The translations under genes were made by a program, and so were the position numbers. Shown piece by piece: positions 1 through 64,000 of a stretch of DNA of 64,000 nucleotides. A model generated the notes under the pieces. That model was not told the DNA's origin and searched no databases. It worked only from the letters and a program-made list of their open reading frames with translations. How positions within the stretch are numbered: position 1 is the first letter of the stretch; the number at the start of each line of letters is the position of its first letter. Origin of the DNA: Capitulum mitella (Eukaryota; Arthropoda; Thecostraca; Pollicipedomorpha; Pollicipedidae); contig CP099851.1 of the NCBI GenBank assembly GCA_030062745.1, forward strand, positions 9,488,393 through 9,552,392, written 5' to 3'.

Positions 1-720
1 GAAATAATCCAGAGAGGTAAAATTGGACATCTGGATATGAGCTCAGCATCTACCACGCATCTTCTCATCTTCTCGCATGACTTCAGGCGACCTAAGGTCA
101 TTTCATAGTATAGAAGCGTCTTGGTGCAATTTTGGACTGCAAAATCGACCTCAGTGCCTTTTTTTAGCCCAGAAATAATCAGAACGGAGTTTTGGACTCC
201 TTTTTGTAGGCTAACCCCAAATGTGACCTGATCTGACCTCATAGCCTTCCATATGTCGCTTTTTGTATGTGATGTTATATGTTATATAACCCTTTTTGTC
301 ATGTTTAGCGATTTACTTGACCCAGAAATGCATTTTAGGTGCCAGACATGCATTTCATCTTGCACTTCATTCAGCATTTCAGCTTCACGGTGACCTCGCA
401 ACCCCATGTGGCCTAGGTCATTTTACAGTTTGGAAGTGTATTGATGTAATTTTTGCTGCTCAGTGCCCATTTCTGCCCTAGGCATCACCAAAACGGTGTT
501 CGGGACTCATTTTCGCCACTCTGCCCTAAATGTGACATTGATATCATGATCCGTCATGCGGGCCAACACTTTGTGTCCTTTGAAGTGACTTTCTTGGCCA
601 AGGAATGCGTTTCAGACACCAGCAAGCCGAAGAAACGGGTCAAAGCCGTTAGAGGTGGGGAAATTGAGCTGATCTCAGGTCACTCAACTTCACCTTGAAA
701 ACAAATTTGATATGACACAG
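1..720. repeat. Diverged tandem repeat of about 315 bp with AGGTCA half-sites
   Basis: Two segments, about 92-235 and 411-542, align in the same order. Each has a CCTAAGGTCATTT-like start, a Tttggactgc/Tgctgctcag middle, a block ending in an 'aacggNGTTttggactC' motif, and a closing 'cccNAAATGTGACnTGA'. They are about 315 bp apart and clearly diverged. TGACCT/AGGTCA half-sites recur throughout. No protein-coding signal is visible and the left edge is cut by the window. Confidence 0.5.
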
Positions 721-1389
721 TTCTTAGGACTGACCGTGACTACTGTCCCTGAAATACATGGGGAATTCAAAAAAGTCGTGAGGAATTCAGTGCTTTCTCA
801 GTGACCGATTATGTGACTAGAACGGCCGCAAAATGGTATGAAATACCTCTCAGAAACGACTTCTGGAGCTGCTCCAATGCTTCCCAGGAAACTCGAGTTG
901 TGGTATACCATGTAAAAAGGATTCCTAGGAAACGTCTCAAAACGTTAACGCAATAGCGCTGCCCGTGATTGTTGTTTAGCAGGGTCTGTTCTTCTTCCAG
1001 TAGATGCAGTCTCGTGAGTTTGTTTACAAAATCCTAGGCAGGAAAAAGCGAAATGTAGCTGTCAACACTGTAGCGTTTGCCCGGATGAGCGCCAACGAGG
1101 AGTTACTAAACCCTAAAAAATCTCTCGTTAGTGCAGTGGCAGCGTTATGCACTCTGCAACAGAAGACCTTCCCACAAGGCATTCAGCTCAAAAACGAGAA
1201 TGTCTTTTACTGGAACACCATACGAATGATCATAGTGTTGTCTTGGTCTCTATTTTATAAGAGTCGTCTGTTTGTTATTTTTATATGAAATATAATAGCA
1301 TACTGACATCTTAGGGATTACACGACTCATGATGCACACAAGAGATGTGTTGAGTTCCTTAGCTCTTGTTCGTCGTGTCAGTTTTACGG
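721..1389. other. Intergenic, nothing recognisable
   Basis: Short open frames only. No domain, repeat or RNA pattern was recognised. The 94-codon open frame at 1004-1288 resembles no family I know. Confidence 0.5.
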
Positions 1390-1395
1390 TTTATT
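1390..1395 (-). terminator. Candidate poly(A) signal of the lysozyme-like gene
   Basis: TTTATT on the + strand reads AATAAA on the minus strand. It lies about 217 nt beyond the lysozyme stop codon, on the same strand, and is the first canonical hexamer seen downstream. It implies a 3' UTR of roughly 230-240 nt. Confidence 0.45.
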
Positions 1396-1611
1396 TCACA
1401 ATTCAAACGCGAAAAACTAGGTGGCTGCCCTCGCTTCTTCCAAGTCTCTTCATCACGCACCTTTCCTCAGTTTCTTCACGGTGTACGCGACAGCGCATGA
1501 TCAGCGCCTACCAGTTCCAGTCCCATCACTTCCCTTCCTCCAGAAATGACCAGCAGGGGCGTCTATGTGTTTTGCTGTGTCCGCCGGCGGCCAGCCCTCG
1601 GTCGTCGGCTC

Positions 1612-2055
1612 TCACGCGTTAGGATAGAAGGCCAGGCACGCCTCCAGGCGGCGCCAGTAGGCCGACTGTCGCACGGACGCCCTGTTGGCCGCGCAGCCGC
1701 CGGGGCCCGCTTTGTGCAGCATGGCGTGGTCGTAGCAGGTCTTCCTGCCGTCGTTGTTGCAGTCGTGAGGGTACTTGGCCATGTACTTGCGGATGACGGC
1801 GGCCGAGCAGAACGCGTCGCTCGTGCACGACTCGAACGTCTGTGACGCGTACTGTGGCTCCCGCGCCAGCTCCGAGTCGATGAAGAAGCCCCTGGTGATG
1901 AGGAACGGACCGCACAGGCCGTTTCGGCAGCCTCTGTTGACGTCGCAGGAGGAAGACGCCTCGCAGATGCAGCCGAGGCACTCGCGACTGACCAGCTCCT
2001 GCGCGCTGGCGGCACCCAGCAGCAGCAGGCAGATGGCGAGCGTGCACGTCTTCAT
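1612..2055 (-). CDS. Invertebrate-type (destabilase) lysozyme-like secreted protein, probably non-muramidase
   Basis: A 147-residue protein in one uninterrupted exon. Residues 1-18 or 1-19 form a signal peptide (MKTC, leucine-rich core, then AASA|Q). The mature part carries the arthropod destabilase pattern: CLGCICEASSSC at 26-37, GC..G.CGPF.I at 42-53, C..DAFC at 77-83, RKYMAKY at 89-95, DCNNDG at 98-103 and CYDHA at 107-111. There are 12 cysteines in the mature protein, enough for six disulfides. Family length is about 120-150 residues, so it is full length. The family cleaves peptidoglycan, and some members have isopeptidase or antimicrobial roles. Here, by my alignment, the two catalytic acids of active bivalve i-type lysozymes are absent: Ser fills the Glu position within 26-37 and the Asp segment is shortened near 43-48, as in insect i-type proteins. 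Residues 98-109 read D-x-N-x-D-G-x(5)-D, like a dockerin/EF-hand calcium loop. The start at 2055 is chosen because a TATA box and initiator lie just upstream. The frame stays open to 2295, but that extension lacks a signal peptide at its start. Confidence 0.92.
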   Translation of the reverse strand: MKTCTLAICLLLLGAASAQELVSRECLGCICEASSSCDVNRGCRNGLCGPFLITRGFFIDSELAREPQYASQTFESCTSDAFCSAAVIRKYMAKYPHDCNNDGRKTCYDHAMLHKAGPGGCAANRASVRQSAYWRRLEACLAFYPNA

Positions 2056-2077
2056 GGCGCAGTTGGCTGAGCCGGGA

Positions 2078-2112
2078 TACTGAGCAGCGGCGCCGCTGGC
2101 CGCGGATATATA
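2078..2112 (-). promoter_or_regulatory. TATA box plus TCAGT initiator of the lysozyme-like gene
   Basis: On the minus strand TATATAT occupies 2112-2106 and TCAGTA occupies 2083-2078. The initiator A at 2081 lies 31 nt from the first T of the TATA box, the usual spacing for arthropod RNA polymerase II promoters. It predicts a 5' UTR of only about 26 nt before the ATG at 2055. Confidence 0.75.
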
Positions 2113-2470
2113 CCGCCAGCCGGCGGCAGCCAGGGTTTCCCAACGTCCTGGTGGTGACGTCACGCGCGAGATCGGCTCTTGCCGGCCGGCGCCTCCCGGG
2201 GCGCGCGTCGGGTCGCTGACGACGCTGGCTGCCGGAAAAAGGCCGACGCCGCGCCGTCTGATGTCATGGTTCGACGTCAGGCGGCCGCTGCACACCGCGT
2301 CCGGGACGGGAGGGTCGCGTGTCCGCAGATGGAGACGACGAGCCTCCAGTCGGCGCCGTCTCCGGACTGGTCGTCTAAGCCGCCACCCACGACACGTGTT
2401 CCGGGCACGGAACAGGCGGGCGCGGGCGTATCCAGGCTTTCGCCTAGGAGAGGGTCAGGACAAGCGTAGC
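2113..2470. promoter_or_regulatory. GC- and CpG-rich upstream region of the lysozyme-like gene
   Basis: The sequence is markedly GC-rich with many CG dinucleotides directly upstream of the TATA box, then falls back to AT-richer DNA past 2470. Open frames here look like by-products of base composition. A GACGTCA CRE-like core lies near 2154-2162. Confidence 0.4.
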
Positions 2471-2934
2471 AGCCCTCAAAACTGAAAGCTCAAATTTAGG
2501 CCTCGTTATTTTCGAGTTCAGGAAATTGTTGACTGCTGTTACTTTTTGGTGCGTAAACGTACGTTACATTTCGAGCTCCAAGCGGGGGTCTTGGGCCTCT
2601 TGTCTCCCATTGGCTATGCCCATGCGGAGGATAACGTCATCCGAGGAATTACACCGGCTGTCGTCGGGGTACGGCCAGGTGGGCGCCACCTCTCTCCGGA
2701 CTGGAGGTGCCTTATGATGGCTACATGTGGCGTGCGCTCTTGAAAAACCCCATGGACTTAAGTTTTGAAAGCATTCTTTGTAGAATTTCACCAATAACCA
2801 CAATTATGGCGAAAAGACGAGACGAGAGTTTTTTTTGTAGAAAATTGATAGGGCTTTCCTGAGGCTTAAAATGAAAGCCAATTCATTGTGCCAAAATCGG
2901 ACGCACAGCTGCCGAATAAGCTGTTGGTGTCGGC

Positions 2935-3330
2935 AGGGGTGTCGATTTGTGTTCTTTCGAGGGGGCCCTGGTCCACCCAATGTTGATTTGGGTACCTCCA
3001 ATGTTGGTTTGGACCCTTCCAATATTTTCTACCAGTTTTGAAGGGAACTGGGCAAGAATAACGAAGGAAACGGCCGCAACACATGAAAGATAGGCAGAAA
3101 GTAAAGAACAAGGCATAAAGTGCTGTATCTATGTCTTTCTATCTTATATGTACATATATACATATATACCTATACACATGGGATATACGCAATTTTTTAT
3201 TTGAAAAGTAGAAACAAAAAGCTCAAAAATTTCCATTGGTCAAAACAAAGTGGGCTAAATCCGCTGAGAAACCCACATTTGGGGAGAGGTTAGGTTGGCA
3301 GACCGACGGCTGGGCCCAACAAATCATTTA
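2935..3330 (+). repeat. Dispersed repeat R1, copy A
   Basis: This segment matches, in reverse orientation, 55305-55700 over about 400 bp. Shared landmarks are 'gagggggccctg', 'ccaatgttggtttgg', 'aataacga.g.aacggccgcaa', a TATA-rich run, and 'gggctaaatccgctgagaaaccc'. It has no coding capacity and its family is unknown to me. Confidence 0.6.
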
Positions 3331-4479
3331 CGGAAACTGACGCCCCTGACTGTCGACGTAATTTAATACAAACCGCGCAAAGTTTCCTAGGGAATACCAA
3401 ATATCATAGCAGGAAGTTTGAGTGGCGGTGGGCTGGCGGGAGGGTTGTGATTTAGAGCTTTTATCCAGAAACATGTACCACTGTTTGATAACTTTTCATC
3501 ATGCCGAACTCTTTTGCCCCCGGATAAAGTCATAGAACAGGAAGACACTCGTGTAAACAGTTTTGGTTTCCTGCACATTCCGCGAAAAATAAACTGTGGA
3601 TCGATGGATTAAGGTGAACTGCTGAATGTTGAATGCTGGACAAGCTTTCAGTCTTTCATATTGCAAAATGCATGCCAGTCGTTATTGATTTGGTATCTGT
3701 TCTAGTTCCAAAGTCTGAACGGCTCGCGCCGTCTAACATTCGGGGACGTACGATCCATGAGATATCCATGCAATCGCAAGAGCCCATGCCACGGCACATC
3801 ACAGCAGAACTGTTTGTTTTCTGGGTTTTTTCGACGCCTCAGCCAGGATTGACTATTATCGTCATAGTCGGAAGCTGACTAGTTTTGTGTCAAGTCGTGT
3901 GTCTCGCCAGGCGTTAGTCGGTGTACATGTCACAGCAGAATCTGCGCCGCCGGTCGGCCACTCCGACCTCGACTCCAGCCAGCACGGGTCACGTGCCGAC
4001 TGCCGCGGACGAGGGACCGGACCCTGGCCGACCGCAACGGTGGCACCCAGCCGGCCAGCGGATAAAATTTTCACAGTGTCTTCCTCGCCAGCCCTGCATA
4101 CCTGGAAGCCCTTTGTTGCTACATTTTAGTGGATGCATACTTTCAAGGTTCCTTAGCATATAAGATAAACTGCGGCCCAAAAATCACGAAAGGCTGTAAA
4201 TAATAAAGTTTAAACTTAATTCCGTCCAAACCATGGATTTTGTTTAGCGAATTATAGTATGGTAGCCGGTTGTTCTGGGCTGCTTTGAACTCTAAAATTT
4301 GCCTTTAACCCAGTCGCATTATCGTTAAAAGACATGACCTACAAATGGTTTGCGTCCTCCCTTAGACCCAGACATTGCGCAGTCAATGGAAGTGGCGTTT
4401 CGCCTTCCCGTGGAAGGAGGAACAAAACGTTTGGTCCAGAACGCCGTTAACTAACCCAGTAACCAACTAGACCTCTTAT
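3331..4479. other. Intergenic, nothing recognisable
   Basis: No recognisable gene or repeat. A short GC-rich patch lies at about 3940-4050. Confidence 0.4.
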
Positions 4480-4989
4480 GGATGGAAGCCGAGGCCAAGG
4501 GTCAGGACTACGGGTCATTGACAGAATGGAACTGGGTCCATTCCGTGAGACCCCTACAAAACGTTAAATTCCCAGTCTCACGGCTGCTTGTACGTTTAGT
4601 TGGTGTGACGCCCCCCCACGAACGGAGCCCAGGGCACTCACAAGAGAGTGGGATTGACTCCGGCTCAGCGCAGGCCACCCGGATATATTCTGTGAGGTCC
4701 ACGAGAATTTTAAATCTCTATTCCCTTGGTCGCTTTTGAGTGTGGTCGGTACGAGGCCCTCGTAAGGGGCGACCCTTTCACGGATGGGAGTTGGGAAGCC
4801 ATTCAAGATCCGAACCTTAGTTCAACGCAGGGCACCCAAATCGGTTCTTTGAGGCCCCCTAAAAATTGTTAGCTGCTGGTTTGTGGACCACTTTTGGGTA
4901 TAATCGCCAAAAACCCTCTCTAGGATGGAAACTGGGCCCCCTAGCAAGGTCTGAACTCTTTGTCAGGGCAGGCCTGCCAGGTCCATTCC
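4480..4989. repeat. Degenerate satellite, about 150-bp units (left part)
   Basis: A recurring landmark (gggtccattctgtgaggccc or variants) appears near 4535, 4685, 4840 and 4980, a spacing of about 145-155 bp. Other shared words are 'ggtacgaggccctc', 'gaagccgaggcc' and 'caaaattgttag'. The array resumes at 6204 after the inserted TTAA element. A related unit lies at about 7230-7370. Confidence 0.6.
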
Positions 4990-6203
4990 TTAACCTTATT
5001 CCCGGCAAAGGGGTGCTGAATCCGCCCCCTCGGTTTTTTTGCTTGCCAATTCCAGGGTTTTTTGGCACAGCTTCACGACACCTAGTGGCTTTTCCCAGCT
5101 ATTTTTCTACGTATTATGACAAAATTTAGAAATTATATTTTGCTTAGGGGCAGAGCCAGCCAGCATTTTTGGGAGGCACCTCAGGCTATTTTTGGCCCTG
5201 TTGAGGGTAAAAGGAAAACGACTGTCAAAACTAGCGTTTTTAAGATAGAACTTGAAACGTGATATGGATGTATAACTGAATAGTTAGGCGACGTGTAAAT
5301 ACAATTTTGTTCATTTGGGGTCACTTTACAAGGTCAGGTCAAGGTCAAAAGTCAAAATTTGGCCTTATAGTAGTTATTTCTGCGCCATTTTTTCTGAATA
5401 TTAAGCCCGGCATATCTATGACGTAGAAAGGTACCCTCTACTTTTGTATCAAGTTTCAGATCGATATCAGGTCGAGGACGGAGCTATGGCCTAAAATGTC
5501 AGTGCGCCTACCCCGTATCACAATAGTCGTAAAATGAAATTTTTGAAATAGAGTTAATTCAACTGACTGAAAATGTTTGCAGATAATATTAAATGCACAC
5601 AAGATCATTCCAAGTGGCTCCAAGGTCACCAGGTCATTTAAGGTCAAAGGTCAAGAGTTTATCTGAAGAACATGTGAGCATGACAGTTCCCCGTTTTTGA
5701 TGTCCCTGGCGCCGCCTATGCTAACATTATACAAATATTGTAATACGATTTGTACTTCTTTAGCATAACATGACTAACAGAAGCCAAAAAAGTACTTTTG
5801 CCTTTTTTGTCCATTCAGTTGTTGAAAAACTAATCCTCGTATTTTCGAAATCCTGTGAACGCCTATGAATTTTCTCAAAATTCGAAATGTGTGGACCAAT
5901 GATAAAAGTCCCATCCATAATGTCTCGATTCCTGCCAATTTCATCAAAATCGGTCCGTAAACAACGGAGTTATAAGAAATCCAAAAATATCCCCAGTTCT
6001 TACTTTTCGGCCCCCTTTTTCAACCATTTTCATAATTTTGAAAACTTCTTTAAAAAAAATGTAGTTTACGTCGTGCAAAATCAATTGCCGTTTGTTGCGA
6101 TGAAATCGGATGAGCAATTCTCGAGATCTCGGGGGGGAAGTGAATCAATCCGCCCCTCTGCCGGGAATCGGCCATACCGCTAGCACTCCGGGAATAGGGT
6201 TAA
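4990..6203 (-). mobile_element. TTAA-flanked non-autonomous DNA transposon, family 1, copy A
   Basis: A 1214-bp element with TTAA at both ends (4990-4993 and 6200-6203). The terminal inverted repeats read TTAACCTTATTCCCGG on the left and TTAACCCTATTCCCGG on the right (reverse complement). It is collinear but inverted relative to the copy at 27159-28376. It encodes no protein. TTAA duplication and CCC-type ends are known for the piggyBac superfamily, so a piggyBac-mobilised MITE is the likeliest class; this is inference. It interrupts the satellite at 4480-6630. Clusters of AGGTCA half-sites lie at 5320-5360 and 5620-5655. Confidence 0.8.
5641..5653 (+). promoter_or_regulatory. DR1 nuclear-receptor half-site pair inside TTAA family 1
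   Basis: AGGTCAAAGGTCA is a perfect direct repeat of AGGTCA with one-base spacing. This is the established DR1 motif for RXR/USP and HNF4-type receptors. The same 13 bases occur in the opposite orientation in copy B at 27709-27721. No evidence of function can be read from sequence. Confidence 0.6.
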
Positions 6204-6630
6204 ATGTTGCAGGTTCCCGGTCTCGGGGCCATTTTTGAATGTGATTGGTATGAAGTCCCCTAATGGACGGATGCTTGAGCGTCTCGAGACCAGCTTGAGC
6301 GTCTCGAGACCAGGACCTTGGTTTAGCAACGGCCACCTGGGTCCATTCTGTGACGCCCTTTGAAAGACTCTAGCTTCCCAGGGTCTGGTTTGCTATGGAC
6401 TGTAGACAGTACGAGGCCCTCTCTCGGACGTAAGTCGACGCTCTCTATGAGGTTTGAAGCCCCAGTTCAGCATAGGCCACCTCGATCCATTAATTCTGTG
6501 AGGACCTCTGAAAATTGTATGGTTCTGGCCGCCAGACCAACTTTGACTGCAATCAACACGAGACACTCTGTGCTCACGAGGCCGGGCCCCTGTTCGAACC
6601 CTCTTTCAGGCAGTGGCGGCTCGGGGTCTC
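6204..6630. repeat. Degenerate satellite, about 150-bp units (right part)
   Basis: Continuation of the array at 4480-4989. The landmarks 'gggtccattctgtgac' (about 6340) and 'cgatccattaattctgtgagg' (about 6487) keep the same spacing. A local 23-bp direct duplication ('gcttgagcgtctcgagacca') sits at about 6271-6315. Confidence 0.55.
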
Positions 6631-7734
6631 ACAGACATCTGAGACGCAGCACAGTTGTAGTACCTAACTGTCTTATGTGCGGCTTCTGTGTTGAGTCGTT
6701 TGCGCACAGTTCAAAAACGTACATCTAAGATTTTAAACTATTACGAAATGTAAATATATTTTAATCAACAGTCATCCTACAAACACATTCGTTTCTCCGC
6801 CACTGCTACCAGCTCGGGCATTCGAATATCTTTCGTCGGTGAACCTGACGGTGGTGCGGCGACGGCGGCAGTTAGAAGCAATACGTCTCGCCGAACAGAG
6901 GCTCTGTCAGCTGCGCTGGCGGCCTGCGTGCAGTTTCGCGACGCTCATCCGCTGTATTACATCGGATTCTAGCGTTTGCTGAGGCGGGTGAGCCAGCTTC
7001 CTCTGCGGCCTTGAGCCGCATGTTTGCGGGGCAGCGGGGGTACAGGGCGGCGTCTTTGCGGGTCTGTTTCGTGCTATGTTCATGAATGCGGCAACAAAAT
7101 GAGCACATTATTCCCGTTTAATCATGCATTCAGTTTTATGAACGGTGTTGTGCGTACATCACGTATGTTTCAATTCCCCAGTGCTTGAAATTTTCTGTGA
7201 GACACTTCCTCAGTTTCCTCTAATGATCAGCCACCTCTGGTCTCAAGGTTTGCAGCCAGGTCCAACCCGCGGGGCTTTTAAAAATTGTAAATTCGCTGTC
7301 ACAGACCTTTTCGGTTGTAGCCGTGTACGATACCCTATCGGAAGGAAGCTGAGGCCACTAGCCAAATAAAACTTCAGGGAACACTCACGCTATGTACAGA
7401 CAATCCATCGCCTGCCTAATCACGTTTTCCTTTTCTTTTTTTAGCGTGCTCGTCGCCCTTAGCACCATTTTTTCTTTTGTTCAGTTTCTTACGGGCCCCC
7501 AGCTCCTACATAAGGGGGAGGGGTAGAAGCATAGTTTTTCTCCGGGCCCATTGTGATTGGGAGGCAGCTGCCCTCCGTCCCCCCTTCCGCCCCTTGTCCT
7601 TTGATGTTGTGGAGGCCCCCTTGATGCTGTAGGACGTCCATTTAAAGCTAAAGTACGCATTTTTGCTGTATAGGGGACCGCCGCAAATCACACGATCTCT
7701 TTTTAGGGTATGGGAGGCCACCTGCGCGTCGCCG
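6631..7734. other. Intergenic with one stray satellite unit
   Basis: A single unit related to the 150-bp satellite lies at about 7230-7370 ('gaaggaagctgaggccactagcca'). The rest is unrecognised. A moderately CG-rich stretch at 6840-7050 has no convincing coding content. Confidence 0.4.
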
Positions 7735-8760
7735 TCACCTGGAATAGTTCCATGCTTCTCACGTATGAAGAGGGCTTGGATGATAGGAAGTCTTCTTTTG
7801 TCATTGAGTCGTTTGAGTATCTTGGTGTTCTGCATCGTGGGTCAGTTGTCGGTGGTGTATTTGGAGCATGTGTTGACTGAGTGCTGCTCCCCCGTGCAGA
7901 TGCATCGTCAGGCGACGTGACAGGGTTGTGGTTGTCATATTGCTGTGGTCTCCAGTGAGACGAAGCTGACAGTTTTGGTATGGGCATTGGAAATGATAGA
8001 CTACACTGGTACTCTTCATGGAGTTCGAATCTTGAGAGATGTTTCTCATGATGAGACCACCCATCTTGGCGTTCCGGTCGCAGATGGTCAGGCTAAGCTT
8101 GACGTTTGACTCCGTGCAGTGGACATTGGTAGGGATGAATGATGAATGAATGAATGATGAATGATCTGGCGCAGTGCTCTCTTGTCGACTCTGTAGGATT
8201 GTGGCATTTTATTTTATTTTTTTTTAGTACAGAGGTACATCGTGGTATTGCTTTTGTCTACGGTGGAGGTGTTGATGTTCACACATCTGGTTTTTGACTT
8301 CAAAGTCTCTGTCGGTGTTGGTGTAGCCGGTACTGACGAGAATCCTCTTGCAGCGTTGCAGTTCTCGGTGTGAAGAGGTCCAGTCGGAGCAGTACTTGAG
8401 AGCGATACTACTACGGATGAACGAACGGACGCAACTGGTCCGGTATCGTTGACGGCACTCACTTGCCCATTCATGCATTGGCCGGATCTGTGCGTTTGCG
8501 GTACACCTTGGTTTTCGGTGCTCCGTTTTCTTGTAAAATGCCCAAAGTCCAGGAAGGGAATGCGGCTGTTGATGCTGAGCTCGGTGGTGAAGCGCAGGTA
8601 TGCCCTTATTTCGTAGTTTCTTGAATGTTTGCTGGTGTTCTTTATTCCCAACTTCTACAAAGATGTCGTCCACGTAGCGGCAATAGATGGTCGGTTTGAT
8701 GCTGTTGTCGAGTGGCATGCGGCTCTCCAGGTGGCACATGTTCGTGTTTTATTTCCTTGC
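7735..8760 (-). pseudogene. Penelope-like retroelement relic (reverse transcriptase plus GIY-YIG-type C terminus)
   Basis: Read from high to low coordinate on the minus strand, fragments in different frames follow the order of a Penelope-like element. A reverse transcriptase segment has KPTIYCRYVDDIFVEV (about 8655-8695, with the YVDD catalytic motif). A segment with NSRIPFLDFG lies near 8540-8565 in another frame. The C-terminal block has VVYHFQCPYQNCQ and TTTTLSRRLTMHL (about 7895-8010). The terminal LNDKRRLPIIQALFIRE block lies at about 7745-7810. Frames change at least three times and the reverse transcriptase N terminus is missing, so the element is dead. The expected SYIG part of the GIY-YIG nuclease motif is not intact just before TTTTLSRRL. 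Confidence 0.85.
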
Positions 8761-8916
8761 GTTTCGGATCTACTTGCTCCATCTTCAAGAGTACCGTTGT
8801 TTGTCATGTCTCTGTCTGAATCAAAATACAAACAAAAACGGTCGCATGTAGTCACAGTTAAAACACTATCGATTAAAGATGTTTCAACAGATACACAACT
8901 GACGTGACACATCATT

Positions 8917-8918
<2 letters not shown>

Positions 8919-8966
<48 letters not shown>
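8919..8966. repeat. (AT)n microsatellite
   Basis: A run of 24 AT dinucleotides, followed by an imperfect ATGT extension to about 8980. Confidence 0.95.
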
Positions 8967-8979
<13 letters not shown>

Positions 8980-9479
8980 AGTGTATGTTAGGCCGGGTCA
9001 CGTGACGGGTTTTTGCGAGCGTTTCTAAATTAATCGTGGAATTACCATGCGCTGTATGATTACAAATCTGCACAATTTTTCCTTATTTCTTAAAATCAGA
9101 TTTGGAGGCCGTCGGTGTTTTTATGAGGGCGTTTCTCGGTATTTTTGGTCAAAATCTTAACCCGGCACCGCCTGTCGTGTTTTGTACCCGCGACCGCCTG
9201 GGGAGGGAGTCAAAAAGGGCACCCCTGCTACCTCAGGATCTAATCGTCGGATCTGAACCGGTCTACGACCAGTCGATAGCCCTGAGCTCTGTGACTCGGA
9301 AAATACTGTTAGCCCTGGTCACGTGAGTGATGACGTCACATGTCACGTAAACGCATAACACGACGTAAAAACTGTCATCGGTTTGTACATCATATCATCA
9401 GAATACTGGTCTTCGAGCTTTCAACTGGACGCCTAACGAAAGGTCGCGATTTTTTGCATCAGAAACATGCCAAAATGTC

Positions 9480-9800
9480 CAAAATGCCGGGTCAAGGTAA
9501 GCCTAAGTCAGGTGAAATACTGCGAAAGTTCGATACTTACTCGCTACCGTTTTGATCCACGTAAAAAGGACAGAAATGAAATCTTCTGATGACCAGTTTT
9601 GCATTACCTGGCTTTCATCAGGTAAAGGTCAGTTTAGGTCAGGTCAGATAAAGGTGAATTACTCTTCCTGCCAAAGATCAATAATTACTCGCTGGTATTC
9701 TTAAGTACGTCAAGCACGGAGCTGAAATGATATCTCGTCATAATTAAATCCGCCCTGTCTGCTCTTCATCGGGTCAAGGTGAAGCCAGATCAGGACAGAC
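9480..9800. repeat. Tandem repeat of about 130-150 bp with AGGTCA half-sites
   Basis: Unit starts align at about 9487 ('cgggtcaaggtaagcc'), 9618 ('tcaggtaaaggtcag') and 9768 ('tcgggtcaaggtgaagcc'). Shared internal words include 'aatactNcg', 'actcgct' and 'gaaatgaaatcttctgatga'-like text. AGGTCAGGTCAG-type direct repeats occur at about 9631-9645. The third unit is cut short. Confidence 0.5.
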
Positions 9801-10092
9801 AGCCATTTTTTCTGACTAGGAACAATAATTGCTCTCTGCTGCTACTGAACGATTTTCATTTGTTTTTTTTTCATTTAACACTGCACGACCTTCACCTGTT
9901 TCAGTTGAATGTTGCATTTCATCCCATTTTGACATCTGACTGCGATCAGATGTACAGTGTTGTGCTATGGGACCGCCAGGAGCTGTTCCAAGAGTTCAGG
10001 CTGATCGAGACTGTGTTTGTACATGTCCTACATGGCCTACAGCAGGGTCAGAGGTAGTCGAAGAAACGCCACGTGTACTGTTGCCAACTGGC

Positions 10093-10159
10093 GGAAAGGA
10101 TGTGGGACATGCCATGTCCCACATCACGTCCTTTCCCACAGTAATCGGATTACTGTGGG
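10093..10159. repeat. Two adjacent inverted repeats (hairpins)
   Basis: The first spans 10093-10136: arms of 19 bp (ggaaagga plus tgtgggacatg) pair with the right arm, which carries five extra bases. The second, 10135-10159, has perfect 12-bp arms (cccacagtaatc / gattactgtggg) around a single G. They overlap by two bases and immediately precede the Pao/BEL integrase relic. Confidence 0.8.
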
Positions 10160-10730
10160 CCACCCTGTGGCGGCCATGGTGGGGTGTGTTCTGGGAGCGC
10201 CTAATTGGAGTGACGAAAGAGGTACTCAGGATCACGCTGCACCAGTGTCTGTCCCACGAGGAGCTGTCTATGACCCTGCATGAGCTCGCGTTCCACTTGA
10301 ACCTCCGCCCAATGACCCCCGGCGACGGAGACGACCTCCCGACTCCGGCCCAGTTTGTTTTCGGCGTTCGCTCAATCGGCGGAGTCATCTCGCCGGACTC
10401 ACATCATTCCGCTGCCTTAAACGTGGCCTGGAGGAGCGTCGGCGTGTGCCTGATCGTCTTTTTCGGCTCTGGTAGACTGGGTGCCCACGGATGCTGCGAT
10501 GCTGTCGCACGTCTGCCTATGGCCAACCCGTCCGTCTGCCGACGGTTGAAAAGGTCGTCTTGGTCAATGGCGAAGGCCCCGCGGTTGGTGACTCCTGGCC
10601 AGGGTGATGTCGGTCATCGAGGGACCAGGCGGCCGCTGCCGTGCGGTGATGATTCTCCGCCGCCGGAATTTCACCCGTCGACAAGTCGCGAGGCTTCAAC
10701 GGCTCCGCCGGTACCGAGGTTTACCAAGGG
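10160..10730 (+). pseudogene. Pao/BEL retrotransposon relic: integrase end plus DUF5641 domain
   Basis: In the first frame PWWGVFWERLIGVTKEVLR at about 10170-10230 is followed by HEELSMTLHELAFHLNLRPMT and DDLPTPAQFVFG up to about 10370. This is the C-terminal end of a Pao/BEL integrase. From about 10415 a second frame carries LFRLW, PTVEKVVLVNGEGPAVGDSWPG, and after a stop a third frame gives VMSVIEGPGGRCRAVMI and NFTRRQVARLQRL to about 10725. Together these form the DUF5641 domain that follows BEL integrases. The DDE catalytic core is not seen upstream. Two frame changes and a stop make it a pseudogene. The open frame 9967-10917 as a whole is not a gene. Confidence 0.85.
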
Positions 10731-11159
10731 TCCGCCGGACACCGGCCTTGGCCGTGAGGCGGTCCAGAGAGAGCCCGCCTGCGGTACGCCGTACCTGACG
10801 CAGTGTGCCTGCGCCCATCTCAGTGCAGTAGGGTGGCACGTTTTTGAAAGATTTGCGAAAGTTGTAGCTGACCGAAGGTTTTCCGTGCTTTGGTTCATTA
10901 GAAGCAACGATTTTTAACAAAAATGAACAATATTTAGGCATCGGTTGGTCACATGTCGGCCGCCTGTGTGTCTCGGGTACTGTGGGGCATGTCTGTGGTC
11001 AGCAGGGACATGTTGACGCCGTACACCGCACTGAGACGCACCATATCAGTGCCTTCGCAATTCAGCAGCAATCCCGTCCACCACGATCAGGCGCCATCTT
11101 ACCGGTGAGCCGGAAACTTCCCCCGGGCAGGGCAGGGTCACATTGGCAGACGTCCACTA

Positions 11160-11910
11160 GAGCCGAGGATTTGGATTCGCAGAATTCGAATGCACTGGAA
11201 CAGATTCGAATTTTGCGACCTCTCGGATCCTCAAAACGAGGGTTCGAACACTGGAATCAGGATTCGAATCCGAAAAACCACAGTCGAGTCCTGAAAACCA
11301 TTTTTTAGGTATGCAAATAAGTGTGTTGTAATATGCCCTAGGCTCTAATTTTCTGCAAATAAATTGCACCTAATACGTGTATATTGATGCCGCATCGGAC
11401 TGAGCTGTCCGTCCTGCGTTTTCTTACACAGTATTAGTTATTGCTGGACCCAATTACCTCGGTTAGTGGTTGTCTCTGTCACCACTACGTTTCACTGGTT
11501 TGCTGTGGGAGCAAAAGTAAGACAATCTTTGCAGCGACTCAAACAATAACCTTCTGGTTTGCGCGGTACCATGCCAAGGCCGCGGCACCACGCCACCTTG
11601 ACAAATACTTTCCCCATATCTCATCAAAAACCAATAGTCCGACACCTACACAAACTGGTATCAATGACTCCCTCCATTTTTTGCCCGGATTAGAGACGCG
11701 CCACTGGCAGAAGCGTTGAGAACAGTTCACCAGACGCCACTGAAATCGATTTAAAAATAGGAACTACACGACACTGAAAATTTCAAGATTTCGATGAAAA
11801 ATTCGAATCTGTTGAAATCTATTTGAATCTTGATTCCGATTCCAAATCCGAATCCACTCACACTAAGACTGGAATCCTGAAACGCGTGCAAATCCTTAAT
11901 TTTCGTGCGC
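11160..11910. mobile_element. MITE-like element with ATTCGAATC-rich inverted ends
   Basis: The left block (11160-11290) and right block (11760-11890) are both packed with GATTCGAATC-type words. The right block reads approximately as the reverse complement of the left ('aatccgaatccactc' against 'gaggatttggattcg'). The interior has no coding potential. Exact ends and target duplication could not be fixed. The pattern resembles hAT-type MITEs, but class is uncertain. Confidence 0.4.
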
Positions 11911-12054
11911 ACCCAGCAGGATGCGGTCAGGGCACCTGTGTCCAGGCAGAATTCCACGTTTGTTTTATAAATTCTGGAAGTTTTGAGCAGTTTTCAGAGG
12001 TAATACTTCGGAGGATGGTATGAAATGTTGCCAACAATCACGAGGACTTGTAAC

Positions 12055-12079
12055 TGTAATGTAATGTAATGTAATGTAA
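12055..12079. repeat. (TGTAA)5 microsatellite
   Basis: Five perfect copies of TGTAA. Confidence 0.9.
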
Positions 12080-12126
12080 ACCACAAGTAATAGCAACGAG
12101 TTTTTTTATTCCCTGTGGTGAAACAG

Positions 12127-12160
12127 GTCTAAACTAGTCTAAACTAGTCTAAACTAGTCT
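12127..12160. repeat. 10-bp tandem repeat, three copies
   Basis: GTCT followed by three perfect copies of AAACTAGTCT. ACTAGT is itself palindromic. Confidence 0.9.
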
Positions 12161-12161
12161 A

Positions 12162-13560
12162 CAATGAACTACCATTAATCCTGTGGTCATCATTACATTC
12201 TGCCGATAGATAATTATTCGAAGGCTTCAGGAGGACAGAAAGAAGTCGAAATGCTGCAAGGCTTTGGTATATGCCTTTGTTGCACGCCTTTATGACATTA
12301 CGTCGAATAATTCTGTCACTGTTCACACGTTATAGAAACGAAGAACCACAAGATGTTAGATCTCTGGTTGACAGATGGCAGATCTAAATCTTTTGACGAC
12401 ATGAAAACAATATGACGGCTCTGTACGACATGAGCAGCATTTTCTTGTCTTGTCATAAGAGTATCGTAAAGGCCCGTTGAGTTTCTGGTAACTGACCGCG
12501 CATTTTTCTTAGCTGTCCTAGGTTTTAGACAGAGCTCCTTCGACCAGACTGATCATTGAGGAGCTATGAGACTAAAGAAGTAGGTAAGAGTGGCATTTAG
12601 ACGTGTCGCAAAGAAGGGGGTCTGAGGACAAGAGCTGGAAATAACGAGAAGAGAAGGTGTGGATGACAATGTTGTAGGGAAAAGGGTTTTCAACAACCCA
12701 GATGAGTCATACTGCATGTTACGGAGCCCATGGAGCTTGGCAACCGTTGCAAGTCGGGCCATCTTTGCTCAGAACAGAAGTTAGTACCATTAGACTACTT
12801 TTCTTATATAATCTATGTAATTTAAGGCGAAAGATTATCCCTGTCATCTTCCAGATGATTTTACATCCATGCATTAGCAATGCATGCATTGCTAATATCT
12901 TCATGATTTATGGTGCACTATTGGCCATTGGTAAATACGTTTACTTGCATTGATCCAAAGTAAATTTGGCTGGTGTCTTGTGACAGCCCTAAACTGCTAT
13001 GTCAGAATCGTTACTGCAACTGTAGCAGTGAATAATGCGAAATTTTCCAGGCGTTTGCATATCCGTTTGTCTAACTTCATTTTAATGAGGCTTTTTACTA
13101 CAGAATGCCACCTCTTAGCGACCATCTGTGTGAACCGGGTACTGAATTGATACTAAAAAGTTATTTTTTTGGGTAATGATTGTGGAACGGCTACTGTCTG
13201 CCTCCCAAGACGTTTTTGACTTAGTGTCCATTTTTGCGCCACCGGGTATCCATGTTGGTGGACTGGATGTCCATTTGAACACCTAGTTACCATGTTAAAC
13301 TAGGCTCTGGATCCCCTGGTCCAGAGGGAAAATTAAAAAAAAGAAATAAAAATAAAACAAATGGCGATTATATACTTCCGTTGTCATTTTTAACCATGCA
13401 GGGTCCCAGAATATGATGGTGAACTACTTAATTCGGACAATGCAAAAAGGTACAATTTATTTACTAGAAACTAAAGATTTATGCTGTGGTATAAATAAAC
13501 CATATAGCACAGGACTGTGATCTATATCTCACTTACTTCTCCGCCCTAAACGTTCGTTCT
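12162..13560. other. Intergenic, no gene recognised
   Basis: AT-rich sequence without convincing coding content. It contains the perfect palindrome listed separately at 12873-12896. Confidence 0.4.
12873..12896. repeat. Perfect 24-bp palindrome
   Basis: The sequence is identical to its own reverse complement over 24 bases, with ATGCAT at the centre and ATTAGC at the left edge. There is no spacer. Confidence 0.95.
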
Positions 13561-13579
13561 GACTCACTGGCAAATAACT

Positions 13580-14200
13580 TTGCTCGCCACAAAGCCCGGT
13601 TCTCCTCGGATGAGCATGGAACCGCCTCCTTCACTGCACGAGGAAAAGAATCGCTGCCAAGCAGACCCGCATCCGGCTCGGTGTATCGTCCCAGAGCCGA
13701 GGGGCGCGGCGGCTAATCCGCGCCTCCTCACGGCCAGAGGCGCGTCCAGGCGGCGGACAGGGTCGGCCGCGGGGCCCGGTCCCGGTCACCCAGCTGCCCG
13801 CTCAGCGTCACAGACTGAGCAGCAGTCCCTCCGTCCCCGTCTGGACGCGTCACCGTCTCGTCCAGCAGTCTGCGAAGACTGGCGGAGCAGCTGCCGTCTG
13901 GTGCCGGCTGAGGTGTTACCGCCTGCGCCTGTGCGCGTCCTTGTGACTATCGTGTTCCGGACAGGAACGTGCCCACTGCACGAGTAAAGCCCTCGTGAAC
14001 AGGCGCTTAGCATTTGAGGCTCGACAGCGCCATGCGCCTCCAGCCACGGCTGGTTTTGCGATGCAGTTGTTCTGGGATGACGTGATGCTAGTGACTTCCA
14101 CAGAACAGGATTCAATGCACCATGATTTGGCGCACAGCGGAGACTCGGTGAACACAATCCTCGACAATGGGGGCGTGCTCCCCCCCCCTCATATCTCATA
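13580..14200. other. GC-rich block with overlapping open frames on both strands
   Basis: The 135-codon frame at 13580-13987 (+) and the 137-codon frame at 13786-14199 (-) overlap. Both are rich in Arg, Pro, Ala and Ser, as expected from CG-rich DNA. I recognise no domain in either. A CpG-rich regulatory region or untranslated exon is as likely as a gene. Confidence 0.25.
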
Positions 14201-14560
14201 ACATATATGACGGATGAAAACGAAGTTTGGCCCGTTAGACTGCGAGTTCCTCAGATTATCTTATGGTCTGGTCTATGGTCTGGTCAACCGAGGTCATTCG
14301 ATGTCAAGTATTGCCAATGAAGTTATCTGTGTTTGCTTCAAAACTGTTCAACCGACCGCAACCACAACTCTGAGATTTCGTGTATGCTATGATCGTACAG
14401 CAAAGCATGGTTTGCCCGAACCAGTTTAACAAGTAGAACATTTAATACTCTATGACCACATGGAGCATTGTTAAACCTGGTGGACTGTTTCTCGGAAGGA
14501 TAGACTAACATACCCTAAATGCAGGTAACATAGGTCGGCTTGGTCGACTCAGGTCGTCCG

Positions 14561-14738
14561 CGCCGGCACCGAGCACCTCTACAGAGTCGGCCGAGAGCCG
14601 GAGCGCCGGCACCGAACATCTCCGCACAGTCGGCCGAGAGCAGGAGCGCCGGCACCGAGCCGAGCACCTCCACAGAGTCGGCCGAGAGCAGGAGCGCCGG
14701 CACCGAGCACCTCCACAGAGTCGGCCGAGAGCAGGAGC
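14561..14738. repeat. 43-bp minisatellite, about four copies
   Basis: Units starting CGCCGGCACC begin at 14561, 14604, 14647 and 14695. The third unit has a 5-bp insertion (gagcc). The core is 'gagcacctccacagagtcgg' followed by ccgagagcaggag. Since 43 is not a multiple of three, each copy shifts frame; the long open frames here are repeat artefacts. Confidence 0.9.
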
Positions 14739-14959
14739 AGCTTGGCCAGTGTTGACCAAACGAGAACAACCAAACTCAACAAATTACATCCTTGCAAGGT
14801 TTTACTCATATGATGTGGGTGGATTTGGAGAAAAGACAACATGGCGCGTCTTTACTAGTTGGACCTGGATTATCTAAACCGTCTGGGCCACGTTTACCTG
14901 CTGTTTGGGACATCCTAAATGCTCAAGTTCATCCCAATAAGCAACTTTCCATAAACCCA

Positions 14960-15290
14960 GCTAGCAATCCTAAATGGGACCCACTGGGCCCTATAAGGGC
15001 GCCCACGTGGAGCCAGTTTGCACTACCCATATGGGGACCATCTTGGCATGTCTTCTGGAACCAAATTGGTGCCAGATGGAAAGTGTGCGAGCTTTATCTT
15101 GGCTGTATGTGGGGCCCATGTGAGCTCACCGAGGATCTGCGTGGGATTCATGTAGGCTGTAGGTGGGGTCCGCGTGGGCTCATCTGGGATGCGTGTGGGC
15201 TATCTCTGGGGCCCCATCAGTTCATCTGGGCCTGCCCTGTGGCGCACGTGGTCGATCAGGGCCGCCCCTGGCTGAACCTGGGATGCATGT
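14960..15290. repeat. Degenerate GGGCCC-rich tandem repeat
   Basis: Words such as 'gtggggcccatgtg', 'gtggggtccgcgtggg' and 'ctggggccccatcag' recur at irregular 45-55 bp intervals, with 'catctggg' between them. The 166-codon frame 14792-15292 across it yields repeated W-G-P motifs and is best explained by the repeat. Confidence 0.45.
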
Positions 15291-15765
15291 AATAAATATT
15301 ACGTTACAACGAACACGAGATAATGCAGCCACATGTCCAGAATAATCATGAAGACCTAGTCTGTCTAATGATGTTATAGAATATCGCTCACATTTTTCGG
15401 ATATTGGCCTCACAGTTCAGCGTTTACTTTCGAGCAGCAGCAGCGCTGAGACGTACCCCGACTGAATTGCGCCCAGCAAAACCCGATCGCATAAGTTCTG
15501 TTGATGGCCAACAGATGGCAGCACTATGATTGAGACATTAGATAAACAAACAACAGAGGTGAAGAAAGGTAATGACAACTACCTCTATCGAAAGCAAAAA
15601 TTTAGGAAAATCAAATGCAGCGCCATCTATTTGCGTGTGAATGACAAACAGGTTGAGCCACTATAGTCCCGTTCATTGGGTGTGCCGAGGCTGTTCATCG
15701 GGTCATCGTCGATATTCGGTGAGAGGCTGGTGGTTGGCTGGTGGCGCGGCCTGCCGGCGTCACTC

Positions 15766-15870
15766 CTAGCTGCCGTCCTGGTCCGGACTACCGGTAAACC
15801 ACTTCCCGATCGCGCGCTCCACCTCGTTTCGGGAAAATCCTAAACACTCATCTTTCGTCTTACTGCCCAT
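15766..15870 (-). other. Unverified short ORF of 34 residues
   Basis: The ATG at 15870 is in a fair start context (tccATGG) and gives a 34-residue peptide with SRNEVERAIGKWF in its middle, ending at a TAG. It has natural-looking amino acid balance but no recognised family. It could be a micropeptide, part of an exon, or chance. Confidence 0.15.
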
Positions 15871-15887
15871 GGACACAAGGGATATGG

Positions 15888-15911
15888 ACCATGACACAAC
15901 TGTGTCATGGT
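15888..15911. repeat. Short inverted repeat
   Basis: Perfect 11-bp arms (accatgacaca / tgtgtcatggt) around AC. It lies just upstream of the 34-residue ORF on the minus strand. Confidence 0.85.
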
Positions 15912-16299
15912 GTTCTACAATGGTCTACAATGTGGTCCATCGCGTGTTGTGAAAAGGTAGAACTGACCCGATTAAGTCACAGATGCAGTCTCCTGGTGCA
16001 GCCAGACGGCGACCGCTACCTGACGACGGGCGTTCGAATCAGGTACTTATGCACAAAAGGTGGCGCTCGCTCCGACCCGCGTGGCCCGCGCAACGACGAC
16101 CGCAGAGCGAGCCCGCGCCGTGGCGAGCGAAACACTTTACACAGCCATGACTTGTTTTCAAGAGTAAAACATGAAAACAAACGAGTGACACTGGCATAAG
16201 GATATAAGTCCTTCTTATCAACCTTTCTGATGGGATATGCATGTCTCTCAAAAGGCAATATTGAAATAACTTGACAGAAAAAATACGTTTCTTTAGACT

Positions 16300-18257
16300 G
16301 TTCGTCAGTCGAGGACGGTATTCCAAATAGCTGGCCGCGGGACGTCTGACGGTTTGGTTAATGTATGTCCATCAGCAAATAATTTCGCAAGAAATTCTGG
16401 GTGCCACGTAAAGCAGTGGTACACGACATCAAATCCCGGCTTAATGGTGACCGCCTTAGGGTCGAATCCGACCACTTCTCTCCTTCCGATTTTTCTTCAT
16501 AACTTCCAAACCGTTTGTAGTATACGCAACCATAATTGGTATACCTTCAGAGTGGTCAATTTGTAACATTTCGACAGCAAAAGAGTTCCAGATGAAGTCA
16601 GGTCACAGAGTTATGACGTGCGGCACAGAGCCATGCTAGCCGGTCGGATTTGACCTTCCTGTAACATGGCAGGGGACCGAATTAGGATCAACTGGGGTGT
16701 TTTGAGATGAGACGGACTGGCCAAGTCTTTCAAATGGTGGTCGAATTTTTCTGGTAGGGCTGTTGGTTCCGGAGATACCAAGGGGTGGCCGAGCCCCCCT
16801 TCTAAGCGGTCGTGGGTACTGCAATTCTCCAGACGGTGCCGGGTTAAGGATACAGATACGATTGTCAAACAATGCAAACGCACCAGAAGCATGCAAGTTC
16901 TTACCTGCTTTGCCGAGAACTTTACATTTCTGTCACCTGGAAGCGTGAGGTGTGGATTCTGCTGCGCCGGCTCTCCAACGGTGAGTGCACTGCTCGGTGG
17001 CCAGCAGCATTCGTCTACCTCTTCGGTAACAAAACAGCTGGTGCAGATGATCATCACCCCATGGTAGGATGGGATGCAATCAACCACTGCAAATTGGGCC
17101 TCTGTTCCTGTTTGTTCCGTTGCTCCTGTGGAAATCGTCAAATATCAACACAGGCCGTCTCCTATCATTTCTGTTCTCTCACCCACAAATTTGGTACTGC
17201 GGACGGGGGGGGGGGATATTCCTGAATCTAGTGCATCCTAATTATGTGACAATATGACGGATTCCAAACGTTCAGATAATTATTTATTGCACTTCCGTGG
17301 AGTGCTACACACATAGCGCGGTTATTCTGAGCTCGGCGCTTGCAACAAGAAGGCGGAAGTATGGTAGAGCATACCGTCAATCAGCAGGCGAATCGGAACA
17401 AGACAAAACAGTATCACACCAAACATAGCTACATAACTACAACTAGACTCTCCTGCGGACTGCTTTTTTTGGCTGTAGACATTACTGCCTGTCAAGAAAT
17501 GCAGTAGTCACACACTGCTTGTTCAAGAACTTTTAGTATACACCAGTACCTACCACGCATGACCACCGCGCAAAAGAAAGTCATTAAGGCGTCAAAAGTG
17601 CACACATTCACACCTAAAACGTGGAATCCAGAGGAAGTCGTTTATCCGATAAATGTGACCTTGCACCATTAATCGCAGTACAGAGGCGGAACGGAGACAA
17701 ATGAGTCATTGTATGACAAACGCAGTCGTTCTGACAGGGGCGTTGGAAGCAGGAAGCGGGGGGGGGACAGGGGGTCGTTGCCCCATGTTTTGAAATTTTG
17801 CATTGACCCTATGGGCGTTGACTGGTAAGAGTTGACCCAAAATGCCTCTGCCTGCCCCCGCGCTCCCCCCCCCCCGCCCATCTCGTTAACTGTGGACTTC
17901 CCTCGCACTTGCATTTTGATGCTATACTTTGCATTGATACGACAATATTCCTCCCAGACTACTCAGACACCTGCCTCGTTCCAGTGCTTCTGAAATCCAC
18001 CGGGTACCTGAAAATCTTCTTCTTCTCGAAATACTCTATGAGCATTTTGACTTTCCCAGAGTTAACCATGAGCACGTTTCGAATCAAGCCGACCTACCAG
18101 TTGATTTCAACGCCATCGTCCGGGGGGTCGGGGCCATGAGTCACTTACTATGCAACTTTTTGATCTGGCGATATAAACTTCTGTCAGCTTGGTGAGGCTC
18201 ATCAGAATGGTCTTTTTAAGTTGTTCATCAAACAAATCAAAAAGAGCCCCATAAAGT
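16300..18257. other. Intergenic with one unrecognised long open frame
   Basis: The longest frame is 16611-17141 on the minus strand (176 codons). It shows no domain I recognise, and an overlapping + strand frame (16872-17225) is similarly uninformative. A GGTCGAATCC word near 16451-16460 resembles a polymerase III B box, but no matching A box or cloverleaf was found. Poly-G and poly-C runs occur at about 17207 and 17870. Confidence 0.3.
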
Positions 18258-19443
18258 TTTTCCGAGATTGCGAGAGAACGAACAACCTCAGTGCCACGAG
18301 CAAAATTTTGTGTACATTTTGATTTACGATTTTTACGTCTTGTGTCAAAGCTCTGATTTCAGGTCGAGTCAGTCGTCTAACCTAGGTCAGGTCAAGTACA
18401 CCAGTGTCTAAAAACGTTTGGCGCCCTGTAACTTTGTCGGAAAACAAAATATCGCAACAAAACTTTCAGAGAATGGAGTTCTTGATAGACCCAACAAATG
18501 TGCTATCTTAGATTTTTGAGAACTTTGAGATTTTTGAAAAAAGGTCATTGATCTAGGGTCAATCCCATTTTCAAAACGTCTTTATTTTTTTGGAAATTGA
18601 AGGATTTTTAGAAACATTTTGGGTATGAGATGATGCAGACAACCGATGGCCGTTATTGGACAAAGTATCAATGACTTCCAACCATTGACCTGAGGTCAGG
18701 TCACCAATAGCCATTATGAACCAAAATGCCTCACGGTCAAAATCGATGATAGGCGACTGGGAACGGACAGAAAATAACAGAATTGACTCTCACAGTTGCA
18801 AATAATACCACGAAGTTCAAAAAGTTCAAAAATTGCGTATTTTCGAAACAAAAAGGCTTCCGTAAATCATGACCCCCAATTGTGTGGATTGCTTTGTTTT
18901 TTATATAGATTTTAGTAGATACGCTTTTTAAAAAATTAAGTACGAGAGACCATTGAAAGAACCACTAGCATCAAGGCAGATCATTTGGGAAGCACTTGCC
19001 GCCAAAATAAAGGCAAAAATTAGTTCTCGTTAATTGTATCCTGCGTTCGGCGCCGGCGCCCGTCGTGCAGTGGCGCGCATATTGTTGAGTCTTTAACTCA
19101 ATGTTTTCACGTAATTATTAAGCAAGTGAGAGAAGTTAGACGTGTGTCGGCATCTGCAAACTTTTTATCCATCCGTTGGTGCCCTTACGCAGGTTTTATT
19201 GACCACAGCCTTTGAGACGTTGGCTGTTTCTCGATTTCATGTAGTCGGCTATGAGAAAACATGCAAAGGCGAAAATGGCTTACATATTACCCAAAAATAA
19301 AATGGAGCCAGTTTCGAGCTCTTCGGATCACGAGCTTTCCAGCGATATGTTTATTTTTGTCTTGCCACCAAACGTTCGCATGTTAGAACCGTTCCCCCCA
19401 CTCGGGCGTGCATGGCGCTGACTGCCAGTTGAGCACGGGTTAA
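18258..19443 (+). mobile_element. TTAA-type element, family 2, copy A (left end missing)
   Basis: Collinear with 56108-57276: 'gagattgcgagag', 'gtgtacattttg', 'cctaggtcaggtca', 'gcgccctgtaactt', 'caatgacttccaaccattgacctgaggtcagg', then 'ggagccagtttcgagctct' near the right end. It ends with 'gccagttgagcacgggTTAA' at 19443, matching the family 2 terminus. The left TTAA end is absent or too diverged to see. It is noncoding and rich in AGGTCA half-sites (18362-18395, 18685-18705). Confidence 0.7.
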
Positions 19444-19824
19444 AACCCAAACCCTCGAATCCCTAAGTAGCACTCTCCATCCTGCCGCCGCGGGGTTTGT
19501 ACCGGCTCTCCGATGCTGCCTTGCGCGGCGTTGCTATTCACCGCCTGTGGGTTTTTACTTCGGTTGTCGTACATCATAACGCGACGCGAAGCCTGATCGC
19601 TCGCCTGTCACGTAAGGTTTTGCGCGCCATCTTTTCTATCTAAAATTTAGCCCGCCGCATCCATCCGTTCTTCTGCTGTGCGAGTGCTGCCCACATCACC
19701 TAAATGCATCTGGACATTGAACAGCTGAATGTGGACATATCGTGGGATCCCAGCCTCCAGCATGGACGAAGTTCCCGCGGCGAGCACAGCAGCGAGCGGC
19801 GACCGAAGGCCGTTACATGGTCTA
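19444..19824. other. Intergenic, nothing recognisable
   Basis: Moderately CG-rich. No gene or repeat was recognised. Confidence 0.35.
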
Positions 19825-20637
19825 CTACTGGTGCACACAGGTAATCGAAAAGTTAGCTTCGATAACTGCTAATACACGAACTGGGAAGTCAAGTTCGATA
19901 ACGGTAAACCGATGGACCGTTATAAAATTTAGCGGAAACGAACGATAACTACTAACCGCTAACTTTTATTATGTGAATTTAGCTTCGGTTAGGTTCTCTC
20001 GACGCACCGCCTCGCGCTGTCGGACGCAAGACATTGTATAACGGCTCTTGGTGCCTTTGTTCAAACATTAGAGCTTTCTGAGGCTTAATGATACCATATT
20101 TGGAAAGTGAATGAAATCTTTCCGCTGATGTAAGTTTTTCTTGTATATCAGGAAATGGCGGTAATGAACGATAAATATGAACGACTTGTACTCACTAACC
20201 GTTGGCTCGGGATTGGCGGTACAATGACGTCATGGATTCCGAGGCCGTTTCAAGCGTCCGTACCTAAACACTCTGTGGCCTTGAACGGATCTGCAGAATT
20301 ATGCAATGCTGCTCAGCTGCTGCTGCGTCGACCAATCACGTTTTGTGTTTGTACGTAGTCAGCTCACAGCGTGCCAGACTGTTGCAGACACGCTCACAGT
20401 AGACAGGAACAGACATGATTTTAGGGTTTACAAATGTTTTTGATCGTTAAACTTCATTGAGTTTAACGACAAAAAATATGTTAGCACACTTAAAGTTAGC
20501 GGAACTAAATTTAGTGAAATCTAACTGGCCTGCTTACGGTTTTCGAAATTAGCTGGAACGTTACTCCGCTAACGAAAAAATTAGCTTCGTTTAATAGTGG
20601 TTAGCACTAGTGGTTACCGGCACCGTGCCCACCACTG
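19825..20637. mobile_element. hAT-like MITE
   Basis: The ends form an imperfect inverted repeat. The right end, reverse-complemented, reads CAGTGGTGGGCACGGTGCCG and continues into GTTAGC-rich text. The left end reads CTACTGGTGCACACAGGTAA and continues the same way. Both subterminal zones (19840-19990 and 20445-20620) repeat GTTAGC/GCTAAC words. The CAGTGGTGGGC-type terminus is typical of hAT elements. The interior carries no transposase. An 8-bp target duplication is not clean (GTCTAC against GTCTGTAC). Confidence 0.5.
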
Positions 20638-21199
20638 GTCTGTACTGTGTGTATACCTATTCCAGCAGACTATGTACTTGTCTGCTTAGTGATATGATGC
20701 AGGCACTTGGTTGCCTGGAACAGCATTGTAGTGTACACGTTAAAGTGCGTTAAAATCAGTCTTAATCACTATAAAAAGGAAAATGTTTCCTGTATATGTT
20801 GCCGATTGAAGTTTTCTTAGGTGGTACTGTTTTTTTTTCTTGCTAGGTAGTGGTAACTGTTTTTGGTGATGCTCGAGCACTTAAGAGATATAAAACTTCG
20901 CATATGCAAGAGAGTGTTACGACACATCATCTCTAGCAACCTGACGTGCACAGAATCTTACAGCAAACTGAGTGTCGCCATTTTTTACAAGATCAACGAG
21001 GTAGAAAATACAGTAATGAGGAGCAACATCGCCAACAACATGAAAACTCCGTAGTATACCAATGTAGTTTACCAAGGTTAGTATACCAACGTAGTTTAAA
21101 ACGTAGTAGAATGTAGCAGAAAACTGCTGCCAGAACGTAGAAGTTCAAGATAGAGCTTAAAACGATACATGAGTCTACAGGTAAATAGTTGGGCAGCCG
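20638..21199. other. Intergenic, nothing recognisable
   Basis: A weak local direct repeat ('agtataccaacgtagttta') at about 21050-21100. Otherwise nothing was recognised. Confidence 0.35.
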
Positions 21200-22115
21200 A
21201 ACAAAAATATTTTGTTGACTGTAACCCAATTCCCTTGGTCAGGCCAAAGTCAAAGGTCAAAATTTCTTTTCATGCACAATTTTTTGGCGATGTTTATCAT
21301 TATAAGAAAGAATACTAATGAGCTATGACAAAGTTCGCTTCTTGTGTTTTTGCAAGTTCCAGGTGGATATCAGGTCAGGTCACGAGGCCATGACTCAACA
21401 TGTTCCCATTTTTCGGCGCCGAATGACCCTGCAGTCGGTGCGCCCCTAAGCCCCAATAACCAACCAACCAACCACATATTCTCACGCATGCTCTATATCA
21501 CAACGATCATACACTACAGAGCATTGACGAATGCAACAAATCCAGATGATTAAAATAATTTTCAAACACTATGGAATTAATACCCAATGCCATTTTGTCA
21601 CTTTCAGGCCATTTGAGATCATATGAGATAGAAAATTAGAAGCTGACTTGATGAAAATGCGACCAGGACTTTTTTCATCCATTGGCACCATCTATGCCGA
21701 CTTTATGCAAACGATGTTTTACGGTTTGTACTTCTGAGGCGCAAAATGGCCAGAACAGGCTGAAAAACCAACTTTGACGTTAAGCTGGCTTTTGAAACAA
21801 ATATTTCTCCTATTTCCCACGCCCATTGAAGAACCTATGGGCTCTTCCAAAATTGCAAACAAATATATAGAAAAGAAAAGGCCCACCAATGCTCCTTTAA
21901 TTAATACTAGTTGCATACCATCGGCTCATGAACATCGGGGTTCCAACAAGCAAAAAGACCCCCTTCTAACTTTTCTGCCACCCCTCTCCGCCGATTGCAG
22001 ATTTTCAAATGTCTTTAAATACAGATGTAGTCTACGTCATGGCGAATCGATCGCCGTTTGTTTTTTTGCGATGAGATCGAACGGCTAGTTTTCGAGATGT
22101 CGGAGTGAGGCACAC
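21200..22115 (-). mobile_element. Diverged relic of TTAA family 1
   Basis: Scattered collinear matches to copy A: 'tcaaaggtcaaaat', 'ccaggtggatatcaggtcaggtca', 'tttgtacttcNgaggc', 'gtagtctacgtcatggcgaatcgatcgccgtttgt', and 'gcgatgagatcgaacggctagttttcgagatNtc'. Terminal TTAA and inverted repeats are not preserved, and part of the middle is replaced. Confidence 0.5.
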
Positions 22116-22943
22116 CGCGTCCCATGGATACGGAAATGTGTCCTAGAGTTATGGGTATGGGTAGCGGTGGGCTTGGAACTAAATTATTGTTTACTTCGAA
22201 TATATCTAATTTAAATATTTAATAACAAAAAGTGTAAAATTATTAAGCCAAAATCAGTCTTAGGATTAAACGGGCCGTAAAGAGGTGAATTACATTGAAT
22301 CGTATGAAGAACATGCTTGAGATATCTGAAGTATTGAAATAATAATACTGATGTTTTATGGACTAGAATATTTGTGTGGGAATTAAAATATTTCAAGTAT
22401 TTCCAGTAAAACAGATCAAACATTTTAAGTAGTACAAGTAAATAGCACAGCCGACGGACAGTAGTCGTGTCGTCAATACGTTCACGAATTTAAAGATGCA
22501 CCATTCATCCAGTTTCACCTTTTGGGCGAAAGCAAGTGCCCGTAACTGTAATCCCGGATGTACGTGGCTGGAGTCCGGGATGTGCGGTGAACAGTATTCC
22601 TGTACAGTGCTGCATGTTAAGTTTGCACGGGTCCAGTCCCGTCGATTTGCGCGCCGTTTGTGTTTGCTCTAAGCATGAAGCTGGCTTAAGGTGATGGAGC
22701 CGGGCCGCTCGTTCAGGCCGTTACCTCAATGATAAACACACTTCTGGGCGCAGCTTACAGAGTTAATTAGAATTATGTGAGCTACTTTATCTCCAAATGG
22801 CATAATCCAATGTACTGTGTATGCTAGCGTCAGTCGCCTGGACGAGCGCCTGCTTCCCGCGGGCCCCATTCAATCTTGGGTGGAGAAAGGTCAGACGGTC
22901 ACGGAGCTGTCGTGGCCGTCCCCGCGGACAAACGACCTCAGGA

Positions 22944-23200
22944 CCTGACCAGACGGCTCCAGAACCCAGCCAGACGGCCCCAGAACATAGCCAGACGGTC
23001 TCAGAACCTGGCCAGATGGCTCCAGAACCTGGCAGGATGGCCCCGGTAACCTGGTCAGACGGCTCCAGAACCCAACCAGACAGCCCCAGAACCTAGCCAG
23101 ACGGCTCTAAAACTTGCCAAAGGGCCCAGAACCCGGCCAGACGGCCCCAGAAACCGGCCAGACGGCTCCAGAAACCAGCCAAACGGAACCGGAACCTGAC
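22944..23200 (+). repeat. 21-bp minisatellite encoding a heptapeptide-like repeat
   Basis: About 12 imperfect copies of 'ccagacggctccagaacctgg'-type units. In frame this reads QTAPEPG and variants, each exactly seven codons. The open frames 22821-23096 and 23114-23401 contain it, but a frame break lies between them. Start, splice sites and homologues were not recognised. Confidence 0.85.
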
Positions 23201-23930
23201 GCTGCGCAGTCAGACTACGTCTGGTGGGAAATGCACAGAAAAGGCGGACATAATTCAACGGCTGGGGCCACTCGCATGCTGGGATCGGATGTGGTCTCTA
23301 TTTTGAGATTATGTGTTGTACAAAGACGTTATTATCTAATTTATGTCATAGCTGTTGCACGTCCAATGGCCAGAAAGGTAATGAAAACTGCAAGTAATTA
23401 AGCTTAGGGCTACGGATGACAGGCCATGGCTAAACGTTTCTCATTGGGACTATAAAAGACCAATGAAGGTAACCCATGGTCTTCGTTGGGCCTTTCGATT
23501 ATTCTTTTTTCAGACACAGAAATTAAACACATATTCGAGCTCCTTAGACTCAAAGCAGAGCGACCGAAATAATGAGAGTACAGGGTTTTGAGAGTGTAAC
23601 AGTTCGCCTAGCCTGTTTCTTATTATGATTTGGCTGTATCCCTGCATGTATACACTAGCTGCCGATATTTTTGCGAGGAAGACATGAGTACAAGAGTCCA
23701 GCTAGGGTTAGCCATCGCCGGTCGGGCAGGATTTTCACTCGCACCGACGACGAGGGGGTAGGCACTCCCCATGCGTTTGGCACCCAAATGAACTGGCGTC
23801 TCGGAACGAAAAGCCGTTGATAGCAGTGCACCCGAGAAAACTGGCGGTACCCGGGTTCACCACACCAGGGAAACCACTGACCTCTAAATAAGTTAAAATT
23901 TTGTGTTTGGGAACCATAAACCATTTTTAG
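23201..23930. other. Intergenic, nothing recognisable
   Basis: A TATAAAA-like word occurs at about 23451 without a recognisable downstream exon. Confidence 0.35.
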
Positions 23931-24350
23931 TTAAAAACGACAGTTAAAAACGCTTAACACATTACCGGAGTTAAAACGACACATTTTGGCCAAATAGGCC
24001 TGAAGTCATCTCCTGTATCATATTCAGTAGCGAAAACTGGTATAGGAACGTTCTAGGGTCAAAAAGGTTGTCTTGGGTCATTGACTTCGTTTGACCCTGA
24101 AAAGGTCATTGACCTGTCTCAAGTAACCTGTTCGCATTTGGTCTACCATTCTGAATCGATTTCAAGCCCGTTGTTTGCCGTTTATGCATACCTATTGCCC
24201 TAAAACAGTAAAAAAACGGACAACTGGCGCCAAAATCGCTCACCAAGCTTTCAGTAATCACGTCATAGTTCGGTAACCTGAGATGACCTGAGATCATTCT
24301 CTTCCAAAAAATGCGCAATGGATGTATCATTGCGCATTCAGGAATTGTCA
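23931..24350. repeat. Half-site-rich repeat-like segment with a hairpin
   Basis: Multiple TGACCT/AGGTCA-like half-sites occur at 24050-24120 and 24280-24300. A hairpin at 24310-24338 has perfect 11-bp arms (aatgcgcaatg / cattgcgcatt) and a 7-base loop. It probably derives from another member of the TTAA repeat group, but ends are not clear. Confidence 0.35.
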
Positions 24351-26040
24351 GTTAAGCCAAAGTCCACTGCGCTGCCATGCGCCGTCTAGCTGCGGTCCAG
24401 GAAACATTGCTGGGGGTGGCATCTACCTCCCTCGTCCAGCGAAAGTTAAATTTGCTGCGTTCCAATATTCTTAAAAGTGTTTTAATGAGCTTTATCCCCA
24501 GTGTTGCTCCGGAGCGGTTTTATCGATGCGTTACCCTTTACTTTTTTTTTGGGGGGGGGGGGAACGGCGAGCAATAAAAAAACACACTTTGCGGATGGAT
24601 CGCAAAAAACAATTTGCTTTTTAAATGCTTTATGCAACCACGCATTTTTCGGCAAGGTAGTTACTTAAAGCTTGATCAGCGACATTTTTGGGGCAAACTT
24701 AGTCGACTTGAAACAACTACGAGTTTAAAGCATTACCTCTAAGCTTCAGCAAACAACCAAAATGCCAGGTTTTAAAATTATATGGGGCCACTGATGTGAT
24801 ACGACTTAAAAACGGCTGTGGCCTGGTCATAGGCTATTGTGATATCCAAACAAAACCCAAGAAAAACGAAACGTTGATTACGAAAAAGTGACTTTGAACT
24901 GGTCATGAAGTAATTTTTGTCGCTGATTTCAGTCATGTCACTGGTTATTACCAGTCTCATCCATCAGACCTTTGGACTGTGGTAATGGAACAGCAGGAAC
25001 TAGCAGTGTTATAAAAGCAGACACTGTGCTGTTTTACCTGGCCTTGACCTAAACTGAAATACGAAATAGAGAACAGCTATTTGTCAGTTTGAAAACAGAG
25101 TATCTTCGAAAGTATGTTCTACAGGCTGGTAGCTAGAAAGCTACTACGATGATAGCTAAGACGGCAAAGAGTGTATCACCCTTTTAGCATTTAGTTGAGA
25201 GGCAATCGGGGAACCTGAAGAGGTCAAACTAGGCACCATATGAACCGAGAGAACACGTTCTGCTTATTCGCTTGTGTTTCAAAGAAAGGAATGGATTGGG
25301 GATGACCATTCCCTCGTGCGAGAAAAGGGTGAAAATTCTCACGTGGGCTAGTGAAACAGATACCGCAGCTGAGAGCCCGTACGTACGTAAATGCAATTAC
25401 ACTCCACTTCATCTGCCCAATGCCCATTCCGGATGAGATGATGTAATTTAATGGACCAAGACGGTGGCAAATGATAGTAATAACACGTAACCGCAGCTGG
25501 CGACATCATCCCCGGTCCTCGCCCTCTCCAATCCCGGTCCAGTCTCAGTACCGATTTCAGCTTTCTCACAGTCGCGCGCCCCGCCTCGCTTGCCACCTCA
25601 CAACTGACTCTGGGACAAAAAGCAAATTGCGTTTGTCTTATTTCCAGATTCTGCTCCTCCTCCAGGCCACAGACGGTTGTATTTCAGCCTTATCCGATCG
25701 CCAGAATAAAGCGTTTATTTCCGCTGAGCCGTTCGATCGGTAACTCCACACCCCAGGGGAAAACACGGGCGGGAAACAGGGGGGCTGGGTGTGTGCCAGC
25801 CGTTCTGCCTGTGCTAAAAATGTAGCTTGTCGCATTTCGTTCCGTGGCGTTAGGCCAAGGGCACTCGTCGCCCATCGCGGGCGTGTAGCCGATAGCGCAA
25901 GTGTATTGCACGTAGTGGTCCTTCTCTTCACTCGTTGCTTTGTTTTTCCTGACGTGGTGGCCCTCTCCTTTCCCTAGCGCGGTGATACGCCTGTTTTCCA
26001 TGGCGCGAACAGAGCCCGTGGTGGTTTCCTCTGTCTAAGT
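24351..26040. other. Intergenic, no gene recognised
   Basis: A long homopolymer pair (T9 then G12) lies at about 24542-24562. Open frames at 25471-26001 overlap on both strands and show no family resemblance. Confidence 0.35.
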
Positions 26041-26050
26041 GTGACCGCCA

Positions 26051-26296
26051 ATGGCCGCCCTGGGAGCCGGAGCTGGGGCTGGAGCCGGAGCCGGAGCCGG
26101 AGCCGGGGCGCTGGCTATCGACCGGATGGTGGCGTCGTACGGGGCTGATTACAGGCACCTGATCCGGCGTCGAGCCGCCGACGCCGGCCAGATGGGTGCC
26201 GAACGGGAACCAGACCGGACCAGACGAACAAGGAACACAGTGCATCTGAAGAGCCTAAAACAGGAGGAGAGTGGTACGGGAATGTACCAGAATTAG
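26051..26296 (+). other. Open frame beginning with a GAGCCG (Gly-Ala) repeat
   Basis: The ATG at 26051 has a reasonable context (ccgccaATGG). It is followed by a GGAGCC hexanucleotide microsatellite at about 26062-26108 encoding alternating Gly-Ala, then about 60 unrecognised residues rich in Arg. It could be a first exon or simply an open microsatellite. The opposite strand is open too. Confidence 0.25.
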
Positions 26297-26700
26297 ATGT
26301 GGAAAAAGGCAAGAGCAGATAGGGAAAAATAAGGTATGAGAAGTTAATGAAGTAGAAAGGAAAAGAGAAGAGAAGCGAATGAGGGTACAACGTGAGGGTA
26401 AGTCAACCCAAAGAGATAAAAAACAGAAAAGAAGAAAAGGGATGAGAAACGATACTGGACCAAACCGAGACAACACGGAAAGAGACATTTGTCTCTTGAC
26501 ATTATATCCTGGGATATGATGATGCAGGAAAGGCATGATAATGCGGGGCAGGACAAAAGAATTTGGGGAATAGGGAAGCCAGGCGAGACAAGCCAAATCA
26601 AGACGAGATAAAACGAGGCAGCAGAATACGAAACGACACGAGAGGAGACGAGACATTAAAGAATGAGACGACACGAAACTATTTCCATCGACAGTGCCTC
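26250..26700. repeat. Purine-rich low-complexity tract
   Basis: The + strand is strongly biased to A and G with GAGAC, AAGAG and GACGAGA words. Open frames on the minus strand are composition artefacts. Confidence 0.6.
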
Positions 26701-27158
26701 CGATAGAAGCTAGAATCCGAGCAAAGTGCCACGGAGGGACCACCATCAATCGCTAGCGAAGACCAGAGCAGAAAAAATCCCATCCACGATAGAAATGGTC
26801 AAAGAACTGTTCTTAAGTACCGCTGCATTTGCACTTCTGGTGAGTATTGAATGAAGCAGGTACCGTTTGATTCAAGGTGTTACAGCTCTCCGATTTCCAG
26901 TCGAATAGCGCAAGGTAAGTACTTGCATACATTGCCGATTCATTGCCATATTCGACATGTTCCAAGATCCAAAGCCTCTGGTCTGCTCCCCGGCTGAACA
27001 CGTTTTAAAACCCGCAACTCGCTGGGGGGAGGTAAAAACATACGTCCTCGCTTCTTCTCTGCCGTATAGCTCTGCACACGAACAGTGCCGCATCATAAAA
27101 TTCTCGGCACACCTCAGCACTCAACTGTGCACACTTCGATAAAAAAGTGAAAGGAATA
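26701..27158. other. Intergenic, nothing recognisable
   Basis: No gene, RNA or repeat pattern was recognised. Confidence 0.35.
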
Positions 27159-28376
27159 TTAACCCTATTCCCGGAGGGCTAGACGGTATGGCCGATTCCC
27201 GGCAGGGGGGGCGGATTCCGCCCCCCCCTGAGATCTCGAGAACTACTTATCCGATTTCATCGCAACAAACGGCAATCGATTTGCCGTGACGTGAACTACA
27301 TTTTGATAAAAGGAAATTTTCAAAATTTTGAAATTTGTGGATATAGGGGGGCAAAAATGTTAAAATGGGGGGTACTTTTTGACTTCTTATAACTCCGTTG
27401 TTTATGGACCGATTTCGATGAAACTGGCATCAATCGAGAGATTATGGATAGGGCTTTTACCATGGCTATGCAAATTTGAAATTTTGAGAAAATTCATGGG
27501 CGTTCACAGGGTTTTAAAAATAGGGGGATTAGTTTTCTAATAACGGAATGAACAAAAGAGGCCAAAACACTTTTTTAGCTTCTGCTAGTCATGTTATGCT
27601 AAAGAAGTACAAATCGCATTACAATGTTTGTATAATGTTAGCATAGGCGGTGCCAGGGACATAAAAAAGGGGAAACTGTCATGGTCACACGTTCTTCAGA
27701 TCAACTTGTGACCTTTGACCTTAAATGACCTCCAGTGACCTTGGGGTCACTTGGAATGATGTCGTGTGCATTCAATATTATCTGTAAACGTTTTTAATCG
27801 ATTAAATTCACTCTATTCCAAAAAATTCATTTTTTGGCTTTTGCGATATAGGGTACGTGCACTGACATTTTAGGTCATAGCTCCGTGACCCGACCTGATA
27901 TCAAGCTGAAACTTGGTACACAAGTAGAAGGCACCCTTCTACGTCACATATATTCCGGGTTTGGCATTTAAAAAAACGGCGCCGAAATTATTGCGAAAAA
28001 ACAAATTTTGACTTTTGACCTCGACCTGACCTTGTAAAGTGATCTGAGATAAACAAAATTACATATGCACATTGCCCAACTATTTAGCTATATATTCATA
28101 TAAAGTTTTAAGTTTTATCTTAAAAAGTCTGTTTTTGGCAGACATTTTCCTTTTACCCTCAACATGGCCAAAAATGACCTGAGGTGCCCCCCAAAAACGT
28201 TGCCTGGCTCCGCCCCTGAGCAAAATAGAATTTCGAAATTTTGTCACGGCGCGTAGAAGGAATAGCTAGGAAAAGTCACCAAGTTTCGTGAAGCTGCGTT
28301 AAAAAGCCCGGAATTGGCAAGCAAAAAACCCGAGGGGGGGGCGGATTCCGCCCCCCCCTGCCGGGAATAGGGTTAA
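27159..28376 (+). mobile_element. TTAA-flanked non-autonomous DNA transposon, family 1, copy B
   Basis: The best-preserved copy, 1218 bp including TTAA at both ends (27159-27162 and 28373-28376). The ends are TTAACCCTATTCCCGG and its exact reverse complement. Just inside each end is a G-tract/C-tract palindrome centred on CGGATTCCG (27205-27227 and 28334-28358). The left end carries a 29-bp extra segment before the shared ATTCCCGGCAGGGGG. It has no open frame of transposase length, so mobilisation would need a protein from elsewhere. It contains a DR1 (27709-27721) and several TGACCT clusters (27709-27752, 28012-28035). Confidence 0.88.
27709..27721 (-). promoter_or_regulatory. DR1 nuclear-receptor half-site pair inside TTAA family 1
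   Basis: TGACCTTTGACCT is the reverse complement of AGGTCAAAGGTCA. Further half-sites follow at 27726, 27736 and 27745. Confidence 0.6.
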
Positions 28377-28725
28377 GGCTCTGTTAACCCTCGCCGGACG
28401 CAAAGATGTGCACCTACTCGCTTGACGAAGGGTTGGTTGCCACCCTACCTGCTTATTTCGCTCCCAACAATGGAAGAGGGACGAAAAAACGAGCGTGTAA
28501 CTCGTCTCTTTCTGATTCTTAAGATACCCAATTTGGCTCCTTTAGACCACCTGGTGACCTCTTCGAAAAGACAGTACCACGCTGTTTGCCGTTTCCGCCG
28601 TCATCATGGTAGTTTTACAGCAGATGGGATTGTAAGTCATACTTTTTTTAGTGTCTTGTTTATAAAATTGACCATCCCTTGCATTCAGTAATTGCCTTTG
28701 TTCCTTTGGTTCACGGTGACGTCAG

Positions 28726-28749
28726 AGAGAGAGAGAGAGAGAGAGAGAA
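28726..28749. repeat. (GA)n microsatellite
   Basis: About 12 AG/GA dinucleotide units. Confidence 0.9.
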
Positions 28750-30109
28750 GTTAAATGTCATTGTCAGTTTTTTTATGGCGCGGCTAGTGACAGTATACTG
28801 TGTTGTCGCAGGTACAGTTATGATCTATGAGAGCAATGAATATGTTATCTTTACTACATCAGCGCAAAAAATGCCCTTGGACCAATTTCTTTTCGCATTT
28901 TGGGTTAATATCAGGTCAGTGATTTCAGCTGACCTTGGAAAAGTCAATGGCCTTTAAAATCACGATGTCTTGTCAAGCATATGCTGGAACTATTTCGCAT
29001 CAACAGCTGACCCCAGCTCTCTTCCGTCTGCCACAAAGGAACAAAACGCAGCACATGTTGAGAAAACCTGCTTAGGAAACCTCGATAACGATGCCATGAC
29101 TCGTTGACCCGACATGATCTGGTATTATTGGTCGCTGGAAAAGATGCGGGAAAGATGCAAGATTAGGTTTCGCAAATTACAATTCTCTACGCGGACCGTC
29201 CGCCATTGGCCTCAGAGAAAACCTCATGAGGGGGAGGAGGCGGAGGGGGGGGGGGGGCAGCAATCCCGTCTCGCGTCCCGCGAGGGCATGGTTATAAAGG
29301 AGGGGCGTCATAAAGACGGCAACATTTTATCATTGCGCTTTTTTAGTTTTCATGGTCTTAATCGATACATTGGTGCTGCGATACACCCGATAGTGTGGAG
29401 CATGCGTACCAATGTTCTGAAAAGAGTTCAGCTTACACCACGTATGGTCTCTTACAGCGCTGATTGGTCGTGGAGTTTTGCATGGGCGTCTGACGTTTTT
29501 TCGACGTGTAGAGGGTAGTGACATACCCCAGCAAGAGGCAATATAGTTCTGGACAACAAAAGCCAATGAATTGCATTTTCAGCATCATCTTAATGGCATG
29601 GGTACATTTTGTCAACAAGAGTAGACCGCACTATCACAAGTGAGGTAATATCACGTCATTTACTGTACCTAGACGCGCTTTCACTCTTTTCTTGAGCTTT
29701 CCTTTTCAAGTTAAATTTCGTGGGGGTAGGGATTTATTCGACCCTTTCTGATATATCGGAAACTAAACTTTCCTGTTTTCCCCTGAGATAGCTGAGATGA
29801 ATACTTATGACCTAATCTACAATTATTTGTGTTTTAACCATCGCCAATATTCGCTTTTTGGTCGCCTTCTAGTGTGCACGGTGGTCATGTATTACTTTTC
29901 GAGAATATTTAAGCCATGTTCGCCCTATTTATGTCTTCTCATAGCAGTTTGCATAGACCCGAGAAACGTCTTGGACCTCAAGGACAGTGCTTTGTTAAGA
30001 CTAACTGAACGTACCAACAGACAGATAAAAGTCCGTAGATGCTGATACATAATTAATTTCTGACATGTTAAATAATGACGCGGAAATTTCGGGTTTAAGG
30101 TACAGCGAT
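28750..30109. other. Intergenic, no gene recognised
   Basis: A half-site-rich patch near 28910-28945 and a poly-G run near 29247. Short open frames without family resemblance. Confidence 0.35.
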
Positions 30110-30840
30110 TCTCTGCGACACAGAGCCACGGGCGCGGGCACCGAACGAGGGATGAAATGGGTCAGTAGTTTTTTAATATCCTCTGTTTTTTAGCTTTTAA
30201 TTTCCCCTATTTTGGTGAAAGAGGCCTTATCAGTCTGCATTTCTTGGGACTGGTAGTTCGTGTCATGGTATGTCATGTTCAATTTTTGAAAAGATCCAGG
30301 TACTACTAATCTACTTCATCGGTAGGTCTTTATTCGTACAAACCACTTCGTTGGCAAACTGTGCAATGTTTGTGGATTTGTTGAGCTTACTGGTGTAATT
30401 AGCAGCTTTGAGAGTCAGTTCTGCCATTTCCCATCTGTTCCAAGTCTGTTCCGTGCCACTGCCAATTTTGACGGCGGTGCATTGTCGTTCATAACAGTTA
30501 ATGATGGCCTAACTTCAGGTCAATGGTTGGAAGTCAGTGATACTTTGCCAAATGACGACCATTGAAAGTCGCCATTACCTCACACCCAAATCATCGGAAT
30601 TCCGCCACTTTCGGCAAAAAACGACAACATGCGTCGAAAATAGGCTTCACCTTAGGCCATTGAGACGAAAGTTGCCGAAAAATGAGATAGTAAAGTTGAT
30701 GCGCATGCCAAAATCTCTAATCCAAGAAAGCTTTGCTTTGATACCCTGTCTTTCTGAAAACATTTGAAATTGTTTTGACCCTGGTTAACCTGAATTAGTC
30801 TAAGTCAAACACCTGACCCGAAACTCTGGCACAAAGTGAA
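30110..30840 (-). mobile_element. Relic of TTAA family 2, copy D
   Basis: Reverse-orientation matches to copy B: 'tcagttctgccatttNcc', 'aattttgacggNggtgcatt', 'acagttaNt', 'cttcaggtcaatggttggaagtcagtgatactttg', 'aggcttNaccttaggNcattga' and 'gccgaaaaatNgagatag'. Ends are not preserved. Confidence 0.55.
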
Positions 30841-31641
30841 GGAAGCGCCAGGAAAAACGTACGTCAAATTTCGCGGCGCTACGACTGTTAGTTCTCTCGC
30901 AACGTCTGAAAAACCTCAGGGAACTACCAACACCCCCTCCCCCAGTCGGGTGCAGGATAATGTTGTATGTAATGATTCAGTTAATAAATGTGCGAGATTA
31001 TTACACAGATTTTTCCCGCGAGACCTCTATGTACGCACGTCGCTCTTGGATCGAAATCGAGGACATGGTGGCAAAACGGCCAGGAATGACGGCCGTACCG
31101 CAGGAGCTGTTCGAGACATCCCAAACTCCCACAAAAAAGGAAAGCGCACTTGCCAATGTACCGCGAAATTTTGTTTTACACATCATTTAAAAAGAAAAAG
31201 ATATGACCAAAGACCACGAACTTTGTACATGCTCCTCATAAATGTCGGAATATAAACACAAAGGCGGAAAATTGCTCTCTTGTTAAGTTCCTCTACGGTG
31301 GCTTACGGTTTTCGTCCTACGGACGGCTAAATGTAGTCCGTGCAGGTGTAGCAGATGCAGAGTACTGTAGTGACTATGAGGTATTGAAGAACTCGGTAAA
31401 CACCGAGCACTGTTCGGGTGGCATGCGAAAGCATGCCCTTGCATTTCGTCATTCAAGGTCTGATGGTGCTCCATGCATTTTGGTGTGAAACGATATTATT
31501 CATCAACGCAGGGACTGCGCAGTCTGCACTGGGCCATCCCACAGAAATATGAATCCCAATGAATTTGAAACAACAAAATGCTATTTTTCATGTAATCCGC
31601 AGAAGGCCTCTTAAACAAAGCGCATTTTGTACTTATTATTT
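30841..31641. other. Intergenic with an unrecognised open frame
   Basis: The 139-codon frame at 30836-31255 and the 76-codon frame at 30960-31190 overlap. Neither matches a family I know. Confidence 0.3.
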
Positions 31642-31777
31642 CATTCGTTTTGACCAAACAATTTTGTCTCTATGTCGTCTTCATTCTTTCTACAGCGCGC
31701 ACTGCACCGAGAAAAGAAATTTTTTCTTTGTCATCTATCGTCTAAAAACAATTAGGATTGTTTGGCCAAAACGAATC
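31642..31777. repeat. Inverted repeat, arms of about 22 bp
   Basis: Arms 31642-31664 ('attcgttttgaccaaacaa') and 31756-31777 (its complement with about one mismatch) are separated by about 90 bp. This may be a small MITE or a hairpin. Confidence 0.6.
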
Positions 31778-34700
31778 GAGCAACATGTTTTCTCTTTACT
31801 ATGATGTTAAGAACAGGAGAGCTGCCTTAACAAAACGCGAGTGAAACGGGAACTGAGATGCTTACTTTGTAGCACGAGTCGACTTGACAGATCAGTATGC
31901 CCTGCGTGGAGCAAGGAGTCGGTCCCAAACTTGCAAAGCGTGGCTCGGGTCCGGCGAGAAAAACTTGGTCCTAACGCTGCCTTCTAAACAAGACCGGAAA
32001 CGTATGCAAACGGCCTGAGAGCCTCTCAGAGCGTGGGTCCTACCACTGCAGGTGACGTTACGAACGAAGAATAACAAAACAGGAACGATGGAAAATTGTT
32101 TGTTGCCAAACTCCACAAAGAGCTGGATAATTCTGGCCCTCATTGTTCGAACTTTGTTGGTGTCTGAATCGCATAGCCTTTCACTTTTCTCTTTGTGGAT
32201 CGTTTCTCTCCATTTTCGGCTCTTTGGCTATAGAAAGCTGGAGACATAGTGATGCTGAAGTTTCCGTAAGACATGATCTAAAGGTAGATAAAGAGAATAA
32301 TGGACTTCTGGCATGAATGGAGCTAAGATCAAGTTTAAAAAGAGGATTTTGTCCTGATCTCAGATGCACTAACATTGTTCGGCTGTAATGCAACGTTATA
32401 TCTTTCACGTCATCTTGAAGATTAGATTCCGAAAACACCGCCTCAGGGCAAATTCGAAAGTGACGTCATACGTAGGCAGAGGCGGTGGAGGGACGAAAGG
32501 AAAAAACCGCACGCTATGCTTCAAAGCATAAGTGACTTGGATGCAAAGATAGGCTTGCATTGTAACAACGCAGCGACGGACTGTCACCAACGGTTGACAA
32601 AATCTGTCAACACGTTTCGACGCGCAGCTAACTCACGGTCTTCGTCGTGACAAGAACTTGTCCAGGTTCCTGGTAAAAGGCCACCGTAAGCGACCGTCAG
32701 TTCCGCACGTTGCAAACCACCTGCCGAGACTGACAGAACATTATGATGACAAATCGTCATCTGAAGTCAAATAACAAGTGTCAGATCCCTTTTGTGCCGT
32801 AATGTCGTTGATAACACTGCAATAAAGGCATCTATGGCATTCACGTTTTAAAGTGTTTTCTGGTGTAGACATAAGCTGATAACGAATTGTGAGTCGTAAA
32901 CATAGTTACCAACCGGCACTCATGTAGTCCAAAATATCACGATAAGCCATGTTTTCTGGAGCCGTGAAGATAACATGGAAGATTTCGCGACAGAACGTCC
33001 ACAGTGCATGCCCAACTGTGTGATTTCAAGGAAAGTTTAGCAAAAACCGTAGATGTTCGCACAGGGGCATCCAAAGGGGGTCAGAGGAACTGGTGCTCAC
33101 CAAAGATGACCTAGTGTGAGCGCATCAGGTTTTTTTCCAATGCCAGTATGTATTATCTTTTTCTGCTTTACCAAACCGCATCTCATAGCGTACACAAGGC
33201 AGAGGTAGGCAGTAATCGGATATCTGAGAGCAATTAGAGGAATCTCTATCCATCCATCATTCTCCCCTTCCCTAAAAAAGTTTAGCCCCTCTCAAGCTTG
33301 TCATCGGTATCTGGGGACTTACATCCTGAAAGAACAGGCAGGGTGATCTTGCCGCCGATTTTGCAATGTACGCTTACATCAATAATGCACCGTAATGCGT
33401 CTGCCACGTGTGTTTGGTGGCATGGGGCTTCGTGATGGCTGACACTATTATGCTGATCTCTTTCGCATACGAATCACATATCAATCCAAAAACGTGATTA
33501 TTATATTCACATGATGGCATTATTTTGAGAAGCAGAACTATTTCAGACGCATGACAAATGCGCCTGCCGCAGTGGAACACGGGTGGCACTGGACCACCGG
33601 ATTGTTCCAACATGAAATGGAGTATTCTCATTTTGTTGGCAACGTTCAAAAAAGGAACCCAGTTTGCACGACCAATCTTACGCCGTGTGTGAGAAAGAAC
33701 ATTACCGGTGCTGAAAAAAACAGACTGATGTCAACACATGGAAAGACGAGAATACGAAAGACTAAGCCAACGAAAGCCTAGAGGAACAACTAAAAGCTGA
33801 TGCCCATCAAGACACAGCTGCAAGCGACGGATAGCCCACCGTTAGCTCAGCTCATCTGCATCAAGGCTTATGGGCCTTAAATGCAGCGCTACTCACATCT
33901 TTTTTTGTACCTTCTTGGACGGATGACCGGGAGTTCTCTGGCCCACGAACCGCCGCGACGCAAAGCACCATCAGTTAACACCATTTTAATGAAAAAGACC
34001 TCAAAATCGGCAAGTCGCGGCACTTCCTGTTAGGAAAAGAAACAACAAAAAACCTTCAGATCAGGAGACGCTGCTAAACATGGAATTCTCAACATCAAAA
34101 AAGCAGTTTAGCAGACCACGTAATGCAATCAGGCCCATCAATGACTGTCATTTGACAAATACAAAGAACATATCGAAAACCGATGCCAAAAGAAAAGACA
34201 GGAAGCATTCATAAACTCCGTCAGGATTTCGATATCTTGTAAAGCTCATGACTCAAGCCCGAAATGACCTGAACCATATCATCCAGCCCCTGGTAGATTT
34301 CAAGCGATTCTAGCTCAACGAAAGGTAACACTATCATCGTCATAATTACGCCAATGCTCATCTTTCCGACAGGAGGACTGTATTTGTCGCTTAGTCGGGA
34401 TTTAACCCTTGGATATCCAACCCTTACCCTAAAAGCCATGCTGTACGGCACCTATGAACAACGTCTTCAAAATTTCGGCAACTTGCACATCCGACGTTTT
34501 AGCCTGAAGCATGCATAAATATTTGAGCTTTGCCCAGGCAGCAGCAGCAAAGTGGTAAATTCATGAAGGACCAGGTAGGTTTCAGACGTATCCTTATCAC
34601 ATGCTATTGCCTGTACTTGGCTCATCTAGGACCTACACGTAATGTCCGACATAGTCGGTTCCTCTTCAAAAAATTGGGCGGGAAATACGTCTATGAAAAT

Positions 34701-35850
34701 TCCAGGACCTGTGTGAGTATCTCTATGGGCTTCCCATCGGGGATCGTTAGCATTAGTCTGCTTTAGTTTCTATTAAAAAGCGATTTGATTTTTCAGCTGT
34801 ACGTGCCTCCAGTTTCCGGCTTCCTCCCACTAGGAGCCTGAGCATGCGCACAAACTCGTCAGGAAGACCTAAAGCGCAAAACGCCCCATTTGGCCAATGT
34901 AGGTGGCAATTTCATCCCCATTCCATTATCCAGATATCTTATAACATGGATCCGAGCTGTAACAACAAATTATCAAGTCATTCATTGAAACGTTGCAATG
35001 AAAACAAAACCTTAGTTTTGAGGAAAAACCTAAGCAGTTTATTTTGTGCTGCAGCCTGCCTTGGGTACTTTCTCTGATATTATCGCACCAAAAACTAAAT
35101 AAATATTACATCGATTTTAGACAACGCAGTGACATATTTAGCATACCCTCATTTTTTCGGACTAAGTAAATGCCGAATGCTATAGTTACCACATCTGAAG
35201 CTACTACTTCTGGCTATCCACTGAAATCCTGCAAAAAACCGAGCATTATCGGTATAAATATGGCAAAGACACCAGTGTAATAATTCTCATAAGCTTGGTG
35301 ATCATTAATACAACCATGTGCCATCTCATTCTGATTTCGAAATATGTATATGCACTCGAGTGATTCTGAACTTTTGAAATCTCGCGCTATTCCAAGTACG
35401 CCATGGGTGGTACAAGTATGCCTGAAATGAAGCGCAACATGAATATCTTATGTACCAGTAACTCTAAAGTTAGGCTGGCTTGCATTTGAAGCTTGACTGA
35501 CCCCGCTTTGAATCAAAGGTTAATTGTTCATACAACCAGTCAGGCTCATCCTATATCCTTAAAATATTATCACATGATATTCACAGGTAGGTTGACCCAA
35601 AACAAAGGTTGCATGAGCTCTGTCATCCCTGCGTGTAAGCTTCCTCACTCTGAGAAGCCAGCGTCGGATGAGTGTGCGCTCAGGCGAGCGGAGAAGCGGG
35701 TATTTGGCGTTGCTCTGCCCTGAAGATGCGTCGTGTGAGCGCTGATTACATGTAATTGTATGCAGAATCGTTTGGCTATAGCATTTATAACATTATCGCT
35801 ACCCGACTCTGTGTGTACATGGCCTGACATGAGTCTGACTTCCAATTTGG
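31778..35850. other. Intergenic, no gene recognised
   Basis: Many short frames but no recognised domain. At 34516-34576 a TATA-like word (CATAAATAT), a short ATG frame and a CAG|GTAGGT donor-like site occur together. This could be a small first exon but is unsupported. Confidence 0.35.
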
Positions 35851-35910
35851 CGCCATAAAGGAATTTTAGTGAAACCACTGCAATGGTTTCACTAGAGCTC
35901 ATTTATGGCG
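35851..35910. repeat. Compact 60-nt hairpin, pre-miRNA-sized
   Basis: Outer arms CGCCATAAA / TTTATGGCG (35851-35859, 35902-35910) and inner arms TAGTGAAACCA / TGGTTTCACTA (35867-35877, 35884-35894) flank a 6-base loop. The two 7-base segments between them can pair partly. Either strand could form it. Confidence 0.7.
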
Positions 35911-36477
35911 TAAAATCCGAATCTGAGCGCAAGTGAGGGCTGTTAATTCCTTCTGGTGGATTCTTCAGTCGGTGTTTTTGCATTATTCAAGAGAACAGCG
36001 CAGTTGCGGCTAAAATAAATTGATTTGTTCTTATGTAAGCGTTGATGGGCATAAGTGATCTATCATTGAATCAACGAAAACGGCTGAATGTTAAATCAGA
36101 AATCACGGTAAGCTCAGATCACGTCGGACCATGAGTGTTCTAGTCTGGCGGTATTTAAACAAATGTTCGTACCAATCATTTCTACCATTTTGGAAGCATA
36201 TATGGAGAACAACTCGCCAGTAACATTGCAAAACCTCATTAATGTAGCGGAATGAAAAAATGACATGTAACAAAGTTCACGCCATGGCTTTAAAGTTTCT
36301 CGTAGGAAACCTTCAAATTTCAGTGTTTTCTAAATTCTTCTAAGTCGTACAGGTTTCCCTTCAAAATCCTTTGGTTTATGACGACTGGCTTAGGCTACCA
36401 GATGCCTTCAGCTCTAGTTCCCACAGTCGGCACCGAAGGAAATCAAAGACATCTGAGAACACATTAACGCATTAAGT

Positions 36478-36900
36478 AGATCAACCACGCGCAGTGCCGC
36501 TAGGTGAATCATATCCGTGATGTTAAACGATACTTCCTTTTCCTAATCTTGAAATAGCTGACATCCGCGAAAACTTCTGAGCTCTTGCATCCGCCTTACA
36601 TCAGCCAGTTCTTTGAATTCCGTGCGTTCTCACGCTCGTTCATTGGCCTAAAGCCTAGTCGTCCCAGAATATTCGGATTACAAAACGCCTCCTGATTGGT
36701 TGTATAGGGTATCATAATTGCACCATCCCCTTTCATCATTTCCGTTTGTAGGTAGTATATAAGCAGCGCCGGTTTCTGCTCAGCATGTTAAGGCTCAAGC
36801 TCAGGCTCAGTGATTCTCTTCGCGGAAGACTGTGGTGGTGTTCGTGGTGTTAATGTGAGGAGTGACGGTGTACATAGTGTTACTGCGAAAGCGGCCGTGC
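36478..36900 (+). repeat. Dispersed repeat P, copy A, with promoter elements
   Basis: Matches 53640-53985 in inverted orientation: 'agatca...gcagtgccg', 'aaacgatacttcct', 'gctcttgcatccgccttacatcagccagttct', 'cgttcattgg..Naaagcctag', 'aaaacgcctcctgattggtt' and 'tttcatcatttccgtttg'. It contains two CCAAT-box-like words (cattgg, attggt) upstream of a TATA box. It probably represents the 5' end or LTR of a transposable element. Confidence 0.65.
36756..36784 (+). promoter_or_regulatory. TATA box and initiator-like site in repeat P
   Basis: TATATAAG at 36756-36763 is followed 26 nt later by TCAGCA (A at 36782). Copy B of the repeat has an eroded TATA (acttaataagg). Confidence 0.5.
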
Positions 36901-37164
36901 ATTTAGTGCCAGTGAGTGAAAGAAGATAATATAGTGTTCTTGAGGAACACATATTCGTCTCTGATCCGGTGCCGTGTGACTAACTGTCAAGGCTGCAAGA
37001 ACCGAGGCGATAGAAAAGACTGGCGAAAAGGAGGTCGCCAATAGTCAAACTATCACGCCAGGCAGTTAGAAATCTGCTACACATCAGGCCACCTGATGCG
37101 ATATGCAATTATATGCATGTTACAAATTATGTCACTACAATGAGCATTCCGTTAGCGTTCAATT

Positions 37165-37720
37165 AACATGCTCAGAATTGCTCTAGTACAATTGGGGGCG
37201 GAGCTAGAGTTGTCCCTGGAAAATCCCATTATTTACATATACATGGTAACAATTCCATTATTTTTAAAAAATGTTCGGCTATGGAACGTACTACCAGCGA
37301 GCGTTCGCATGATACAGGTTGTTTTTCCCCCGACGTTCCGTCCGCGAGATGGGGGGAGGGGAGTCGAGATGGAGGGAGGCGAGTCGAGATGGGGGAGGAG
37401 AGTCGAAATGGGGGAGGGGAGTCGAGATGGAGGGAGGCAAGTGGAGATGGAGGGTGGGGAGTCGAGATGGAGGGAGCGGAGTCGAGATGGAGGGAGCGGA
37501 GTCGAGATGGAGGAGGAGAGTCGAGATGGAGGGAGGGGAGTCGAGATGGAGGGAGGGGAGTCGAAATGCCTTTCCCGAGCTCCGACTGCCCACGTCAGGA
37601 CGCCGTTTAGGCGCGGAACAGCTGGGTAAAATTCTTTGAGATCGACCTATCTAAGGCTGGTTTTAATGCCCTTAAGTCACGTGTTTCGATAAAGAACTTT
37701 GAAACATTTCTACACGACTA
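37165..37720 (+). pseudogene. Possible LINE ORF2 C-terminal relic
   Basis: FLKNVRLWNVLPASVR at about 37260-37308 resembles the C-terminal 'R...LWN.LP..V' signature near the end of many LINE reverse transcriptase ORFs. After a minisatellite a second frame gives FNALKSRVSIKNFETFL at about 37660-37715, resembling the usual last residues. No reverse transcriptase core is present. Confidence 0.4.
37345..37570. repeat. 19-20 bp minisatellite inside the LINE tail
   Basis: About 11 copies of 'gagtcgagatggagggag' with small length differences. It sits between the two halves of the LINE-like C terminus. Confidence 0.9.
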
Positions 37721-38210
37721 ATAAGCAAAACCCATCACGTCATATATTTCCTGACTCAAATAGATCAGGTGCTCTTATGAGCACAGCTTAATTTGGGAAT
37801 GTATTGGGAATGTAATTCTGTGACTTTAGGCCATAGGTTACGAGATGACCCTTGACTGGTTTGAAATAAATGCAATATTTTTCATTTTCAAAATGAAGCC
37901 TCATTTGTCTTCTATAGAAGCCATTAATAATTTGTGCTTTGACCATCTCAATAACCAAATAAACAAAACCTAGTTCTTCAGTATTAGGCTATACTGGGTT
38001 AATTTCACGAAATTCCATGAAGCCCTGATATGAAACCAAGAACACAAGCGGGATAACACAATCATTGTAAAATTCATGCACGTGTCCTCAATACTGAATT
38101 CTGCAGTGGCGCTTAACGATGCCCAGTTGTTAGCGATCTGGCAAAACATGCGCCGTGGGTAAGCTCGGTGACTGTTTACGAACCAGGTTTGGGCACGCCG
38201 CCTCCTGGAG
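37721..38210. other. Intergenic, nothing recognisable
   Basis: AT-rich, with no recognised feature. Confidence 0.35.
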
Positions 38211-38238
38211 TGCGTATTTACGTATTTACGTATTTACG
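38211..38238. repeat. 8-bp tandem repeat (GTATTTAC)
   Basis: Three perfect copies and a diverged fourth up to about 38254. Confidence 0.85.
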
Positions 38239-38439
38239 AAAGTGCGTATTTACCAATACGGCACCACCTGTCTGTGATTGACTGCTGAGGCGTGTGACGT
38301 TTTTTAAGATGACGACACGCAGACTCGTTTGATTGCATATGGCAGATTAATGTCCGGTAAGGTTTAGGATATAAAATACATGCTAATTTTTTGTACAATC
38401 CTCAGCCACACAACAGCCGTGGCCACAGCCGCAGCCATG

Positions 38440-39060
38440 TTTTGCCAGGTTTGTGCAGTCGCCCCACCCCGTTGGCCATAGGCTTCAGCCGGCTGCCCGA
38501 TGTAAACCTCTGCTTCATACCTCTGTCCTCTGCTGCGGACCGAGAACATGTTACGAGACGTGCTCAACGCTGCTTTAACGAGCCGACCACGCGTCACGCG
38601 ACGTTCCGTCGCGTTCATCGCCGGGCCGGAACCGGGTCCAGCAGCGCTCTCACCGGCCTGCCGTCGGACCGGAACTGCGTCACGTGACACGCCGCTGCCC
38701 CTCGTCGTCTGGGCGGCGGCTGTCACGTGACTGCTCCGGATCCATTGTGTTGTCCGGGTGGGCCGGCGTCGGTCGGTTCCGCCTGTAAACCGTTTTAGGA
38801 GGGCTCTCGGCGCCGCCCGGCCGCTGGAGATAGCCGCCGAGGGCCGGATGAGCGGCGACTGAGGCGACCCCGGCCTGCCAGCGGCGGCGGCGCCGCAGCC
38901 TAGCCAGGACAGCAGCACTGCAGGTTAGACCCGGCCCAGCTAGGCAGCTCTGACCAGCACTGAGGGGAGCACGGCTGCACCGCACCAGCGGCGCGGTGCA
39001 GTCCGCTCCAGCGCAGGACGAAATCGTCAGGATCGTCCCACACCTGGACAAAGGCGCGTG
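38440..39060. promoter_or_regulatory. CpG-rich block with two GTCACGTGAC palindromes
   Basis: A dense CG-rich interval, distinct from its AT-rich flanks. GTCACGTGAC occurs perfectly at 38679-38688 and 38722-38731. This sequence equals the CLEAR/E-box element bound by TFEB/MITF- and USF-type bHLH-zip factors in animals. Long minus-strand frames across it (38364-38918, 38680-39211) have CG-rich composition and no domain. A promoter or 5' exon is likely but the direction is unknown. Confidence 0.4.
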
Positions 39061-39696
39061 ATGTCTCTACAAACAGACCTTCCGTTGCCGGCGTGTGGGC
39101 CATTTCTGGGATGAGGTCCTTAGGTTTATGAACGCAAAAGACATCCAGAAAAATAAGCTGCATTTTATAAAACGTTTTGTTCGGTTTATACGAGTGACCA
39201 GCGACAATCAAGTTCGCAACACTGTTCGCAAAGCATTACCTGCACAGGTGTGAAGTCCAGGGACGGATATTTGTGTCTGATGCGTTCCAAGCGTATGCGA
39301 ACTCGGTCTGAGTCACCGAAAACAGGGCAGCCGTGGGATGCGATATCACATAAGGAACGTGCAGAGCGAAATGAAGATCTGTTTAATTTACAACTAACCT
39401 TGAACCTGAATGGGGCCAGTTTGTCCCTCACTGTCTAAAGGATCCTAGTCCTCCGGAACTTTTTCAGTGCTGATTCCAAATATCACTTTGTACGAGAACA
39501 TACTTTGGCACATTCTTTGGAAAAAACAGATTGGTAACGAAGAAATGCACTCATCGAGACCACTATGACCATGAGCAGTTATGTTAAACCTCACCACTAG
39601 AAGATCATTTGGTAGCATGTCTGGTTCGGAGCGGCGAGTGAGCAGTGCCAGAAAAAAATCTCTTCCCCCAGCATAGGTAGCCATGAGACCAAATAA
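39061..39696. other. Intergenic, nothing recognisable
   Basis: No recognised feature. Confidence 0.35.
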
Positions 39697-40083
39697 TTTT
39701 CAGTTGTCAGAAAACTAATCCTTCTATTTTTGAAACGCTGTGAACGCCCATGAATTTTTTTCAAAATTTCAGATTTATGCACCCATAGTAAAAGCCCTAT
39801 CCATAATCTCTCGATTCATGCTAGTTTCATCGAAATCGGTCGATAAAAAACGGAGTTATAAGAAGTCCAAAAATATCCCCCATTTTGACATTTTTGCCCC
39901 CCGTATCCACAGATTTGAAAATTTCGAAAATTTCTTTTTATAAAAATGTAGTTCACGTCACGGCAAATCGATTGCCGTTTGTTGCGATGAAATCGGATGT
40001 GTAGTTCTCGAGATCTCAAGGGGGCCCAATCCCCCCCTGCCGGAAATCGACCATACCGTCTAGCCCTCCGGGAATAGGGTTAA
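39697..40083 (-). mobile_element. TTAA family 1, copy C, truncated
   Basis: Closely matches 5820-6203, starting near 'aaaactaatcct' and ending 'ccctccgggaatagggTTAA' at 40083. The other two thirds of the element, including the DR1 region, is missing. Confidence 0.75.
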
Positions 40084-41570
40084 GGCCGAGCAAGATTTAG
40101 GGCATCAGTGGCAAGTGCCACTCATGTGAGCTTGGCAATTAGTTCGACTCGGGATCCTCCATTTGAGGGAATCTATGACAATATCACCTGGAAGGTATCT
40201 GTGTATAGACCTATCTGAATAACTTCAATTGTATCAAATAGACCATGAGTGACGGTCCAGCGTCCGCGGCGGTGACGGCCCAGCGTCCACGGCGGTAATG
40301 GACCGCTCAGCTGGGCCATGGTCCCGTGAGTATATTTTTTTGGCCACTTGTTTATGTTCACCGTTTGGTTTCTCTCCTCCTTCGCACTAGCACGTACTCT
40401 CCGTGTACGCCTACGCAGCTGGGCCCTGTGGCCCTGTGGCCATGTAGGCAGGACAACGACAACCCCAGTTTGACTATCCGACTGCTTAGACGTAGCTTTG
40501 CGTGACAGTTTGGGTCTCTTTCTGGGTGGACAAAAAAGAGAAGCAATGCGAAGTAGTGGCTCCATGTGGCGGATTGTGGGCAACGCTAAAAGCCACGCAA
40601 AGCATTGGGAAAAAAGCACATGATGATGAACATTGTTATGTGGGAAGAGCGGGAATGTGAAGCCTGATTTGCATGCCTGTCACGATAACAACCACAAAAT
40701 GTGGGTAGTCGAGCAATAGATTATACAACAATTTAGTATCGGCATATGACACTGGTATACAGTTACTAGCATCGGGACTATGGTAAAATTTGGCTGGCAT
40801 ATGCACTGATGCCCACTTGAAGGCCGTTCATTATCGAATATCATGTTCTTGTGACTGACGCCGGCATATTTTAGGCCAGGTGTCGCATCAGCACTGTTCT
40901 TACTGTTCTTCACACCACTGCCGTTTGGGGCGTTGCCGGGGGGGAGGCATTCCCCTCACTGAACACTTCGGCCCCCCATAGCCATCTCTTATCCCCATTT
41001 TCTTGGCGTGATACCCTGGCGACGCCACGTGCTGCCGGTATTGCGGTATCCAAATATTTCGTCTATAATCGATGGAAGCCTTCCCAAAGAATTGCTCATG
41101 CATGCCTCGCCAGTCCATTCCCCCTTCCGGATGTATTATCTGCCCCTCTGAGGGCGAAGGCCGTAATATTTGGCAACATGAGGCGCCAGTAGTGGCGGAA
41201 TCTCTGTGGAGATGGGAAGGATCAAACGTGGTTTCTTACCTCGTCTCTTTCCATGCACCGCCACTGGTTTAATGTACAATGTTTCCCAGAGCTGGGGGGA
41301 AGTTGCCCCCCTTCCCCGCTCTCCGTTTCCAATGTCTTTTTGAGGTGCCTGTGGATTGCCTACGCATTAAAACACAAATAATATCCAAACAAAACGACCC
41401 CTGAAAACATCAAAGAAAATACTTTCAGTCATGAAAAATTGTTTTTAAGTGAAAAGAGGGTCCACGTGAGCTGTCCGCCCCGGAACTGATCCAATCCCGC
41501 CGCGACAGAGGCATTACCCGCTGTCGGTACGGTGTTATCCAAAAATCTGCTCACGATGTATCGAGCACGG
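40084..41570. other. Intergenic with an unrecognised frame and a 25-bp duplication
   Basis: A direct duplication of 'gacggNccagcgtccNcggcgg' lies at about 40251-40297. The 148-codon minus-strand frame 40173-40619 has no recognised domain. Confidence 0.3.
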
Positions 41571-41719
41571 TCCGGAGATTCCCGGAAATTACTGATGGGG
41601 GGGGGTGTCCGCCTGAGATTTCAGATCGTTTTTTGCAGTCATTGCCATAGGTCTAATCTAAAATCCCTGTATATTGGGGGGTTCGGACACCCACTCCCAT
41701 CCGGGACCGCCAGCCATGG
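41571..41719 (+). repeat. Dispersed repeat S, copy A
   Basis: Aligns with 55045-55190 in the same orientation: 'ggaaattNctgatggggNggtgtcc', 'ctaatNtaaaatccctgtatattgggggttcg' and 'cagccatgg' against 'ctatccatgg'. It may be the end of a SINE or LINE. Confidence 0.5.
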
Positions 41720-42429
41720 TATCGAGCGTAACATTCCCAGGTTTCGTCCAGCTCAGACTCATACTGATTCCAAGGTTTCGATGCGCCGTTTTTTAGCTAT
41801 CGTGACATATGCAAATTGGTGTCGATTAGCATCGGAAATTAACTTGAGCGTTTGTATACATTCGGCAGTCGGCTCCCTGCTATCTGCCCATACATCGGGG
41901 ATTGGTTACAAACTACTCGAGATTGATTTTAATACGCTGAGAATTAAACCGAATTAACGCGCGAATCATAACTTAGTTTGGGACCGTACCTGTCTGAATT
42001 GGTCTCACAAGTTGCAGTATTACGGCACTTCCAGCAGCCGACCAATCGATAGCCAGCCACCGATACCCGCCTTGTGGCGGCGATTGGCTCTGCACTAGAA
42101 CGGATCGATTGTAGACTTTTGTTCCCGGGAGCATTCCCCCACGCACTGTAGCTTGTATTGGATCCTTAAACAACGGAAAATGTCCAAATAACGATTCACA
42201 AAAATATTCTTGAAGTGCTGACGTTCTGTTCAAGAGGTCATGTTTTGCGTTCCCGAGGCATTTAAACCTCTATTGACATTAGCATTCAGAACGGGAAGGT
42301 AACATCCAACATTTTCATCGTTTGTCTCATACGGAAACTTGAAGTTTCAGAATGATCTGGCGTTGTTTTTCAAGTGCATTGAATGAATTTTGTGTTTATT
42401 GTAAACGCAAACATTTGAATGATGCGTTT
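41720..42429. other. Intergenic, nothing recognisable
   Basis: Short frames only. Confidence 0.35.
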
Positions 42430-43102
42430 GCAGGTTGATGAACGACAATGCATTACAATGAAAACGGCTTAGTCATTGCCGGACTACCATGCCGCCGTTG
42501 GTGACATGTTGATGCAATGATGATTTCCCTGACCGTTTCTTACAAGCACTGGTACTGGGCAGGCACGTCTCGAGAAGACAGAACGATCTTGAGTATTCGA
42601 TGACAAACGCTGTCTCGTAGCTGCTTTTGGGTTGCGTGACGCATACAGCTCGCCATGGAGCAGTAGATAAAAAAGAACGGCCGCACATCGGCGGTTCTTT
42701 AAGGGAGAAAGGACAAGGGATACCGTCATAACATTTTACATAGGTCCATTTCCGAGTCGCTCAGTACAGGGCAGTGGGTTACTGGTGCCTGGTGCCGGCA
42801 TGTGCACAACATGTAAGGAGCGGTAAGTGAATATAGCGCCAGGTGTCCAGCGCGGATGTTTCTGTGTTTTAGTACGCTATGCTAGCATGCTTGATCGATA
42901 CGTTCCATTTTTAGTTCTCTCTGTAGTTGGAGTTCTCGGACGGCCCGCCGAATAAGTGGCCCTTTTCAGAGCCGCCAACCCCGCCGCGGCATGTGAGCCA
43001 TCAGGCAACCTGTAATTTCTCTATGCTGTGTTTAGTTTCTGAATGCCACTATTCTCCACTTTATGTGTATTGCAGGTAAAGTCGTTTGCGCATATTATGG
43101 AT

Positions 43103-43431
43103 GGATGGTAGCGTACGGCATTATCGTATTGTATTGCGCATCGCAGCTGGTGGCTCTGGAAAGAGCTGCGTATTTTGCAGTCGCTTTGGCAGTGGGCTTT
43201 CCTCGGTGCGTCAAGACGTCCAGTTGCGGCGGCTGCCGAGAGTAGACTAGATACAGTCCGGACCGTAATTACGCAGCTGTTGCTACGGTCCACTCTCGGC
43301 AGCTGTCGCGACTGGATGTCCTGACGCACCGCAGAAAGTCCACCGCCGAAACGACAACAAAATACCCATCTCTTTCCAGAGCTACCAACTCCGTTGCGCC
43401 ATTAAAGACGATAATACCGCACGCGACTATG
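43103..43431. repeat. Central hairpin with about 140-bp arms
   Basis: 43103-43246 and 43290-43431 are imperfect reverse complements. Paired words include 'gctctggaaagag' with 'ctctttccagagc' and 'ctgccgagagt' with 'actctcggcag'. An inner stem ggaccgta / tacggtcc (43259-43266, 43284-43291) closes the loop. Confidence 0.8.
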
Positions 43432-43469
43432 CAGCGGGCTCTTCGAGAACTGCCAGCTGCATAGACAGC

Positions 43470-44798
43470 TTAACACGCACACTGGATGGGGGGTCTTTTT
43501 GCGCCCCCTGTTTTTCTTGAATATCTCGAGAACGGATCGGAGCTGGTTGCTGCTACTTTGTGACAGTTATGGCAATTGAATAACTCGTCGAGTGGCGCAG
43601 AAAAATAGAAAATCGGCAGGAACTTTTTGAAGCTTCAAGCATTTGAAGTCAGGCAAACAAAACGAAAAAGACGGTTATCGCTGACAAATGGGAACTTTGT
43701 GAAAGAACCAGCGCTCTTCCTAAGGTTACCGTTTGAACACAATCACGCGACGTCATTTGGGTGCAAGTGATGGATGTACCAAGACCAAAGTCAGGGTCAA
43801 CTAAGGGTCAAGGTCGCCAAAGGACAAGGTCAAACAGTTTGTGACCTGATCCAGATTTGCTTTGCGACATGTCGGTTTGTGTGGAATATGCATTCAAAAA
43901 CCCTAATAAAAACACATGCGCGCACACTGATACGCTTACATATACCAGGATCAGTGAAGACCAAGGTCATTTAAGATAAAGGTCAAATATTTTGTCACCT
44001 GGCACAGATTTGGTTTTCGTCATGTCAATTTGTATGAGATATACATTCAGAGGCCCTAATAAAAACACGTTTGCGCACATGGATACGCTTACATATATGC
44101 CAGGGTCATTTCAGGTCAATGGCATCAAAGGTTAAGGGCAACTATTTTTTGACCTGGTCCAGATTTACTTTGTAATATGTCAATTTGTATGGAATATGCA
44201 TTCAAAGACCCTTCTAAAACACGTCTGGCACATTGATATTCACATGTATATACATATCTGCATACGCCTACGTACATAAATATAAACGCCGGAAGTGACC
44301 AAATGTATCGATGTTGGCTACTTCCGCTGAAAATACGCTAAAAGAGTACGTGTTGCGCCCTTATTTACTCTCGAGCTATTCCGTGTCGTTCGAAATCTGA
44401 TCTCCAAAAGATGAAAAAATGGCGCCATAGGTCAATGACCTGAGCATGACCACGACCCGAAATCCTCAGTCAAGACGCCAAATGGATGGAAGTTGTCGTA
44501 TTCCACGTTTTAACGCCAAAACAAACACTCTTTTCCCGTTTCGTTCGAAAAGTTGTATGGAATGGCCCGTACGGGCCGAGAAAGTGTCAAAAGTTGACAT
44601 TTTCCACCCCATTTAACCTTGAACATGTTGATCTAGGGTCATGCAAATTGCACTCAATGTAAATCGTTATAGCCCCACTTTGTCCACAAAATTTCATGTT
44701 TCTAGCTCTTTCCGTTGCCGAGATCGGAGGGGGCACTTTTTGACCCCCCTCCATCCAGTGCGCGTTAGCACGAAACCCCCTTCCACTGTGCGTGTTAA
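43470..44798. mobile_element. TTAA-flanked non-autonomous element, family 3
   Basis: A 1329-bp element with TTAA at 43470-43473 and 44795-44798. The termini are TTAACACGCACACTGGATGG and, reverse-complemented from the right, TTAACACGCACAGTGGAAGG. The right end also carries a second internal copy ('ccatccagtgcgcgtta') about 30 bp inside. It is noncoding. It contains a half-site-rich tandem array and a second half-site patch near 44430-44450. Family ends differ from families 1 and 2 past TTAAC. Confidence 0.8.
43785..44265. repeat. Tandem triplication of about 153 bp inside TTAA family 3
   Basis: The landmark 'tttgNNacctggNccagattt' occurs at about 43838, 43991 and 44145. Each copy also has 'aatttgtatNgaatatgcattcaaagaccctaataaaaacac' and 'gatacgcttacatatatNccagg'. 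Each begins with a run of GGTCA/AGGTCA half-sites. Confidence 0.8.
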
Positions 44799-45310
44799 AA
44801 TGGAACATATCGATCAAACATACTAGTATAACATAAAAAACACAAACATCTGTGCAGTACAGCAGGCGCCATATTCACTTGCCGTTCTTCACATGCTGCG
44901 CAGCTGCCAGCACCAGGCACTAGTGACGTCACCGCCCTGTACTGAGTGTCTCGGACATGGACTTATGTTAAGTGATATGATGGTACCTCCCTGGTAACTG
45001 CCGATGTGCGGCTGTTCTTTCTACCTGCCGGACCGTAGCGAGCTGTATGCGTCACGTGATCCGAGAGCAGCGACGAGACCTGATCCCCGAGACCGTTCTC
45101 TCTTTTCGACACGTGCCTGCCCAGTGCCAGTTTTTGTCAAAAAACGACGAATTCTCGTCATTAACACGACAGCAAAGGCAACCAGACTTTTCTGGAAATC
45201 ACGATTGCATCCATAGGCCACCAAAACGTATTCAGTTACGCAATGGCTCATCCGATTTTACTGTAATGCATTGCCATTCATTTACCTTCACCAGCCGGGT
45301 GTTTTCATGA

Positions 45311-46451
45311 AGTGATGGAAAATGTTGCTTTTTTGCACATGTGCGCTTTTTGCATCGCATTCCCGAAGGTCTGAGACCGCATTTAAAAACTCGCCGAACT
45401 GAATGAATGAATGAAATGAATGAAACTGAAACTCACCGAACACGCATCTGGCAGGAGTATCAGGGCTTCATCCATCGCGTTAATGTCAAAATCAGCCTGG
45501 TTTTGACGCCCAGAGTGCATGCGTTTTTTATGACTGTCGTATTATCTGCTGCATTAACAGTGATGAGACACGACAAGTTATGGAATTATGTAAGATCTAT
45601 TAGTGTAATTTCCCTCATGTACCAAAGCGTTGTCACGCAAGGGAAGCTGTCTGAGGTACGGTCGCCGCTTAAAAGTTTGATATTTGGTGGAGACTAAATT
45701 TTTTCGGACAAAAAAGTTTGTATTTGGCGACTAAAAATTATGCGATAGAAAATATACAAAATGAAGAAAAATACAGTGTAGTTATAGCTCTTATTACCTG
45801 TAGAAAAGATTTGTCCTCGTAGAAAACAAGTAACCTATAACAAGATGTCGATTCAGACCAATGTAGGTCAAATTGGATCAGGTTACCCTCTGCAAGTGTG
45901 GAATCCAAGAACAATTTGTGTCTCCAAAACATATATTACTACAGAAAAGTATTTTATTATCGTCAACAGGTCAGCTGTGCTCGGTTGCGGGCCTAACAGT
46001 TACGTGAAACGTAAGCCAGCCCCAGCTGACATGCCGTGAGATAAAATGATCTGGTGACAAGACACAAGAAGCCCCACTGGACGTACTCAAAATTCAAAAC
46101 AACCAGACCAGACTCGCACTGTCAACGACACACGTAAAAGAAGCAACATGTGCACCTGTCCGAAGGCCAATAGTTTCAAATTTCCGGAAACATCGAGATG
46201 ATAAAATCTGTCATATTATCTAACTGTGCGAACCTTCCTTGCCAATTAATGCATTTCACAAACCGTTTTTGGAACAAGGACCTCTTAAGGACCTTGAAGT
46301 TCCGTCTTACATCCGTGACTCCGAGTAAAAAAAAAGAAAAAATACAAAGGCGCAAAAAAGATTCATGATCAGGTGCCGCAAGCTTCCTGTCTCTGCACGT
46401 CTTGATTCTCATGCCCCTCCTCCCCCCGAACCGGCCCGGCGGGGCCTAATT
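45311..46451. other. Intergenic, nothing recognisable
   Basis: A short (GAAT)n-like run at about 45400-45420. No recognised gene. Confidence 0.35.
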
Positions 46452-46519
46452 GGCCAATTAATTGGCCGTGGCCCTGTGACGTTGCTTAGGGAGCACGTCA
46501 AGGGAGCCCTTGACGTGCT
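46452..46519. repeat. Pair of perfect palindromes
   Basis: GGCCAATTAATTGGCC at 46452-46467 is self-complementary over 16 bp. At 46492-46519, 13-bp arms (agcacgtcaaggg / cccttgacgtgct) surround AG. Outer GGGAGC / GCTCCC words can extend the second stem. Confidence 0.9.
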
Positions 46520-47840
46520 GCGTGGCTCCCTTCACTTGCTTTTTTTGTCCCCTCCCGTGCATGGGTAATTGCTACCTTGCGGCGGTTGTGACTTTTAAGA
46601 CAAAAGAAAAGGAAAGTCTTGATTAGGCTTCAATGTATGCGTACCGTAAGCATCAGCATTAACCATGAGCAAGCCTTCCCGTGTCACGGTCATGGCAACG
46701 TTACGAACATTACGGCAAAGGGTGAAATCAGAATCTGACATTTAGCCACGCTTTACACAAAAGCAGTGTGAAACAATGCGAGCAAATATGCAGACAGTTT
46801 TTGTGGACTTCAAAATATCGAGAAGTGCAGTTCCAATATAGCAAATCTGCATCAAATTCGATGAAGTATTATCGCTGAACATACGACGCAAACAGCACTT
46901 GGCGGCAGACATTGCTTATTCTACATAAAATGAAACCAAATGTGCTTGTCATTTCTTTTGTCTGCCAAAAAGCCCACACATGAAGTGCTGCTTTTTCTTT
47001 TGGCAAAAGGAATTATCGACATGATCATACCCGTTCAAACCAAGCCAGCACTAGTTTGACACTGGCTGACACTCGATCGGTCTAAATGGGAGTTGTAAAC
47101 TTACCTGAGAGAGAGAGCCCAGGCACTGTCGGGTCTGATCACTCCGTGCCTACGCACAGTCCTCTCAAATACAACGCACGTGTGGTGCGCTGATCGCTCA
47201 GCAGTAGTGGCCAAAGGCTGACAACAAACGCCAATTTACGTTTACAAACACCCGAAGTATTGCACAAACACACGCCTGTCGCACAAATGCATCGTATCAT
47301 GCTTACAGCGAAGGGCGCATGCCAAACAATTATGATGAAACGCTTGGAGCTGGAGGAAGCCGCAGAACAGTATGGTCAAGTGAATGCATGTTTTTTGCTT
47401 TATGGTGTCATTTAAAGCACTCAGTTGTAACGTGTCGATAGCAAAAATAATAAAAATTGCTTATCCCAGTTCTGGGAACGCAAGAAATCCGGTAAACAGA
47501 AACCAGCGGAACAGATCTATTTGAATTTTGCCTGTTTTCTGCGACGGGGGGAATATTTTTGCTTGCTCCTAGTCGCATCAGCAGTGATGGGTAGAATGGG
47601 GAAATTGTCTGGCTTTGTTGTCTTTACTCTGGCGTGGGAGAGGCAGACTGGCCGGGTTTTGTGGGCCGCTGCAGAAGTTGCGCGGCCTGCGGGACGGACC
47701 GATCTGGAAACTTCACCGCTGTTCAAGCATGGCGGTAGAGCGGTAATCGACCTGTTGTTGGAAACCGGGCTCCCCTTCAGTGCGCACGACGACCAGTGAC
47801 GATTTGGCCTCGGGAATGGATTTTCAGAACAGTCTTGCCA
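46520..47840. other. Intergenic, no gene recognised
   Basis: The 92-codon frame at 47521-47799 has no recognised family. Confidence 0.35.
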
Positions 47841-47853
47841 ATTGTTCCAATTG

Positions 47854-47921
47854 ATGTTTACGGTGTTGGTTATTTGTACGGTTTTGTTGGCGGTAACTGC
47901 TGGCTCCTTTCACATCGGCAC
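47854..47921 (+). other. Candidate signal-peptide first exon
   Basis: The ATG at 47854 opens MFTVLVICTVLLAVTAG, a typical signal-peptide core, and a GTAAGC donor-like site follows at 47922. No second exon was recognised, so chance is possible. Confidence 0.2.
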
Positions 47922-48009
47922 GGTAAGCAGTCAGCACCACTCGTCTGGTGTTGGTATTGTTGGCTGTAGGCTTGCAGCTTGCTATAGATCTTATAAACTT
48001 AGCATTTTT

Positions 48010-48240
48010 TTGCGGTTACCCTCTTTTTGCTAGTACTGGCTACGCTACGTTTGGGCCAGTAGGATATTCAGCCGTCATCAGACGTCGAATTCAGTGGTCT
48101 TGAGGAGGGTCTCCTTCGGCGGATAGTCACCATAGATCAGCTATGGTGGCAGCATCACAGATCAGCAACCGGCAGAATCCAGGTCTGAACCCACAACCTT
48201 ACAACTGCATCCCCAACACCTTACCATCGAGACATCGAGG
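48010..48240 (-). mobile_element. tRNA-derived SINE
   Basis: On the minus strand from about 48240, TGGTAAGGTG resembles a polymerase III A box and GGTTCAGACC about 35 nt further resembles a B box, with tRNA-like spacing. A conserved-looking body follows ('tctgatgacggctga', 'cccaaacgtagcg'). No poly(A) tail or flanking duplication was identified. Confidence 0.5.
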
Positions 48241-49250
48241 AGGGGAAGTTGGTTTTTAGCATACTAAGGAGGTTGATAAGAGGCGCTGGAATGGTCGAAG
48301 CCGAGGTCTTTGCCGTGTCTTCGGGCCCGATGACGGGGCGGCGTGGTAACCTGGGTTTTCTCCCCAGCGTCGAGTGTAACAGGACACACGCCCGCGCTCC
48401 AGGAACTCCATTTTGGAATGCAGTGCGATGTTGCATTATTTCATGATTACTATCGTTTGACTGGGCAGAGCGAGCCTATGAAACCTGGAAAGGTGTGCAG
48501 CTACTGCGTAATGGTCTGGGCGCTAGTACTCCTACTGAGACGGGTGGTTGGGTGCTTCCAGACCTTCGCCGCACCGCTGAGGCGCTCCTCAAAGCTGTGC
48601 GTCGGGTTCGATGGGACCCTCCAGATCCGGCACAGTGTGGCTGAAGTGTCCGCCGATCACGTATATCCCCCGGCGTGACGGACGGCATTGTAGTGTGACA
48701 CTACTGCTGAGGCGGGAGGAGAATGCGAGACAGGGCATGGTCTTCAGTCAGGTCAGGATTTCACCAACGAGGCGACCAGAACAGCCTTAATTATTCTGAA
48801 AACCGAAAATCCTCGGGTCTCGGCCACCTCATTCCAAAGTTCCGGAAATGTGTATTATTTTCGTTTTTGGTGCATGAAAAACGCTAAAATTTCACCCGAA
48901 AGGGAAATGGTCTCTTTGGCCCCCTTTTTGTCTATGTCTTTAGTGCGAGAAACTTTACGAAAGGAGAACAACATTAAAGCTGCATAGTTAAGCGACTTTA
49001 TTTCATGTTCTTTAGATAAACAACTTTATGAGATGTTCTGCTGAACCTAACACCAACTAAAAATTAACTGACCAGCAGCACTGAGGCTCAGCAAATGGCA
49101 AGTAATTATGGAGAGACTCTCAGTTTTTTTACATGTTTAGAACAACGCACATCACATTTTTCTTCCAGCTGTTTTATTTCACATTCAATGCATGCAGTTT
49201 TAACACTCTCAAACAACTAGGCCCTTGCGGTTCGTTTTAGAACGAGCGCC
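48241..49250. other. Intergenic, no gene recognised
   Basis: The 111-codon frame 48343-48678 overlaps an opposite-strand frame. Neither was recognised. Confidence 0.35.
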
Positions 49251-49539
49251 GACGCGTGACTCTGACGCGTGAGCTGGCAAATGTTGCCATGGACGGCCTG
49301 AGACGGCGCCCTGGCATCCAGTCGGAACACCGTCAGAGTCGACGGCGGGCGCCGACCACGGGCGGACCGTGCGGCAGAATTTAATTAGCTAAACCGCCTC
49401 GACCGAGGCCGGCCTAGCAAATTATGTCGGCCTAAATCAGCCACACCCGGCCGTCGTCACGGCTCAAATTCACTAGATAAGCGACGGATTCCCGCCTGCC
49501 CGAGCCAGCTTATGGAAACGCTCCGCAGACAATAGCAGA
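49250..49539. promoter_or_regulatory. CpG-rich upstream block
   Basis: CG-rich sequence with palindromic CG words ('gcctcgaccgaggc' at about 49397-49410) directly upstream of the TATA box at 49540. Confidence 0.35.
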
Positions 49540-49638
49540 TATATATGAGGCGTTCCACGTCGGCTGTTCCTTGCGTCTTGGATTATGGACTCCAGGAAGT
49601 TTCCTTCGGGTGACGCTACTATGGCGCATTCAGGTTGA
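49540..49638 (+). promoter_or_regulatory. TATA box and short ATG frame, candidate first exon
   Basis: TATATAT at 49540-49546 lies about 40 nt before ATG at 49585, which opens an 17-residue frame (MDSRKFPSGDATMAHSG, stop at 49638). A CAG|GTTGAC near 49630 could be a weak donor. No TCAGT initiator is present. No downstream exon was recognised. Confidence 0.3.
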
Positions 49639-49787
49639 CAATAACCTCAACAAGGGTAGTATATGTTAATTTTTCAACGTGCTGCAATTGGTAAGAAAAT
49701 GCGTCGCTGAATATACATTCAATATTTCCGTATCCGATGTGGTTATGCCGGAGTGGGTGATCTACGTTTGCTGGCACGTCCGAAGGG

Positions 49788-50047
49788 AGGAGAGGGAGAG
49801 AGGGAATGTGAGAGAGCGGGAGAGAGAAGGGGAAAGAGGAAGGGAAAGGGAGAGAGAGAGAAAGAGAGGGAGAGAGAGAGGAGAGAGTCGAAGGGACGGG
49901 GGACGGAGAGAGAGAGAGGCAGAGAAACAGGGGACAGGGAGACAAAGAGGCAGAGAGACAGAGGTAAGAGGCAGAGTCAGAGCCAGATGAAGATGTACAT
50001 AAAGATGCAGATACAGAGGAAGGGACAAAGACGGAGACAGAGAGTGC
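49788..50047. repeat. GA-rich low-complexity tract
   Basis: The + strand is almost all G and A with AGAGAGGG words, becoming AGAGACAGAG-like further right. It is open in several frames on both strands; those frames are artefacts. Confidence 0.9.
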
Positions 50048-50828
50048 GCTGAGTTCCTGCTCTCCGCGACAGCTGGTGTTAATGAGGCCGGGTTTAGCTG
50101 CCAGTTGCGATCCTGATAAGACAGAGTTCCGGCTGCCTTTCATTCTGCCGGGTAGGAGACGACCCCGAGTTGCGACCAAACAAGCATCAGACCTGTGCCG
50201 CTGCAGCAGCACTGGTCGATCTAACCCGGCTGTATCCAGGGGTGTACGTGATGAGGTTCGATCTGTCTTCGGTCTATTTTAATTGGTGTCATACGAGAGG
50301 GTGCGTGGTGTGTTTTTTTGTAAGGTAATCACATGGAATACACTTATTGAGGGCAGTGCCTAGTCTTGTTCTGAAGGCGGTAAATATCCACATATAAGTA
50401 ATGGAACTGCCATGATAAAAGTAATAACCATGATGTACAAGAACATATTGAAGAACAGCGGTGGATCAGGCACAGGCCAATGTGGGTCCATTGTTCAATG
50501 GGAAATGCCTGCCAACGGCGATGAGCTTAATTAATCACTCGGGCCGCACGCAAAGCACTCATGTGTCCTGACAATTTGGGCAGTATAACTGTTGATAGCC
50601 TTGGCTTTCCGTACCTGGCGTGCTGCGTCTGGAAGCCTGTCGTCAACTGTTTTGATTGGCGCATTGCGGGCTAGTTGGCCAGGTTCCAGCAACGGCTTTT
50701 GAGCATACAAATGGATAACGCTTCGCATTCAGATCCGTACGTCAGTTTCACTCTTTCCATGTAGGGGCCCAACCCGTTTCAGAGAAAAATGTTATACGTG
50801 CCCGACGCGTTTCGTAAGATTGCTAACT
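50048..50828. other. Intergenic, nothing recognisable
   Basis: No recognised gene. Confidence 0.35.
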
Positions 50829-50935
50829 GTGTGAGATTTTGTCAAAGGTTTCAAGAAAAATGAGGGAGACGTCAGCTTCCGTATTCACAAGGCTTGCGAT
50901 TTCCAGGGTAAGTGCAATAAACTGGAATGTCTGGT
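50829..50935 (-). pseudogene. Possible LINE reverse transcriptase fragment
   Basis: A short stretch reading IASLVNTEADVSLIFLETFDKISH resembles the conserved 'D..FLDFSKAFDKVSH' region of non-LTR reverse transcriptases. It stops at once and nothing else of the domain is seen. Confidence 0.4.
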
Positions 50936-51593
50936 TTAATGCAGTTTTGCCTGTGTGGCCATTTTGACATTCAATATTCGTCTGCTTCGCCCCGGAAACA
51001 GAAGGGCGATTTAGCTTCAATGGTGGAAACTTGTGTATGTTTGACCCTGATTGCCTGTCCTACCTCGGCAGTCTCCCTTCAAATGTCCTATTTTTCCACA
51101 AAAAAAAACATAGTAGGGACATCCATCATTTGTCCACTGGAAATTGGCCCTGACGAACATGGCACATTTCGACGGTTACGCTCTTGATTTCTAGGGGGCT
51201 GCGGCACCCGTGGACTAGAATGTGGAAAATTGCCAAAAGGAATGCCTCTATTCCTCGGTCGTTTTGCAACCTGAGGCTCGTTGAATAGACGGAAATAGTG
51301 GTTCTGTCCAGGGGTGACCTGGCTCAAGACTGGGACTTGCAATGCGGAGGCTGACCTTGAGTTAGTTTGGAATGTTGCAGATTCGGTTTGGGGGCAGCCA
51401 TGTCATTCGATATTCCTTCCAGTTTTCCAGTTTTCCAGTTTTTCACCTCTTGAAAAGTCTACTCGAGTTGCTCAATTTTGTCCGAAACCGAAGATTTGCA
51501 AACAGTATCGATCTCTATGAAATCTTCCGGAAAACCGCAAGGAACTCTCCAGATTTCGAAAGTGCGGTCTGTCTTCTGCTCCATATGCAAAGT
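50936..51593. other. Intergenic, nothing recognisable
   Basis: No recognised gene or repeat. Confidence 0.35.
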
Positions 51594-51800
51594 CTGCTGT
51601 TTTCCTGAAGAGACGGCAACTTACTTAATCTTTTGAGAATAAGTTCCCGAAGCTAACCCATTATCATTGTCTAATTATAATTAATTAGACACTTAGAAAT
51701 CTACTGTTTTCCTGAAGAGACGGCAACTTACTTAACCTTTTTGAGAATAAGTTCCCGAGCTAACCCCTTATCATTGTCTAATTATAATCAATTAGACACT
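51594..51800. repeat. Tandem duplication, two 100-bp copies
   Basis: 51594-51693 and 51701-51800 are nearly identical. Both carry 'gttttcctgaagagacggca', 'gagaataagttcccga' and end in an AT-rich inverted repeat (gtctaatta / taattagac in the first copy). The second copy abuts the gag relic. Confidence 0.9.
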
Positions 51801-52190
51801 TTCCTAAAAACTCTATCAGCAAGCCTTTAACTCCAGTCCTAATGACATTATCAAAAGTTTCCGATGCCATGGCCTGTGACCTCTCTGAAAAGTTTTGTAC
51901 GAGCTCCCCTGGGTGCTGCTTAACCTGTCGCAGCTTCGTCTGAGCGCAGTACGGATCTTTCAACTTGGTGTATTGTTCACGAAGTAATTTCCTAAGATCT
52001 GCCCAGCGTTTCTGAGTATTTTCGCCGATGATTCTGCAGGAAAAGTTTCCTAGGGCGCGGGTTGTCAAGAGACGTATGCCCTCATCATCCATAATACAAA
52101 AAGTGGGTCTAATCTATCCATGGCCCAGTCATGAAACGTTGACGAACTCTTCCCACTGAAAGTCCTGATATGTTGTGTGAGTCCCTAGGT
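51778..52190 (-). pseudogene. Retrotransposon gag relic
   Basis: Two frames join the pattern of a Ty3-type gag core. In one, HIRTFSGKSSSTFHDWAMDRLDPLF lies at about 52095-52170. In the other, ALGNFSCRIIG, KRWADLRKLLREQYTK, LRQVKQHPGELVQNFSERSQAMA and VIRTGVKGLLIEFLG run to 51778. A frameshift lies between. No zinc knuckle, protease or polymerase follows. Superfamily assignment is tentative. Confidence 0.6.
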
Positions 52191-53131
52191 GTCTGCGGCA
52201 CAGCCTACCTGCCGACCGGCGACCAGCTGCCGCGCCGACCGCCGCCGCAGGCACCAACCACCGCCCGGTGACCAGCCCGACCCTGCCACGTGATCGGCTG
52301 TCACTGGGCGGGTACCAGGGCCGCCGCGAATTCCCAATTGGCCGCTACTGTTCCGTATGATGCGACCGTGCATGTTCGTCCCGGAGAAGGGCATCAGTGT
52401 GCCTGGAGTCCCCTGGCAATACACTGCTGCACGAGACGTCTGGCTCCGGTGACCAGGTGGACGAGGACACAACATTCCTGAACCCTAATTTCCTGTACAA
52501 CTTCGTAAATAGTTTCGACGATACTTTTCCTCGGTTTTTGCGGATATTGCCATTTTTGTTACATTGCGGAAAGTGTAAGTTTTGTGTAACAATTAGTGTT
52601 TTAGGCCCCAGCACCAGTTTTTCAGTGCGTCATAAATATCGACGAATTGACCGCATGTAAGATACGTCACCAGCAGAAACGGAACTCACAGCTGTTTTTG
52701 CGAAATTGAGGCTGAAAGCTGCGGTGTTCAGGAGCATGCAGTATCTGCACACAAGTCTGAGAAGGTCTGCTACATGCTTTCAAAAACAACCAGTTCGAAA
52801 TCTGCACCAAATTTCCGCAGTGGCTGTTTATAAGCAGTCGTACAGGTCCAGCTCACTACCTGACTCTAACCCTGGTTCAGCCCAACTTCGACAACTTTGA
52901 CAATAGCCCGGGTCTTGTGACGCACTACAGTTGACCTGCGAAAATGGCCGTCAGATCGGCAGTAGGCACACAAGACCGCAATAAAATACGAAATGTTGGC
53001 TCGGCTCTATTAGAATGGATAAAGGATGGATATGAAGAGTGGCTCACTGGCCCTCGAGAATTTGCAACCTCGAATTTTAACATCTGAGCTATGGCACCAA
53101 TTCGCAGCAGAGTTTTCTGCTTCACGTAATA
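52191..53131. other. Intergenic; part may be upstream gag remnant
   Basis: A CG-rich patch at 52190-52345 on the minus strand is open and leads towards the gag core, so it may be degraded gag N terminus. The rest is unrecognised. Confidence 0.3.
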
Positions 53132-53137
53132 TTTATT
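53132..53137 (-). terminator. Candidate poly(A) signal
   Basis: AATAAA on the minus strand, 31 nt beyond the stop codon of the candidate exon at 53168-53353. Confidence 0.45.
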
Positions 53138-53167
53138 GTATTTGAGAGAGAAAAAAAAATCAATTGG

Positions 53168-53353
53168 TCACAGGCCCGCTGCCCCCACAAATGCAACGTA
53201 GCGCCCTCCCACACTCGTGAGCATCACGCCCTCCTTCTCCGAGCCCAGCCCAAACCAACTCTCCCGATCCGCTCGATCCCTCCCGCTCTTCCAGGCGCCG
53301 ACCAATCCCTGGATTTCCACGGCCGTCTCATTCCCCAACTGATCAATGAACAT
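53168..53353 (-). CDS. Candidate 3' terminal exon or small protein, unknown function
   Basis: ATG at 53353 with A at -3 begins a 61-residue frame (MFIDQLGNETAVEIQGLVG..., ending GGRYVAFVGAAGL) with balanced, protein-like composition and no low complexity. A canonical poly(A) signal follows within about 35 nt, as expected for a real 3' end. The frame is open eight more codons upstream of the ATG to a stop. Acceptor-like CAG sites lie just upstream, so it could instead be the last exon of a gene extending beyond 53400. I do not recognise the family. Confidence 0.4.
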   Translation of the reverse strand: MFIDQLGNETAVEIQGLVGAWKSGRDRADRESWFGLGSEKEGVMLTSVGGRYVAFVGAAGL

Positions 53354-53639
53354 TTTCAAACATACCGCTGTCTTTGATGCTAGCTATAGGTGTAGCTTGG
53401 TAACCTCGTCATTTCAGTTTACACCTCCTTCCTGCGCAACAAGTGACATCATCTGCAAAATTCAACACACATTTACTATTGGTGATCTCGATCGTACCAA
53501 CATTTCTCTTCGTCTAATAAGTTCTGTTTACCAAGAAGTTTTTCTTTTATTCGTCAGACAGACAGAGGTTCCAGTTTCAACACCCATATTCCTGACATCA
53601 AACACTGACCACTAACAGCGCTTGTACTTCACTACGTCG
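53354..53639. other. Possible intron or intergenic sequence
   Basis: No recognised feature. It would be intronic if the candidate terminal exon is real. Confidence 0.25.
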
Positions 53640-53985
53640 TGAGCGGCACGGGGTCCACCACATGTTAAGCTGGATAGAGAACACGGTCCACTAAAGCTAG
53701 AAACTGTTCGCCTTATTAAGTGCCTCCAAACGGAAATGATAAAACAGTATGGTGCAACATCATATGCAACCAATCAGGAGGCGTTTTGCAATGTGAATAA
53801 GCCGGAACGGCTAGGCTTTAACCAATGAACGGGCAAACGGGCAAATTTTCAGAACTGGCTAATGTAAGGCTGATGCAAGAGGTCAGCAGTTTTGGTTGAG
53901 ATGCGCTTTTTTAGGTTAGAAGAAGGAAGCATCGTTTCGCATTGGGATGCAAAACGTCAAACGGCACAGCGGAACGAATGATCTA
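53640..53985 (-). repeat. Dispersed repeat P, copy B
   Basis: Reverse-orientation counterpart of 36478-36900. The CCAAT-like words are kept, while the TATA position has become acttaataagg. Confidence 0.65.
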
Positions 53986-55044
53986 CTAAAGCTCTCACGT
54001 AAGCCCTAAGTTACTAATGAGTCCTGGATCCATATTGTGCATCTGGATCTCATATCGGATCTCTCCAGATCTTCGCACGTGTCTGGACTCAACAGCACCC
54101 GACGTTTGACCTGTAACCGTGATTAATTGAATTCTACAGATGTTCGGCTCGTGCCACGTGACACGTGTCACACGCCATGAATCGCTTCGAAACCTGCACC
54201 AACAATCTGTCCGCCGAGTCGGCACACTGCATGGTGCCACTTGTGTCGCGATCGGCTGGCGAGTTCGGGCGCTAGATGCTCGAAAACTTGGACACGCGCA
54301 CACTTACAAACAGTTCGATCTGACCTTTTCTGAGCGACCGCCATGTGTGAAAGCTCAGTTCAATAAAAGCGAGCAAACCTCTTCTGATTTTAAATATTTA
54401 TTGGTAATGACCAAATATATCAGAACTCAGAACTGTAATACATCATAACACATAAAATAAACATGGAATGTCAAACATCAAGAACTGCACCATGTGTTGG
54501 TCACATCTAACAAAATGACCTCAACAGAGATGCTATATCTTTACTCATGTTTATCCTGCGCTAGTGTACTGCTAGTTTCATCATGATTACGTACTGTTTT
54601 GCTATGTAACACAAAAGAGAGTGAAGATAATCAATGAAAAGAAAAATATAAATAGGCTCCGGCAAGTCTTCCACGTAATATCATGCATTGATATAAGAGA
54701 GGTAAAGACTGCTGGCTCGAAAATGGCATTACTCACTAGAAGGGAAACATTGAAAAGATATCAGGCATTCTTCTGGAGGCTTCGAAATTAAAACATTTTC
54801 TTTGGGCACTGCATCCAATGAGCTGTGATACATGAATTTTGTCCCTCTGAAAACATATTCCGTGGCAAGGGCAAGTGAAATAATTACGGAATACATCAAA
54901 CAGTGGAGTATATTACATTGCTTTATGCAGCCGCTTTTGAACGATGTGAAGTTACGTGAGGTACAGTTGCGAGGTAATGATGTCCTCAGTTTACTGTTGT
55001 ACCTGCGCAATATTTCATGATAAGCTATCACGATTCGTTCACAT
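53986..55044. other. Intergenic, nothing recognisable
   Basis: A cluster of CACGTG/ACACGTGT words at about 54156-54170. No recognised gene. Confidence 0.35.
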
Positions 55045-55190
55045 CATGACTGGAAATTTCCGAAAATTATTGGGGCGTCCACATAGGATTTCACATTTTT
55101 TCTTTCCAACCATTATCTTAGGCCTAATGTTGAAATCCCTCAGTATCGGGGGTTCGAACCCCTCCCCTTCGCCGAGGTCGCTATCCATGG
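55045..55190 (+). repeat. Dispersed repeat S, copy B
   Basis: See 41571-41719. This copy contains GGGGGTTCGAACCCC, a good match to a polymerase III B box/T-arm, which is eroded in copy A. No full tRNA can be folded around it. Confidence 0.5.
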
Positions 55191-55304
55191 ATGACATCAT
55201 CCTTTTCATATTTAAATATGTATTCCACCCATGATATTAAGCCAACGGCTGTGGCACAATCAGATTTGTACCAACTTCGGCGTAGGAAGGTTGATTTCTG
55301 TCAA

Positions 55305-55830
55305 TGTGGGGGACAAGCCGAGGGTCCGAAAACCTACCCTCCTCTCAAATGGGGGTTTCTCAACGGATTTAGCCCTTTTCATTTTGATCAACGAAAATTT
55401 ACAAGTTTTTTGTTCTTATCTGTCAAATAAAAAAATGCATATATCCCCATACATGGTATATAGATAGCAGATAGAAAGACGGTAGTTACATCGCTTTAAA
55501 CCTTATTCTGTACTTTCTGTCTGCCTCTTATCTATTGCGGCCGTTCTTTTCGTTATTATTGCCCATTTTCCTTTAAACAGCAGAAAATTTGGGGGGGGCG
55601 ACAAGCTAACATTGGAAGTGCCCAAACCAGTACTGGAGAGGTCAGGGCCCTCTCGAAGGAATATAGATCGATATCCTTGTTTCGGCGGACAAGAAACCAA
55701 TACAGAGGGAATATGGTATCGTTTTTTGAAATATCGTATGCCGTAATGTCGTAATGGGCCTTCTTTAAGCGGTGGAAACGACGATTCATCCACAGTTTTT
55801 AGATGCCTTGATATCTGTCTGTCTGAGGAC
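55305..55830 (-). repeat. Dispersed repeat R1, copy B
   Basis: Inverted counterpart of 2935-3330 across 55305-55700. Its extension 55765-55830 ('cggtggaaacgacgattcat', 'ttagatgccttgatat') also occurs at 58171-58240. Confidence 0.6.
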
Positions 55831-56062
55831 AATTACGTTTTCAGACACCTAATGCAAAGAACAATTCGTACTGAGTTGGCAGTGAAAATGCTTTCGCGGG
55901 TTTTTGCTGTGTTGCCGTGGTAACAGCGCTACCTTGCCGTCGACGTCACGACCTATCAACAACTTACCTCGCCGACCACTGAGGTAACTCGGTGGGCCTA
56001 TCGAGGTTACCTGGGTGACGTCCCAGGTTAGCTTATGAACGCCGTTTGCCAGAATGTGCCAA

Positions 56063-57276
56063 TTAACCTGTCCCCGACTCGGAGGGGCAGTTGACCGCCC
56101 CCTCCTGAGGTTTTTCTGAAATTGCGAGAGGACGAGCAAGCACAGAGCCACGAAACTTCGTGTACATTTTGCTTCATTGATTTTACATCTTGTGTCAAAA
56201 TTTTGACCCCAGGTCAGGTCAGGTGCCTGACCTAGGTCAGGTCAAACAGACCTATGTCCAAAAAAGTTTAGCGCCCTGCAACTTCTTTGGAAAACAAGAT
56301 ATCTCAACCATACTTTCAGGGGTTAATGATCGTGATAGATGCAACAAATCTGCTATCTCAGATTTTTCGGAATTTCCCGGGTCATTGACCTAAGGTCAAG
56401 CCATTTTTAACACATGTCGTTTTTTCGGAAATTGACGGGATATTTCGTAACATTTTTAGTGTGGAATGAAGCAGACATCTAGTTACCGTCATTGGGCAAA
56501 GTATCAATGACTTCTAGCCATTGGCCTGAGGTCAGGTCACGAATAACTGTAGTGAGCCAAAATGTACCACCGTCAAAATCGCGATGAATTACTCAGAATG
56601 CGTAGAAAATGGCAGAAATGGCTTGCACAGGCGTAAGTAATACCAGGAACCTCAAAAAGTTTTAAAAATTACATATTTTGGAAACAAACAGGCTCTCGCG
56701 AATAAAGCTCAGCCAATTGTGTAGAATGGTAACTAATGACTTTTTCCAAAATTTAAGCATGGAGAACCATTACAAGAACCAGTACGATCAATAACATTTA
56801 CATGGATAGGCTTCTTGGCGAAAATGAAGGAACGCTAAAATAAGTTCCCGTCAATTTGTTACTGCATACGGCTGCGGCGCACGCCGACAGCCGTTGCCAA
56901 AACTGCCGGGTCTTTAACTCGACGTTTCGGCGTATATATTCAACAGATCTGAGAAATTAGACATGTATCGACATTTGCGAACCTTTACTTGTGCCCTGGT
57001 GCCTTTACCTATGTGTTATTAGTCACAACCCTTGAGATTCAGACCATTTCTCGGTCTCATGCAGCTGGCTATGAGAAAACATATATGGGGCGTAAATTGT
57101 TTACATATTATCTAAAACTAAAAATGAGACCAGTTTCGAGCTCTACTCATCACAAGCTCTACAACAGTGTGCTTATTTTTATTGTGCGACCAACCGTTCG
57201 TGAATTAGAGGGGGCTTACTACCCCCCCCCCCAGTCGCACTTGATCGTAACTGATCGAGGGTCGTGCGCGGGTTAA
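56063..57276 (+). mobile_element. TTAA-flanked non-autonomous element, family 2, copy B
   Basis: A 1214-bp element with TTAA at 56063-56066 and 57273-57276. The left end is TTAACCTGTCCCCGACTCGG. The right end reads TTAACCCGCGCACGAC when reverse-complemented, and copy C gives the fuller TTAACCCGCGCCCGACTGGC, confirming an inverted repeat. It is noncoding. A dense half-site array at 56211-56244 includes the palindrome CCTGACCTAGGTCAGG. More half-sites lie at 56380-56396 and 56523-56540. Confidence 0.8.
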
Positions 57277-58109
57277 GGCAACCTGATGTGCCTCATAGGT
57301 CAGTTTATGAACAGAGTGCCGGCGTCGGGAAAGCCTGGAACGCGACGGGCCACATGTTTGCTCTGCGGATGAGGTTACCCATCCGGCGGCTAGAACAGCA
57401 CGGGACAGAAGAGCGGAAGCCGACGACGCACGTCAGTCGGTGTTTGGAGAGGGGCTGAATCAGCAGTCCGTCAGTATGCTGGACATACGAACTTGCGCCA
57501 CCCAAACCCGGTTTGGTAGTGCAGTAAAAACGTTTGGATAAAGTTGGTGAGTGTCTAAGAACGAGCTGCTGTCTTGTTTGCTTCCGTATCGACGTGACCA
57601 AAATGTAAGATGCATATATGGCGCGTGACAATTGCGTGCATTGACATTTGTGTTCATGTTGGCCTGATCTTGTCTCATATGCTGCGGACTTGAAAGACAG
57701 CAACATAGAAACAGACACCGGATAAAACAAGTTACTAAATGTCTTGAACGAAAAGCAGTTCCAAAGTCACGTCGAACGGACCAATGCCTTGCAGGACGAT
57801 CTGCGTAAGGAATAAAAAAAAACATGCATAGGAGAAAACTGCCCATACGCATGCCAACACATTTGGTCGGTACCAAGGACGTTCCAGCAATGCTCAGAGG
57901 ATATGGGGTCATGTTAACTTCAACAATTTTGCTGTCGGTCGAGAGCTGATTTGTATCCATTTTGTATTCAAAAGCATTTACTGGGTCCCACAACGATACT
58001 TGGATAGAAAGTAAAACGTCGTGCGTACTGTCAGAATCAAACAGAAATAAATACCTTTGTGAGTTTTGGTGGGCTTCACATAAAAATTAAGATAGTGGCC
58101 TTCAAAGCA
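57277..58109. other. Intergenic with an unrecognised 177-codon frame
   Basis: The minus-strand frame 57460-57993 has two hydrophobic stretches (near its middle FLLCMFFFIPYA and CFIRCLFLCCCL) but no recognised family. The minus frame 57305-57730 overlaps it. Confidence 0.3.
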
Positions 58110-58170
58110 AGGACGGATCCAAGACGTGGGAGCGGCGGGGGGGGGAGCCCCCTGCCGGGAATAGGGTTAA
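58110..58170. mobile_element. TTAA family 1 end fragment
   Basis: Ends with 'cctgccgggaatagggTTAA' at 58170, the family 1 terminus, preceded by its G/C-rich subterminal tract. Only about 60 bp remain. Confidence 0.7.
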
Positions 58171-58244
58171 TCGGTGGAAACGACGATTCATACACAGTTT
58201 TTAGATGCCTTGATATGTGTCTATCTGAGGGCAATCAGAACGGT

Positions 58245-58921
58245 TAGGAAATAACAGACCTAGCCTGCATAGTTCCGAATAACACCAAGAAGTAAAAAAT
58301 TTAAAAAAGTCGCATGTTTTGAAAATAAACAGATTCTGGAGAATAGAGCTTCTCCAGCTGTGTAGACTGATGAGTACTGAATTAAAAAAAAGATAAAACA
58401 TGAGAAACCGCAACAAGAATTACGAGAATTAAGAAACATTGCATGTAATGGCCTATGTCGCGAAGATGAAGAAACGCTAAAATTAGCTCCCGTTAATATC
58501 ATGTCACGTTCGGCAAAGGCGCCCACCGGTAGTTGGCACAAAAGTGCCGTGTTTTAACTCAAAACTTTGTCGTATATATTAAGCAGATCAGAGCAATTTG
58601 GCGTGTATCGGCATCTGTGCACTCTCACCTGTTCAATGATGCCTTTATCTAGATTTAATTAATCGCAGCCCTTATGCTCCAGGCCGCTTCTCGCTTTCAT
58701 ACAGGTTTCTGTGAGAAATCATATGTATGCTGTAAACGGCTTACATGTTATCCAAAGCTAAAACTGAGACCAGCTTCGAGCTCTATTTGTCACGAGCTTT
58801 TCAACGATATGGTGTGCTTGTTTTTGCCGTGCAACCGGCCGTTCGTTATTTGGGATGTTGGGACGGACAGCCCCCCTAGTACAGCGTGATCGGCGCCGAC
58901 TGCCAGTCGGGCGCGGGTTAA
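58245..58921 (+). mobile_element. TTAA family 2, copy C, left-truncated
   Basis: Collinear with 56610-57276, ending 'cgactgccagtcgggcgcgggTTAA' at 58921. The left half, with the half-site array, is missing. A perfect ACTGCCAGT-type stem lies at the terminus. Confidence 0.75.
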
Positions 58922-59189
58922 TTTTGATGAAATCTGCGCAGGATTTTCTGCCTTCGGAGCCCATTAAAGCCAAAGAAAAGTTTTCAGTTCATCGCCGGCA
59001 AGACCTCCATTTTCCATGGACATGTAATCCCTGGAAGATTCCATCATAGTGAGTCCAAATTCTTAAATGGCTCCAATCGTACATTTTGTGACCCAGTTTT
59101 CTGAACCATGAACACGATATGCATTAATTGTACATCACCGTACTTCTATTGACACACTGGATCGAAAGACTTGTCACATGGCAGCATGG

Positions 59190-60690
59190 CTTACGTGGGA
59201 ATGACATTGTAGCCCCCTTTGTTCTTCGGGGTACTGGAGACGGTGCCATTCGACGACTAGCGGCAGGTACTGCTTTTACCTTTTATCATAGTGCCTCGCT
59301 GCACGCTTGGAGCCACACGTCGCTCTGCGAGGTCGTTCACCACCACGACTCCTCATAGGACTTCGCTGGCGTTCTTACAACCAGGTGCTGCCTCCCAAAC
59401 AGTCATTGGCACCAAGGAAATCTGTGTTGATCCCGTAGACCTTAGGGATTCCCACCAGCTTTGGCGTGATGAAGTCTGCAATAGCTTCCTGACGAGAACC
59501 TCCTTTGCCGCGAGATCCACCTGCGCCCGCTGGGGCAGATTTTCCTATCCCTGTTCCTGCAGTGCCGCGACCATCCTCCTCTTCATCCCACACGGACGGT
59601 CCTCGTCGAAGAACTACAGACCAGCCTGGTCTTCGTTAGGGTGCCAGAGGTGACTGGCGAACTTTTTGGAGGCCGCCTTCGAGATTTCATCATTTGGATT
59701 GCTGATCAAGCTCTGCAGGAGGGACATACCAAGCACGGAATTTTTGACCGCCGATGGAGTGCAGAACAATGCCCCGATATGCAGAACAACGATAAAAGAG
59801 ACAAAGCGCTAGGAGACCCCAATTCGCCGAGATTCAGCGAGAAATGATCGCGAAGCAAGAAGACCTTGATCCCATAGACCATGCGTTCAGTTCATCTGGC
59901 ATGGTGGAGTCTCCTGGTTGGAGAAACTGACTCTCCACAGAGGCTGGTCGCCAAAGAAGATCATAAAAAGCCCGAAAAAACTAACGATATTCATCCCGCT
60001 CCATCTCATCCCATCCCGTCGTTGGATTTCGGCCAGTTTCTCGCGGCAGAAGACAGCGACATGGTCCTTGGAGGAAACGGTTCGGCCGCTGTTGGTCCCA
60101 GTCCTCACACATCATGGGCTCAAACTAGCCCAGATCACTGTGCCTCCATCTCCTCCAGAAGCGCTTGAACAAGGAGAACTCCGGTCCCGAAGGCGGACCG
60201 AAGCACGAGGAGAAAGCCATCTCTGTCCCCAGTTCGAAGATATGACGACAAGCGAAATGAAAGAGCTGCCGCTTCGAGCCTCTGTTGAAGAAGCCTGCGT
60301 GTTCCCAGCACTTGTCCAGTAGTGATGGAGGTGATGTCGAAACTCAATCCTGAGACAGTGTCCGGGACCTCTCAGTCCTTCAGACAATACGCGACAGCGT
60401 CGGCCGTCCTTGTGCCAGTTCCCCTTGCGAGCTTCGGAACATCGAGGAGCTCGGTGATACTTCCCGGCCGATCACAATGAGTCGACCCACCTTCTCCTCT
60501 CCATCGTTCGGTAACACTGTGCCGTCCCAGTGGACCGCCAGGTTGCGTGGCACCGAGAGGGAATGCCGGATTTCCTCCACAATGGCTCTCCTTTACGGTT
60601 TGCGCGACCGCCTGGATGAGGTTCTGCTGTTTGCTAGTTCAGAGGAGTTGTGTCCCATGGCCGAGGCCATGTACAGTCGTCGCGGCCGTC
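59190..60690 (-). pseudogene. Decayed transposase-like gene of an unnamed metazoan family
   Basis: From high to low coordinate the minus strand shows, in changing frames, blocks that I recognise as one conserved family: LAVHWDGTVLP (about 60520), LLDVPKLARGTGT (about 60420), VSGLSFDITSITTGQV (about 60330), FACRHIFELGTEM (about 60240), PPSGPEFSLFKRFW (about 60180), RMVYGIKVFLLRDHFSL (about 59860), KKFASHLWHPNED (about 59650), AIADFITPKLVGI (about 59470), VVNDLAER (about 59335) and QYLPLVVEWHRLQYPEEQ (about 59240). The order and spacing suit a protein of about 500 residues lacking its N terminus. The acidic FD and the CRH block suggest an RNase H-like, hAT-related transposase, but that is inference. 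At least six frame changes and several stops show it is dead. + strand frames here are shadows. Confidence 0.7.
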
Positions 60691-60750
60691 GCCGATAAAT
60701 AGACCGCAGAGCAGTGACTGAGCGTTATCCGATCGTGGGCTGCTGCCTCA

Positions 60751-60753
<3 letters not shown>

Positions 60754-60811
<58 letters not shown>
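60754..60811. repeat. (TA)n microsatellite
   Basis: About 29 TA units, interrupted only at the edge. Confidence 0.95.
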
Positions 60812-60812
<1 letters not shown>

Positions 60813-63800
60813 CTATATATAGTTCGATTATTGTTGTATTTCAGCAAATAATAGGGAAAAGTTCTGAGATCCCTGATTAAAAAAATTATTGAAAAGTAAA
60901 TGGCCATAATATGCAGTCTATTTGCCAAACATAAACAGTATCTAAATGTATGTAATGACTTATTAACATAAATTGTTTGTAGTTATTGCTCCCATCAATC
61001 CTAAGTTCGTTAGTTAGTATCACATCAGTGGCAAACTAGATATAGCCCTTGCTCCAGGGAAACAGCTGCATAGGCAGCTTACCTAAGCACTCGCCGCCTG
61101 ACGAAACCGGAGGAAGTCATGCAATTACAGCGCAGAAAGCCGGCAGAGGTATCAGATGCAACAAAGAATTTCCCTGCCCCAGCATTTTTTCAGGACGCGA
61201 TAAGATGACTAATCTGCCCCGCACTGGCTCGGGAGTCTTTCTTCTTGCTGCTTGTTCGCTGTCGACGTTTGTGACATATCAGGAATTTCTTGCAGTCTCG
61301 CCAGATCCTCTGCGTCGCCGATTGGAAAGGCGGCTGTCAGTTGGCTTTACTGGTGCAGATCAGAATGCGGATCATGCGTCTGCCTTCGTTCAGATTCATT
61401 CACGACTCATTTCCCTGATCAACTGTTATGCAGCTCTTTCAAATTGCCTTGCGGGGTAATCCATTTAGGCATAAGGCGTCATAAAGATGACAAAAAATGC
61501 ACGGGCCAAATTCAGACCAGCTTCACAAACGACAAACTAGGTGCTGAAAAGGTGCAAATAAATTATTTCCATTTTGGTCTTACAATGCGTCCCTTTCTTT
61601 CTTTTGGCTTACCTCGCCAGTTCCAATTCCGTAATAGTAGAATTAGATAACTACTTTTAAGACACATTAAATATGTCACATGCGTTTAGATATCCACTTA
61701 AAGCCAGGAAAACTTCGCCAGATGTCTTTTACGGCACAAGATAAATATCACTGGTTCCTTTCAAAAGGCCAAGCACGGGCGGGGAGTTCAGCTAAGAGCT
61801 TGCAGTGAGCGGTATTCAGATGGAAAAGTTTCGCCCGCTTAAGTTTTCCTGCACCACCAGATCCACGAAACCGTTCCAGTGTGTCAAGACAGGGTCCGTT
61901 TGCTTCGAACGTCAACCGTAAATGCATATGTGAAAGCATCTATTTTAGACAAAGTTTGGCGAGCTAATGCAGGTTGGCCGAGCTAAAGGCAACGTGCTTG
62001 CGAAAGCTGGCGATGATGCTCGCACAGCATGTGGACGGGAAATGTCATTACGTCAGGAGCTAAGCTGTAAAACATTGTGCTAAGTCGCGGTTGCAACTGG
62101 AGTTGAATCTGCAAATCGTTTTGGCACGCTGTGACTTTTATGACCGTCAGGGGTTTATCTTCCCAATGCATGTGTCATGTGGTTCTGGTTTATGCTTATG
62201 TTGCCTGCAAACGAATATCTTTTAAAAATGTTTTGCGTTCATTGCAGCTGAATTTTAAAAGTACTTAACAGAAGTACGACATTTAACGTTATATCCAACG
62301 TGTATTCATTTGTTGCGCAGGCATGCAGGTGCTTTGCTTATTTAACTCTCATCGGAAGAGAAGAGGGATGGCTTCTAGCCACCTTCCTACGATTATCTTA
62401 AGGTAACCGTCAAATGGTCCAAGTCAAGAGCCTGAAATGCGTAATACTAATCCTACGCCGTTGCCATTTTTTTAGAGGAACAAAACACAACAAATGACAC
62501 GTTAAGTCAGGTTACCTAGTAATGACGTCATCATTTAAGGTTCACAGTTTTATAGAACTGAAGTAGGTTTTGGATTCTTTTCCAGGAGTATGACAAGACA
62601 TGAAGTCCATTTTTTATGTCATCATGCCATCACAGGACTGTTCAGGCGTATGCTGGCAACGTTGGTGGCTTTGAAGGATTAGTGGCCTTTTCGATTTCCA
62701 AAGTAAATGAAGGTCACCTGCCTTATATCATCTTAGTGAAGTCGAATTGGACTTGGGGTAAATTTTGGCGCTCATTACAGTAATGGCAACTATTTTTAGA
62801 CAGACAAGGCAAATGAAACGATACTGTTTCTCCAGTGACTTGAGAGGCGAGCGTTTGTCATGAAGGGGACAAACTGGAAACCGGTCTTTATTGTTTGGTC
62901 TGCTTCTCGATCTCATCTAAAAGCGAACTGGACCCCTCGTCTTCGGGCGCGTAGGCGAGAGTTCTAATTTTCGATGAGGGTTAGAATGGCTCAATAGAAG
63001 CAAGAACTTACATTAACGAACTTTATAATCAGTATTGCGAAGCAGTTAGCCGCCAGAAGTGATGGTTGCGCCTGGCCACCGAAAAAAAACTGCTATCTGA
63101 AACAAAACTCACCTTGTCTTCGGCCTGGCTCAAAAATTATTCGGAGAGCGGCAAATGAAAGCTGACAGATGAAAAGGCGTGTATGAAATCAACGACATAT
63201 CTTTTCGCCGTTAATAGATACTAGACTACCGCTCGTCTGCGGTGATTCTTCAGAGTATGCTACGAAACTTAAGTTTAAAAATTGTGGATGAATTTGACGA
63301 TGTCGCATTCAGGCATATCGTATGCGCTTGCGTCGTTGATTATTTTTGCGATGCTTAGCTGTGCCATAAGTGGTGAAAATGATAACGTTTTTAATGTTAG
63401 CCATATCCATTGTGTTCATTGCAAGACCTTACAGCTATTCTGAGCGCTCGATTTATCTTATCTGGCCAGGGATAAATCACGTCTTGTCGTGAAAATGACA
63501 GAGAACATGACCTCGGTTGCATTCCCCCGTTGTACAGAGTTACCAGTTTGCAAGATTTCCTGGCATTTCTTCTGACCGCAGACGGACTAAGTGGCAGTAC
63601 CAAGGCTTTAGGCACTCCTGTAGTGATGTAACCCTCGCCAGTGCAGTACGGGTTCAACCCACCGATTTTTGTTGCAAGTTATCCCACGACTCTCCAATTA
63701 CTCCGAAATCTGCATGGAGATTTTAAAGCTTTTATTTACCTCCTGAAAAACTAAAATCCATAGCTTATCACGTCACCATCATGTGACCTCTCTGTGAGGG

Positions 63801-64000
63801 CACTGTATACGGAGGAGTCACCATAATGAGCCAGTCGTCATCGCGCGCCCAATGTTTTGAGCATTTTATGGTGTTTGTTCTTACCTAACCTACTAATGAG
63901 CTTCACCCTTTTTCATTCAACTTTGATCCTTACTCGGATAAAGCCATCCGAGGTCAAAATCATGGCTTGAAGCCAGCGACCTCTTCACATTTGATTTACC
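60812..64000. other. Intergenic, no gene recognised
   Basis: Frames at 61049-61459 (136 codons) and 61252-61650 (132 codons) overlap on the + strand and match no family I know. No inverted repeats or half-site clusters of note. The right edge of the window cuts the region. Confidence 0.35.

Follow-up and report, generated by a model that had tools for sequence, protein, structure and literature searches.

Arrays of nuclear-receptor-type half-sites in three families of non-autonomous piggyBac-type transposons of Capitulum mitella

Why would several families of short, non-coding transposons carry clusters of AGGTCA/TGACCT, the half-site of nuclear receptors? The question arises from a 64,000-bp stretch of the Capitulum mitella genome (contig CP099851.1, positions 9,488,393 to 9,552,392; hereafter the window), in which, from the letters alone, three unrelated families of TTAA-bounded elements had been predicted to carry such clusters and a piggyBac-type system to be possibly dispersing them. 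Of the five copies originally predicted, four have exactly the TTAA-to-TTAA bounds proposed, whereas the fifth, given as 18258-19443, has lost about 36 bp of its left end: its homology starts at around position 18247, corresponding to consensus position 36-37, and the only TTAA left to it is at 19440-19443. All five contain the expected half-site clusters (Table 1).

Table 1. Copies, fragments and half-site arrays of families 1-3 in the window (window coordinates)
Family	Feature	Position	Strand
1	Copy, TTAA to TTAA, 7 AGGTCA	4990..6203	+
1	Array 1, overlapping pair and DR0	5331..5347	+
1	Array 2; DR4, DR4, DR1 in consensus	5623..5653	+
1	Diverged relative, two pieces	21114..22119	+
1	Copy, TTAA to TTAA, 8 half-sites, 95% identity to consensus	27159..28376	-
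1	DR4-DR4-DR1 array within the minus-strand copy	27709..27741	-
1	Fragment, right end, consensus 829-1218	39699..40083	+
2	Diverged copy, 73-76% identity, left ~36 bp lost, right TTAA present, 6 half-sites	18247..19443	+
2	Diverged relative	29891..30959	-
2	Copy, TTAA to TTAA, 9 half-sites	56063..57276	+
2	Array 1, direct repeats that overlap, plus everted pair with zero spacer	56211..56244	+
2	GGGTCATTGACCTAAGGTCA, inverted pair with 1-bp spacer, and everted pair	56379..56398	+
2	Copy, right half	58234..58921	+
3	Unoccupied relative of insertion site, unbroken across target	42827..42954	-
3	Copy, TTAA to TTAA, 8 half-sites (19 in consensus)	43470..44798	+
3	Tandem unit of ~153 bp, 2.7 copies, with half-site clusters	43826..44238	+
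3	Perfect inverted pair AGGTCA-A-TGACCT	44429..44441	+

Families 1-3 are very abundant, with thousands of copies, and their insertion at TTAA, their inverted and asymmetrically organised ends and their lack of coding capacity show them to be non-autonomous piggyBac-type transposons. The longest stop-to-stop frames in the consensus sequences of families 1, 2 and 3 are 69, 97 and 101 amino acids, in agreement with the predicted absence of coding capacity. TTAA stands at both ends of 40 out of 65 distinct copies, a count extrapolated from BLAST whose misses include alignment offsets and decay. The joined flanks of eight insertions have matches across the junction, and all five that were inspected run continuously through the 4-bp target with no gap, as left by insertion at TTAA with target duplication and no other loss. 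A script supplied the TTAA within these joined sequences, and the empty relative of one inspected insertion (L049) has TTAA itself; the matches for L011, L039 and L040 are self-matches or partial.

The element ends point the same way. Terminal inverted repeats cover the 12 bases after TTAA with at most one mismatch in three copies from the window, which belong to families 1 and 3; family 2 failed this 12-base scan, its consensus ends having TTAACCCG in common and being imperfect further in. An internal repeat lies deeper at one end, with an offset of 26 bp in family 1, 27 bp in family 2 and 28 bp in family 3, and piggyBac itself has internal repeat spacers of 31 versus 3 bp (PMC1783651). The three families resemble piggyBac elements without coding capacity in their TTAA ends, their asymmetric internal repeats and, for families 1 and 2, a TTAACCC start, and differ from them in the TTAACAC start of family 3, the half-site arrays inside and the G-run/C-run hairpins that we see by eye beside both ends. 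Kolobok and Sola3 are other TTAA transposons, and the piggyBac-like end asymmetry would argue against either identity. Paired occupied and empty sites together with asymmetric ends bear out the piggyBac-type mobility that had been proposed.

Consensus sequences were derived from 24, 25 and 17 aligned rows for families 1, 2 and 3, from which seven locus identifiers duplicating another row had been removed and which include, for family 2, the diverged window copy. The alignment keeps L002, with flanks nearly the same as those of the window copy at 4990, as well as L092 and L095, with the same flanks, so that each pair is probably one insertion within a duplicated segment. The consensus sequences hold 9, 11 and 19 AGGTCA/TGACCT half-sites, against 0.47, 0.47 and 0.57 in dinucleotide shuffles, and none of 2,000 shuffles per family reaches the observed count. 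In terms of density, this corresponds to 7.4, 9.0 and 14.3 half-sites per kb versus 0.49 by chance, a 15- to 29-fold excess, and AGGTCA is the hexamer with the highest joint enrichment across the three families among the 1,479 seen. Half-sites are neither missing from the consensus sequences nor as sparse as in shuffled sequence; AGGTCA lies above chance in all three families, as expected of nuclear-receptor response elements, and the clustering is confirmed as real and stronger than originally stated.

The arrays differ in layout: DR4-DR4-DR1 in family 1, everted pairs and IR1 in family 2, and DR4/DR0 with IR1 in family 3. We take the inverted pairs in GGGTCATTGACCTAAGGTCA of family 2 and in AGGTCA-A-TGACCT of family 3 to be EcRE-like. 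Family 2 mainly has everted pairs with a spacer of 0-1, to our knowledge an atypical arrangement rather than a classical dimer site, and the overlapping AGGTCAGGTCA would be unable to hold two receptors simultaneously.

The claim that the families are unrelated fails for families 1 and 2, as they have about 150 bp of left end in common (alignable over roughly 140-160 bp, nhmmer E values 4.5e-9 and 8.5e-8), and three fully unrelated families are rejected accordingly. Family 3 matches the others weakly, for the most part where the arrays lie (best E value 5.4e-5 with family 2 and 1.4e-4 with family 1); it has the same end layout as families 1 and 2, a likeness short of demonstrated homology. Since interiors and array layouts differ between families, the arrays probably arose more than once, and the weakness of the interior matches likewise argues for separate acquisition.

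Are the arrays a feature of piggyBac elements in this genome at large? We found 118 matches to PF13843 and took 30 of these loci with their flanks. All but one belong to two transposase-bearing families, A and B, with both ends found in 17 elements; the remaining locus (L071) has distant similarity to family A. The ends of families A and B, TTAACCCATTAACGCCCA and about TTAACCC[AT]TTAGTGCCCA, differ from those of families 1-3, and no autonomous partner of families 1-3 was found among these 30 of 118 loci, as none of the 17 elements with both ends matches. Families A and B contain 24 half-sites in 46,454 bp across these 17 elements (0.52 per kb), which is at chance level, and for these two families we reject the idea that piggyBac elements carry arrays in general. 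This matters for the idea that the arrays, like repeats found inside other DNA transposons, bind a putative transposase or another protein encoded by the elements themselves and resemble receptor half-sites by coincidence. In its favour are the internal position of the arrays, their presence in all three consensus sequences and the membership of 29 of the 30 sampled transposase loci in families with unlike ends, where ends were found, the distantly similar L071 being the exception. However, families A and B do without arrays, the arrays of families 1-3 begin at least 139 bp inside the left end, in an arrangement particular to each family, and pairing at 10 bp is also present outside the three families, and we regard this explanation as unlikely. 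The latter signal comes from 122 kb that had been fetched for reasons other than half-sites, after masking of families 1-3, where GGTCA forms 7 pairs 10 bp apart compared to 0.35 in shuffles and none for each of five control pentamers; for pairs within 30 bp, GGTCA reaches 36, and two of the five control pentamers reach 21 and 16, above shuffled GGTCA.

Genome-wide, DR4 (AGGTCA-N4-AGGTCA) occurs 32,896 times versus 499 for the reversed control, inverted pairs with a spacer of 0-3 occur 3,648 versus 154 times and everted pairs 19,440 versus 140 times. Pairs thus exceed their controls by far in all three orientations, in support of the predicted dispersal of half-site pairs through the genome by piggyBac-type elements. 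Amplification of a few sequences dominates these genome-wide pair counts. Among the 79 plus-strand DR4 matches listed, which cover about the first 3 Mb of contig 1, there are at least 39 different spacers, 23 of which are two or more changes away from those that families 1 and 3 have. Plus-strand matches listed for DR5 to DR12 over about the same 3 Mb have 3 to 15 different spacers each, so among the matches listed DR4 is the most spacer-diverse of DR4 to DR12. Counted by eye, 39 of 50 distinct inverted sites among the matches listed have a 1-bp spacer. Among the matches listed, spacing and orientation are preferred, as in response elements, the everted 0-1 pairs of family 2 being atypical.

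This diversity bears on a neutral origin, in which AGGTC or AGGTCA grew by slippage in ancestral copies, was amplified with the element and is read by no protein. Families 1 and 2 do contain overlapping AGGTCAGGTCA runs, the sites of family 3 were multiplied by its 153-bp tandem unit, and an AGGTC minisatellite lies at C1:111,603-111,683. The many 4-bp spacers (at least 39 in the 79 matches) in combination with both orientations are unlike slippage, however, and AGGTCA tops the joint ranking of hexamers; a neutral origin is in our view improbable, if less so than service to a transposase.

Conservation among copies, which is inconsistent between families, counts in favour of a neutral origin and against use of the arrays by the elements themselves. 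In family 1, half-sites are more conserved than the rest of the element, a level reached by 0.28% of circular shifts; in families 2 and 3 they are no different from the rest (14% and 72% of circular shifts). Seven diverged relatives keep 16 of 52 half-sites compared to 597 of 3,553 other CpG-free 6-mers, a difference that becomes weak (10 of 40 versus 464 of 2,850) when L121 and L122, loci fetched for their half-sites, are left out. Strong half-site conservation is unsupported, with no sign of selection consistent across the families. The same pattern weighs against recruitment of the elements as a hormone-response network in the service of the host. The great number of DR4 and inverted sites and the precedents of Alu elements (PMC1785376 and PMC3252374) would fit such recruitment, but general conservation is lacking and the family 3 copy in the window has far fewer half-sites than its consensus. 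We hold this explanation to be very improbable.

The reading that we prefer, with middling confidence, is that the arrays are predicted receptor-binding sites exploited by the elements themselves. In the germ line or in early embryos, one or more host nuclear receptors (EcR-USP, FTZ-F1, HR39, HR78 or similar) would bind the arrays, or would have done so during the spread of the elements, and would leave the elements open to excision and transposition by a transposase from another source; array-bearing elements would then spread more, and dispersal of receptor sites into the host genome would be a by-product. The genome has 49 matches to nuclear-receptor DNA-binding domain (DBD) exons, 13 of the 15 fetched read as DBD frames, and FTZ-F1-class DBDs are represented by one pair. 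Drosophila EcR-USP in yeast responds to IR0, DR1, DR4 and others, and one beetle EcR-USP responds best to DR4 (PMC5494300).

Families 1-3 cover 8,660 of the 64,000 bp of the window and 5,641 of 39,534 bp in the flanks of the 30 piggyBac loci, both samples being possibly biased as estimates of genome share. More tentatively, several non-coding DNA transposon families may have independently evolved putative receptor arrays to reach open germ-line or embryonic chromatin, turning about one-seventh of the sampled genome into potential hormone-receptor-binding DNA, a decoy or response network with no invertebrate counterpart in the open literature searched.

Parallels are known from vertebrates. Human Alu elements carry DR2 retinoic acid response elements and HNF4 sites (PMC1785376, PMC3252374), and mouse SINE B1 carries an NR5A2 (FTZ-F1 class) motif bound by an NR5A factor in early embryos (PMC12848575). 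Like Alu, families 1-3 are high-copy, non-coding transposons multiplying nuclear-receptor-type sites; unlike them, Alu is a primate retrotransposon whose DR2 sites arose largely from CpG deamination within AluS copies, whereas the arrays of families 1-3 are already in the family consensus. SINE B1 likewise has a receptor half-site inside a transposon, with binding measured there and sites known from sequence in families 1-3, and the SINE B1 studied has a TCAAGGCCA motif rather than such arrays. Searches of the open PubMed Central literature found the Alu and mouse cases and no receptor arrays in TTAA elements from invertebrates. If receptors bind, transposons would confront the moulting-hormone receptors of this arthropod with DR4, IR1 and everted sites in the tens of thousands, and the dispersal of receptor sites by transposons, so far known from Alu and SINE B1, would extend to DNA transposons in an invertebrate. 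Since piggyBac families that lack arrays occur in the same genome, the reason why non-coding transposons gain transcription-factor sites can be tested cleanly here. Among the 30 transposase loci, six adjoin or lie inside copies of families 1-3, and nine have any match to them.

Three abundant non-coding piggyBac-type families carry real arrays of nuclear-receptor half-sites (AGGTCA/TGACCT) in their consensus sequences. We built these from 24, 25 and 17 aligned copies of families 1, 2 and 3 (two pairs of rows, locus L002 with the window copy at 4990 and L092 with L095, probably come from duplicated segments) and counted 9, 11 and 19 exact half-sites, compared to means of 0.47, 0.47 and 0.57 in 2,000 dinucleotide shuffles per consensus, none of which reached the observed number. 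The half-sites claimed for all three families in the original prediction are thus present in each consensus and exceed what shuffling yields. AGGTCA has the top joint enrichment across the three sequences (1,479 hexamers seen), followed by CCCCCC, which stems from G/C runs near the element ends. As the window copy of family 3 holds 8 half-sites and its consensus 19, this family had been understated. Across the entire window there are 87 half-sites, compared to 29.8 in shuffles.

The ends of the families point to piggyBac-type transposons. TTAA stands at both extrapolated ends in 40 of 65 distinct copies, and the five occupied/empty pairs inspected are all continuous through the 4-bp target, with no gap there (in one, L049, TTAA is present in the empty relative itself). 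The right end carries the left-end motif 26, 27 and 28 bp further in (families 1, 2 and 3), compared to 28 bp in piggyBac itself, whose internal repeats are described as lying 31 bp from one end and 3 bp from the other (PMC1783651). TTAA ends, gapless empty sites and this asymmetry agree with the piggyBac-type system originally proposed, and the longest stop-to-stop frames in the consensus sequences (69, 97 and 101 aa) bear out the lack of coding capacity. Four of the five elements originally listed are intact and run exactly from TTAA to TTAA; the fifth is indeed a family 2 relative, but has lost about 36 bp on the left and keeps the right TTAA alone.

Elements, pieces and modules located in this analysis
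Feature	Position	Strand	Basis or remark
Family 1, intact	window 4990-6203		TTAA to TTAA
Family 1, intact	window 27159-28376		TTAA to TTAA
Family 2, intact	window 56063-57276		TTAA to TTAA
Family 3, intact	window 43470-44798		TTAA to TTAA
Family 2 relative	window 18258-19443		left end truncated
Family 1 piece, newly listed	window 39699-40083		BLAST/homology
Family 1 piece, newly listed	window 21114-22119		BLAST/homology
Family 2 piece, newly listed	window 58234-58921		BLAST/homology
Family 2 piece, newly listed	window 29891-30959	minus	BLAST/homology
Second module	family 1 consensus 953		
Second module	window 39824	+	
Second module	window 27424	-	
Second module	L117:1642		
Degenerate half-site cluster outside families 1-3	window 1-700		no element boundaries found there
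Degenerate half-site cluster outside families 1-3	window 9440-9760		no element boundaries found there

By BLAST, families 1-3 cover 8,660 of the 64,000 bp of the window, near their share of the flanks of 30 fetched piggyBac transposase loci (5,641 of 39,534 bp), both samples being possibly biased. They look large, because a first look at the genome (477,042,490 bases, 16 contigs) gave 11,428, 8,522 and 3,973 candidates for families 1, 2 and 3; scoring 40 of each yielded at least 41, 42 and 42 matches. The left-terminal 20 bases of family 1 alone occur 5,357 times, compared to 0 for their reversed control. The families had been called unrelated, which does not hold for families 1 and 2: these have about 150 bp of left end in common (E values 4.5e-9 and 8.5e-8), a homology that ends near the start of the family 2 array (aligned to consensus 138, first half-site at 139). 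Family 3 has the same layout of inverted end, G-run/C-run hairpin and shifted right end, despite having no detectable sequence in common with families 1 and 2. The ends of the three are parallel and their interiors differ.

Arrays are absent from the 17 transposase-bearing elements that we measured. The genome has 118 matches to a piggyBac transposase model, and 29 of the 30 loci fetched fall into two families, A and B, the other being distantly similar to A. For 17 elements both ends were located; over their 46,454 bp we counted 24 half-sites (0.52 per kb, compared to 0.49 by chance), whereas families 1, 2 and 3 reach 7.4, 9.0 and 14.3 per kb; arrays are therefore not a general piggyBac property. 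Six of the 30 transposase loci (L055, L061, L068, L070, L075 and L082) adjoin or sit inside family 1-3 copies, which are broken there and whose positions give relative ages. Locus L071 (C2:27091099-27092190), with a 593-aa open transposase frame distantly similar to family A, may represent a third family or a domesticated gene present in a single copy.

The paired pattern seems to extend to other repeats, because GGTCA pairs at 10 bp are in excess outside families 1-3. In 122,249 bp fetched for reasons other than half-sites, with the families masked, 10 bp is the commonest pair distance, with 7 pairs, whereas shuffles give 0.35 and none of five control pentamers has any; all close pairs number 36, compared to about 7 in shuffles, with two control pentamers at 21 and 16. 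The repeat at L117 has three half-sites stepped by 10 bp. Family 1 and this array-bearing repeat also have in common a second module, about GTTTCRTCGAAATCRG and then a tail of looser conservation; less strict forms seem present, by eye, towards the ends of families 2 and 3, and the module resembles a motif of non-coding transposons from many invertebrates.

The family 1 array reads DR7, an overlapping pair and DR0, then DR4, DR4 and DR1 (DRn, direct repeat with n-bp spacer). Family 2 combines overlapping pairs, everted pairs spaced by 0 or 1 bp and the inverted pair GGGTCA-T-TGACCT, and family 3 mostly alternates DR4 and DR0 per 153-bp unit, with a perfect inverted pair, AGGTCA-A-TGACCT. For known receptor dimers, everted pairs spaced by 0-1 bp are an unusual arrangement. 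Genome-wide there are 22,529 DR0-3, 32,896 DR4 and 41,562 DR5-12, compared to 679, 499 and 1,525 for the reversed pattern, and, at spacers of 0-3, 3,648 inverted pairs (154 palindromes of the reversed pattern) and 19,440 everted pairs (140), totals that mostly reflect the amplified families. Among the plus-strand matches listed for DR4-DR12 in about the first 3 Mb of contig 1, which is not a random sample, DR4 has at least 39 different spacers, 23 of them two or more changes from those of families 1 and 3, and DR5 to DR12 have 3 to 15 each. At C1:111603-111683, a minisatellite built of AGGTC units forms overlapping AGGTCA runs.

We infer putative receptor binding to the arrays. A search of the genome for the receptor DNA-binding domain (DBD) gave 49 exon matches, and 13 of the 15 loci fetched gave a readable frame. 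Compared with PDB sequences, one DBD is closest to NR5A2/SF-1 (FTZ-F1 class) and another to RXR/USP; the remainder are, presumably, HR3, HR39, HR78, HR38, E75 and HNF4, as named from sequence, and EcR was not picked out among these 13 frames from 15 of the 49 matches. Five pairs of similar DBDs lie on different contigs (L100/L101, L102/L103, L104/L105, L106/L107 and L111/L112), as would be expected after the old genome duplication reported for barnacles (PMC11331182). Drosophila EcR-USP in yeast is described as responding to IR0, DR1, DR4 and others (PMC5494300).

Conservation at half-site positions exceeds that of the remaining positions only in family 1 (0.978 compared to 0.937, reached by 0.28% of circular shifts); families 2 and 3 show no such difference (14% and 72%). 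Seven diverged relatives kept 16 of 52 half-sites, compared to 597 of 3,553 other CpG-free 6-mers (10 of 40 and 464 of 2,850 without L121 and L122, which were fetched for half-sites). This fits arrays whose importance, if they had any, lay in the spread of the elements rather than in later service to the host. On the model of NR5A2 at SINE B1 (PMC12848575), the elements would gain via open germ-line or embryo chromatin; Alu offers precedents for transposon-borne receptor sites (PMC1785376, PMC3252374). Array-bearing families may simply have gone unlisted, because the repeat contents reported are only 3.2% for Pollicipes, where a barnacle repeat library is noted as lacking (PMC8917513), and 3.53% for Capitulum (PMC8416341).

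Loci L115 (C1:25300-28100) and L116 (C1:136300-139000) have 2.37 kb in common, 94% identical. This stretch takes in a family 3 copy truncated on the right and the left flank of that copy, where a further DR4 pair lies; it is either a segmental copy or family 3 within a larger repeat.
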